Shown in pieces: positions 1 to 64,000 of a stretch of 64,000 nucleotides of DNA. The DNA comes from Apostichopus japonicus (Eukaryota > Echinodermata > Holothuroidea > Aspidochirotida > Stichopodidae): assembly GCF_037975245.1 (NCBI RefSeq), contig NC_092570.1:9881501-9945500 (forward strand), given 5' to 3'. The notes beneath the pieces are model-generated. The model worked only from the letters and a program-made list of their open reading frames with translations. It ran no database searches and was not told the origin of the DNA. How positions within the stretch are numbered: position 1 is the first letter of the stretch; each line of letters opens with the position of its first letter. Position numbers and translations under genes: made by a program.

Positions 1-634
1 TAATATTGCAGGACGCATTTGACCATATATACAGAATGAAATCTTCATGAATTCACCATTCACTTGGTAGTGGTCAAAGTGTAACACAAAATCTTTATAT
101 TCGTACAATTACTATAAATAGCAAAATTAACCCCCAAAAAACAGGTTAACCTTTCATATTCTCTTGAAAATTGCCGCTTCCACTACCTCCTGCTCCTCAC
201 TTCTACCCCTACAGCTCAAATTGTTATGAAACGACAGATGGGTTTACAAAGAGAGTGATATTGTCGTTAACACATTCACTGAACTAATAACACATATTCA
301 TAAATTAAATGATTATTCAAACCTAACCTATATTTGAACTAAATCAATGTATTTTGTTGATTAAACATTTCTATTATGCCAACGTTGTCTGTGTTTTGAT
401 CATCAGTGGTTATCATTCTGAGGAAATTAATATCAGTTTTATACTTTAATTTGGATCTTACATCTATTACGACATATAAAAAAGAAAATGGAATGACGGC
501 TTTTCTAGTTTATAGGAGAGATGGAAGTGGGAGGGGTTGGGGTGGGGACCGGTGGGGGTGGAGGTTAATCATGTGGTTCAGCCTTTGAACAGAAAAGCTC
601 CTTCAGAGTTCAAATACAACCGACTATTGCATAC

Positions 635-814
635 CTTAGCTGGGATCCCGTGCAGGGATCGTCAACGGAGATAGTGACGTCACTTGGGTGATCGGCGTGC
701 ACGTGGATCATTTCACTATCACTGACAGAGCAGGAACCTCCAGATGACGTGTATGTGTCAATGGTAGATGCATTCTGGTATACATCAGTGGAGGCAACAG
801 CTTGCTCTGAAGAC
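635..814 (-). CDS. Kinase linker exon, left copy
   Basis: The acceptor (TTTGCTTGTTTGAG) and donor (GTATGC) bound 180 nt that enter in phase 2 and leave in phase 2. The encoded linker is rich in Ser, Thr and Asp. It is the counterpart of 9449-9622. Confidence 0.65.
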
Positions 815-1478
815 CTCAAACAAGCAAACCACCAGAAGATCTTGTTCAAAGTTGAACGTCTGTAGACGTTAAATATGGGTAAATTGTTAGATCTAAAATA
901 TATATTGTTTTCCTCAGATTGAAATAAGTTTGTCAAGAGTCGCAACTAAAACTTAAATTTGTATTACTTTGCAAAAGAGTGATTCACAGTCAGGTTAAGC
1001 TGTTTAATGTAGAATTCCACCAAGATCTACTAAAATAATAAATTAAACAATTTACTACCAAATATATACATATATAATTCTTTGATCATGCGTATAGGAT
1101 CGGTTTAGGTCAAAGTAACAATTTCACAACAAAAATGTGATTTTTGAAGATTGTAATTTCCTTGTTTCCTCGCAGTCTATAATACTCAAAGAAGAAGCAG
1201 AGGGTGGTTAAAGATCATTCTTTTACTTGTATTTCTAACTTGGTGAAGTTTTAGTCCTATCGGTAGATTAAGAGGTTTTCGTAATTCGAGGTATACGAAC
1301 TATTCTGTGCCTCCTCCCCTGCTCCACTAAAGATTTGATATGATTACGTCATTATCAACGATCGAATAACTGACAAAATCACTCAAATGATGTAAAGAGT
1401 TATCACGTACCTTCCTCGTTGGCGGTTCTGCTTGTTCTTCACTTGTCTTCTTCTGAATAGTTTTCTTCCCATGATAAA
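635..1478 (-). CDS. Partial non-RD kinase gene, left tandem copy (5' exons only)
   Basis: These are two internal coding exons of the left kinase copy, 1411-1478 then 635-814 in minus-strand order. They match exons 10222-10289 and 9449-9622 of the right copy in position, splice sites and sequence. The catalytic exons are outside the window; by alignment the next exon starts about 45 bp left of position 1. The visible product is a very basic stretch (GRKLFRRRQVKNKQNRQRGR) followed by a Ser/Thr/Asp-rich acidic linker. Relative to the right copy the linker has two extra residues (His-Val, in-frame 6-bp difference near 700). An exon ending at 1831 may lie further upstream, but its frame could not be settled. 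Whether this copy is active is unknown. Confidence 0.6.
1411..1478 (-). CDS. Basic juxtadomain exon, left copy
   Basis: This 68-nt exon has acceptor GCTGTTTTTCAG and donor GTACGTG. The frame that joins the next exon in phase gives FIMGRKLFRRRQVKNKQNRQ. The basic cluster could be a stop-transfer sequence after a membrane segment or a nuclear signal; neither is proven. Confidence 0.55.
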
Positions 1479-1830
1479 CTGAAAAACAGCAAACAGGGAA
1501 TATGTGAGTATATCTGAGCATTATGATTATGATCGGGTGTTAGCAATATGTGATGTTACTTTATTTATTCTATTATGACAGACGAAAGCCTACATTAAGT
1601 TTCGCATATGAGATGACTAAACGTTTAAATATTTACTTCTTTGCCCATATGTAAGATAACGTATACCTCCCTATGTTACCCTGTACCACTGTCAACATAC
1701 CGGATGCCAAGTAACATTAATGGAGGTCAATTTTCCCTTTTTTATTCTACATCTTAACTGTATACAGGACGATAACTATTGTCATCAACTTTGAAATGTA
1801 ACTTCTGAGATAGAGGGAGTTGCAACTTAC

Positions 1831-2080
1831 CAGTATTATCCAAGAAGATGAAGGAATCTCGTAAAAGATGAAAGTAGTTTCTCGATAAACAAATCGCTTT
1901 GTTCGCAATGTAAAGTAATGTTGACATCACTAGATGTAAACATGGTCCATGGTTAGATTCCATTGTGGTGAAACAATGGGTCACTACAGTGTGGAGTTTA
2001 CTGCATTTAATTATTACGTAACGCTGATCCATTGGCGCACCGAGAAATGTCCATTCTAATACATCTTCAAGATAAAACAT
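1831..2080 (-). other. Possible upstream exon of left kinase copy, frame unresolved
   Basis: A good donor (CTG then GTAAGTTGCAAC) ends at 1831 and is conserved in the right copy (10640). All three frames run into difficulty. One frame looks Ig-like (DVNITLHCEQSDLF) but hits a stop created by an 8-bp segment (around 1835-1842) that the right copy lacks. It is either decayed coding sequence or a noncoding exon. Confidence 0.3.
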
Positions 2081-2694
2081 GATTTGATATCCGAAGATAA
2101 GCGTTAAATATTAGTACAGTTAGATCTACCCCTAAGTGTCCGTTCTGTCACATGAACTTTTATATGAAAGTGAACATTATAACAGGTTAGTATTCAATCA
2201 ATGTTAGCGCATTTAAAATGTGTGAATCTATTTAGATCAAGAACGTATAAACACACGCGCGTTTGTATGTAAATTTTACATTAAGTATAGGGATTGTACG
2301 CGTTGTTCTTTCAGTCAAGACGCCCATAGCGAAGCGCACGCAAAAGTGATACGCATTTGATGCGCATTTTTTTCCAGAGACTTCTTATTTTGGGCGCTGT
2401 ACCATTTTTGAGATAAGCGCTACAACGTATGATTATGTATAGCGTCGAAGGCGCTAGATTGATGACTCCTATACTTTCTACACACAAATATTGCACCCGC
2501 GCGTCTGAAGACGAACGCTTTTCACTATATAATTCCTTTGAAGACGTTCGTATACACTTAATGATAAGCCAACTTGTGTGTTTCATTAAATTGCTTTGTC
2601 TGTATTCTAAGGTGTATGGGGACAAAACTTGTTTTTCGTAGTACAGAAAAGGAACCGTAATTGTAGGGTAAAGCATGAACCCGTGCACAATTCA

Positions 2695-2850
2695 GATGTT
2701 AATTTGTATAATGGAAACAGAGTTTCTAACAAGATATAGAGATGAAGGAAGAATTGACAGAGAATAATAAAGTCATTTCTCAATTTATATGCAGTTACGA
2801 CGTACCTTATCTGCGATGCATAAAGAAAATGGTACCATCTATATGGCAAG
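2695..2850 (+). mobile_element. Fragment of a non-LTR retrotransposon 3' region
   Basis: The sequence from ATGTTAATTTGTATAATGG onward matches the tail of the reverse-transcriptase-like reading frame at 11968-12060. Only the last part of that frame is present and it contains stops. Confidence 0.55.
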
Positions 2851-3340
2851 CAAGTAAAAAGAAAAGTATCTAGCGCCTTCGGCGTTGTAATATAATTTTC
2901 AGTTATGGTTTCAATGTTATTGAATTGGCACCGCTAAGAATGATTCCCATATAGTACATTAAATTATAATAAACAAAATGGGGCCCTGCTGGCAGTTCAT
3001 AAAACCCGATTTATCATTTTGTTAGTATTATTATTATCATTAATAATTAGGACATAAGACTGTAAGATGGTAGTTGAACTCTACGATATGTACATGGGCC
3101 GAGTCTGCGGTAGACCCATTCAAATGACAAAGTACTGCTTCTTTCTTGTTAATTAGTCGTTTGGATAATTTAATTTACTTGAATTCTACTTTTCTCAATA
3201 TGAAATTTACTTTGAAGTGTATATTACTCCAAATGGTTTCGGGAAGGGTGATCATATTTTTGTTAAATTTATTTCTGCCTCACTTAATGTACAAAAACCT
3301 TACGAAACAACTTGAAAACTCATTCCCACTGAAGTTCACA

Positions 3341-5336
3341 TTTTGAGTCACTTAGAGCCCAATAGGTGTTTTGAGTTCACTATCTGCAGGGGTTTCCCTG
3401 TGAAAGACACCAACAACGAAACACAGAAATCAAACAAAAACTAAAAGAAAAATGAACACCCCAACAACTAAATAAGAAAACATTATAGTAGAAAAACCAA
3501 TTCAAAATTATGGAACACAGAGTACATATATATATGACAATGTGGGCTATCATTAACTATATATAATTATGGCACATGTAGGACACCGTAGAAACCTGCT
3601 TCTTTGCCTTTGAATGTATACGTTTGAGATGGTATTGTGGGGTACTGTTTGACAATATTTGAACCTAATGTTATCTTCGACTGTTCACTGTGTACGAAAG
3701 AGCCTAACGTGAACATGTACGAGAAAAAGAGTTCTTGATTCTTCTTAAATACTATTTCATTTATGAATAAAACACCATTGAGTAGCCATCAAATGATCAC
3801 ATAAATACATTAGTATTGAAAACCTAAGATAAAAATGGGAGAAACAATGTCATGAAAATGTAATCGGAAAAGACGATGTCTATACGGATGCTTATTATGT
3901 CCATTATAGTTTACATGTTTAATTTAGCACACGACTAACCCTGTTAAGATATTTTGGTGCCTATGTGTATAGCTATGTTTGTTCGACGGATATCCCAAAT
4001 CAGTGAACGGAATTGAACTAACTTTGAGAGAAAGTATGGCTCCTGGTTGGTTGAAAAGTCATGGCAGTTGAAAATGGAGGCGGCATTTACACTGTTGTTT
4101 TACAAAATGAAAGAAGTGTACGATCTTCAGTATAATGTAAAAGCAGATGTTAAAATACCGAAAAGGGATTCCTTGCCTTCTATAATGATATTTGTAAAGA
4201 ATTTACTAACACTCTGCCTATGTATGTAATTGAGTTGGGTTTGGCGGGGGTGGCGGAGGTACCAATATTGAGGGAGGTCCAACAACAATTTAAGGTGGTT
4301 TATGTGCTGCTGTAGTCCCGTATCTTTGTCACGATTATCATAGAACTAAGAAATGAATAAACCTGGAATTGCGGCACTGAAGGATTTCCCATACAAAACT
4401 AACGTAACAGGACCTGATCCAGGATTTTAAGAAGGAGGTGTGAACGTGGGGTTGTTGAAGCCGCTTCATTTTGTAGGGGTGGGTGGTGGGAGGGGGGAGC
4501 GGGTGTTGTTGTCCTTTGGTCATTCCCCATAAAAAAAAAGCAAATTAAAGACGTGAAATGGTGAATTCGGAAGCATTTTGTGGCTATAAATTGGGTCTAT
4601 TATTAGCTTTATACACCCAAGGTGTGATTATAACTACTTATAATATTTTGGTGTAGGGTTCAAAAAGAAGGAAGGAGGGTGGATGGGTGAACACCCCTAC
4701 CGCCCCCCCCCCCTTGATCCGCGCATGTGAACATAAGATTGATACTATGATGTTATATCATATGCTGTGTACCACGAGAAAGTTATTTATGTGTTATTAC
4801 TTGCGATAGCAGGTTTACAACCTCAGCAAACTTGTTGGCGTTTTTATGCGTTGTGCGTTTTTTTTTTTTTGGGGGGGGGGGGTGTAAGTACGGGTGGGTT
4901 TGTGTGAACGTTTTCCTTTTCACTGACATGTGTTTCGCTTGGCCTTCTCCTGTGTTACTGTTATGAACAAACCACGAAATCAAAATTTTATTTCCGATTT
5001 CACTGAAACCAATGATACTTATAACTGAGGCTAATCTCTACAACTTGTATAATGGTACCTATTTGCTGTGTATGCTAACCATACAAATTGATTGTGTCAG
5101 CGTTCTATCCTTATCAATTTCTATGATGCTAACATATTACCAATGACGTCATCGAGTATATTAAGCTAATTCATCGTGAATGGTGTTATAGGGTATAATT
5201 TGTGTGCTTCTTCCCAAAGTAGATGGTAAAGATATATACATGAATTTAATTAGAGCAAAAATACATATTACGAAACGAAGTTTAAGTTTTTCTCTTAAAA
5301 TAAATTTATTATTGCACGTGTCAATATATAATAAGG
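3341..5336. other. Spacer between the kinase copies, no gene seen
   Basis: Nothing recognisable is coded here. The stretch is AT-rich with poly-G/poly-C runs (about 4699-4712 and 4860-4882), and open frames are short and not spliceable into a known family. About 5500-5563, within the kinase 3' UTR, is similar to 12513-12575. Confidence 0.6.
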
Positions 5337-5342
5337 TTTATT
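5337..5342 (-). terminator. Candidate poly(A) signal of the right kinase copy
   Basis: AATAAA on the minus strand lies about 310 nt after the stop codon at 5651. A second AATAAA lies nearby, at about 5306. The assignment is positional only. Confidence 0.4.
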
Positions 5343-5650
5343 TTCGCGCAATATGCGAAAATATATAAAACTGCATTTTACTGACGATGATCACACAGTC
5401 ACAGTCCCGATGCAAGGGGACTGGGGCTGAGAGCGGATCAGTCGTTTGGTAGTTTGGTTTTCGTGCCCAGGTTCTTTCCTGGGTGACTTTTTCTTAAAAA
5501 GTATAAAACTGCATTTTACTAGAAAAATAAAAACCACATGATCATCATCAGTGATAGTACTAAAAATATGTTTTAAAAGAAGTTTTCTCATGATTTTCGG
5601 CTTTCACTTTAGCACCATGATTTGCGTGATTAAGGTTCATCATTGTAACA

Positions 5651-6376
5651 TTAAGGTATCTTCACACTCTGTATCCTGACATTTATAATGTCTATGACGT
5701 CATCCAGGTTTGGTCTTTCATCTGGATTAGGTTTCATACATTGATCTCCAAGACGCAACAGAAAGTCGTCTCCGACGACACTCAGGTCTTTCATGACAAG
5801 GCCGATGGAAAATACATCAGCAGCTTTGCTGAATGGCCTTTGACCTGTGATTACTTCCGGTGCAACATGAATGGAGTTCTTCAACACCTCGGCTTGTCTT
5901 TCGTCGGTGAATTGTAAATATTGTCCTTGATCATTCATGTTTAATGTCAAACCAAAATCAATCAATTTAATTTTGAAAATTGGATTTGATTCGGTAGGAT
6001 ATATGTCCTGAGTTGGTTCCCATGATGCAACGCTGTCGACGTCATCCCAGAGGTTCTCAGTGTCGTCTGTGACACTCGATGTCTGCAACAGAATGTTGTC
6101 CGATTTGATGTCACAATGCAACCAATATCTGTCATGCATATCCCTCAGAGCCAAACAGATATCCATCGCCACCTGTAAAGAATTATCTTTGGTGATAAGA
6201 CGCTTGTCTGTGGCATCATAGAGTGACGTGGCAGTGTAAGATTGGCCGTTTGTGACGAACTCTTGCACTATGGCGGGAAAAGGTCCATCATCTGGGGGCA
6301 AAGTCACCCCGAAAAATGTTGGAATACACTCCAAGCCTTGTAATGCTTTCAAAACTCTCACCTCTCTTGCAAAGTT
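5651..6376 (-). CDS. Kinase C-lobe terminal exon
   Basis: Acceptor CCTCTCTTTTCAG precedes NFAREVRVLK. The exon enters in phase 0, matching the phase-0 donor at 8525, and ends in TAA. It contains the catalytic loop with Cys instead of Arg, DFG, APE and the late-lobe KAADVFSIG motif. Confidence 0.9.
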   Translation of the reverse strand, partial: NFAREVRVLKALQGLECIPTFFGVTLPPDDGPFPAIVQEFVTNGQSYTATSLYDATDKRLITKDNSLQVAMDICLALRDMHDRYWLHCDIKSDNILLQTSSVTDDTENLWDDVDSVASWEPTQDIYPTESNPIFKIKLIDFGLTLNMNDQGQYLQFTDERQAEVLKNSIHVAPEVITGQRPFSKAADVFSIGLVMKDLSVVGDDFLLRLGDQCMKPNPDERPNLDDVIDIINVRIQSVKIP

Positions 6377-9300
6377 CTGAAAAGAGAGGAAGAAACTACC
6401 ATTCAAATATGAAAACCACAAAATGTTTTCTGGGGGGGGGGGGGGAATCGATAAAATTCTTGATGCAATTATAACAGGTTTGTAACTGAAATTCTGGAAA
6501 GTCATGAACTAGCAGACAAAATCAAGCTAATAATAAAAGTAATATATGGTGGAATAAAAAGAAAGCTGCTTTAAGGTCAGTTTACTTATATCATAACTAC
6601 CAGGGGCGTAGCGAAGGGGTTTTTGTTGGGGGGGGGGCTGTGGAGAATTTGATTTGCCGACGGATCTGGAAGTGGTGACTGAAATGGGGGAGGGGTCTAA
6701 GGGGAGGTGGTGTCCCCCTCCCTTTTGGCAATTTTTTAGTTTTGAAACGTCCTTAGATGCAATCTGGTGCATATTTTAAGTCAAATTTGATTTGCCGACG
6801 GATCTGGAAGTAGTGACTGAAATGGGGGAGGGGTCTAAGGGGAGTGGGTGTCCCCCTCCCCTTTGGCAATTTTTTAGTTTTGAAACGTCCTTAGATGCAA
6901 TCTGGTGCATATTTTAAGTCAAATTTGATTTGCCGACGGATCTGGAAGTGGTGACTGAAATGGGGGAGGGATCTAAGGGGAGGGGGTGTCCCCCTCCCCC
7001 TTTGGAAATTTTTTAGTTTTGAAACGTCCTTAGATGCAATCTGGTGTATATTTTAAGTGAAATTTGATTTGCCGACGGATCTGGAAGTGGTGACTGAAAT
7101 GGGGGAGGGGTCTAATTTTTAGTTTTGAAACGTCCTTAGATGCAATCTGTTGTATATTTTAAGTCAAATTTGATTTGCCGACGGATCTGGAAGTGGTGAC
7201 TGAAATGGGGGAGGGATCTAAGGGGAGGGGGTGTCCCCCTCCCCCTTTGGAAATTGTTTAGTTTTGAAACGTCCTTAGATGCAATCTGGTGTATATTTTA
7301 AGTGAAATTTGATTTGCCGACGGATCTGGAAGTGGTGACTGAAATGGGGGAGGGGTCTAATTTTTAGTTTTGAAACGTCCTTAGATGCAATCTGTTGTAT
7401 ATTTTAAGTCAAATTTGATTTGCCGACGGATCTGGAAGTGGTGACTGAAATGGGGGAGGGATCTAAGGGGAGGGGGTGTCCCCCTCCCCCTTTGGAAATT
7501 TTTTAGTTTTGAAACGTCCTTAGATGCAATCTGGTGTATATTTTAAGTGAAATTTGATTTGCCGACGGATCTGGAAGTGGTGACTGAAATGGGGGAGGGG
7601 TCTAATTTTTAGTTTTGAAACGTCCTTAGATGCAATCTGTTGTATATTTTAAGTCAAATTTGATTTGCCGACGGATCTGGAAGTGGTGACTGAAATAGGG
7701 GAGGGGTGTAAGGGGAGGGGGTGTCCCCTCCCCTTTGGAAAATTTTTAGTTTTGAAACGTCCTTAGATGCAATCTGGTGTAAGTCAAATTTGATTTGCCG
7801 ACGGATCTGGAAGTGGTGACTGAAATGGGGGAGGGATCTAAGGGGAGGGGGTGTCCCCCTCCCCCTTTGGAAATTTTTTAGTTTTGAAACGTCCTTAGAT
7901 GCAATCTGGTGTATATTTTAAGTGAAATTTGATTTGCCGACGGATCTGGAAGTGGTGACTGAAATGGGGGAGGGGTCTAATTTTTAGTTTTGAAACGTCC
8001 TTAGATGCAATCTGTTGTATATTTTAAGTCAAATTTGATTTGCCGACGGATCTGGAAGTGGTGACTGAAATAGGGGAGGGGTGTAAGGGGAGGGGGTGTC
8101 CCCCTCCCCTTTGGAAAATTTTTAGTTTTGAAACGTCCTTAGATGCAATCTGGTGTAAGTCAAATTTGATTTGCCGACGGATCTGGAAGTGGTGACTGAA
8201 ATGGGGGAGGGGTCTAAGGGTAGGGGGTCTACCCCTCCCCTTTGGAAAAATTAGTTTGAACGTCCTTAGATGCAATCTGGTGCATATTTTAAGTCAAATT
8301 TGGCACGGAAGAAGCTCCCGTTCTCCTTTTTCTATTCAGCTTTCCTTCTTTCTTCCCCTTCTGCTCTCTTCACCTTTTCTCCTTTTGCCGACAGACCCAA
8401 AATTTGCCGACAGCGACCAAATTATTGGGGGGTGTGAAACCCCCACACCCCCCCCCCCCGCTCGCTACGCCCCTGATAACTACATATTTAATTATAATGT
8501 AAATGAGTAATATGGTTTATTTACCTGACTGGCAGTTTCTTCATTCAGATGTTTGTACTGTGTCTTGACTGCACAAAGTACTTGAGTTGATTTGATTCTC
8601 ATCAGTTGTACAGCCCCATTACCACCTCCTCCTAGAAAGATGGGCATACCCCACTCATCCTCAACCTCTTCCAGATCTCCTGGAGGGATGTAGGGAACAT
8701 TAGAAAGTCCCATCCTCTCACAGACAGAGGATACGTGAAGCTCATCACTGGATTTAGTGTCTTGTGAGCTGAGGAGTAATAAACAATTCTCAGTGTATAG
8801 CTATTTGAAAGATAATATTGCAGGACGCATTTGACCATATATACAGAATGAAATCTTCGTGAATTCACCATTCACTTGGTTGAGGTGGTCAAAGTGTAAC
8901 AAAAAATCTTTATATTCGTACAATTACTATAAATAGCAAAATTAACCCCCCAAAAAAGGTTAACCTTTCATATTCTCCTGAAAATTGCCGCTTCCACTAC
9001 CTCCTGCTCCTCACGTCTACCCCTACAGCTCAAATTGTTATGAAACGACAGATGGGTTTACAAAGAGAGTGATATTGTCGTTAACACATTCACTGAACTA
9101 ATAACACATATTCATAAATTAAATGATTATTCAAACCTAACCTATATTTGAACTAAATCAATGTATTTTGTTGATTAAACATTTCTATTATGCCAACGTT
9201 GTCTGTGTTTTGATCATCAGTGGTTATCATTCTGAGGAAATTTATATCAGTTTTATACTTTAATTTGGATCTTACATCTATTACGACATATAAAAAGGAA

Positions 9301-10289
9301 AATGGAATGACGGCTTTTCTAGTTTATAGGAGGGATGGAAGTGGGAGGGGTTGGGGTGGGGACCGGTGGGGGTGGAGGTTAGTCATGTGGTTCAGCCTTT
9401 GAACAGAAAAGCTCCTTCAGAGTTCAAATACATGCGACTATTGCATACCTTAGCTGGGATCCCGTGCAGGGATCGTCAACGGAGATAGTGACGTCACTTG
9501 GGTGATCGGCGTGGATCATTTCACTATCACTGACAGAGCAGGAACCTCCAGATGACGTGTATGTGTCAATGGTAGATGCATTCTGGTATACATCAGTGGA
9601 GGCAACAGCTTGCTCTGAAGACCTCAAACAAGCAAACCACCAGAAGATCTTGTTCAAAGTTGAACGTCTGTAGACGTCAAATATGGGTAAATTGTTAGAT
9701 CTAAAAAATATATTGTTTTCCTCAGATTGAAATAAGTTTGTCAAGAGTCGCAACTAAAACTTAAATTTGTATTACTTTGCAAAAGAGTGATTCACAGTCA
9801 GGTTAAGCTGTTTAAAGTAGAATTCCACCAAGATCTACTAAAATAATGAATTAAACAATTTACTACCAAATATATACATATATAATTCTTTGATCATGCG
9901 TATAGGATAGGCTTAGGTCAAAGTAACAATTTCACAACAAAAATGTGATTTTTGAAGATTGTAATTTCCTTGTTTGTATCTCGCAGTCTATAATACTCAA
10001 AGGGGAAGCAGAGGGTGGTTAAAGATCATTCTTTTACTTGTAATTCTAATTTGGTGAAGTTTTAGTCCTATCGGTAGATTAAGAGATTTTCATAATTCGA
10101 GGTATACGAACTATTCTGTACCTCCTCCCCTGCTCCACTAAAGATTTGATATGATTACGTCATTATCAACGATCGAATAACTGACAAAATCACTCAAATA
10201 ATATAAAGAGTTATCACGTACCTTCCTCGTTGGCGGTTCTGCTTGTTCTTCACTTGTCTTCTTCTGAAAAGTTTTCTTCCCATGATAAA
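5651..10289 (-). CDS. Non-RD protein kinase gene, right tandem copy
   Basis: Four exons join in frame on the minus strand: 10222-10289, 9449-9622, 8525-8768 and 5651-6376. The third carries the N-lobe: a glycine loop GGGGNGAV and the ATP lysine in CAVK (exon residues 46-53 and 65-68). The last, 241 residues plus stop, has Glu in AREVRVLK for helix C, a catalytic loop HCDIKSDN (87-94), DFG (140-142) and APE (172-174). The HRD arginine is Cys, so it is a non-RD kinase, a class enriched among innate-immune kinases such as RIPK and IRAK. About 30 extra acidic residues lie between the catalytic loop and DFG. Upstream are a Ser/Asp-rich linker and a very basic 20-residue stretch. The true 5' end and any membrane segment were not resolved. 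It could be a cytoplasmic or a receptor-type kinase. A TE-filled intron separates the two lobes. The neighbouring tandem copy suggests an expanding family. Confidence 0.8.
6593..8483. mobile_element. hAT-like non-autonomous element with internal tandem array
   Basis: The element proper is 6601-8475. It begins CAGGGGCGTAGCGA and ends with the reverse complement TCGCTACGCCCCTG. It is flanked by an exact 8-bp direct repeat ATAACTAC (6593-6600 and 8476-8483), the target-site size of hAT transposons. It carries no transposase frame. It sits in the intron between the two kinase-lobe exons and makes up most of that intron. Confidence 0.88.
6640..8300. repeat. Tandem array of about 105- and 140-bp units inside the hAT-like element
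   Basis: The string GATTTGCCGACGGATCTGG recurs 13 times (about 6651, 6789, 6927, 7066, 7172, 7311, 7417, 7556, 7662, 7792, 7931, 8037, 8168). Spacing alternates between roughly 105 and 140 bp. The long-plus-short pair forms a 245-bp higher-order unit around 7066-7556. The G-rich/C-rich arms within each unit can pair. Confidence 0.92.
8525..8768 (-). CDS. Kinase N-lobe exon
   Basis: Acceptor TTATTACTCCTCAG and donor GTAAATAA bound 244 nt that enter in phase 2 and leave in phase 0. The 81 residues include the glycine loop GGGGNGAV and CAVK. The first base completes a Ser codon with the AG left by the upstream exon. Confidence 0.88.
9449..9622 (-). CDS. Kinase linker exon, right copy
   Basis: The exon is 174 nt, phase 2 in and phase 2 out, with acceptor TGCTTGTTTGAG and donor GTATGC. 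It encodes a Ser/Thr/Asp-rich linker ending CTGSQL. It lacks the two-residue insertion of the left copy. Confidence 0.7.
10222..10289 (-). CDS. Basic juxtadomain exon, right copy
   Basis: This 68-nt exon is bounded by TGTCGTTTTTCAG and GTACGTG. One difference from the left copy is a synonymous Leu change in the frame GRKLFRRRQ, which favours that frame over the alternative. Confidence 0.55.
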
Positions 10290-10639
10290 CTGAAAAACGA
10301 CAAACAGGTAATATGTGAGTACCTGAGCAATATGATTATGATCGGGTGTTAGCAATATGTGATGTTACTTTATTTATACTATTATGACAGACGAAAACTT
10401 ACATTAAGTTTCGCATATGAGATGATTTAACGTTTACATATTTACTTCTTTGCCCATATGTAAGATAACGTACCTATACCTATGTTACCCTATAACACTG
10501 TCAACATACCGGATGCCTAGTAACATTAGTGGAGGTTAATTTTCCCCTTTTTATTCTACATCTTAACTGTATACAGGGCGATAACTATTGTCATCAACTT
10601 AGAAATGTAACTTCTGAGATAGAGGGAGTTGCAACTTAC

Positions 10640-10881
10640 CAGTAGAAGATGAAGGAATCTCGTAAAAGATGAAAGTAGTTTCTCGATAAACAAATCGCTT
10701 TGTTCGCAATGTTAAGTAATGTTGACATCACTAGATGTAAACATGGTCCATGGTTAGATTCCATTGTGGTAAAACAATGGGTCACTACAGTGTGGAGTTT
10801 ACTGCATTTAATTATTACGTAATGCTGATCCATTGGCGCACCGAGAAATGTCCATTCTAATACATCTTCAAGATAAAACAT
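10640..10881 (-). other. Possible upstream exon of right kinase copy, probably frame-damaged
   Basis: The donor at 10640 (CTG then GTAAGTTGC) joins the next exon in phase if the Ig-like frame is used. That frame has a TAA here, caused by one base difference from the left copy (TTTACA versus TTAACA). No other frame gives a convincing domain. Confidence 0.3.
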
Positions 10882-11282
10882 GATTTGATATCCGAAGATA
10901 AGCGTTAAATATTAGTACAGTTAGATCGGTGCCTAAGTGTCCGTTCTGTCACATGAACTTATATATGAAAGTGAACATTATAACAGGTTAGTATTCAATC
11001 AATGTTAGCGCATTTAAAATGTGTGAATCTATTTAGATCAAGAACGTATAAACACACGCGCGTTTGTATGTAAATTTAACATTGAGTATAGGGATTGTAT
11101 GAGTTGTTCTTTCTGTCAAGACGCCCATAGCGAAGCTCACGCAAAAGTGATACGCATTTGATGCGCATTTTTTTCCAGAGACTTCTTATTTTGGGCGCTG
11201 TACCATTTTTCAGATAAGTGCTACAACGTATGATTATGTATAGCGTCGAAGGCGCTAGATTGATGACTCCTATACTTGCTGG

Positions 11283-12060
11283 GGACCGAAGAAGATATTA
11301 ACCGAAGAATTGGTAAAACCAACGGTGCTTTCAACGCACTGTCAAGTATTTTCAAAAGCAAAAACATAAGCCGGAACATTAAGCTTAGCAGTGGCGTAGG
11401 AAGATACTTTTAAGTGGGGGGCTGAAGACTGATGGCCGGCCTGGGGAGGGGTCTAAGGGGGTGTCCCCTCCCCTTTGGATTTTTTTGCATTTCCAGGTAG
11501 CCTCAGATGCAATTTGGTGCAATATAGCACACTTCAACACCCACTCCATTTTGTAAACTTAATTTTGTATTTTCACCAGGCCTTATATGCAATTTGGTGC
11601 TCCAAATGAGATTTTTTTTTCTCATTTGGAAATGAAAAAGGGGTTTTCTGACTTGCGAAGCGGGGGGGGGCGGAATGATACTTCAGCCCCTCCACATTTT
11701 TCACTAGGGGCTGGCGCCCCCCCCCAGCCCCCCGGTTCCTACGCCCTTGAAGCTTAGGATTTTTGAGGCTTTATTAAAGAGTATTTTTTTGTACAATTGC
11801 GAACTGCGGGGCACAAAGAAGGATCTTGATCGCAAAATTGACACTTTTCAAAGGAGACTACTTCGTAATATTCTTAACATAAGATGGACCAATAACAAGT
11901 GGTTATCAAACGATGAGCTCTACAACATGAAACCAACCAAACACCTTGGTCATCCAATGCACAAGTTAGATGTTAATTTGTATAATGGAAGGGAAACAGA
12001 GTTTCTAACAAGATGTAGAGATGAAGGAAAGAATGGACGGAGAATAATAACGTCATATCT
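11283..12060 (+). mobile_element. 3' part of a non-LTR retrotransposon ORF, interrupted by a MITE
   Basis: The frame reads EEDINRRIGKTNGAFNALSS, continues through KLRIFEALLKSIFLYNCE and on to DTFQRRLLRNILNIRW. This is the familiar region after the reverse-transcriptase domain in LINE polyproteins. The frame is split at 11389-11749 by a MITE and resumes exactly after the duplicated target site. The catalytic YxDD part is absent, so it is a dead 5'-truncated copy. Confidence 0.8.
11381..11757. mobile_element. hAT-like MITE nested in the LINE fragment
   Basis: The element proper is 11389-11749. It starts CAGTGGCGTAGGAA and ends TTCCTACGCCCTTG, an imperfect terminal inverted repeat. An exact 8-bp direct repeat AAGCTTAG flanks it (11381-11388 and 11750-11757). 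Removing the element and one repeat restores the LINE reading frame, which confirms the borders. Confidence 0.92.
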
Positions 12061-12512
12061 CAATTTGTATGTAGTTTCGACGTACCTTATCTGCGATGCA
12101 TAAAAAAATGTTACATCTATATGGCAAGCAAGTAAGAAGAAAAGTATAGCGTCTTCGGCGTTGTAATATAATTATCCGTGATGGCTTCAATGTTATTGAA
12201 TTGGCACCGCTAAGAATGATTCCCATATAGTACACTAAATTATAGCAACAAATATGGGGCCCGATTAAAACCCGATTTATTATTTTGTTAGTACTATTAT
12301 AATTATCATTAATTAGGACATAAGACTGTAAGATAGTAGTTGAACTATATGGTATGAAAATGCGGAAAATTGTAGGTAGACTGATTGAGATTTCACTCCA
12401 AATAGTTTCGGGAAGGGTGATCATATTTTGGTTAAATTTATTTCTGCCTCATTTAATGAAAAAAAACCTTACAAAACAACATGGAACTCATTTCACATTA
12501 ACCCAATGGATG

Positions 12513-12575
12513 TTTTATAAAACTGCACTTTACCAGAAAAATAAAAGTCACCTAATACTCATCAGTGATAGTAAT
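12513..12575. repeat. Similarity to the region just 3' of the kinase gene
   Basis: The segment from TATAAAACTGCACTTTACC to CATCAGTGATAGTA resembles 5500-5563, which lies just 3' of the right kinase stop codon. It may be the edge of a further duplication unit. Confidence 0.5.
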
Positions 12576-12885
12576 TGAAGCACAAGCAGTACACGCGCGC
12601 GTCTGCAGACGTACGCTTTTGCCTTTATAATTTGTTTCAGCGCGTTTCTTGTACCCTTAATGAAGAAACCAACTTGCGCATATACGCATCAATATTCTTA
12701 TGACTTGTCTGTTCATTTCGTGGAACTGTTTCCCCCTATTTCTGATATGGCGACAAAAATATGTTTTGCGTTCAGTACAGTAACAACATTGAGGTTTCGA
12801 TGACTTTATTGCAGTAGACTTCTGTTTGGTGGTAACCAGAACTAGCTGTTACAATAGAAATGGCCCGATCCACCATTTTGATACA

Positions 12886-13031
12886 ATTACACTCAGGGAC
12901 CTAGCTAAGGCCTGATGATTCCGAAATTCCGACTGTCGCACTCCAATTTTCCAACTATCGTCAGTTTTACCATGTTTGATGGGGTGATACACCCCCACCC
13001 CCCCCCCTCTAGTGACGTCCCTGATTACATT
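12886..13031. mobile_element. Short hAT-like MITE (CAGGGAC family)
   Basis: The element 12894-13023 starts CAGGGACCTAGCTA and ends CTAGTGACGTCCCTG. It is flanked by ATTACACT and ATTACATT, a 7/8-matching target duplication. A similar end occurs at 50722-50791. Confidence 0.7.
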
Positions 13032-14984
13032 ATGACATGATAAACACAGGTCAGTCTACTGTACGTGGCAATACACACAATAGGGGTCTTGTACTCAATG
13101 TTATGAATTCACACATCAAGTGTGAAAAGTTTCCACGATACCCATCGATAGATATCATGTAAAAGAATTTTCAGTTTGACCTCTGGTAACCTCAAATGAG
13201 ATTTCTTGAGATTCTGGCAAATCCATATACCTGTATGAAAAGTAACCATGATTTGTACCATGAGAAATCATGTTTGCAAGGTGTTCAGGCCTCGACAAAT
13301 AGTTTTTTAAAGTACTCGCTATTTGGTGACCGTGTTTAAAAATCTACTCGCCAAACAAAGTAAAACATGTCGCAGAATCATAAATAAGCAGCTAGGACTA
13401 CTGTAATGTATCAAACAATTTAAAATAAAACATCTGCAGAAATACCTATGAAGATAGCTTGGCTTCTGTTACATTATGGCTCCTATAATTCTAGGCATAT
13501 ATTGTATAGTAGTTGGGTGTGCGCGAGTTCTAAGACTATACAGTACCTCACTGCTACTTTGAACCGCTACTCGATCAGCGCAACTTCGTACATTTTCCCA
13601 ATTATTTATCGTGTCTTTTAGCTGCAGATTGATGCGCGTAAACATATCGCTATTATTCCATCACACTGCCTAAATCAAAGCGATCTTTTACGCAATGAAA
13701 ATCTGAGGTTGCAAGAGCATCTATCTTCCAAGAAATCCTGGCAGCAACAACAGCAAACTTGTCTCAAAACTCCTTAAATTGTTGTATATTTGGGGAATTA
13801 TGACTGATAGCCAGTGGGAAAATGCCTCAAAAAATAATTGAGATGTTTTGCCATCTTAAGTGTATTGGTATTCTGACTGGTATTCTTCACGTCCTTGTGT
13901 TAACGAACCCAACTTTACCCCACCGTTGCTGGCCTAGACTTCACAAAATTGCCAATAGGCCAAGCCAGGTTTGTTCGAACTGTCCCATAATCAAAAACGT
14001 GATAAAAGACTAACGACACTTTTAAAGGCCTAGCTATGCTGAAACTGGTGGAAGAAACTACACAACTTGAGATAAACAGCCGATCCAGACACAGATTGTC
14101 AACTCACTGCCAAACTAAAACCGTTTTACACAATTAATTCGCATTGAGTTTGGTCATCGTCAAAAATCTAACTAGGCGACAGGTTAGTATGGTAAACTGC
14201 GCCTGGTCATTTCCCCAACGTAACAATATCCAAACCTGAAGTTTTTTGGCAGTGAATCTCGAAAATTGCAAAATGCGACGGAAAACTTCCAATGGCACTG
14301 CTCTTTGTACAAAATGTACACCTTTTTGCACGCAATGTTTAAGTGAAAGTATGCTCCAGAACGACGTGCTGAAGCATATAGAACTTCGTTCGCGAGAAAT
14401 ATATTTGATTCTACGGATGCCCATAAGCGTATTTCCAATTGCCAAAAGCCTCCTCATTTTATGAGGTGTAGTGCACATTATTGAATAGGCTGGTCGGTGG
14501 GAGACACGGTAGATTATAAAACAGGTTTCCACAGTTTGGCGCCTGGCGACTCCAAATGACCTTTGACCTCCACATAAAAACAATAAGCTTCTTGTACTGA
14601 ATGTATGAGACTGGTCCCTTCTTGAGATATAATGCTCACAAGGTTTTCACAATTTGACCCCTGGTGACCCCAAATGAAATTTGACCTCTGAAAACAATAT
14701 GCTGTTCCACTCAATGTGGTACACCTACTCACAAAATATGGCATTGGTCAAAGCTTCTCTTCTTGAGATATCGTGTTTACAAGCTAGGCGTCACACACAC
14801 GTTCACACGCATGCGTACACACACAACCACGCCAGCATGAATGCATAGGTTACTATTATCGAAACCAGAAAACAGATCCTGATTGATAACATATCAGAAA
14901 AGATTTTCTCCTGTTGCTTTTTGGCACTTTTCCTCAAAGAGAACATTCGGGTGGACTGATATAGACACTAATAGAGATGCCACA
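13032..14984. other. Gene-free stretch with dispersed repeats
   Basis: No spliceable or family-recognisable coding sequence was found. Two parts (13086-13260 and 14525-14785) belong to a dispersed repeat with the string GACCCCTGGTGACC. The overlapping open frames on both strands at 14134-14744 show no domain. Confidence 0.6.
14525..14785. repeat. Dispersed repeat, CCCCTGGTGACC type, two units
   Basis: Two units about 115-120 bp apart each carry 'tttgacc/ggcgcc tggtgacc caaatgacctttgacctc', then a short AC-rich part and TTCTTGAGATAT. The same unit recurs at 13086-13260 and 21870-22085. Confidence 0.7.
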
Positions 14985-15346
14985 TTAGAGGCATTGAAGA
15001 CTAGCCCCAAACTGCATGCCACTCTCTGAAAAAGTTAACGTTCCGTTGCTTGCAAGTGAAGTTTTCTTCGTCGCTACAAAATGCAGACAGTAATGAAACG
15101 TGATACCTTGTTATCTTTTATCTAGACCTGAGATGTCCATCGCTGCTATATACACTGTGTTGTGGGTATTGACCGTAGCTGTATGTATTGAACGTGCACT
15201 AGTGTCTAATTACCGACGGTAGCAAGCTGTGTGTGTATTTTCTGGGATCGATGGTGGTGTCTAGCACTTCTGTTACACCTCATTCGAAACTAGGTCAGAT
15301 TACCGACATGAGCCGTTCTTTGTGCCCGAGTCTTCACACCCTTTAA
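14985..15346. mobile_element. TTAA-flanked MITE, copy A
   Basis: It runs from TTAGAGGCATTGAAGACT to AGTCTTCACACCCTTTAA. The ends are inverted repeats of about 18 bp, and the body (for example AATGAAACGTGATACCTTG) matches copies B and C. Confidence 0.85.
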
Positions 15347-15789
15347 GCTTTGTGCATCAGTAAACATTGCATCAAAATCTCCAAAACATATATAGACATA
15401 TACTGATACTTCCTAGTTGACAATATCATTGCTCTACAAACTCTTTGGAGCTCATGTAATTATGAGACCAATATAACAGCGCCCTCGGTAAAACGTTGAA
15501 GATCTCATTACCAGATACATTATCCATGGTTCACTCAAGACAACATAGAAGAAATTGGCTGGGATATGATTTCAGAATTTAATGCTTTCAAAAGTGTGTT
15601 TTAGAAAATCATATAACCCCCCCCCTGACGGACTCGAATGGACTGCTGGCGCCTTTTTCAGCTCTTTACTACTTTTTACTTATTCTACATTATTCATTTT
15701 CTTATTGCGCTCTCATCTACTTATTGACATTTGTCACATTTTGTTGGTGAATTTGGCGATGACACCTTATTCTTCGTTTATCTGCAAAT

Positions 15790-15970
15790 TAGCCAGGACC
15801 GGAAAGGGTCATTTCCGGCGATCTAGGGAGTATCTTTACTCAAAAATTTTCTGTACGCTACGCGCCAACCAGTGGTGGTGCTCCGCTTAGATAGTGTCGA
15901 AAGCGCCCCTACAGACCATTCTCGCCCCTCCTGACCAATACCCCTACCTCCGCCACTGCCGCCGCGCCTC
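15790..15970. repeat. Dispersed repeat, copy 1 of a pair
   Basis: The motifs TTTCCGGCGATCTAGGGAGT, GTACGCTACGCGCCAACC and GCTCCGCTTAGATAGT recur in the same order at 16500-16650. The 3' end 'ccgcctcctacgcc' resembles TE termini in the window. It is probably a MITE or SINE remnant. Confidence 0.6.
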
Positions 15971-16499
15971 CTACGCCTATGTGTGTAGTGTTCGGTTTCG
16001 GAAATATCTGCTATTTTTTCATTTCCTTCAACCAAGTTTTATAATAGCCGTTATAAGAGGTTTTAATATTTGTACACCAATAAATTAACTGTGTCTGAAT
16101 TTTCGAAAATTTTTTACCAACATTCTGCATCGAACTTCCCTCTACTTGTGCAATTTTGGCCGGTTTCTTAGGGGTTGAAGGAAGTTTTTCTATATTGGTT
16201 GTCCATAGATGAAATTTTGTACAACATTATGGGTATGTTTTGAAGTAAGTTTATTCACGAGAAATGTGAATTTTCTAATTCTGAACAAATATGGGGCTTA
16301 AAACCTTAAAAAGTGGGGCTGACAGGTATTGTGGGCCGCGACGTAGAATCACATACAAAAGCAAAGACCCACAGGAGATGCGATCAGGTCGAACATGATG
16401 TGTGCCGGGTTGACAACCTTCAAAAAGGTTATGAATGGAAAAAAAAACTATTAGGAAATACTTGGTTCTCATGCAAAAAGTGTACATCTGGTTGGTCAT

Positions 16500-16650
16500 T
16501 TCAAGCCCGAGAAGTGCCGTTTCCGGTGACCTGGGGGGTATCAAAATAAGAAATTTTCTTGTACGCTGCGCGCCAACCGATGGTGGCGCTCCGCTTAGAT
16601 AGTAATTCGCGCCCCCCGGGTTTGAAAATCCTGGATACGCGCCTGTTAAT
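16500..16650. repeat. Dispersed repeat, copy 2 of a pair
   Basis: The sequence shares GTACGCTGCGCGCCAACC and GCTCCGCTTAGATAGT with 15790-15970. It ends at GGATACGCGCCTG, a TE-like terminus. Confidence 0.6.
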
Positions 16651-17266
16651 TGTCTCTTCAATATAAAGATTGACATTGTTGGTCATCAGAATCCATTTGA
16701 AATAATGTAACTTACTGGTCTATTTCAGTACTGCATACCAATACTTGCCAATAACATTTTTGGCAGATGATACATAAATTAATATTTCACAATTCCATGA
16801 CTAATTTATTTATTTGAAATGGAAACCTTAACAAAGAGTCTTGCAATAGAATAACTTTAAAGAAAAAAGCTCAACATACTCTTTGAAGTACCTCTGAGAT
16901 TTATTTCCTGCTGTTTGCACATTCATTATTGCAACACAGAAAAATCACAATATTCACAAAGAACTATCGCCAAAATGTGGCTCAAACTTATTAAACAAAA
17001 ATATTTTGCTAATTCTTTGGGAAATTCTTTGTTTATTCTGTAAAATGTTGCATAAGTAGAATGGCTTCATAATTTTCAGCTGTTACAGTTGGTGACCTTG
17101 ATGACCTTTGAAACACTCCTCAAGTTTACCTGATCAAAGTTCCAATTAAAAAATGTCAAGCCTCTGCTTGTGAATGACAATAACCACTCATTAACATCAA
17201 ACCTTGTTTCTTAATTGTAAAGTACACTTGTCATATATAGCCAATTACCAAACTCTGTTCAGGTAT

Positions 17267-17603
17267 TTAAAGGCATTGAAGACTCGCCCCAAACCGCTCT
17301 GAAAAAGTTAACTTTCCATTGCTTGCAAGTGAAGTTTTCTTCTTGTCGCTACAAAATGCAGACAATAATGAAACGTGATACCTTGTTATCTTTTATATAG
17401 ACCTGAGATGTCCACGCTGCTATGTACACTGTGATGTGGGTATTGACCGTAGCTGTATGTATTGACTGTACACTTGTGTCTAATTACCGACGGTAGCATG
17501 CTGTGTGTGTATTTTCTGGGATCGATGGTGGTGTCCAACACTTCTGTTACACCTCATTCCAAACTAGTTAAAATATGACATGAAATGTCTGCACACGCTT
17601 TAA
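17267..17603. mobile_element. TTAA-flanked MITE, copy B
   Basis: It starts TTAAAGGCATTGAAGACTCG and ends GCACACGCTTTAA. The right end has lost part of the inverted repeat. Body sequence matches copies A and C. Confidence 0.85.
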
Positions 17604-17777
17604 CACCTTTGTAACACCAATGTACAGTAGCTACTCAGTTAGAGGTACAATCTATCCATGTTAATTTTGCAAACAGTAGAAAATACATGAAAACACACTC
17701 AAGTCAGTCAATTACAAATATTCTGTGGTGCCTCAATAACTTTATCAACTTTTCAGCTTAAATTTTTTAGCTTAACA

Positions 17778-18220
17778 TTAAAGAAGCAAATAAGCATTGT
17801 TCTCTGGCCTGGGTTTTGGTCTTGGTGGTAGCTTTAACAACAATTCTTTATATCCTTTCTTCATGAAAGACTTCTCCATGCTTACTTTTGACTTCTGACG
17901 ATTTGATGCTAGGTTTGCTTTATCACAATAAGAGTGATTCCTCCCCAGGTTGCTTTCATACTGGTCAGAGATAGGCCACTCAATGTTTGACCACTTCACT
18001 GTTTGTGTTACTTTCATGATGTGCCTGAAGATGGCATTGTGGTCTGGTAAATCCAACCCTTGGAAGACAACAGGAATTATGTAATCTTTATAATTATTCA
18101 CCACTTCAAGAGAAATGTTCACCTCGTAAGAAGTGAAATTTGCTCGCACATATTCTGGGGATAGGACCATGATAAATCGACGACTCTGTTGAAGTGCTTC
18201 CACCAACTGGACCGCTGTGC
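17778..18220 (-). CDS. Receptor exon 7: C-terminal half of TIR and tail
   Basis: The exon enters in phase 1 (acceptor CCATTCTCCCTCAG) and ends TAA. It encodes TAVQLVEALQQSRRFIMVL, later IIPVVFQGLDLP, and a tail rich in Lys and Pro. The usual box 3 Phe-Trp is Phe-Met. Confidence 0.93.
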
Positions 18221-21200
18221 CTGAGGGAGAATGGAAATAGAGAAACATGAAAGACCAAGCAAGATATGAAGGAAAAATTAATAGCTGAGGGCATGTGGTT
18301 CCCAACATCTGGACACTAAAATAACATAAACATACATAACCAAATCATGACCTGACTCAAACATCGAAGGGAGAATGAAATAGCACATTAATTATTGGTT
18401 AGAATGCTAAACAGTCACCTAACATGGTATACAAGTCCTGTGCACTCTGCACTAAATTAATCCTGAAATCTCTTCATTGCTTCTGTCCAGATTATCCAGA
18501 ATGCAACAGGGTTGTGATCTGTGGTGACACAGTTGCAAAGTACCCTGGCATTCTGTTGGGTGCATATCGAACCCTCCATCACCCTCTCCCCTACTCCCTC
18601 TGCTTCCTGTCCCACCCATGCCCAGCTGAGAAATGGTTAATATCAAACACGACCAAGAAATAGGTAAATATAGCTAGTTTGCCATTTCTCAGATTTGCAG
18701 GGTAAGGGGAGAATAAGTACTGTGAAGATAACTTAGCAGGTATATTGTACTGTATGGCAATGGAAGGCTAATGATAAAGAGAAAAGTTGTCTACACTATT
18801 GGCTGCCCCTTCTCAAAATCTTGTCCCCAACTCCTCATATGGCTCACTGAATGTAACTCAGTTAGACTAGCTATGCCCCCTAGATGGTCTGTGATGTAAT
18901 CAGGGTATATACTCTTAAAATGTTTTGCTCTCCTCTTATTAGTTCCCTGTTTTAGATCAACATTTACACATTTTTTTAGTCACTGTCAACTTATGGACAG
19001 ATTCTAAATGGATCACATAGACAAAGATTTTTAACAGCAATATTTATTATCTTTGGATAACTACTAATAAGAACAAAGAGGATATACTTACAACCCCCTG
19101 GGACGTTGTCAATCTCCGGGACGTAGACTCGGTAACCTCTCTTCTCCAACGTGGATTTAAGACAAAGAACAAAGAGACGGTCAACATCGCTCCAAGCGTA
19201 GGAGATGTACGCATCATACGAACGACCATCTGTTAGCAAAATCAGAATTATATGTACAAGTCAATTTCTGTTTATTAAGGGGATGGTCAATTATTTACAA
19301 ATTTTACTGGAAATAGGATATCAGAGGTTAAACACACTGAAAACACATTTTTACATTTGGTTGAAACTTTTTCCAGATTCCTGATCACTCACATGTCATG
19401 TACGTGGATAATCGGATAGCTGTCACTCTGACTATGAGATCTCCACGGTTACAATCTTTTAGTTGCGTGTAAAACAAACCATCATGGGGCACTGTCACAT
19501 GGGTCTTATCCAGTTCCACGAAATCTGACAAGCTGTTGCTATGAGTTTGGTAGCATAGGAATCACAAACGGTAGCTATTAGCGGTACCATGATTTCACCA
19601 CCGTAAGTTTGTTTCTAATTATTGGAGAAGACATAGTTTATGAGACACTTGTGTGGAATTTTCCAAGTCAAAGAAACTGTTTCAAACACTTCAACTTGTT
19701 TTGTTTCTAAAAACATGTTTTTGTTTTAGTTTGAGCCAATCATCCAGTGATCATGTTACTTTGATTCGGATGTTGGTATAAAACAGCATGTAAGGACTTA
19801 TATATGACAGTTGTCTCATCTGCTAGAAAGCTGGAGAGCTTCATTAGTGAGTTGCAATCATTGTAGTACAATACATACAATTCTGTGTCCAACACATTCG
19901 ATACAAATACTCCATTTTTGCTTTGTAAGTCATTGAAATTTTGCCTAATTTGCCTTACTTCCTGGGGAGATTTTGGTGGAGTATATAGTACCATACCGTA
20001 TAATATTTAATGCCGCACTTAAACCACGATACCACCATACTGTGACAATTTCAGCCTTTCGTGATGAAATGTATCTTACGACTGAACATTTATTCTATAC
20101 AAATATACTGTGGATGTTAAGAACTACACATGGTCATAACATGTACCTCTCTAATATGTACACCTGATAGACGATTAATAACTTCTTGGGGAGGTAAGAA
20201 CTCTCTTAGATATTCTATATAATAGACTTAATGTTCTGAATTTCATCAGGTAAACTCTTTTTGTATTATAATCGGAACACTTTTCCAAATGAATAAATTT
20301 ATATATCTAGGACGATTTTTGTAAAAACACATAATTTTTTTATTCTAAAGCAAAACCTATTCGGAGGGCAAAAATTTCCACATAATCTGCTTTGCCATGA
20401 AAAAGACGACTCCTTGAGCATTGCATAATAAATAATTTTATGCTTCAATATCAGTAATATCAAATAACTGAAGAATCCATCGAGTGAGCTCAGTCCTTAT
20501 GAAAAATAAATAACATAAACTGTTGACCAAAAAGGAAACTTAAAATAAAATAAAAATGTTAGCAAACTGCTTATCCACTAGAGAGCCTGTGTAAGAGAAT
20601 GTGTAAAAGTAAGTTGGCCTGACGTTTCGATCCTAGCAGGATCTTCTTCAAAGGCTAAATGACAAGTAACAGTCACAGGAGGGACAAAAACACGCACAGA
20701 ATACACAGGTTAATGGGCATGGTGAACAAAAAGAGATACAGTAGATGTAAGGGGATTAGTAGACAAGGGATGGGGGGGAGAAGAAAGAAAGAAACCAACA
20801 GTGGAAGAGGAGAGGTAGACTTGTAAGATGAGTATGGCCTTTTTATAAGTTGCCAACAATAAGCCACTATGCCAACGAGTCACTTTGCCAGTCACAATGA
20901 GCCATGTTACAGTTGACCAAAGGTTACCCCCTCGGCAACTGAATACCCTATCTAGAGGAGCTATGAGAACAGTCCACAAAACATTACAAAACATATTACA
21001 GACCTGTAATAAGAGGATGGAGGTGGAGAGACATGACTGGAGAGATGGAGGGGGGAGAGAGGAAGAAAATGAGAATTCATCTTACCACTAACTTCTGGTT
21101 TTCCCAGATTATCCTTAATAAACAGCTGAAGATCCACTCCAATTAGAGACCAAGACAATATACAGAGAAAGGTGATGAATACAATGCCAAAAACAAGGCT

Positions 21201-24200
21201 TATGATTGGTGGAGAGTCGACTTCTACAGGCCCTTGGGCAGCTAAAGATGTCAACAAACAAACAAAAGAAGAAGAAGAAGAAGAAAAGGAGAAGAAATGT
21301 TCATATTATTCTTTTGTCTTCAAATCATGTTACATGAATTGACAATACTGGTATAAATTAATGTAACTAAATTGCTGTAAAAGTGGCAAAGAATTACATG
21401 AAACATACCATGAACTTTGGTGTGATTTGATGAAGTTCAATGTATCTGATAACCTCAATGTAGTGATGTCATCATACAAGTCAAGTTGTGTTAGTTCTTT
21501 TCATATTCCTGTATTATTTTTCATAACATCTTCTACTTTCATACTTCCAACATTGACCTCATATGCAAACATGATAATGTATTCAGGAAGACATTAAAGA
21601 GTTCCAGATGACCAATTGTGAAGTTTGGAATACATGAGGGAAACCCCCTCCCAGCAGTTACTTGCATTTAAATACATTACAAATGCAGCACAAGTGTAGT
21701 TTGGCAAGCTAATAGCCCTGGCTGAAGTTAATACTAGAGATGGAGAGCAGTATAAATCTAAACAGAGTCAGTGCTTACATGGTTTGATGACAGGGAATCG
21801 TGTGACATAATACCACAATGATGAAAGAAAGACAGAGGGACATTGTTTGTTGTTGGTAATTTAATTTGAGATCCATTTTGAGATTTTCACATTTTGCCCT
21901 CTGCTGATCCCAAATGACCCCCAAAACACTATAGGGTCATTCTTGTACTCATTATCGGAAAGCCACATGCAAAATATGAGAGCATCATGCAGTCTCCTAT
22001 CTGGAGATATCATGTTTACAAGGATTCCAAGTTTTGACCCCTGGTGACCTTATATGAACTCTGACCTACACCAAATTGTGCAACAACTTTACACTACATA
22101 CAGCTATCATACCATGCATATAGAGCTTCTTTGATGATCAGGTCCTGGAGATTGAGCATTTTGGGATTGTTCATGAATCTTAAATTTACACATCTATCAC
22201 AAATCAGATCCAGAATATTTAAGGTACAACTGACTGTTCTAATGGATTCCAACAAATTAGTATGAAAACTTAACATTTCACACTAGCAACATTGAACATA
22301 GCACAAAGAGGTAGTAAGCTTGAGGCAAACAGGTGAGATGTTAAAGATGCACATTAATAGTTATTCTCATTTTTTTTTTCTTCCAAGTTTGTGTACAATT
22401 ATCTACCTCAGGAATTGGGATGGATCAATAAAAATACAGCAAATCCTTCAGGTAAAGTTGGGATCCAATCCATTCAAGAAAAATTTTAAAAAAAAAAAAA
22501 ATTAAAATTTTTTAAAAATAAATAAAAATGAAGTGAAAAATGATATTCAATTTTCTTGTCATTGTGAAACATGACATCACACTGTGGCAATTTCAAATAT
22601 CAATTATCACCACAAAATCTCCATGAAAAAAACTCACTTTCACGTAGAACAAATTCTATCTTATGGTAGGGAATTCCCTCGTCACATTCATTGGCAAGAG
22701 TTAATGTGTATGTGCCGGACAGGTCCTCCTCTGTTACTTGACTAAAACGAAGAGTGGCGAGTACTTCCTTTGTGTTACTTGAATTCCTTGAACAATCTGC
22801 ACTGAAAGAGAGAAAGGGAAATGTCAGCAGTTGGTTGTAATTGGCCAGATGGATATTAAGAAATTATATCTCTTTCTCCCTGCTGCTACACCCTCCAAAC
22901 CCTCCTCTCTCCATCACTACCCCCCCCCCTCTCAACCCCCATGTACCACCAGCACTAAATTAAACATCATGAGTGATTGCAGTCATTGCATTTAACATTT
23001 GTCAATCAAATGTTGTGCAAAAATCAAAGCATCAAGTTTATTTAGATGGTTCAACCTTTGTAATACATATATCTACACAGAATTGTTTGAACTGGGTGCT
23101 ATTTTGATGAAATAAAACACTTTCTTGGGAATCACATTCTTCCATAAAGATATATTGCTGGCGTAGTCAAACACATTTGTTAGATCATGTTTAGTACTGA
23201 TTCACAGTGACACAATTGTCCCTAAAATGTCAAGGACTTGTTGCATTCATCTACATGCATTAATTAATCTACAGGCATTAATTAATCTACAGGCATTAAT
23301 TAATCTACAGGCATTAATTAATCTACAGGCATTAATTAATCTACAGGCATTAATTAATCTACATGCATTAATTAATCTACAGGCATTAATTAATCTACAG
23401 GCATTAATTAATCTACAGGCATTAATTAATCTACAGGCATTAATTAATCTACATGCATTAATTAATCTACAGGCATTAATTAATCTACAGGCATTAATTA
23501 ATCTACAGGCATTAATTAATCTACAGGCATTAATTTATCTACAGGCATTAATTAATCTACAGGCATTAATTAATCTACAGGCATTAATTAATCTACAGGC
23601 ATTAATTAATCTACAGGCATTAATTAATCTACAGGCATTAATTAATCTACAGGCATTAATTAATCTACAGGCAGGCAAGACACTAAAAGGTCACTGCAGT
23701 GACTAAACCTAATATTTAGTCAATATTTTAGGCTATAATCAGCAGTTTAAAAAAGTTTTCATGCATGTTGACTAAATTGATTTATATTGCAACGACTTTT
23801 GGTCAATACCAATGTGAGAAATTTATTGGGCTACAGAATGTATAATCTTATTAATTATTTTTTATTTACTCACTTATTTAAGGGATATTCCCGTGGTCTA
23901 GTTTGATTGCTAATTACAAATGCTGGAATGGTTTTGCATGTTTCCTCGTAGCACTTTTGTGGTGCTATGGTATGAATTTTTCAAATGTGGTGGTACTTTG
24001 ATATCAATGCATTTGGGTCAGAGCAAAGTGTTCTCTTATAATATTTATTAAATATTAAACTCCGTTATCACAGAGGAAATCAATTATTCCACAAAAAATT
24101 GGTTAAAGTTCTAAATAGAGAGAAAATTGAGAGCTAAGCAAACATTCCAAATGTATGATGACGTTCCAGGATAAACCATCACAAAAATTTAAAAATTAAA

Positions 24201-27200
24201 ATAGGAAAAAATTTAGCTTTCGTAAGAACATTACTATGATGAGATCACAGATATGCAACTATGGTGATCCACTGCCCATTAAGAGGCAATCAAATATATA
24301 TGGACAGTCAAAATAAAATAACATTTATCAACCATACCTTGAGTTAGGGACAAGATACTGATGAGAAGGGGGTGTTCCACTAACAGTGTAGATTGTTCTC
24401 TGCCAAAGGAGTATCGTTTAAATTGGATGTATTTGCTTGATTAATGGCAACCTTGGTAACTTGCATTAGGTTTGGAAATATTACTGACCTTGCTAGAACA
24501 AATTACTGCTTTCTATAGCTGTCATCATATCATTTCTCACAAATAAGAAAACTGTGCATACTGTACCCAACATGTAGTAAGTTACAAGCCATCCAAATTT
24601 TGCCGACAAGGTACATGTGGGGGAGGGGGAACATTCCCCCAAACATGATACTTGCTCCCATCCACAGGACCCCATCAGGAACCTGAGACACATTCCAGAG
24701 AAATCTCAGTGTAACTCATCTTTCTGACATGTATACTTTTGTACTCCAAAATCGCTTCCGTCAGAAACAATGTAAGAACTATTAAAAAGTGCTGAAGCTA
24801 GCTTATTGGGGCCCTGCACATTTGATTGATTACACAAAATACGTTATGAAGCAAGTTACCACCACTTTTGCCTGTTCATTTTTTCAAAACATTGCTAAGC
24901 TAGCCTCTGCAGTTGGTCACAAACAGCCAAGTCCGCCTCAAAATTGATCAATAGTTCCCTCTTCAAAAATGGTGAATGTACGACTGTGGGTATATGCACA
25001 TTAAAGTTTTGTCAAACTAATGAATTTTCACGCAAAAGTTAAAATTTAAAAGTTAATGTATAAAAGAACAAGTTGGTTCTCCAATGAAGCCTGTAATTAC
25101 GGGTTGGTAGGAAGTATTCCCTGTGACATTATTAAGCTATACGTTTAAGAGCTACTTTATATGTCGCGCACCAACATCATTACTGTTTGGTGCATAGCCT
25201 GTATGTTCAAGGATCGGCCTCTTGCGATCTGGCCTTCCGAGTGTTAACCTCTCAATACATTTCTGTAATTCTTTATAGAAGTATTTCTGTCTTTATTTGG
25301 ACATTGAACAACATATTACCTGGTCGGTAACATTACATTCCCTACCCCCCTCCCCCTAAGTTTTCTTGTCATGTGCACTTTATACAAGTGTGTTTTTAGC
25401 TCCCTGGCAAACAAAATTTTTGCTTGCAGCCCACTTGTGTTATTGATGATATCTATATCTTTCTTGTCAAATGACACCCAAACCCACCTTACATTCAAGC
25501 AACTTACCAAATATCTGCCTGTTGTTCATCAGAGCAGAAAGGGATGGCTGTAGAATTTGGCGTGCTGAAAAAGCAAATTTCCTGCTCCCCTGGCATAGTA
25601 GCATACCACATCTTCTGGTACGGCTTTCCAACCACCAAGGAGCCTGACTCAGATTCATGCAACTCAAAATGTATATCCATACACACTTCTCTCTCTGTAA
25701 AGACAAGATGACAAAAACATATTGAACAAAGTTTACTACAAGCCTCACATTATTTGGAGAGAGGGGGGGGGGGGTTAAATGTGTTAAAGAATTAAGTACC
25801 AGAGACCTGGGACATCAAGATTCAGGTTAGACCTCTTCAATTTGTCTTAAGTTTCTGATGAAAATGACATTATTCTTTGCCTCATATTTCTCTGGGTCCC
25901 CTATCCCCTCCCCCTCATCAGGTTTTCTTGTTCTCTTCTTTTCACAATCGGGTTTTTTTAAGGTTTATTACCAATTTACCAGAGTTGTACCAATTGTATG
26001 AAGTATTACTCAAAGAAGGTTATAATGTATTAAGGGATTCTCTCCAGATGAGGTCATATGCAGTTGGATAGGCTAAAATGACAATTTAGGATGAAAGGGA
26101 TGAGGGCTTATTTTTCTCAGTTTCATTTTTACTGTAAACTTCAGACGTACCGTACTGAACTACAGGTAACTTTGATCAGGTTTTGAACACCTACTATTCA
26201 GTAGTATGGTATATGTTGTACTGCTTGTGTTGGCATACAGTAGCTGCAGATGAAGTTATTCTGCAAATTGTCAATTGAAACACAGTGTAGAAATTTACAT
26301 TTTATCAGCATTTAAAAGGACAAAGTGTAGGTCACCAGATCACAATTGAAATCAGTCATCAACCAATACATCCAACTTGTGACAGGAAGCTATACCCATT
26401 GAACTCTAGAAAGTAACTTTCATTGTCAACAGGATACAAAACTTGCAATATCAGTACACTGCCATGCATCGACTGGTATACAGTCGTTTCACTTTCGGAG
26501 AAACAATACTGTAGGTCTCGATGACTTGAAGTATTCACTTTACCTGGATTCCCCTCGACCTGTTACTACAGATAACCCTTTGGGGAACATTCAATACTAG
26601 ACTTACTTAATTGTTAAGAGTAAAATTGACTTGTGTTGCAACTCTACAGTACATGTACACAGACTTCACCACATCAAAAGAATGGTTGGGGTAGAGGAAG
26701 TAGGGGTGTAGCCAGGGGGGTAGGAATTGCTTCCAAAAAGATGGGGGCAAAACATCAGAGGGGCACTTTCTCATTCCACAACCACCACTCGTTATGCTAT
26801 GAACCGATACACACTGGCAGTATCACTCAAATAAATATGATGTGTTAGTATGCTACTGTATCAATACTATTTATTGAGATTTTTTGTTAACCGTGCTACA
26901 AAAAAATATGGGATGCCATTTTGAAAATAGCATGTAAAGACTAAAAATAAATTATTAAAATTAAATATTAAAATTAACAAAGGCTTGAGATTTCCAAAAC
27001 ACAGTTCTTTATCAAAGGGGCACATTTTATTTGCCAGTAGGGCACATTTGCTATTTTGGAAAAAAAGTGGGGGCACGTGCCCCCCCGCTCCTTTCCCCCT
27101 GGGTGTAGCAGACTGAACTGTTAGCGGAAACTAAGGAAACAATGTACAAACACCTGCGTGACAACCCCATCAACGCAATGACACAGTGAGCACTCCATAG

Positions 27201-30200
27201 TCTTGAGCTCTAGGTGCCCCTATCATGCCTTGGCAAAAACATCATCTGTCACTGCCATGCCCTCTCAATCAAGTTGCCTTGTATGCCCTCAATAATATCT
27301 CGACCAAGGATAAAAAATTGTACCAAAATGTAGCTATGTTTGTACCAGAAAATAGCTACTGTATCAAGTAGGCGTATCTATGCAGGTAACACATAGCTAG
27401 CTTTTACAGGAAATAATAAACCAATGCATACTGTATCTTTGCTCTGAAATGTCTCCCATGACCCTCAGCTCCTCTCAACTGTTAATTCTAGCTCATGTTG
27501 TAGCTTATTACTGCTTCCAGCAGCTTTGTTTCAGTTAATTGTGTACCTAATCATAGTTAAAGGGGTGATCTTATGGCACCCTGAGCTGTTGCTACAATCC
27601 CAGCTAACCATGATAATCTCATGGTGTGAAGAAAGTTTATTGTTAATATTTATATTGTACCCCACCTGTGTTATGTAGCCTCTGATTCTGTTGGCTAGAA
27701 AGTCCAAAGTCTATGTGACTTCAAAGACATTTTCTTTGCACATATTGTATAACCTTTATGCACTAAAACTTGCAGTTGTTGTACTAGGCCTATAGTTTCC
27801 CAGTTTGGAATGGACAAGAAAAACAGGAGCAACTCGGCCACTTTTATTAATTATATAGTACTATATAGTACTAGAGTTGACTTTCCATCCGTCTAGTAAC
27901 TTTGAACTTATCTTCAGAAGCTGATTAACTGCTGTTGACGTGAAACTCTAATACCAAATATCTCAAGTATCCAGTAATCTGAATCTCATTGAAGAGAACT
28001 GTTAACATTATTTCCCTTATCTGGAGCAGTAAGTCAATTAAACCTGATCTGCACCTTGTGTCAGGTTGTCTGGATCCTGGACATTTCCATTTCCAACGTA
28101 TACAATTAGCGATCATAAGACGCAATTCTATTTAAATCCGCACCATCACCTACGAGAATCGATTTGACATTAGTCTTTAAACAGCAAATCTTCTGACCGT
28201 AATATATGAAAGAAAATAAAGAGTACAAGTGGTAAAAAGAAAAAATAATAAAGGGTTGTAACTTCCCACTAAAGAATAGGTCAATGGCAAACTTGTGTAA
28301 GTTCCAAGGGAAAATGCATATTTCCAGTAGGATGCATATCACAAAGACGAGAGGATACTATATTCCAATCTTGCGGAGCCACAAGTGGTCATGGAATCGA
28401 AATCCGGAAAACTAAGGCAGGGTCGTCCATGACTCGAGGGATACACCAAAAGAACTACGATCAAGTGAGGGCGCACTATCAAAACAGCAAAAACTATCTT
28501 GATAGTATTGTGTCACTACAAACTTCTTGCCAAGAACCAAAATGGTGGCTATATGCCCAGATAAGGCTATGATGAATATGGAAGTTTTTTATAATAGCCA
28601 GGATGGAAGAGTAGAGTAACATAAAACAATCCCTGTGAAGGGTCTTCTCAAGAATAATAAGCCCACCGAATCCAAAATTTATCCAATACTGACTGGGGGA
28701 AAATTAACAAACACTAAAATAGAGGGTGCCTTTACTCGTTGCTTTAGACTTTTTAAGGCAAAATGTACCGAGCTGTTTAAGAAACATTACAGAGGTTGTA
28801 TGAAACAATTTATGGGTGAAAGATACCCACACAGCTAAAATATGGTATCATAGAATATTCAATACTGTTATGATGACTTCAGCAAGTACTGCTGTTGCCA
28901 TGGTAACCATTTTTTTTTATTTTTAAGATTGACTAACCAGAAGGAATGTTAGCTGTGATATCTCTACTTCTTCTTGACCTATGACCTCAAACCTTGATAG
29001 GAATGTGTTATTCTTGATTGAGACCAGTTTCATTACAACTTTTCTTTGGTTTCTGTGGTATAAATAGATTTCTGGTGTTCAGAAATTCATGATACACTGG
29101 CTTCAGCTTTTCAGTATAAATTATAGGGCATATTGTAACGTTAACTCGGTCTAAGATTTAGGGTATGGTGGGGGGGGGGAGGGTGCCTTAATATTCCCTA
29201 CTGAGGACTGGTGGTGGTATGGAAACAAATGCGGCTTCGATGGCAGTGTGTGTTAATAACGATGAGCCTTGAATCTCGCTATTACATGCGAAGAATATAA
29301 CACATAGATAAACAAGTAAAGAAAAAACGCTGAGATTTCGCAATCTATTACTATAATCAGCCACTGTACAGACAATTCATCGGCACGAAGCCTACAATGC
29401 TGAATAGAAAAACATGTACGAAGATGATCACAAACGAGGTCTCAATACCGAAGTAGAGTCCTATAACAATACGTACAAAAGTGTATAAAAGACGAATACA
29501 AAACAGATACAAATATGACCACAATGGTCGGAGCCAGGGCTACTACCAAACCAAACGATTCAGAACGGGAGCGAAGACTGATTCACAAGTCTCACAATCT
29601 GATCCAGCTGAGCTGATGAACAGACGTCACATGACCTGTAATACTTACATAACTGTCCACATGGAAGCACATGTGACTAAAAACAGTGACATGTAGCCTA
29701 GATAAATAGAGGGCGACAGATATGATGACCAACGGCATCACAATATTGTTCTCCACTGGCAGCTAAAACACATCAACTGCATGTACTTTAAGACAAATGA
29801 AGTGGGAAGTTGGTTTTCATTTGGAATTAATAGTTTTCATCAATGTGCATTTCTTTATTTATACACCAATGTATATCCCCACCAATTTTTCACTTATGTT
29901 TCACATTTAAAAGCAATACATGCAATAACATGGGGTACTTGCAAATAGCTGATACTTCTTTAAGCAAATTAATGATGATTCTGGAAATAAATTATCATGG
30001 CTAGATAGTGAGATTTGCTAAAGGCCTTCATAGTAATAGATGATACACTCCTCTGGTAGCAAATTCTGTGACCTTGATGAGGAAGAAGCAAACTTTGATG
30101 ATCGGATGAGTTGTTTATCCAGAGGTTCATCAATTTCTGTTTGGTGATCTTCTTCAATAGAGGTATCTTGATCTGAAATAATAATTTGAAAGTGTAAAAC

Positions 30201-33200
30201 AAGTAAAATCCCTCAGGATACCTCCTCTACCTGAAAGTGACCTACAGTTGCTTTATTGGGTTGGAATGTTTCTTTGTGTATATGAACTTCCTCTAACATA
30301 GATGTAGATTGAAGTCAATAAAACTTTCCAGGGCATCCTTTTATCAGTATATTTGTTACCTACACAATATTCATCCAAGGTGACAATGTAGTAAAGATGG
30401 AACAATTCCTATTCAGAGATGTCTGTGAATGACTGCTCACATTTTATGTGGGCCCAACAGACACTGACTATTCATTGCACAGAAAATAATTTTAGTCTTA
30501 GATATGAAAGCATGACATATACTGTAGCACAGTGAAGCCTCACTCAATTTAGAAAACATACAACTGATCTTTCTCAATTTCAAATTATGCCATCCTGCTA
30601 ACAGATTAAAGCTAAACTGATAATTTAACATCCTTTTTTGTTGATAGTCATAACAAACTTGCCTCATTTAATCTCTGACATGCAAAGAAACAGTATAATA
30701 CACTATCTAACGTTTTGTTATGAGATAGAGGACAAATATGATAACAAGATATCTCATGGTCTTATACAACTTCCTTCATTTCTCCAATTGTTTTAAAAAT
30801 TCATATCAAACCGCACTGCACAATTTCTAACAATTCTTCAATTCCTAATTTCATGTGTAGTCAGGTAAACTCATTTAACAAAATCATGCCTTAGAGGCAA
30901 CTACAGCACCTTCAAGACAGGATATATACCAGGATTAAGCATAAAAAGAAGATTTGGGAATAAAAAATAAAAAGGCCCTTTTTGCTCATCCTAAATCTTC
31001 TAGTTATGTAATACTTATTTATCATGTATTCACATACCAATGTAACTTCAAGCAGTTCAATTACATTGTATTCTAAGGGAAATTAGCTTTCAAAGTTCCA
31101 ACAAGTGAATTGATCCAAGAAGTGTTGCATCACCTCATTAAAACAATCTTTTATGTGTTTATTGACATAATTCTGTATATCATTACTGTTTAAATGAAGT
31201 CTGTATTGGTCCCAAATTATAGCATGCTATAATAACCAGAAGTACCAAGTAGTAGTAGTACCAAGTCAGTTAGCTTACCATCGTCCATCTGGCATGGTAT
31301 GTGATCTGTCAAACTCACAAGGACTGTCTCGATGCTATGGTGGGTTCTACATGCTGATTGGCAACAATCAAGTATCTGATTGTCAACCAAATGTTCCCTA
31401 AGCTAACTGGAAGCATCACGCTCCATTGTTTTTTGAGACATAAGGGAGGTTTGATATGGGTCTGTAATTCTACAGAATGTTGCGATCCAAGCCTGACTTC
31501 TTCAAGATTGGACGTACATGCGCGACTTTCAAGGCATCAGGCACAAAACCAGTTTCAAACATGGTATTGAGATGTTGGTGATGGCAGGAAGAGCAACTGG
31601 CGAACACTTCTTCAAGAAAAGGTGTCGGTATTTTGTCCAAATCGCAAGACTTGGTTCCAGGTGACTTGAGGATGATAGATTTGACATTGTCAATCGTTAC
31701 TGGACGAAGAGAATCAAGAACAGTAGTGTGATCAGCAGCTGACGTAGGATGGCCAGAACTAGCTTGGGTAGCTTCCAAGCTTGAACAGAGGTGATCCACC
31801 TTGTCCTTGTAGAAGTGGCTGGAATCATTCACAAATTGTTGAAGAGTTCATCTGTGCGCTGAAACCCTTTTTGAGAATCCCCTCGGCAATCCTCAACAGG
31901 ACCAGATTAATGTGTCGATTTGGCACATCAGAGACAGGATTGCACAACTTGACCCTGCAAAGTAAAGAGGTCACGGTGGATCACAAGTTTTGAAGAACGC
32001 AACTGATTTTCTAACTGTTTGCGAACGTGTTTCTCTTGAGCTATCTCCTCATTACACCACTTTGTGTTTGGTCTAATTTTGACCACTTTGATCTTTGCAT
32101 CTATAATGGAGCTGAAGCTTCATGAATGCAACGGGAAGAAACTGTTTTCTGATTAGCCTTAGACTTCTCGGTTTGCAGTTTGCAGAGAATTGCTACATGA
32201 TCAGAAATCCTTCTGCAACTCTGACATCTGAGAACACCAAGTCATCTAGCTGTGGTGACACGAAGAGGTCAAGTGTATGTCCGTGGTCATGCCTTGGCTC
32301 ATTGATGTGTTGGGTAAGTCCATGCGATTTCAGGAGAACGCTGAATGACTGAGTTTTGGCATTACTTGTGTCCTTTGTAGGTGGCTAGAACTTCATGTGC
32401 AACATCATACTGTGGGCCAGATAATTTGCACCATTCCTCAGCACAGGCAATAACCATTTAGACCAACTGATTGGGGTGAACTTTGTTAATAACCCATCCT
32501 TCCCAGCACAGTTGACTGTACATTTGTGAGAAGTCATCATGAAACTGTCAGAGAAAATAGCAAATAAAGCATAAAGCTGAAGGCATCAAACTTTATTAGT
32601 TCACGTATATATTCATATCCATAGCTTGTCGATATAGAGACCTTGGTGCAGTGAGGCACAACGGCTGCCTACCCAGTTTACTCGCCCATGGAATAGAGGC
32701 TAGGCCAAGTGAAGTCCACTTAAACATATATCCTAGTGTTATGGTAATTTGCACAAACCTTGTAGAGCTGCCCTGATTGTTTTATCAAAACCTCTTTATC
32801 TCTTATTGATTTGTGCAGGCCTAGCCTTAATGTACAGTTGATTATAGTTAGGCCATCAATCAAGAAATTTGGCAAAAGGATAAGTCTAGCAGCTATGCCA
32901 GTAAGCTAATCACTAGGGTTAGCCTGAGCATGTATGCCTTCTAAGTTCTAACGTCACCATGAATTAAGTTAGCCCAGGCCTAGGATGGTTTTGATTTTTA
33001 TTATGTTAAACTAAATGGAGCAACAACTAATGTACTTACTCGTTAGGCATAGGCTTACGTCTAGGCCTAATGAAACTAGTGATACACAAGTCAACCATAT
33101 TTTAACCGTTTTTTTTTCTTTTAGAACCCTGTCATTGCAGCAACTCCTCGATTAGAAGTCTAGGAATAAACAACATCGGATGTATCAACGTCTGATTGTC

Positions 33201-36200
33201 CGTAATATAAGGCCATCATAAACTAGGCCAAGCATAGGCATAGCCTATATTACTTGATAAGTCTAACGTCAACGAAGACTTTGGTTAGGCAGCTATATGT
33301 AATGCAATATTGCAATCCCAACCGGCGTTAGGCGTTACGATAGTCGAGCAGTACAACGTTGCAGCGTAGGCCTACGCATATAATCAACAGATACTTTGAC
33401 CTCATTTGCCTACTATGTTATACAACTGTACACATATATTTTACCACTTTTGGCTAAGTTATCCTATTCTTACCTTTGTCACCACGTTTTCTGATCATTT
33501 GGACTGCCATCTCCCTTAGATTGGAGCAATGTATGGGCTGTATAGCCCTTTATATACAGACAGTGCATTATCTAGTCTAGCTAGCTACAGTAGATATAAA
33601 CAAAGTTTGGGCCGGGTCAATGGTCACAAGAAGCAGCCCTATGATTGGTTAGTTGCCAAAAGTCAGGCATGTCCCCACAATCAATTAAAATACCAGTTTC
33701 ACTGCAATTTGACTGTAATGTGCAAGAGCTGTTTTGTTGGCATAGTAAATTATTAATCTTATGGTTCTTCTCCGCATTTTAAGCATCAATCACACCAGTC
33801 ATCCGAAAATGTGAGCAAAGGAAGCGAAAACAAGACATGAAAGACGGCCTATTAAGCAAGTCATGAATACTTGACTTTTCAGGTTTTGTTTTTCTTTTCT
33901 TAACAGGCAGTCTTGTGGGCTTGAGGAGGTGATAATGCTACATAGTAGTAAATGGCAGACTTACTAGTATAAACAATGACATTGGCATGTCTCTCCACTG
34001 ATCCCATGTTGTTCCATGCAACACACTTGAAGATACCCGAATCTGAAGACAGAGGGTAAGACAACTTTAGCACCTCGTGTTTAGAATCCAAGGACTTAAC
34101 ACGGCCGTCGTCAGTCATATTAATCTCCTTGTCATCTCTGTACCACTCGATGTAACAATAGTTTGTGGGTTTACAGAAGTTAATGGTATGTTCTTCTTCA
34201 GGATAAACAATTAGCTGCTCGCTGTAGTCTGTCCCAAAGAAATAGGGCTTCTCTGAAAATGAGGGGAGAGTATATATCGTTATAAACCTGCCAGAGTGGT
34301 CTTTCAGTATTGCAGCAAAATGTCTTCTGCTACTACATAGAGAATTGGACACAAAGGACACATTCGTTGTCCGAATCAGAAGTTCAAGCATTCAAACAAA
34401 ATATTTACACATCTAACTGAAGCCTACTGTACATTTTACTAATGGAAAATATGTTTTGGCAGCAACCTTTACTGTAAGTCTATTCTACTAAAAAAGGTTC
34501 ATTTGGAGCTGAATTACTTAAATCACACTCTCTGGAAGTGATAGTATGGTCTTTAAATGAAACCTGGTCCAGGCAGCTGAAAATCAAATTAAGTTACTTT
34601 CACTCCAATGAAATGACACCAAAGATAAATGATCCAATAATTTAACAAATTTTAATTATGAGCAACCACCATAGACTATGTGAATATTGCACAGTTTGGT
34701 TAGAATGATGAATGTTAATTACAACCCAAGAAACACTGCTGAGAACTTTGTGTAACCATGGCAACTGTGCTACTGTATGTTACACAATTGTTGCTAATGT
34801 AGACGGTCACAAAAACAAGAAAGCCAGCTGGAGGCTTAGTGATTCCTTGACAAATTTCGTAGGAGGACGGTTGCTGTAATAATTACAGTGGATCCACATA
34901 CCACATATGCAGTTCATTCCATCTTTACCTTTGATGATTACTGTACAGAAAGTCTCTAAATACAATGCTTATACCCTGCATTGTGTGACATCATGAATAA
35001 TTCATGATAGAGGAGTGATGTATATACATGTACAGTAGCATAGAACTGTGGTCCCAAATCATTGAATTAGACTTTCAACACACACATAGCTAGGATATTG
35101 AGGCAAGCAGATCAATATCCAAAGCCATTGTATGCAATAAGCTAACATATGACAAATTTGTCCATTTCTGTATAGACTAACAGGACTTCCAATTAGTTTA
35201 ACAAGGAAGTCAATACCATGTCATATAACTACAGTATGGCATTTCCTTCCAATGTCACCAACACACTGTTTGAAGCCTGTCATGAAGTTGCAATGCATAT
35301 GGTGTCTATCAAATGAATTTGATATCATTAGGAGAAATAAAACACCACCATATGGCTTTAAACATTATACTCTTACGATGGTGGTATGAATAATTGTCAC
35401 CAAGTTGCAAAACACTGTTAAATTATAGTTGCTTTATCATTACTTAAATGCCTTCAAGTTTTCAGATACTGGTCAGTTTCAAAGGATGCATGAACCGCCA
35501 TCTAACAGATCTGTCATTCTTCAATGGATATTGGATTGTCTTCAAAGAGCCATTCCTTAATAGCCCACCCCCACCCTCTCCCCCTTCCTTATCATACATG
35601 GGAATCCTTACAGTGTAATTTGCAGTTTATCATAAACTTCTAACCACAGAACTCTGTTCAGCATGTATTTTACACTGGAAATGTTAATTTTAAACTAGCT
35701 GTCGAGTTACTACTCTGCAAGTTCCAAATTTTGAAAGCCAATACCATTACCAGTCACACCACCCAGGACACACACACAATGGTTAAACCACAAACTTTAC
35801 CACTGTATTGTACTACAGTGCTACTACTGCACCTCTTACAGTATGTCATTCATCTAATTTCTTGCACAGGCTGCAGCTGAGCAAATGAGAAAACACACAA
35901 ACTCTGAAGAAGGTTTCTGAGTACAAAGATCAATATGAGTGAATTTACCAAGAATTCACGTATTTCATGCGTAGATATGCATTTTGTTACCAGTCTTTAT
36001 CTCTCTATATCTCTCTCTTTCTCTGAAGTTGTTTTGTGTAACTAGGAAAATTGATAAAATTAGCAGACATACCAGTGATGAGCTTACAAACATGTATATC
36101 TCCTCAAAACTAAGCACTTCCTTAAATTACAGTGGTTCAGTCCTGTTGATTTTGTGCAACAATTGAGATCCATTTCATTTCAAATTCTTATATTCATCTC

Positions 36201-38422
36201 TACAATATTTACTCACTCACTCTGAAGAATCTGTAGAGGCTAAGTCTTCACTCAAAGCGCAGACTGTATGACTACTGGTAACTCTGAAGACTCTGTAGAA
36301 GCTACGTCTTCACTCAAAGCGCAGACTGTATGACTACTGTTAACTCTGAAGACTATGTACAAGCTACGTCTTCACTCAAAGCGCAGACTATATGACTACT
36401 GTTAACTCTGATGACTATGTACAAGCTACATCTTCACTCAAAGCGCAGACTGTACTGTATGACTACTGCTAACTCTGAAGACTCTACAAGCTACATCTTC
36501 ACTCAAAGTGCAGACTATATGACTACTGTTAACTCTGATGACTCTGTAGAAGCAACATCTTCACTCAAAGCGCAGACTGTACTGTATGACTACTGCTAAC
36601 TCTGAAGACTCTACCAGCTACATCTTCACTCAAAGTGCAGACTATATGACTACTGTTAACTCTGATGACTCTGTAGAAGCTACATCTTCACTCAAAGCGC
36701 AGACTGTACTGTATGACTACTGCTAACTCTGAAGACTCTACAAGCTACATCTTCACTCAAAGTGCAGACTATATGACTACTGTTAACTCTGAAGACTCTG
36801 TAGAAGCTACATCTTCACTCAAAGCGCAGACTGTACTGTATGACTACTGCTAACTCTGAAGACTCTACAAGCTACATCTTCACTCAAAGTGCAGACTATA
36901 TGACAACTGTTAACTCTGATGACTCTGTAGAAGCTACATCTTCACTCATAACACAGACTGTATGACTACTGTTAACTCTGAAGACTCTACAAGCTACATC
37001 TTCACTCAAAGCGCAGACTGTACTTTATGACTACTGCTAACTCTGAAGACTCTACAAGCTACATCTTCACTCAAAGTGCAGACTGTATAACTACTGTTAA
37101 CTCTGAAGACTCTACAAGCTACATCTTCACTCAAAGTGCAGACCGTATGACTACTGGTAACTCTGAGGACCCTGTAGAAGCTACGTCTACACTCATAACA
37201 CAGACTGTATGACTACTGTTAACTCTGAGGACTATGTAGAAGCTACATCTACACTCATAACACAGACTGTATGACTACTGGTAACTCTGAGGACCCTGTA
37301 GAAGCTACGTCTACACTCATAACACAGACTGTATGACTACTGTTAACTCTGAGGACTATGTAGAAGCTACATCTACACTCATAACACAGACTGTATGACT
37401 ACTGTTAACTCGGAGGACCCTGTAGAAGCTACATCTACACTCATAACACAGACTGTATGACTACTGGTAACTCTGAAGACTATGTAGAAGCTACTGTACA
37501 TCTACACTCATAACACAGACTGTATGAGACTCTGTAGAAGCTACGTCTACACTCAAAGCGCAGACTATGACTACTGTTAAGATTTCCAGGCCACCACTCT
37601 TCTTGTTCAGAGAGGTTTACAGTACAGTATACAGCCTGATAGCTCTTAAAGTATTACAGTAACCTAACATTTCACGATTGACAATAACAGGTTGCAAAAA
37701 AAATTCTTCCATGCCCATAGTGAGGTAGGCCTAATCACAGATCTGCTAAGAATCTGAACATTGCAATTAGCCTAGATAGGCCTATGTTTTATCGGGTTTG
37801 CTTTGTTATTTTTAGCACTCAGGCTGTACTGAGGCAGTTTACAGATCTGTTAAAAGTATGAATTCACTGACTTATAAGTTGTATTCATGCTATACACCTC
37901 AGATGGACAACGATTTAAAGTTACAATTTAGTGGGTTATCTGTGAATTCTTCCAGTCGCACAGAAAGCAACATATGCTTGCCAAATGTTAATATTTTTAA
38001 ACACAATATGGAAACTTATATATTTAGTTTAGATGTCTGATATTTGTTTGTCTATCTTTGTGCCGTGTTTTGTGTGCTTTTGGACGTTAACCGTTTTTAC
38101 CTGCATTATACTGTATATGTATTTTTGTATTGAGGGCTCCTCTGGATACCAGAAGCACTGAGCAGGACTACCCTCATTAAAGATGACAATAATAATAATT
38201 TAAAAAATATGTTTGCCATAGATCTACCTTGCAAATTCATATAAGAATACTGTACATAGCAGAACCAGAAAGCCAAAGGGCTTAGTTATTTCTTACCACA
38301 TTTTACTTACCAATTAGGTCAATAATTAACTTACCATTAAAATGACAATCCTCTCTGCTTGACTCATTCCAAGACATTACCCTATATACACACAACAACA
38401 GTAAGAACCATCTCAAAGCCAT
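17778..38422 (-). CDS. IL-1R-like receptor: signal peptide, two Ig domains, TM, TIR
   Basis: Seven minus-strand coding exons join without a frame break: 38335-38422, 33965-34252, 25508-25694, 22638-22801, 21086-21241, 19092-19229, 17778-18220. The product is 487 aa. Residues 1-17 are a signal peptide (MALRWFLLLLCVYRV). Residues 30-125 form Ig 1 (CYIEWYRDD; GIFKCVAWNN). Residues 126-242 form a second Ig-like domain with weak Ig cysteines. Residues 255-278 are the transmembrane helix. A TIR domain follows from about 295: box 1 DGRSYDAYISY, a box-2-like IDNVPGG, and SRRFIMVLSPEY. The membrane-to-TIR spacing (DLQLFIKDNLG...DG.SYDAYISY) is that of the IL-1 receptor family. Known members bind cytokines outside and recruit TIR adaptors such as MyD88 inside. 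Vertebrate receptors usually have three Ig domains; two were found here. The box 3 FW is FM (KSFMKKGY). The gene is divergent from the secreted paralogue at 55.3 kb. Confidence 0.92.
19092..19229 (-). CDS. Receptor exon 6: N-terminal half of TIR
   Basis: This 138-nt exon, phase 1 in and out, has donor GTAAGTAT and acceptor TTTTGCTAACAG. It encodes GRSYDAYISYAWSDVDRLF through EIDNVPGG. The codon completed with exon 5 is the Asp of the family DG.xYDA motif. Confidence 0.95.
20610..20665 (-). ncRNA. Possible degenerate hammerhead-ribozyme-like repeat
   Basis: On the minus strand the order is GCCT, TTGAAGA, hairpin GATCCT-GCT-AGGATC, GAAAC, GTC, AGGC. This follows the hammerhead order stem I, CUGANGA, stem II, GAAAC, GUH, stem I, except that the first core C is U. 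Such motifs occur in the terminal repeats of Penelope-like elements. No reverse transcriptase is next to it, and activity is doubtful. Confidence 0.35.
21086..21241 (-). CDS. Receptor exon 5: transmembrane exon
   Basis: This 156-nt exon, phase 1 in and out, encodes PIISLVFGIVFITFLCILSW and continues into DLQLFIKDNLGKPEVS. The acceptor is TTGACATCTTTAG and the donor GTAAGATG. Confidence 0.93.
21870..22085. repeat. Dispersed repeat, CCCCTGGTGACC type
   Basis: The segment holds 'gttttgacccctggtgacc' and 'gagatatcatgtttacaagg', as in the copies at 13086-13260 and 14525-14785. Confidence 0.65.
22638..22801 (-). CDS. Receptor exon 4: second half of Ig 2
   Basis: This 164-nt exon enters in phase 2 and leaves in phase 1 (acceptor CTCTCTTTCAG, donor GTGAGTTT). 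It encodes ATLRFSQVTEEDLSGTYTLT, the Asp-x-Gly-x-Tyr strand-F pattern of Ig folds. Confidence 0.9.
23247..23673. repeat. 18-bp minisatellite (attaattaatctacaggc)n
   Basis: There are about 23 near-perfect 18-bp units. Because 18 is a multiple of three, a 159-codon frame repeating LQALIN stays open, but this follows from the repeat and is not evidence of a gene. The array lies in an intron of the receptor gene. Confidence 0.97.
25508..25694 (-). CDS. Receptor exon 3: first half of Ig 2
   Basis: This 187-nt exon enters in phase 1 and leaves in phase 2 (acceptor CTTGTCTTTACAG, donor GTAAGTT). It encodes REVCMDIHFELHE through DEQQADI, and the split codon gives Cys. There are five cysteines across the junction region. 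Confidence 0.88.
25695..29853. other. Receptor intron sequence, no exon found
   Basis: I looked for a phase-1/phase-1 Ig exon on the minus strand here and saw none. About 26700-27110 is TE-like (GGGTGTAGCCAGGGGGG at one side, GGGGGCACGTGCCCCC at the other). The remaining open frames are unconvincing. Confidence 0.5.
29854..29859 (-). terminator. Poly(A) signal of the nested small gene
   Basis: AATAAA on the minus strand lies about 160 nt after the stop codon at 30018. This is a normal 3' UTR length. Confidence 0.6.
30018..30172 (-). CDS. Nested gene exon 3 (terminal)
   Basis: Acceptor TTATTATTTCAG is followed by 155 nt that enter in phase 1 and end in TAG. The encoded tail is acidic, then Ser-rich, then aromatic. 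Confidence 0.65.
30018..33510 (-). CDS. Nested small gene, 72-aa acidic protein of unknown function
   Basis: Three minus-strand exons, 33474-33510, 31279-31305 and 30018-30172, join in phase 1 at both introns and give 72 codons plus TAG. The start ATG has a good context (GGAGATGG) and lies 46 nt from a TATATAAA box. An AATAAA follows the stop. The product begins MAVQMIRKRGDKD, has an Asp/Glu-rich middle (TSIEEDHQTEIDEP) and ends with PEECIIYYYEGL. No signal peptide, membrane segment or known domain is visible. It lies wholly inside the receptor intron between 33965 and 25694. Because the last exon accepts phase 1, splicing from receptor exon 2 into it is also possible and would give a short one-Ig form. 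I do not recognise the protein. Confidence 0.62.
31279..31305 (-). CDS. Nested gene exon 2 (27-nt micro-exon)
   Basis: GTGAGTTTGACAG precedes, and GTAAGC follows, 27 nt that enter and leave in phase 1 and add nine residues (DHIPCQMDD). Skipping it would keep the frame. Confidence 0.5.
31450..32560 (-). mobile_element. Degraded non-LTR retrotransposon (endonuclease end to RT start)
   Basis: On the minus strand, 32352-32180 reads GLTQHINEPRHDHGHTLDLF, the end of an EEP endonuclease domain. Then 31832-31470 reads SIILKSPGTKSCDLDKIPTP and FVPDALKVAHVRPILKKSG, the start of a reverse-transcriptase domain. There are stops and frameshifts between the parts. It belongs to the jockey/CR1-like group in general; the clade is not fixed. 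It lies in the first intron of the nested gene. Confidence 0.85.
33474..33510 (-). CDS. Nested gene exon 1 (start exon)
   Basis: The ATG at 33510 opens 12 codons plus one base, then donor GTAAGAATAGG. The short 5' UTR implied by the TATA box supports this ATG as the start. Confidence 0.62.
33549..33556 (-). promoter_or_regulatory. TATA box of the nested gene
   Basis: TATATAAA followed by GGGC on the minus strand lies about 46 nt upstream of the ATG. An inverted CCAAT motif (GATTGG, 33643-33648) lies about 90 nt further upstream. Confidence 0.6.
33965..34252 (-). CDS. Receptor exon 2: Ig domain 1
   Basis: This 288-nt exon, phase 1 in and out (acceptor CCCCTCATTTTCAG, donor GTAAGTCTG), encodes one whole Ig domain. 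The signature residues are Cys, CYIEWYRDD, then SSDSGIFKCVAWNNMGSVER. The NMT sequence is a possible N-glycosylation site. Confidence 0.95.
36222..37580. repeat. 62-bp minisatellite
   Basis: About 21 units of 'gactactgttaactctgaag...actctgtagaagctac...cgcagactgtat' occur, with variant classes (TCTTCACTCAAAGCG and TCTACACTCATAACA). The variants are grouped, the second class being at 37150-37530. The array is in the first intron of the receptor gene. Confidence 0.95.
38335..38422 (-). CDS. Receptor exon 1: start codon and signal peptide
   Basis: The ATG at 38422 opens MALRWFLLLLCVYRVMS, a clear signal peptide, then NESSREDCHFN. After 29 codons plus one base it meets donor GTAAGTTAATT (phase 1), as needed by exon 2. 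NES is a possible glycosylation site. Confidence 0.82.
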
Positions 38423-40631
38423 TCTTCTTTATGAGTCATATATTCTGCTGGCCTAATGGATTTCGGTACCTTTGTGATTTCTGGATTCTAAACAGAAAAA
38501 TGGAATATCAAAATTAGTGCAATCAATGTGGGTCAGTCACATACAGAAACCAGAAAATATGAATGGAGCTGGAGCAGGGACCAAGAGCAAATCTGAAGTC
38601 TTCAAATGCCAATATATCCACAATCTACTTTCTGTGCATTGATTGCAATCTGTGCGCACCAACCTACATATACCCTACCACTTAGCAGGTAATTCTTTCA
38701 ATTCAATTACAGCTCTGTCAATCTACCTTCCATTAAATAGTATTGTAAGTAATCTTTCTGATCAAGGCAAGTACTATTCACAATTTCACAAATACAGTAT
38801 GTGAGTACTTAGTATGTGGATCTAATACAACATGAATATAACGTTTCAATAACTGTATATCAATTTAATCCAATACAGAAAAACTTGAGTGATACAAACC
38901 ATTGAGTTTCCTTGAGCAGTAATGGTCTAACTTAATCCTAATTCTTACAATAAGATCCATGAGAACCTTTTTTATTGTAGTTAAACAGCAAATGAATAAA
39001 GCCAGGGTAAATATGATCACTGACGTCTTTCAACTTCAACAAGATAAACTGTCTGGATCAAGACAAAATCCTGTCAAAACACTTAAAAATATACTGTAAA
39101 AATACATTACCTAATTCAGTTCTGATTTCATTACAATGGTTGTGATAGCACTATGGAAGTGAGCATTCTGTCAATTGCATTATTATGTATTACAATCACT
39201 GACATGCACAGGATTTCAAAGGCACATGGAAAGGAGAGGGGGGATTCTTAATTGTTCCCCAATGGTTCAGGAACTTCAGGTACAGTAGGGGTAGGCATGA
39301 ACCTTTATATGGAAGTGCCAGAGGTAACTCGACTCCAGGATGGTATAATCGAGTGGTTGTGCATCGCCCTGGGGTTCTTGATGCAGAAGCTACCATGTAC
39401 AGTAGGTAGTCTTGGGTTCAAGTGCAAGGTTATGCTACTAACAAATTTGAAATGTTTGTGTGGGATTGATAACTGGTTTACATCCCCCTCCCCAATCCCC
39501 CTCCCCTGGCCACCCAAATCCATTGAATCAGTGCCTTTGGACATTCTGGGCTCAGATGTCCCCGACACTGTGGCAAGATAAATAAGTACAAAACAAAACT
39601 GTTGCCTACTGTGCATGACACATACTGTAGGGACCAAAGTAGATGGAGGATGGAAATTTAGGTTAACATAAATTGTATTTCCAACTTCAATAATGCTAGT
39701 ACAATGAGGAAACTGCAGGCTAGAATTCTCATATTTACTGATCTAAACGTGGAAAATTACTTTCCAGTCATGCTACCATCACGTTCTCTACCCCATGCAA
39801 AAAGCAGTATAACCGAAAATCGATGGGTGTACTGTTACCGCGGTAATTTCCGGTGTCCCCTCATCCGTGTTACTGTGTTATAGTGCAGTTTCACTGATAC
39901 TTTTAACTCTTATTGTTAGTGCAAATTGTAACCACTTTTTCAAACACACTTTTAATCTACAATGCCTACACGGAAATGGCCAAAATTGCTATAGTGAAAC
40001 AAGAAAACATCAATTTTGTATTTTGAGACACTGTTCATGTACTAGAGTAGTTTCTACTTAAGTTTTAGCAGAATCATTATAGTAAACCTCAACGCATGCG
40101 CGAAGTTGGGGAAATTTGTCCTTGCTTCGAAGTTCGAGCAAGACTTGACTTCCTACCGTTACAAGTATAATCCTCCTATGTCTGGACGAATTTGGTCAAA
40201 CCATCGATACATTTATATATGCTGCAGGATAAAACTAACTTTAAACAGAACAGCAATGCGGTTACTATCGCTAAGTAAGTTACCATATACCACCACCGTA
40301 CGTACCTTAGCCTATGCCTATACTAGTTTGTCTTCAAGTTCCTTTGCTTTTACTCACCGACATCAAGATCCCACGAATTCTCTTGACAACACAAACTTTG
40401 GTCAATATGAAAACTTATTTTCGACTATCTTCTGTCTCATGATTTGTTGTTACAGTAGCAAACTATTACGATATTTTATAAACGAGGTAAAATGTCTGTA
40501 CAGGGTTACATTGGCTTCACTAGGTAAGTTCAATGAACAAATATAACGACAGCTCTATAACTTTCTCAGAAACACAGAAACCGGAAGTTGCACGGAAGTA
40601 TTTTTTGCGATAATGCCTCATCTCTAAATTA

Positions 40632-40780
40632 CGGTGGCTTGAAAAGGACATGAGCAGGAAGAAAGTAGCGACTCAAAATTTTGCCTTTAAAGTCATCATT
40701 TTGACTTTCAATCTCACAATTATGAGATTGAAAGTCAAAATTGTGAGATGTTGAGTCGCTACGTCCCTATTAAACCACCG
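40632..40780. mobile_element. Short MITE with nested palindrome
   Basis: The ends CGGTGGCTTGAAAAGGAC and GTCCCTATTAAACCACCG are inverted repeats. Inside them, GTAGCGACTCA (40665) and TGAGTCGCTAC (40762) form a second inverted pair. The centre is a near-perfect hairpin (GACTTTCAATCTCA / TGAGATTGAAAGTC). The whole could fold into one long stem. Confidence 0.7.
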
Positions 40781-41690
40781 CACTATAAGCGGTATATCCT
40801 GATTTACGTTACTTTGTACAAAAGCTGCGGCCACCTCACACTACCCTTACGGACATTGAACCAGTGGCGTCGTCAGACGTTTGGAAGTGGTGTATGTAGG
40901 GGGCACAGCCATAGAAATTGAAGTTCACTTTCTATGGGCACAGCAAACTGAGAGCAACAGAACAACGTAGATGATTAACGTGGAGCTATGGGCGCCAGTG
41001 AGAAGCCACTTGAGCATGGGGACCAAGGCCCCACCACATAGGACCTTTGGTTGGTCAGTGTCAGGGGGGGGGGGGGAATCGGCCACTGATATGAGGCTTT
41101 GTGGTTTGGAGGTAAAAAATGTATTTCATTGAGTCTGAATGAGGGGAACCAAACATTGGGGGGGGGGGGGGGAGTTGTCTGGAGACATGTGATGAAGTTC
41201 CAAATAAATATATCAAGTTAAACAGTCGAAATTCTGGTATAAAAAGTCCCAGTCGTAATTTAATATACTCTTAAATTTGAGATAGTATAGTCGAAATGTC
41301 GAGAAAAAAATTATAAAATATTTATATTAGCATCTAAAATTTGAGATGTAAATTCTATATTTCGATTAAAAGTCCTTAGTCGAGCAACGAGTGGAAATTT
41401 CGAAATAAAATAGTCGAGATTGGAATATGAAAAGAGGCAAATTATTGCTACATGTCAAGAGATTCGGCATTTCCAAAACAACATATTTAGAGAAAAAGAG
41501 AGAGGCTGAACTTCAAAAAAAAAAAACACCCGGTAGTTCATGGAAAGCCGAAGAGTCTAATTTTACAGGAAAAGGCCGAAATGTGACTATAACTAGACAA
41601 CAAAACTACAGTGTGGTTCCGATGATGTTACATCAATAATCTTATATGAATGTGACAACTATAGGCTCCTATAAACTATCCTTCATTAAA

Positions 41691-41925
41691 GGAGTGTTAG
41701 CTCAGTGGTTAACACCGGTGCCTTTCAATCATAAGGTCCCGAGTTCGAGTCACTCAAAGATTAATGTATATCGTCCAGTTACAGAGTTGTTGACAATTGA
41801 CAATTCATAACCCTGGACGTGAAATATGAATCTAAGAGACTGATTTCGGTCAGCTTGCGGCTTTGATAAGCCAATGATGGCTTCTTCGCGAGTTCCTGCT
41901 TGCAGGAGGATCTAATATACATAAA
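41691..41925 (+). mobile_element. SINE with tRNA-derived head
   Basis: The head 41691-41755 has an A box (TTAGCTCAGTGGTTA) and a B box (GAGTTCGAGTC) spaced as in a tRNA. The loop TTTCAAT gives anticodon TTC, so a tRNA-Glu origin is likely. The T stem is decayed. An unrelated body follows (GACTGATTTCGGTCAGCTTG to GGAGGATCTAATATAC). Confidence 0.75.
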
Positions 41926-42959
41926 TTGAGTGGCGTATAGAAAGCTGAGGGGGTCGAGGTCATTCCCATTATAATCCGGAACCAGAATCGGTAATGCTAG
42001 GAAAAAGTGTGGGTCGGAGTTTTATTTAGTAATTTGCTCCTATATCTCTAAAGTCAACATTTTGCGTTGATATTCGATGTGTAATTTAATTTTTCTCGTG
42101 ATTGGGTTGAGTGGGCAAGCCAGTTCTATAATTCTGAAGCAAACGATACAGAGAAATGCAACAAAGAGAAACGATTTATACTGAAAAATGTTATACTTGT
42201 CACCACCCTCCCCCCCCCCCCCCCGCCGCGCACCAAACACAAGCTGCCATCTATAAATAAATCATATTGATAAAGTGTCACTAAATTGTCTTGAAGGCAG
42301 CCCCCAGCTTTGCAGTGTTACTTTCATTTAAGATGTATACAACGAAATGAGAGGAAGGAAACGTTATGAAATTATATCAATTTATTCCTCCATTACACCC
42401 CTAGCTCCCCCTACAGACGCAAAAGTCCGACGATTTACACCAAAGAAACCAACCGAATCCTCCTCTGCAGATTCACACACAAAGGTCACAGTAAGGCCAT
42501 CCACTACAACCGAAGCGTATATAGAGCATGTAGGGCCATAGGGGGGGGGGGGTTGAAGTTAAGGACTGCCAGTCTGGGAGGGGTATATATAGGAGGGAGT
42601 AAATGGTTGTACCATATGGGTACTTAAATGCGTAATGGTGTTATATTTTGCAACTTACAAAGAACATTTTATTTTCAAGAAATTTCACTGTACGTCAGTA
42701 CACCTAGTACAAACATTTCCTTCAGTTTGTTTAAAATGATCAACTTGACCTTTAGAAATAACATCTTACACATCTCATTATTTACGCAACAAACATATAA
42801 TAATCTTCAACATGCTTGGAGGGGACACAGGCGTATACATTAACCTGGACCGACAATGTCAATGGGGGACGTCAAAGAAAAAAAACGTACTAACCATGGA
42901 GTGTCATGTGACGTGCTTAGTACTGTTTGAACGTATATTCTACATAACTAATGTCACAA

Positions 42960-45830
42960 TCTCATGATAGCTACCACATTCCTTGTGAAATATCAAACAG
43001 TGTAATCTGGCTATGTGGTACATTTTTCAACGTTTACCGCTGTTTTTTATAGTAGTATTTTCTTTCAAAAAATCAAACTACAGCTGAAACGCACGGAGCT
43101 TATCAGGATCGTACACAAATGTACATAAACACAAGATGCATACGTCAGGATTCGTTGTTCCTTCACAATACAAGTGTTCTTGCACGTGTAACCCTTTCAA
43201 AGAAGTGCGTTAATTTAAAATCAGTAGCGATATTAAGATTTAGAGGGTATGTTGGAAACTTTATTTTGTGCCACTGCACATGTCTGGAAATTAGTTGCCC
43301 GGTAGCCATCTTTGCCCCGTGCAGTCACTGTAGACCTGCTGTTCATTATTATGTATAGTTTGGCCTGAATTATAGTCAAGGTATTATTTTGTTGAATTTC
43401 CTGAGGGATTATATGAACCGATTACGTAACAGCTCTCCAGAATGGTGTTGAGAACCTGACGGGACGTGGAACAAGTTGACGGTTGTAGGAACTTCACCTG
43501 AGCCACTCATGTCGGCGAATTAGTGATCTGTTACGCGTTACTATAATTAATAGAATATATCTGGTGATGAGTGCATGCAAAGGGGGTATATTAATATAGA
43601 GCAGGGTTTCCCTAACTTTATCCCCCCCCCCACGAACCCCCTGTGGATGTCAGAGTTTACCACGAAGCCCCAACTTTTTGAGACACGATCTGAGTCATTA
43701 TTATACTATAATACGCATAACAGTGCTTCGTAAAAGTTCAAGTTCATATAGTGTAATATTGTAATGACAAAAAAAAAGAAAGAAAGAAAGCACATATTTA
43801 TTTGGAAACTTCAAGATCAGATCACGAATTGTATCACGCATTGATTGCCCATCACACACGATGAGACGAATGCTCCTGTTTTGTATCACATGCACGGTAT
43901 GGTACTACTACGGCAACATATGCGTATGGAAAAGAAAAGATCTCGAGTTCGTCGAAATGTTCAAATGAAGGCCTTTTTACATTACTTAATTATATGATAT
44001 ATCATATTTAAGTTCAACAAAAAGTACTTTAGCTTTGTCTTTCAGAAACGTCTCACGAACCCCTGGGACAGACTCACGCCCCCCTAGGGGTTGATGCACC
44101 CCAGTTAGGGAACTATAGAGGGGGTTTATCTCACGACTGTGGGGTAGTTGTCATGCATTTGTTATTATTTTAATTAAGCTTTAAGAGCATCTGACATCAC
44201 TTTTCAACCAGGGGGATTCCCATCTCCTGTCTCGATGTTTGATCTAATATTGTCATATTGAATTCAGTACGTGTTGGAAAGAGAACATTAGTTTTGTATT
44301 CATTTCCTCTGCGTTATGGTTTTCATATTCTAGACTATAGAGGGCGAACGAACACCGGGTTACACACGTAACATGATATATAGTAGACTGCCGTATGCAA
44401 TCTATTAGACTCTGGCAGTATATAGTTATTCGAACAGTAGCCGGCTCCATGCAGATCAACCTTATTATGAGACGGAAGGTGAATCTCAACAAGGTTATCA
44501 TCCAAACATTAGCAATTTTTCTGAAATTTACCGTAAATTCCCGTTTTAGTGGCGGATTGTTGTCTACGGAACGCTTATCTTTTCGAACTGACAAAGGGTT
44601 AAAATAAGTTAGTAGCACCCTGGAGCACGTCAAACATCGTGGCGTATTAACCTGGGACTGACTACGTCAAAGAGGAGACGCGCCAAAAAATATAAGAGTT
44701 GAGTGCTCACAAGGGAGCACGTCACACGACCCTCCATATTTGGTATATACGTTTTTATCATTATTATTTTAAAACAATTGCGCGTCTCCCCCACAGAAAT
44801 GTAAACATAGAAAACTTGTCGCTTGCAGCAAGTTGAGGATCAACAGCTCACCTAAAAGCGTCAACCTACACTGCAATTTTACGCAGAGTCTTAACGCTAG
44901 GCAATGAAGTGGCCAATTAAATTTCCAGATTGTAAGAAACTCTTTATACAAAAACATGAGAATACACAGAACTGTGAGCCACTTCTAATGCATTGAAAAC
45001 GAAACGCTATCTTTGTCATGTTTCTATTCAAAAAATAAATGTAGGCAGTGCCTATCTACGGAAGCATACTGCACGTTTAACGACGTTTTAACGGTTCCAA
45101 GAAATTGAAATGCGGCTTTTAATTGAACAAATATACAACTCGTTGGATGTAACCGAATTTCATTGATCAGTATATTATATTACCGCAAAACTGCGTCTGT
45201 CCTTTGGCATTTTCCCTGGCAGTGACAAAAACTATTGTACTGAATACTAACAGTAGTGTAACTGTAAAGTTACCTTTGTACTAAAGCAAAGGTCACGAAC
45301 TCAGCTACCACACTCTTGGAAAAGCTACGCAAACAATTGAAACAATGGAATCTAGCTAATTAGTACATGTTTAGTGCTTACCGCAAAGTTCAATTCCAAA
45401 AATGCCATGTTGAGTTTATTTTCTTCACACAGTTGAACTGCAGCTGGAACGCATGTAGCATATACGACTGTACCATAGAAATTAATTTCTATGGACTGTA
45501 CACAAATGTGACATAAACATTAGAAGCAGTCGACATGATGCGTTGTTCCTAAGCAACACAAGGCTCCTTGCCGTTTTCGCACGTAAATAAGCGCGTATGC
45601 CATGATAAGAGTGGCCGCCGTATGCAATCTATAAGACTGTCAATAAATTTTCGAATAGTAGCCAGGATATTTTTATGAGAAAGAAAGTAAATCGTCAGTA
45701 AATGCCCGTTGTAGTGGCAGTCTGTATCTATGCATGGAACGCTTATCTCCTCAAACTGACAAAGGGTTAAAAAGATGTTAGTAGCACCTCGGAGCACGTC
45801 ACGTGACCATCCATTGTTGTTACATTTTCG
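42960..45830. repeat. Old local duplication, two diverged pairs
   Basis: About 43080-43200 resembles 45430-45570 (shared GTACACAAATGT, ACATAAACA, CGTTGTTCCT). About 44370-44640 resembles 45610-45810 (shared CCGTATGCAATCTAT, GGAACGCTTATCT, CTGACAAAGGGTTAAAA, GGAGCACGTCA). Divergence is well above that of the kinase duplication. Confidence 0.6.
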
Positions 45831-47166
45831 TATTGCGGAGTGTGCCTTCCAGGACAGTTTTAATTCGATGGGGTGGGGGGGGGAGAGGGAGGGAGGGTGA
45901 GGGTGCACTCTAAATTTTTTTAACCAGATATACACTAGTCACCTCGTAGGCTGATGGTAAATCATGCCCATATATGGTTTTCATTAATTTAAGTTCGATG
46001 TGTTGAAGTTGTGAACTGCTTAGAGAAGGCTGTTAGGGAAGTGGTATAAGGGACGTTGTGCCCCACCCACCCCCTCTTTCCTGTGAGGTTTTTTTTTTTG
46101 CGGGGGGTATAATTAAGAGTGCTTAAATTCCAAAGATGGAGTCTTTTGCAACTTTTAAAGAAATTGATTTTCATGAAAATTCAACACTTCAGAAGACCTA
46201 TAAACATTTCCTTCACATTGTTGAGTTGTTGAGAATGTTCAAGCTTTGATAAAGTTTATAATTTTCCTCATTATTTACACTTCTCTCGGCGAAGAAGCGG
46301 CCGATAGCTCTGATATAGCGTTGAATAACTCATAACGCGGAGAGGCCAATACGTTATGGCCCTCATGGCCAACCACTATACACTCTCTCTACAAATACAT
46401 AACAATTAAGCAGGCTCAAACACATTGACTCAGTGAAACTGAAAGAAACATTTAGCACCTACGCACTGAACAGGATATACCATTCTGTGATCTCGACTGT
46501 ATATAGTATGACTTCCTCAGCCCGTCGAACCCTTTATCTGGTACGCCAAAGTTCAAATCGCAAGTGCATGTGAGATATCTCGATATAACCCACTGAGTAA
46601 TATATGTTAGGTTCCGCGTGGATCACGGATTTCCGAAAAGCACAGATCCGTGTAGGACGCGTAGGATGTTAACTTGGTATATGTTGTCCACTCCTATGAT
46701 GTCGTCGATTGCATTCAGAATGAGAGAATAAAGGTAGAGTTGAAGGGCATCGAGACATCACACAGAAAGGTACAACAATAGCTTGAAACACACCCTTAAC
46801 TTGGAACTTCACCATCACTCGTCACTATAGCATTTTTACTCACTGAGATAATAATTCTATCATTAAATATTCCGGTACACCTGAAATAATTTGGAATGTC
46901 GGAAACCTTGACAAAATTGTTGGGAACTTTCATCATTTATAAGTTTTTTGCATTCAGTTTTATGAATCTTTGAATTTCTATTGATTCATTTTAGTCGAAA
47001 ATTACCTGAAAGTTTGATGCCAAAAACTTTTCGAGAGCTGAATTTTAACATGATCGCTTGCAATCCAATTATTTTGAATTTATTTGAATTTTCGTCGGTT
47101 CGGTAAAGATGTCCCAGTAAAGGCTGGAAGTTTCTTCACTGTTCTGGGTTTTCCAACTCACTACAA

Positions 47167-47170
<4 letters not shown>

Positions 47171-47241
<71 letters not shown>

Positions 47242-47293
47242 GGTATATATATATATATATATATATATATACGGTATATATATATACGGTATC

Positions 47294-47320
<27 letters not shown>
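47171..47320. repeat. (TA)n microsatellite
   Basis: An almost pure TA tract of about 150 bp is interrupted by a few ACGGTATA units. The Tyr-Ile open frames across it are artefacts of the repeat. Confidence 0.98.
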
Positions 47321-47324
<4 letters not shown>

Positions 47325-48566
47325 ATATGTATATGTGTGTGTCTGTGTGTTTGTAATAAATAAATGTGTAGCAAGTGGAATCACAGATATATTAAATTAA
47401 TAGAGATCAACACACCAGAAAAAAATCGACTGTATATAGAGGTGACACCATTTCTTCTTAGATCCTTACCATTAAACCCCTCTCTATATTTCACGGGATT
47501 GGGTTAAAATGTGTACCCTCCCTCTCATCCCATAGTAACACCAAACAAAGTTGATCCCACACAGGGCTGACGTAAATTATGGGCCACAATTGCCATTCCT
47601 GTGTAGTCTGCTACATTACTTAGTCAGTTTTGAAATGACAAGCGAATTTGATTTCTGATTGCGACATATCTGTAGAATTTTAAATGTCTCGAGTCCAGTT
47701 TCAAGTATCATGTAAAGAAAATTGGGGATATTCCAAGATAGTTACTGCATGCGTTCATATGCTCAGTGTGAATAAGTCTTTTAGTTTCAAATTTCTAACT
47801 AACTTTCTCATTAATCTTGGTGAAAATGTCAATGGAAGGTGTTTTTGAAATTAGCGTTATACTGTTCTTTTTTGTGAACAATAATCCTTGTTTCAACACC
47901 ATTAACTCATTTGTCCTCGAAATGAAACCTTTTCAATCCTTTTTCATTGGTAATGAACACTCGGGGATGGCGTAGGGGGGGGGGGGTGGGTGGCAAGGTT
48001 TGCTCTTGAAAGCGTTCTAGCGGAATGATTCCATCTGCACTAAGGTTTGAAAGTGTGATAGGGATGCACTCCATGGCGTTGGTGAATAATTCAGTTGGGT
48101 ATTTTGAAATAGCCGAAAAGAGTGGCCATGCAATCAAAGTTTTAGTCTTTTATACCTTGCAGTCCGTAGAATACCTTGTGAGGATTCTCAGTATCAACGG
48201 AAGGCTTAGCAGAGAACCGTTAAACATATTTGACATGACAAAACAACAAACGTATTAACTAATTACACTGATTTCTACCAGTGTATGCTGACATTATATA
48301 AAAAATAAACCTAGTTGATACATATGAGTTTAATGCAGCTGGTGATCTCAAATAGCAACTTATTGAAAAATACAGCTTCCCGCGTGACGATAACAATTCT
48401 GTAAGAATCAGTCAATAACTTGAAAAATGTTTTGCTGATATTTGCTAGATCATCTGCACGATATCTCAAACAGTGGCAAGGTTGTCAGAACGGCACGCTT
48501 GTGAACACGTTGTTTATAATGTTCTGATATCACAACAAACGACAGTATATAGGTTATAACAGTTCT

Positions 48567-48930
48567 TTAAAGGCACTGAAGACTCGCCCAAACAGCGTAC
48601 CGCCATCTTTAAAAAGTTAACTTTCCGTTGCTTGCAAGTGAAGTTTTTTCTTGTCGCTACAAAATGCAGACATTAATGAAACGTGATACCTTGTTATCTT
48701 TTATCTAGATCTGAGATGTCCATCGCTGCTATGTACACTGTGTTGTGGGTAATGACCGTAGCTGCATGTACTGACTGTACACTAGTGTCTAATTACCGAC
48801 CGTAGCAAGCTGTGTGTGTATTTTCTGGGATCTATGGTGGTGTCTAACACTTCTGTTACACCTCAGTCGAAACTAGGTCAGATTACCGGCATGAGACGTT
48901 TCTTTGGGCGCGAGTCTTCACACCCTTTAA
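48567..48930. mobile_element. TTAA-flanked MITE, copy C
   Basis: This is the cleanest copy: TTAAAGGCACTGAAGACTCG at the left and CGAGTCTTCACACCCTTTAA at the right. TTAA stands at both borders, the target site of piggyBac-type transposons. Confidence 0.88.
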
Positions 48931-49659
48931 CATGTCGAGGCTGTCTCTCTCTCTCTATATATATACGTACCCTCAATAACCCTGTCATATCAGTGTTAAG
49001 GTGCATGAGGTGTTTTTAAGGTGGATTACGGGCAGGCCCTTCCTTCCAATAAGCCTGGGGTCTTCCATACGCTAAATTAGGGCCTGGGTGTTATGGTAAT
49101 GGTTTTACATTTTCTTGGTATTAGATATTTTGAATGCTGTCCTATATATCATTCAATATGCATACCAACATTCTTTCCAGCGATTTCACAAAATGTTAAG
49201 CACACAGCAATAATTTGGTGATTTCACAAAAACTTTAATCACATAGCAATAATTTGGTACTCATTTGCTAACTTCGTCACAATGTAAGCATTCTACAAAA
49301 TACCTTTCCAGGAAATAATTACGACGATGAAAGTTAGAAAAGACTCGTCGGTATTGATTTTAAATGAAGGCTCTTGCGCTCTCATAGCGTCACAATATAT
49401 AATTGTAGTCATCATAATACAGCCTGATTGTAACTGCATGATTAACTGCGTGTTTATAAGGAGAAACTACCCAAATCGCTGATGCTTCAGTGTCATGCCG
49501 CTTGGATTGAAAAACTCAAAAATAAAACTTATGACCACTCCCCAGTTCTATTCATTACAATCCATAATGCCATCAGGGAAGGAATTTGAAGATCAATTCG
49601 GCTTGATCCCTGGTTACACGGTATCCACGGTACGTACTGTACTGTGGCTTCTAACTGGT

Positions 49660-50134
49660 GCCCGTATGGAACGCCATTTTAACATTTATTCAATAATTAC
49701 AGATATCTCTAATTCGAATTCTTAATATCTGTAATTGAATTTTGGATATCTCTAATTGTATTCCAGATATCTCTAATTGTATTCCAGATATCTCTAATTC
49801 GAATTCTTGATGTCTTGAATTCAATTTTGGATATCTCGATTTCTTTTCTTGATATCTCGAATTCAATTTTGGATATCTCGAATTCAATTCGAGATATCTT
49901 AAAAAAATGTTTCTTTGTTTTGATATCTTTAATTTATTTCTTGATACCTTAAAATCAATTTGAGATATCTTAAATAAAATTCAAGATATCGAAAATGCAA
50001 TTTCTGATATCTCAAATTAAATTCAAGATATCTGCAATAATTAGAGATATCTTTAATTTAATTCGAGATATCTGAAATTAATTGAAGATATCTATAATTA
50101 TTGAATAAATGTTAACATGGCGTTCCATACGCCC
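49660..50134. mobile_element. Foldback element with 45-bp inverted ends and palindromic core
   Basis: The element 49664-50130 has inverted ends of about 45 bp with two mismatches, starting GTATGGAACGCCAT. GCCC flanks both sides (49660-49663, 50131-50134), a likely 4-bp target duplication. The core is an array of short units built on GATATCT with AATTCGAATT-type spacers, most of which are themselves palindromic. It has no coding capacity. Confidence 0.85.
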
Positions 50135-50202
50135 GCGGGAATGAAATGCAGAGCTATATACGGCTCTGATGAAATACTGTATAAGGATCGCCACCAGCCC
50201 GT

Positions 50203-50278
50203 GAGTGCTCGATAGTTCAGCTGTTAGAGGCGCTGGGCTTGTAAAACAGAGGCCACTGGGTGAGTCCCGTTCTAGTAG
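50203..50278 (+). tRNA. tRNA-Thr-like pseudogene or SINE head
   Basis: The string ATAGTTCAGCTGTTAGAG resembles an A box, and GGGCTTGTAAAACAGAGG resembles the anticodon arm of tRNA-Thr(TGT). The B box is damaged (GGGTGAGTCCC lacks TTCGA), so it is not a functional tRNA gene. Confidence 0.5.
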
Positions 50279-50713
50279 GCATAAATATCTTTGCTCTTTT
50301 CCATTGTTTTAAAATTGCCCAGTCAGTTTCCTGTTTTTCATTAACAAAAACAAAACAAAAAAACAAGGAAGAAAATATTTGAACCCGAATGACAAAGTCG
50401 TTTTCCTGTCAGCCGGTAGTTATATCACTGCTATACACCCGTTTGCCGAGAATACCAGAAAGGGAAATAATTTGTTTGGGTCATGTGCTACTAGAAGGGG
50501 ATTTAGAATCCCGGCGTTGAGGACTTGATTCCAATGAAAGTAAATGAGTTGGTTAAAATAAGGGAAACGAGATGAAACAACAGAAACCACTCTTTTTTAG
50601 AGGTATATAGAGGTACCTAGATCGCTATCGAGGTCCTTTTAATGACTACGGTATTTATTGCTAACTTGAAATCACTACTTTGAAACATGGTATACATTGA
50701 TGGATACATGTTT

Positions 50714-50799
50714 ACATGCAGCATGCAGTCCGTTTTACAAAGTTGGGGGTGGGACACCCCCACCCCCCCCCCTCCCTCTAGTGACGTCCCCACATGCAG
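50714..50799. mobile_element. Truncated CAGGGAC-type hAT MITE
   Basis: The element 50722-50791 ends CTCTAGTGACGTCCCC, as at 12894-13023. It is flanked by an exact 8-bp repeat ACATGCAG (50714-50721, 50792-50799). Confidence 0.6.
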
Positions 50800-50869
50800 G
50801 TAACAAAATTTAAAAAGACATGAACATACCATAAAGGTTACAACAAAGGAAGCATAGATAAGTAGTACC

Positions 50870-51060
50870 TTATACCATGCACCCAGTTGGGACAATTTTT
50901 ACTATACTGTAGTGTCATGTCCCGCTATACACAGCACTCGTATTATCAGTACGAGCAGTATATGAACACAATGTTTCTATTAGATCAAGGTTAGGAACTG
51001 TTTGTACTGTCAATACTAGTGCTTTGAAGCATGATATTGGAGTACAGTTTATAGAGAGGT
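50870..51060. repeat. Dispersed repeat also present inverted at 58.4 kb
   Basis: The segment CTGTAGTGTCATGTCCCGCT to TGCTTTGAAGCATGATATTG occurs as its reverse complement at 58390-58575. A more decayed, also inverted, relative is at about 61035-61195. Confidence 0.75.
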
Positions 51061-52299
51061 ATAAGCATTAGGAAATTATCCAAACTGGCTGGGGGCCTAC
51101 ATGCCATGCATATGCATATACCCAACTTGTATATGCATACATGCATATATGCATATGTGCACATACGTGTATATTAACATAACATCATTTAGCCAAAAGG
51201 CCAAGAAGTTGTTAAATTTTGACTACTTCAAACCTGCAGTGTGCCATACGAAGTCTTGGGTGCAAATGCATAACTGTTGATTTTTTAACAGACCAATGAG
51301 AGGCCGGCGGTACCACATTCTTAAAAGCAGCCTCACATTGCAGTACATAGTTTCTTAATAACATGCTCTTTGATACAACAAGATCGACCACACAACAAAA
51401 CGATTTATGAGCTCGGCTATGGTCAAGTCACATCATTTTAGAGAAAGTCTTACAACTAAATCGAACCATTTATACTATTCCGCGCTGATTAACATAATTC
51501 TTCTTATTTTGAATGTTACTTTATAGGTTGGCTAAAGTTTCATAAATAGGTCGACCAAGCACTAAAGGCCGCTCTAACCCCATGATCAGACAGCAATATG
51601 TATACGTATACGGAATATATAACATGCGTAACACACTAGCATTACCTTAATGAGGTCACACATACAACCTCGCGTCATGCATAGACATCATTTTGTTTCC
51701 GGTTCCATCCTGTGACGTCAGACAGCTGTGACGTCATAATACGTTGCCTTGTATATTACTAGCCCACAAACTTATAACCTTAGCAACTGCTTCCGGTTAT
51801 ATCAGACGGATGGTCCCCAAAGTATGTGACTAATCGTCTTTGTTATCATTTATACTTCTGTTTCCTTGACAAAGAGATCCACCTTAAAACAATGAGGAGG
51901 TTATATATCTCTAACTATAATTATTGGTAATACTCGGCAATATTATCTAAATTGGAAGACCTGCCTCATAGCAATTTAAAATATGTAAAGTGTCTTCATT
52001 TTAACGTTTACATGGTATTCAATTTTCTAACTCGGCGAGTGCTGAAACAAGTTATTATATATGCTTATAAAAAGGAAACTTAGCAAGTAGAAAGGCCAGG
52101 GGGATCAGCTGAGAGGAGAATGGTCTTTCTTCCTAACAAATGTCTTTTTCGTTGTAGTGTTGCATTGTAACGTGCACGGTGTCATGATTTTCATTTTAAC
52201 AAAAACACCGCTTTTTTGTTTAACCATCTCACTTCCGTTGGGGAAGTTTCCCCTTCAGCCGATTCACGTGCTAGTATACAATACCATCGTACTGTAATA

Positions 52300-52810
52300 T
52301 TAAAAAAAAAAATAACAATATATTGTTATCATATTATATCATTGTACTATGTTATATGCAACAATATTATTGTGGATTTTATATTACATTATTAAGATGC
52401 AATATTATGGTATGATATAGTATGTAAATCTGGTAATATGCAACGATATTACTGTGCATGTTTTATATTATATTATTAGTAGCGATGCAATAGTATTGTG
52501 TATGTTCTATATTATATTAGTATCATGCAATATTATTGTATGATACTACGTGAATTGGGTATTACTATATGCAACGATATTACTGTGCATGTTTTATATT
52601 ATATTATTACTAGCGATGCAATAGTATTGTGTATGTTCTATATTATATTAGTATCATGCGATATTATTGTATGATACTACGTGAATTGGGTATTACTATA
52701 TGCAACAATATTACTGTGCATGTTTTATATTATATTAGTATGATGCAATATTATTGTGCACGTTTTATATTTATATTATTATTATGCAATATCATTGTTT
52801 GATACTACGT
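52300..52810. repeat. AT-rich tandem repeat, about 118-bp period
   Basis: The units contain GTGCATGTTTTATATTATAT, GCGATGCAATAGTATTGTGT and ATGATACTACGTGAATTGGG. At least two near-identical units (about 52455-52575 and 52575-52690) and partial ones are present. Confidence 0.85.
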
Positions 52811-53089
52811 GAATCGGGTATCCTCTTCCAGTTTCGTTTTCAAATCCGTATAGCAACATTTACTGAGAATGCTCTACATGAAGCCTTTACATCCACTTCT
52901 CGATCGTCATTTGTTTATGTCCTTCTAACATTTCAAAGCTGAACAACAATATCCAGGAAAATGATCCCCCTCCCCCACCCCCTCTCCGAGCCCAACCCAC
53001 CCTCCCCTCATAGATATATTTATATACACAGATACGCACACACCCACACACGAGTTTGTATACATTCCGACTGTTCGACTCCACTTACT

Positions 53090-54726
53090 ATACCCATAGT
53101 TATCCCTAAATATACCATATAGACCGCTAACTATACCCATGATCCCTAAATATACCACATAGAACGCTAACTATACCCATTAACTATAGCCTATAGACCG
53201 CTAACTAGATCCATAGTTTTCCTCAACTATACCATATAAACCGCTTACTATACTCATTATACCTAATTATACCCTATTGACCGCTAACTATACCCATTAT
53301 CCCTAACTATACCCTATATAACGCTAACTATACCCAATATCCCTAACTATATCACATATAACGCTAACTATACCCATGATCCCTAAATATACCATATAGA
53401 ACGCTAACTATACCCATTAACTATAGCCTATAGACCGCTAACTAGATCCATAGTTTTCCTCAACTATACCATATAAACCGCTTACTATACTCATTATACC
53501 TAATTATACCCTATTGACCGCTAACTATACCCATTATCCCTAACTATACCCTATATAACGCTAACTATACCCAATATCCCTAACTATATCACATATAACG
53601 CTAACTATACCCATGATCCCTAAATATACCATATAGAACGCTAACTATACCCATTAACTATAGCCTATAGACCGCTAACTAGATCCATAGTTTTCCTCAA
53701 CTATACCATATAAACCGCTTACTATACTCATTATACCTAATTATACCCTATTGACCGCTAACTATACCCATTATCCCTAACTATACCCTATATAACGCTA
53801 ACTATACCCAATATCCCTAACTATATCACATATAACGCTAACTATACCCATTATCCCTAACTATACCATATTGACCGCTAACTACATCCATTAACTAGAC
53901 CCTATATACAGCTAACTATACCCATTACCCCTAACTATACCCCATATAACGCTAACTATACCCATTCCCTAACTATATCCCATATGACGCTAACTATATA
54001 CATTATCTCTAACTGTACTATATATAACGCTAACTACACCCATTATCTCTAACTGTACTATATATAACGCTCACTATACCCATTATCTCTAACTGTACTA
54101 TATATAACGCTAACTATACCCATTATCTCTAACTGTACTATATATAACGCTAACTATACCCATTATCTCTAACTGTACTATATATAACGCTAACTATACC
54201 CATTATCTCTAACTGTACTATATATAACGCTCACTATACCCATTATCTCTAACTGTACTATATATAACGCTAACTATACCCATTATCTCTAACTGTACTA
54301 TATATAACGCTAACTATACCCATTATCTCTAACTGTACTATATATAACGCTAACTATACCCATTATCTCTAACTGTACTATATATAACGCTAACTATACC
54401 CATTATCTCTAACTGTACTATATATAACGCTAACTATACCCATTATCTCTAACTGTACTATATATAACGCTAACTATACCCATTATCTCTAACTGTACTA
54501 TATATAACGCTAACTATACCCATTACCCCTAACCATACCCCATATAACGCTAACTATACCCATTATCTCTAACTGTACTATATATAACGCTAACTATACC
54601 CATTATCTCTAAATGTACTATATATAACGCTAACTATACCCATTATCTCTAACTGTACTATATATAACGCTAACTATACCCATTATCTCTAACTGTACTA
54701 TATATAACGCTAACTATACCCATTAT
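53090..54726. repeat. 40-bp satellite with higher-order repeat
   Basis: The right part (54000-54726) is a homogeneous array of 40-bp units (ctaactatacccattatctc + taactgtactatatataacg). The left part (53140-53870) has diverged 40-mers in blocks of about six. CCATAGTTTTCCTCAAC recurs at about 53211, 53450 and 53688, a 239-bp higher-order period repeated three times. Confidence 0.95.
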
Positions 54727-55206
54727 CAGTAGCACTTTTCAAAGGACGTAATGATTCTCTTCAAATTGCATCATGGACTTGGACTTCCTTTCTTCGAGTC
54801 GTCTTAAACAAGTGTAGGCTCGCACATACACACAACAGCTGTATTACGGTCATGTTAGTATGCAATACGTACATGACAAGGTATATCTATCTTTACCCCT
54901 CCCTTAGCAATTCCCCGTTGTCGTGGAAACAGTATGAGGGTATGACATTTAGCATTATTAAACATTTTAATGGAACGAAATATGTAGGTGTTTTTTTTTT
55001 CTTTTCTGAAGATAAGGATACCGTCTTCCTTGTTAGCGTACTACTTCCTCTGAAATACTTCTTTTTGTTCACGTGGTCAATGACGCCATGCCTAATCGCC
55101 AATCGCGTAGGCCGTTAGAGTTGCGTTATGTATATTTTAGTCACTTACCATGGTGGAGTTACGTTCGTTTAGTTTGTGACCACAATATCCCTGACTCGAA
55201 ACTAGA

Positions 55207-55214
55207 TATAAATA
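55207..55214 (+). promoter_or_regulatory. TATA box of the secreted Ig gene
   Basis: TATAAATA followed by GAGG lies 75 nt upstream of the ATG at 55282. The start of transcription would fall near 55237, giving a 5' UTR of about 45 nt. Confidence 0.65.
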
Positions 55215-55281
55215 GAGGTACTTCCCATTGGTGATGCCACTTCGTTCTCGTCAAACTGGAAACTTGTAGCCGATTTCGAAA

Positions 55282-55387
55282 ATGTCAAAACTACTGTCTC
55301 AAAACATGGAGCCTTCGTCGTATTTGTTATCCCGTTCTTGTGTTATCTTAGCGGTTTTGGCGATGACAGCGATTGGATGTGAGGAAG
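55282..55387 (+). CDS. Secreted Ig gene exon 1: signal peptide
   Basis: The first ATG after the TATA box opens MSKLLSQNMEPSSYLLSRS, followed by a hydrophobic core. A second in-frame ATG (residue 9) would give a more compact signal peptide. Donor GTGAGTG, phase 1. Confidence 0.85.
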
Positions 55388-58300
55388 GTGAGTGTAAACT
55401 AGTTTTTCTTTCATTTTTATATTAATTCAATAGATTGAAAAGTTATTCTGTAACTAATAAGCTATCAGTAAAACCGTTAAAAATGGCTAACTATTTATTA
55501 TGTGAGTTACGTCTTCTTGTACAATTACGTAATTAAAAGAGTTAAGTTGTCAAACAGTCATTTTTTCCATAAACATTCGTACCTTGCAATGGAGACCTTT
55601 ATCCATTCTGACGCCAGACAAATGCCAGCGTATAACAATCGTGGTGACCGTATTGTCTTTCGAACGGGGTATCGAAGATGTTGGTGTTGTTGACATATCA
55701 TATAAATCCATAAATGATCAAGTTACAAACGGTTGCCAATTCCTTCTTTCGCTTTCTGTAAACATTTAAAATCGTCAGTTATCACGAAGCAGTTGTTAAT
55801 CTATATTCTGTTATTTCTTGCCTTGTGTATTTTAACGTTGTTACTCCTGTACACGATTGTGAATGTCAGAGACAAATGTTCTTCTCATTGGCAAATGTTT
55901 TGATAGTGTATAATTCTGACTATAGCATTATTTCTTGGCAGCCAAATGAAAAACGAAGCAATTAGAATTATCATTTGCTAATAAATAAGAACGCTAAAAA
56001 TGCGTCGTATTATTTTTGGTTACCAAACTTACCATGGAAACTATTCCCTTGGTGTCATGTATATGTAAATTCGCTAAACGACCTATACGAAGCCAACAAT
56101 ATGGTTTTGTGGTTAACTTTAATTCTGTGGGTGCAGGGAGACAAAGTTTTACGTTGCGTTTTTACAATTATAAAAAAAATTCTCTCGTAAATTTCGTCTA
56201 TACGATTATAAAGTAAATAGATGCATTGAATATTTACTTCTCAACAATGCGAGTACGCCTTATTATATTGCCCTATTTTCCCAGAGTATATATAGTCTCT
56301 CAATAATTCTCTTTAGCAAAAAATATTCCCCTCAACTTTACACTGTTACAGAGTTTGGATTTTTTTTATAATTCTTATAACGGCAAATATACATTTATAG
56401 TTAGATCCTTTCGTTACAGCAATTATACATATGTGAATTGGGTTCAAATATCCCTGCAGAATCATAAATCATCCGTCCATGAAATTTGTATGTATAAAAA
56501 CTAGCAACTCGAAGGTGTATTTTCCCATGCGACAAAAATATCCAACATTTAATACAATATCCCAACATAAGAAATATAATAAGTTGGGCTCATGTGGTAG
56601 GCCTTATACTATATATTTTTTATGTGTCTTTCGAACGAACAGACTCAAACAAACTTGTGTAATTTGAATTTTCTATTGACCTTTGAAGGCGCACCAGGTT
56701 TACCTTTTTTTAAGAATGAATACTCGATTCTTCACCACATCGATGAGAATACTTACAAAGCGATAGATTGTTCGGCCGAACAAGCTTGTCATGTCGAATG
56801 GTATAAAGATGGCGTCCTTTTCCCCTTCGGCTGGTCTGCCATGCAGCAACAGGCAATGGGCGTCTCTATGGGAGCCGACAATCAGACGCTCATACTAAAG
56901 AAAGCGGAGATGACAACCAAAGGAAACTATACCTGCATTGTGTCAAACCAGCATGGTACCATCGAACGCCATTTGGAGCTGAAAGTTCAAGGTGAGGGTA
57001 TAACATGTAGAAATCAGATGCCGTAGGTATGTGTTAAGTGCAGCAGTGGGGAAAGGGGAAGGCGGTGTCGATGCAGCAATGGGGAAAGTGAAGGGAGGAG
57101 GGGGGGGGGGGGGTCATGTCCATCCATTGTTGTGTGTCCATCTGCATCATCAACATAAGAAGCTAAAACTAAGGTTGCCAACTATTCACGAATTTGGCCA
57201 CGTTATCGAGACGATGATGTATATAATGATATCGGTATTCTCAGATCGGAACACGTCATTTTAGACAAGAAACCGAAAACTAAAGATACATATATGCTAG
57301 AATAGAAGCTGCACGTACTTGACAAACGTTCAGTATCGTCACCATCGCCAAACTAATCTCATACCCGAAGCCCCACACTTTAGTACTGTTGCCATTTGAT
57401 CACGGTGATGCTTGATATCTATAATAAAGCACTATAATCAACAGCCTGAAAGGCCCAACAGCATTTAGAAGCTGTACTTTGCGTTGAGTTTTTTTTATAT
57501 CATCGTAACACCACGTACTAGTCAAGCCTGCATGCACACATCCTCCTGAATCTTTACTTTATTTACTCAAATGTTTATGAATTGACACCCAAACGGTTTA
57601 AAACATACATATTTTCTAGTCCCACAAAGTTAACTTAATGCCCCCACCCCTTGCCCGTGTTTCATTTTCCACGCTATTGTAGGAATTTAGTGGACGAATA
57701 ATAACCGCGTTATAATACCATTGTAGTATATATTCTGTTCCCAGCTAGTACGGTTATATTTCTATTATTCTACCACTGGCTATAGTTTTTGTGAAATTTC
57801 GTATCGACCCCGATAGGATTACAAGAAACACGAATCACCTATACCCCCCCCCCCCCCACCCAATTGATGTTACCACTATACCCTGCAGCCTCCGCGGATA
57901 TTTATCGCACAGGGAACGTAGTCCATACCCCAGGCTGGCGAACAGCTATACAAGTTTACATGTATGTCATAAAAAAGAAAGGATTCGCAGTGCAAATGTT
58001 ACATAACCCACCAAGCCATTGACAGTTGGCCACATTATACTTTCTATTTTCATTTTTTAGGTAACGATTGGATTCATGAGCCCATTTTGGCTTTTGACAA
58101 CAACTGCAACCACAAGAAAACGAGAATTGGCTCTAATGTCACATTCACTTGCAAGTTCTTTGTAGGACCCAAGGAGGACGAGAGCGTAGCTTCCTGGTTT
58201 TACGAAGAAAAGGAAACACCAGATAAGACGATACATAAAAATAGTGTCGTGTGGATATGGGAAAGAGAATTAAACTACACGGTTTATGAAACATCGAGTC

Positions 58301-60700
58301 TGTAAGTAATCTTACGATTGGGGTTGCTTTCTCCACATTCGGTCCACGGTGGTAATAACCCATGATTGTTCATATTCTGTCCACCCAGCCAATAATGCTA
58401 ATACCTCTCTAAACTGTACTTCAATATCATGCTTCAAAGCACTGGTGTTGACAGTACAAACAGTTCCTAACCTTGATCTGATAGAAACATAATATTCATT
58501 TTGCTCGTACTGACGATACGAGTGCTCTGAAAAGCGGGACATGACACTACAGTATAGAAAACAATTGTCCCAACCGGGTGTTCCACCTTGCATACTAATG
58601 AATATTCAGATAATAGTTTTAGATAATAATTCAGACAATTTAGATAATAATTCAGATAATTCAGGTAATAAATATTCAGATAAAAGTCAGATAATAGACA
58701 TTGAATATATAGGCAAAGAGAAAGCGACTTAACGGGTCAGGCTCAGTCTGGGTTGGAGTTAAGTCTTGAGGAATTTTAGTCTTGTTATGTGTGTTAGATT
58801 AATGATGTAAAATATGAGCTAAATGTGATATAGCGGGCAAAAAAAAATATGTTCTAGCTTTATATCAAAATGAATTTTTACCTGAAAGTCATCCTTTGTC
58901 CCTTACTAATGGGGGAATTGGGATTGGAGAATGGCTTAAGAATGAGGGAATCCGCTCTGACGAGCAGACACTTCTATAGTGCTAGCAAGACCTGTATGTA
59001 CCGCCTGCGTGGCCCTACACTAAGTTAGCCAACAGCGTATTACATTGAGAGTACAAACAACAACCTAGATTAAAAAATTCGCAAGACATTCATCTCTGTA
59101 CTTTCAACTGTTGAAGCTCAAAAAAAATTGGAAGGTCAGTGACTAAGAAATGGCCAAAGTTAGGTCCAGCTCTGTAGAGTGAATCGTAATAAAAATAACA
59201 TTAACATCGATTTAATCTTAATGTAACGACGTTACAGTATATGAAAGAAAGTGATTGAAGAAATATACGGTGCGTTTTGGTAGACATATTTGCAGACGAG
59301 GTAGGGGGGGGGGGCGGGCGAGGAAACACCTTTTCACCCAGGTGGGGAATCTGAAATAAAAGGTTGAGAAGCACGGATCTAAAGCAATCTAATTGTTGTA
59401 TACATATCTTGTCCATACCAATTAAGTTTTCTTTGACACAGAAAATTATCTCCGAAACAAGTTAAAGTAACTTTTAAACGTACATAAATACAAAATTTCA
59501 GCAACATATTTACTAACTGCCATAATAAGGGAAATAACAAAGAGAGATGTAGCAGATAACGAATCATCACAGATGGACTCTTGAAGCTATGCTTACAAGC
59601 CTTGACATTGAACACTGATGAAATAACTTATCAGCAAAGCACTGGGGATATATCCCTTCAAAATATTATTTTTAATATTACATGAAAGTTTCCGTATCCG
59701 ATGAAAAGTGTTATCATATAGTTTCAAGGGGCAGTGAAGGGCCTGTCCGTAAAACGTAAAAAGGAAACAAAAAAACTTGACCAACTCTCAGGAACATTAC
59801 CAGATATGAGGGTTGTAGGGGGGGGGGTATCTGAGGAGAACGTTGTTTCTCCAACTGTAAGACCTCCCCGATGACTTCATGAAGTCATTTTGGTTGACCA
59901 ATGACTTAACTCTTTGCACTGTGTATCAAAACTATCTGTTGTTCTTTTCATCAGATTCTTGGACGGAAAATTATCTGTTTTTTCACTAACCATATTGAAC
60001 GTAACAGAACCGGCTTTAGGTACTTATTTCGTTCAAGCATACAACGGTATCGGACCCAGTAAACGCCATAGCCTGACTTTATCATTGCACCAACGTAAGT
60101 TTTGGTAAATGTTTATATAACACTTATAAGTTTTCATCTCTAATCCCCCCCAAAAATAAGTGAATAAATAGTAATAAACAGGACTATTTACGCAACTTTT
60201 GGAGCTGATTTTGTATTCATTATTTTGTTGTTTACCTTTTTTTTTTTTTGATGTCCATTTGTGCAAGTATTCAAACTTCAAATTATTTGAATTTAACAGC
60301 GAACTTCCTTTGGTATGAGATTACTGCGCATTTGAACAAGCCTTCGGCACTGGATTTATGGCGCATTATTAAGTGATTTATTACAGGCTGACAAATATCG
60401 CATTTACTTTCAAGGTATTAGATGAACACAGATATATCTTTGACCTCTTTTTTGAGGTTACAAGATATAGGCCTATATATCTCATATTATTTTTAATTAA
60501 ACGCAGTGCTCTTTGTGTGAGATCTAGACTCTTCAAATGTATATGTGTCAAAAAATAAAAATGCTGTGTCAAAGTGTTTCGATAATGTTATTCTATCATG
60601 ATAACATTTTTCAGCTTGCTTTGTTCCGACAGCTGAGGAAAGACGCGGCAGGTACATGCGGATTCTACGTGATCGACTAAGGACTTCCGCCCACCAGTAA
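55282..60700 (+). CDS. Secreted two-Ig protein, paralogue of the IL-1R-like receptor
   Basis: Five plus-strand exons join in frame: 55282-55387, 56689-56991, 58061-58301, 59955-60094, 60615-60700, for 291 aa. A signal peptide (hydrophobic SCVILAVLAMTAIGC) ends near residue 33. Ig 1 (36-136) has CHVEWYKDG and GNYTCIVSNQHGTIERH. Ig 2 (137-263) has NVTFTCKFF and ALGTYFVQAYNG. The phases (1; 1-1; 1-2; 2-1) equal those of receptor exons 1-4 at 38-22 kb, and the Ig 1 patterns WY.D and G..ERH are shared. The fifth exon encodes a Lys/Arg-rich 27-residue tail and a stop; no membrane helix follows, so the product should be secreted. Five N-glycosylation motifs are visible (NQT, NYT twice, NVT twice). 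By analogy with decoy IL-1 receptors it may bind ligand; that is inference. Unseen membrane exons beyond the window remain possible. Confidence 0.85.
56689..56991 (+). CDS. Secreted Ig gene exon 2: Ig domain 1
   Basis: This 303-nt exon, phase 1 in and out, has acceptor TTGACCTTTGAAG and donor GTGAGGG. It holds a complete Ig domain with both canonical cysteines and the WYKDG motif. Confidence 0.93.
58061..58301 (+). CDS. Secreted Ig gene exon 3: first half of Ig 2
   Basis: Acceptor TTCATTTTTTAG is followed by 241 nt, phase 1 in and 2 out, with donor GTAAGTAATC. It encodes GSNVTFTCKFFVGPKEDESV and SWFYEEKE. Confidence 0.9.
59955..60094 (+). CDS. Secreted Ig gene exon 4: second half of Ig 2
   Basis: Acceptor TTGTTCTTTTCATCAG is followed by 140 nt, phase 2 in and 1 out, with donor GTAAGTTTTGG. 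It encodes LSVFSLTILNVTEPALGTYF. The canonical second cysteine position is Val-Gln (YFVQAYN). Confidence 0.9.
60615..60700 (+). CDS. Secreted Ig gene exon 5: terminal basic tail
   Basis: Acceptor AACATTTTTCAG, entering in phase 1, gives CFVPTAEERRGRYMRILRDR and a stop at 60698-60700. The exon sits where the receptor gene has its membrane exon. Its single Cys could form a disulfide. Confidence 0.65.
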
Positions 60701-61288
60701 AAACAGTGGTTACTTGGTATCATCCGTTACCATATCGTCATCTTTCAACAGTAACGAATTGCTTGGATTTCTCTAACAGTATCAAATCTCGTCAAAATGT
60801 CCATCAGTGTGTCATTTAATCTCGAGATTACCCTATGTTCACCCACCCTTCCCCACCCCTTCCCTCTTATTGCTACCGTCATCACGGGCACACCCAACAT
60901 AACTTTACTTGGGGGAAGGGGATTAATATGAATTGTCATCCCCAGTGAGAAATGTGAGATTAGGGGTTTGCAGCCAGTTGGAATAGTTTCCTAATTCTTA
61001 ATGCCTCTCCCACTCTCCCTTGCCATAACATGTTTCAAAACCACTCACACTGATAGTATACGAACAGTTTCTAACCTTTATCTGTTATAGAAATATATGT
61101 TATCGATACTGAAGATACTGCAGTCAGTAGGACTGCTGTACAGGGTGACAGAACAGTAGGCCTATATATATAAAGGAATTGTCCCATTTGGGTGATGTTT
61201 GAAGTTTGCAGCGTTTAGCATTTGGTCGGTATAATTTCCTTTAATTTGACCTAACTTTGCCGAGCATTATTCAAGTATATGGGTCATC

Positions 61289-61294
61289 AATAAA
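61289..61294 (+). terminator. Candidate poly(A) signal of the secreted Ig gene
   Basis: AATAAA lies about 590 nt after the stop codon at 60700, with no earlier clear AATAAA on the plus strand in between. Confidence 0.45.
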
Positions 61295-61470
61295 TTACAC
61301 ATAAAAACAGTCTAACTTGTAATGATTTTTTGTTATGAGTAAATTCGAGTAGCTTCGAATCGTTGTTTTCTAGCTGTTTACTTTTATGACATGTTTCTTA
61401 CAGTGTTTTATTGTTACCTAATTAGTTAATGGAAAACATACAGCCGGATCTCGAAAGAGATACTTTGAAC

Positions 61471-61473
<3 letters not shown>

Positions 61474-61526
<53 letters not shown>

Positions 61527-61552
61527 CCTATATATATATATATATATATAGG

Positions 61553-61602
<50 letters not shown>
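61474..61602. repeat. (TA)n microsatellite with GGCC interruptions
   Basis: A TA tract is broken twice by TAGGCCTATA palindromes. Confidence 0.97.
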
Positions 61603-61603
<1 letters not shown>

Positions 61604-62359
61604 TTGAAAACTTAATGAGTTGGAGTAATGAGTAATATATGCTTAAGTCAGAAAGGATAAAATATATACATGCAGTATTAGAAAGTCTTTGTGTTACTTT
61701 TATGTATACTAAAATGGAATATACACCCTGATGCAAATGTCAGTTGTTTGTTTGTCTATATATTTAGTTATTTTATCTTAAATTTGTCGAGACAGACATA
61801 CCAGTATAATAAAATCAAATGTGACGGACGAAGTGAAAATATCGCAAACTCATATATGGGGTGAAGTAACATGTATCTCGCAGCGATGCTTGGCCACCGG
61901 AAGGTCCGTCTCTGTTCAATGAAACTACCTCCGTGAGAGATGAGATATGGCCCATGCAATCCAATGTCCGCTTCAGTCGTGCTTTTATAGGATCTGCAAG
62001 TATCAACGTACGCGGTTTATGACAAGGCCAAATATTCAGTAGCACATATACAAAGTACAGTACATCATATACTGAGATCGGTCAAAGTGACGTGTTTCAT
62101 AATTTTCGTAGTCTGCAAGACCGTTGAGAAAACGGTTACTAATGTTATGTAATTAGATACATTTACTTTTCAATTCATTGATTGCTTCGTTTAAAGGAAG
62201 GTGATGCCCGTTTATCTACAATGTTGTTCAAAGTGAATTATGTAAGTTAAGCTTCAGAAGCTGCCTTCTTCGTTTTCTTCTGCAGTCAGGTGACAAAATG
62301 AAGCCTATATCCAATCAATGGATAGCTGACACGTTGACCATCCATGGCACCTTAAATTT

Positions 62360-62650
62360 TCAGCTATGAGAGCCCCAAGTTTTCTTTACTTGTAAACAAA
62401 GCGCTGTACTCAGTAGTAAACAATTTTCGTACTCTGCTCTTGCGAGCCTATAGATGACTCTATAATAGTACCGAAAACATAATGTAACGCTGCCTTCGTC
62501 CTCGCTGCCTTCGTCCTCGCTGCCTTCGTCCTCGGGAGTGATGTTGGTACCTCTGGTGAATTCGCCTTCGCTATCGGAGAAGGATATGGGAAGGGCATAT
62601 TCCTCTAAGTCGGAAACGGGGACAGGGGTCGGGTATGTGGTTACATCAGT
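62360..62650 (-). pseudogene. Acidic coding remnant, unassigned
   Basis: One minus-strand frame reads PVPVSDLEEYALPISFSDSE, then three exact GSEDE-type repeats, and ends TGA at 62360. It has no start codon and no acceptor, and a stop lies just upstream. The composition looks coding-like, perhaps the end of a retroelement protein. Function unknown. Confidence 0.3.
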
Positions 62651-63264
62651 TTACATACAGGTGTACAATATTCTACAAACACTGACTGCGCATCCGTGAC
62701 CTTGGCGGAGCGCATTCGCTCGCGCCGCTATGATTTTGCCTTACCGATACTTTCACCTTACCGATACGCCATTTTATACTACAACTGACCCCTACCCCGA
62801 GCACTGTTCCCAATGTTACCAATTGTTAAGCCCCCAGCCAATGAAACACCCGTATTTCCCTAAAAAGTTCATCCAATAGAAGTCCGTTAAATTACCAAGC
62901 AACAGACACTAACCCCGCCTTAGTCTTGTTAAGACCCAAGTAGGTACATCCCAGTGTACCTTTCTTTTTCAATAAGCTATTTTCCCGTGTCTATTTTCTG
63001 TACTGCTGCAAGAGAACGCCCGCGACAACGCTTTATTTAGATTAAATGAATACAAATTTTGTGGTTTGCATAAGTTCACGCCCCTCTTTGGAGAAATGTC
63101 CAAGACATTTTGTATCGGACAGATCATCGGGAATGTAAATTACAACGGGCAAGCATTTCGTGGTAGGCAGAAACGGACTCTGCACGCAAGAAAAGGTGTA
63201 TTTCAAACGACTTTGCTAAGATTCGCCCCGGCTTGACAAACTATGCATGGTAGAATATGGAACG

Positions 63265-64000
63265 CAGAAAGAGTCAACGTGAGGAGCCGTCCACTTAGAT
63301 AACCCAGAAACCGTCAACTCAGAGATCGCTGCTCACATGCAAGCAGCCGCCCACTTAGGAATCGCCGTCGTGTATGGCAAGCCATGTGGGACAAACACCG
63401 CATAATATATCAGCGTATTAATTGGATTTTATACGCGGATTAATTGGAATATATACGCGTATATTATTCGCCAATCATATGGCTTAAATATATCCGCATA
63501 TTAATTCGAATATATACACGTATTAATTCGAATATAGACACGTATTAATTCGAATATATACACCTATTAAATAGAATACATATGGGGATTAAATCCAATT
63601 TATGCACGGATTAATTCGAATGTACATGAAAACACATTTCCGCTCTTGCTGTGTACATATATCGACGATAAATATTTTGGCGGGCTCGCGAGATCGCTTC
63701 AAAAAGCGAAACTAAACGCATGTACAACACATGTATATTTAATTAATACGCGTATATATTCGAATTAATACGCGGATATATTATGCGGTGTTTGTCCCAC
63801 ATGGCTTGCCATAGTCGTGAGGCGCCGTCCACTCAGAGATGGTCGTTGATACACAGACCGTCTACTCAGAGATCGCTGCGCAAACACAGCCAACCTTTCG
63901 GGAACCGTCCATTCAGAAATAGTCTTGACTTGATCCCGTTGCGACTGAGAAATGGTCGTGATTCAGAAATCGTCCATACAGACAGTTCACTCAGAGACGG
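63265..64000. repeat. Degenerate short tandem repeat around the foldback element
   Basis: Variants of 'ccgtccactcagagatcg' recur every 25-40 bp on both sides of the foldback element and run to the window edge. The element appears to have inserted into this array. Confidence 0.7.
63367..63819. mobile_element. Foldback element with 38-bp perfect inverted ends
   Basis: The element 63373-63813 starts TATGGCAAGCCATGTGGGAC and ends with the reverse complement; about 38 bp match. GTCGTG flanks both sides (63367-63372, 63814-63819). The core is an array of TATACGCGTATTAATTCGAA-like units, largely palindromic, with a short unique centre. Confidence 0.88.

Follow-up and report, generated by a model that had tools for sequence, protein, structure and literature searches.

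A putative secreted IL-1R-like gene between two complete TIR receptor genes of Apostichopus japonicus

Organization of the locus

The DNA analyzed here, the window, is a stretch of 64,000 nucleotides (C10:9881501-9945500), and the genome searched with it comprises 671.6 Mb in 35 contigs. Models of two genes in the window, A and B, were rebuilt exon by exon from the DNA with exact splice sites; GT-AG is present at every one of these sites, and the frames are open. Gene A lies on the minus strand (38422-17778) and gene B on the plus strand (55306-60700), in the head-to-head orientation of the preliminary description, whose coordinates, exons, phases, and motifs for the two genes all proved correct, confirming that these observations are real. 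The start codons are 16.9 kb apart, and therefore, one short promoter common to both genes is not to be expected. A TIR match 27.7 kb past the window end led to the discovery of a third gene, C, a complete receptor on the strand of B that starts 13.6 kb past the window end (its coordinates below extrapolate the window numbering to the right). The unit of the cluster is three genes, A-B-C, with B between two complete receptors. There are no N letters in the 164 kb examined, and the longest intron in the three models is 8.3 kb.

Gene A has the architecture of a receptor of the IL-1R type, with two Ig domains, one transmembrane (TM) segment, and a TIR domain. Its signal-peptide exon (38335-38422, minus strand like all exons of A) ends in phase 1 and was found by the model as well as by a signal-exon scan. 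It is followed by Ig 1 in a single exon (33965-34252, phase 1-1; model and Pfam I-set) and by Ig 2 in two exons (25508-25694, phase 1-2, and 22638-22801, phase 2-1), which were placed by phase and splice sites; the first of them, taken alone, matches no Ig family in Pfam. The TM exon (21086-21241, phase 1-1), with the juxtamembrane sequence DLQLFIKDNLGK, matches the TM exon of C (E = 2.9e-6). Two TIR exons complete the gene, the first (19092-19229, phase 1-1) with 60% identity to C over 45 residues and the second (17778-18220; model and PDB match) with the stop codon. An intron of A also contains an open frame (31470-31847, minus strand) that by eye resembles a fragment of a non-LTR reverse transcriptase and has no Pfam match. 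Furthermore, a 62-base array lies inside the first intron and an 18-base array in the intron between the Ig 2 exons.

Gene B, on the plus strand throughout, begins with a signal-peptide exon that ends in phase 1 (55306-55387; model and signal-exon scan); a second in-frame ATG is located at 55282, upstream of the modeled start. Ig 1 is encoded by one exon (56689-56991, phase 1-1) and is backed by Pfam I-set (1.1e-13 for the whole protein) and by the shuffle test described below. The first exon of Ig 2 (58061-58301, phase 1-2) matches Ig 2 of C (E = 5.9e-8), and the second (59955-60094, phase 2-1) is the last exon of B with homology support. The proposed terminal exon (60615-60700) has an AG acceptor and an open frame of 28 residues, without a hydrophobic stretch, before the stop; it is unsupported, its codon score of -0.192 lies under the null mean, and we regard it as a guess, since nearly any acceptor yields some tail and a stop. 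An AATAAA is found downstream of it at 61289. A 40-base tandem array lies immediately upstream of B.

Gene C, again on the plus strand, comprises a signal exon (77605-77704), Ig 1 (79195-79479), the two exons of Ig 2 (85240-85492 and 87227-87378), a TM exon (89329-89472), and two TIR exons (91149-91286 and 91709-92217), all extrapolated and with the exon phases of A. A and C align at 28% over 504 residues (2.6e-66) and at 39% over 228 residues of TM-TIR, which clearly marks them as paralogues, and both have the IL-1R-like layout of Ig ectodomain, one TM segment, and cytoplasmic TIR domain. The signal exon of C came from the signal-exon scan and was the sole exon candidate in the 18.5 kb from 60700 to 79190 at the thresholds used. 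C has a signal exon of its own, and therefore, the 5' ends of B and C are separate; the strength of this exon led us to set aside a single four-Ig gene made up of both. Just upstream of it, at 77.3 kb of the extrapolated window, the DNA resembles by eye the 5' part of U2 snRNA.

The signal exon, Ig 1, and the two Ig 2 exons of A and B have the phases 1, 1-1, 1-2, and 2-1 in common. The Ig 1 domains also correspond in their core (CYIEWYRD in A, CHVEWYKD in B) and at their end (GSVERH and GTIERH, respectively). Elsewhere in the window, we observed long tandem arrays (6646-8302, 23245-23673, 36219-37494, and 53100-54727), a protein kinase exon (5651-6508, minus strand; Pfam Pkinase, 3.8e-18), and two open frames (610-945 and 9424-9753, minus strand) whose near-identity suggests a local duplication.

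Kinship of gene B within the receptor family

The IL-1R-like family on contig C10 forms three clusters, in which six members have TM and TIR exons and one, B, is without them; further TIR-less members could exist, the sensitivity of the search being limited. Genes D (C10:389785-395828, plus strand) and E (C10:441882-435775, minus strand) are complete two-Ig TIR receptors with phases as in A, and the phase pattern is identical in all five genes A to E. The third cluster is a same-strand pair, F and G (C10:17557000-17588000, 17.55-17.59 Mb), given here by exon content only, whose second TIR exons were recognized by eye and not by score. G has two single-exon Ig units, then a two-exon Ig (three Ig units in all), then TM and TIR. 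The TM and TIR exons of F and G are near-identical, which suggests a recent duplication. The models of A to E have two Ig domains each, one fewer than the three of the IL-1R-like family. The introns that separate Ig 1 from Ig 2 in A, B, and C were searched with 27 queries for a further Ig exon, with no convincing match; the best matches in these introns (E = 0.002-0.02) were short and of mixed kinds and serve as a gauge of how low chance goes in short introns.

B is most similar to C, with 78.6 bits (E = 1e-20) across both Ig domains, compared to 37.4 bits with A in Ig 1 only. In shuffle tests among genes A to E (400 shuffles per domain pair), Ig 1 was related in 10 of 10 pairs (z = 7.8 to 24.5), including A-B (z = 14.5; no shuffle as high). 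Ig 2 of B is related to that of C, D, and E (z = 15.6, 8.8, and 6.9) and shows no similarity to that of A (z = -0.2; 240 of 400 shuffles as good). Ig 2 of A (25508-25694 and 22638-22801) has at most a weak likeness to that of any other member, the best being D (z = 3.4); it may have been replaced or be changing very fast, although the TIR domain of A is close to that of C. A whole-genome search with Ig 1 of B, in which 24 candidates were scored, yielded 11 matches with E no higher than 1. B itself ranked first, followed by C (4.3e-4), D (0.0018), E (0.054), a place on C5 (0.058), a place on C10 within G (0.134), a place on C16 (0.159), A (0.18, the eighth of the 11), and three more places on C16. 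The corresponding search with Ig 2 recovered only B and C and is, therefore, to be taken as insensitive. With Ig 2 of A and B unlike each other, the kinship of the two is carried by Ig 1, by phase and position, and by the link via C. The paralogy of A and B that had been proposed thus holds in that they belong to one family and fails to extend to Ig 2; the direct resemblance is thin, and it is C that makes the kinship sound.

Trees and AU tests took in the ectodomains of A to E, F and G being left out. In FastTree, the ectodomains supported a D-E group at 0.94 and a B-C group at 0.74, and TM-TIR supported the D-E group at 1.00. For both Ig domains together, the AU p values for the placement of B were 0.75 with C, 0.43 below A + C, 0.14 with A, and 0.027 with either D or E. 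For Ig 1 alone, they were 0.12, 0.87, 0.31, 0.045 (D), and 0.044 (E) in the same order, and for Ig 2 alone, 0.94 with C and 0.09 for each of the other four, none of which is rejected at 0.05. An earlier four-taxon run preferred B with D (0.94 versus 0.11 and 0.09) and did not exclude the others. The tree is weak in that the placement of B shifts with taxa and domain. Therefore, A is not singled out as the duplication partner of B, as had been supposed: C is closest in sequence, or B falls below A + C, and B with A is the weakest of the three placements, none of which is rejected.

The terminal branches range in length from 0.88 to 2.67 substitutions per site (1.74 for B). Such highly diverged ectodomains and long branches point to B as an old paralogue and, together with the A-B Ig 2 score that is no better than shuffles, rule out a recent truncated copy of A. 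The rejection of B inside D/E on both Ig domains together makes a loss of TM-TIR in B the simplest course, provided that the root separates A/B/C from D/E. Duplication followed by loss of the signaling half, as first suggested, fits these data, in which B groups with A and C over D/E and the six other members have TM and TIR.

The number of Ig 2 cysteines is 2 in B, 6 in A, C, and D, and 5 in E, and the binding surface of B may, therefore, have changed. Codon usage was rejected as proof that B is coding: the scores of B (0.002) and of A, C, D, and E (0.004-0.054) lie below the null 95th percentile of 0.06-0.07 and do not separate any of the five from open non-coding stretches.

Membrane and TIR exons and known protein families

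B consists of a signal exon and two Ig domains without a recognizable TM or TIR exon. In tblastn searches of 60095-77600 on its strand with 27 exon queries from A to E, no TIR match was better than E = 0.46; on the opposite strand of the B-C gap, the best was 0.22 in a search with 16 queries. As a gauge of sensitivity, the first TIR exon of A used as a query recovered C, D, E, F, and G, each at 2.3e-6 or better. A single short TM-like match in 60095-77600 (61685-61723, E = 0.008) has a stop just upstream that closes the frame, as read by eye, and chance matches of the order of 0.002 also occur in unrelated introns of A and B. A TM-exon scan between B and C yielded three weak candidates on the strand of B, compared to four on the reverse strand, and two of the three are one overlapping low-complexity stretch. 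The best hydropathy was 2.12, compared to 2.61 in the TM exon of A and 3.35 in that of C. What stands, as far as similarity and hydropathy go, is that the DNA from 60094 to gene C contains no recognizable membrane or TIR exon, and the view that B is without these exons where A has them is borne out.

The best PDB match of the A TIR domain is IL1RAP (2.5e-12), followed by IL1RAPL2 (1.6e-8), a Toll-related TIR (3.2e-8), and IL1RAPL1 (1.5e-7). That of the C TIR domain is IL1RAPL1 (8.1e-10), with the best TLR at 1.1e-4, so that IL1RAPL1, IL1RAPL2, and IL1RAP are among the best matches of the two domains. By score ranks, not by tree, both TIR domains appear to be of the IL-1R rather than the TLR type. 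Residues 88-251 of B align with IL1RAPL1 181-335 (E = 6.4e-6), in three distinct PDB sequences down to 4.1e-5; among the 43 PDB sequences matched by B, only these three have a best stretch that runs from Ig 1 to the end of Ig 2. FGFR2 (to 9.4e-10), DSCAM, and FGFR1 chains outscore IL1RAPL1 over shorter stretches. C matches IL1R2 147-270 at 5.3e-6, with titin and a large number of other Ig proteins ranked above it, and a profile of the A-B-C ectodomains had no IL-1R-family chain among the best 60 of 245 PDB matches, titin and other Ig proteins leading. The aligned part of IL1RAPL1 we take to be the IL-1R domains D2-D3, and the ectodomains of A to E would fit D2-D3 with D1 absent. Over its two domains, B thus looks like IL-1R-family kin, as judged from IL1RAPL1 and gene C. 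The evidence for this kinship from the ectodomains is modest, and the TIR domains of the neighbors carry most of it.

Several known proteins may be compared with this family. IL1RAPL1 has three Ig domains, whereas A to E have two. IL-18BP is a single secreted Ig domain that traps the IL-1-family cytokine IL-18, whereas B has two Ig domains. IL-1R2 has three Ig domains and a membrane anchor, whereas B has two and no recognizable anchor; therefore, B can be at most a secreted analog of IL-1R2. Like IL-1R2, B combines an IL-1R-family ectodomain with the lack of a TIR domain, in the case of B as judged by DNA homology search. It is for the missing TIR domain that IL-1R2 is called a decoy in the accessible parts of PMC9020223 and PMC12108812. 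DIGIRR of teleosts, presented in the accessible part of PMC9020223 as a negative regulator alternative to SIGIRR, has two extracellular Ig-like domains, as have A and C. Cnidarian IL-1R-like genes have an Ig-TM-TIR layout and several copies per genome, and one Nematostella protein has two predicted Ig domains and may be incomplete (accessible parts of PMC5094078 and PMC1896004). All IL-1R-like peptides of PMC5094078 have TM domains, in contrast to B, and the accessible parts of the two papers mention no TIR-less member.

Possible roles of gene B

Our preferred reading, which we hold as possible and still short of probable, is that B is an old paralogue within the A-B-C cluster whose secreted product competes with A and/or C as a soluble decoy. 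B would have kept the signal peptide and the two Ig domains corresponding to D2 and D3 of the IL-1R and would have lost the membrane and TIR exons (less likely, it never had them). We infer secretion, binding, and inhibition; the product may compete either by binding the receptor ligand or by forming receptor complexes unable to signal.

B might also encode a secreted relative that is not a decoy, for example, a soluble co-receptor, an agonist, or a protein that binds microbes directly. The highly diverged branch (1.74 substitutions per site), the 2 Ig 2 cysteines compared to 6 in A, C, and D, and the lack of a known ligand to trap would be in line with such a role, which we nevertheless consider unlikely: B has kept the two-domain layout and the exon plan of the adjacent receptors, and IL-18BP is a trap. 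So is the TIR-less IL-1R relative of known function, IL-1R2 (accessible part of PMC9020223).

A poorer prospect is that the exons of B serve C as an alternative 5' half, with a splice that joins 60094 to the TM exon of C at 89329 (extrapolated) and would give a receptor with another ectodomain. Both junctions are in phase 1 on the same strand, the membrane exon of C is 29 kb downstream, and the last exon proposed for B is unsupported. However, such splicing needs a 29-kb intron that skips four exons of C, compared to the longest intron of 8.3 kb in A, B, and C, and C has signal, Ig 1, and Ig 2 exons of its own. Somewhat more improbable still is a decaying, non-functional gene that has lost its 3' half. 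The missing TM and TIR exons, the lack of a codon-usage signal, and the few Ig 2 cysteines would agree with decay, but the four exons are open in frame with canonical splice sites, the number of Ig 2 cysteines is even, and similarity to C persists at the protein level although each of the branches exceeds one substitution per site. Finally, a membrane anchor or TIR domain too diverged or misassembled to be found is very improbable: the searches relied on sequence similarity and hydropathy only, and in F and G the second TIR exon was seen by eye and not by score, but the same query from A recovered the first TIR exon in all five of C, D, E, F, and G, and the region is without N.

Cnidarians, protostomes, and deuterostomes are all reported to have IL-1R-like receptors, but no IL-1-like ligand gene is reported outside the vertebrates (accessible part of PMC9020223). 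A TIR-less secreted IL-1R-like gene of an invertebrate is not mentioned in the accessible parts of PMC9020223, PMC12108812, PMC4346834, PMC3308324, PMC5094078, and PMC1896004, nor does a gene of this kind appear in open-literature titles and abstract openings among the matches listed, which does not show its absence from print. A wider claim, which we regard as doubtful, judging from the DNA of this one genome, is that a receptor cluster of echinoderms includes a gene dedicated to a secreted, TIR-less IL-1R-like decoy and about as old as the neighboring receptors. If it is true, control by a receptor plus a soluble trap arose in this family outside the vertebrates, in animals from which no IL-1 ligand is known, and the search for the missing ligand could start from B and C together. 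The encoding of a natural soluble ectodomain next to the receptors would suggest ligand trapping as part of this ancient system, and the soluble two-Ig protein could be a practical bait for fishing out the ligand of IL-1R-like receptors.

Further observations were made in the genome. A 0.42-Mb stretch of contig C9 (C9:23380732-23804616) has seven TIR matches, all on the same strand; open frames of 702-1058 residues contain six of the seven, and this group is probably a Toll-like receptor cluster. COX1 on the 16.1-kb contig C35 has an open frame of 517 residues under genetic codes 9, 5, and 13, among which code 9 alone (AAA = Asn, ATA = Ile) yields STNHKDIG and similar universal stretches, in line with the echinoderm code. 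COX1 fragments are also present on a second contig, at C29:14745-31219.
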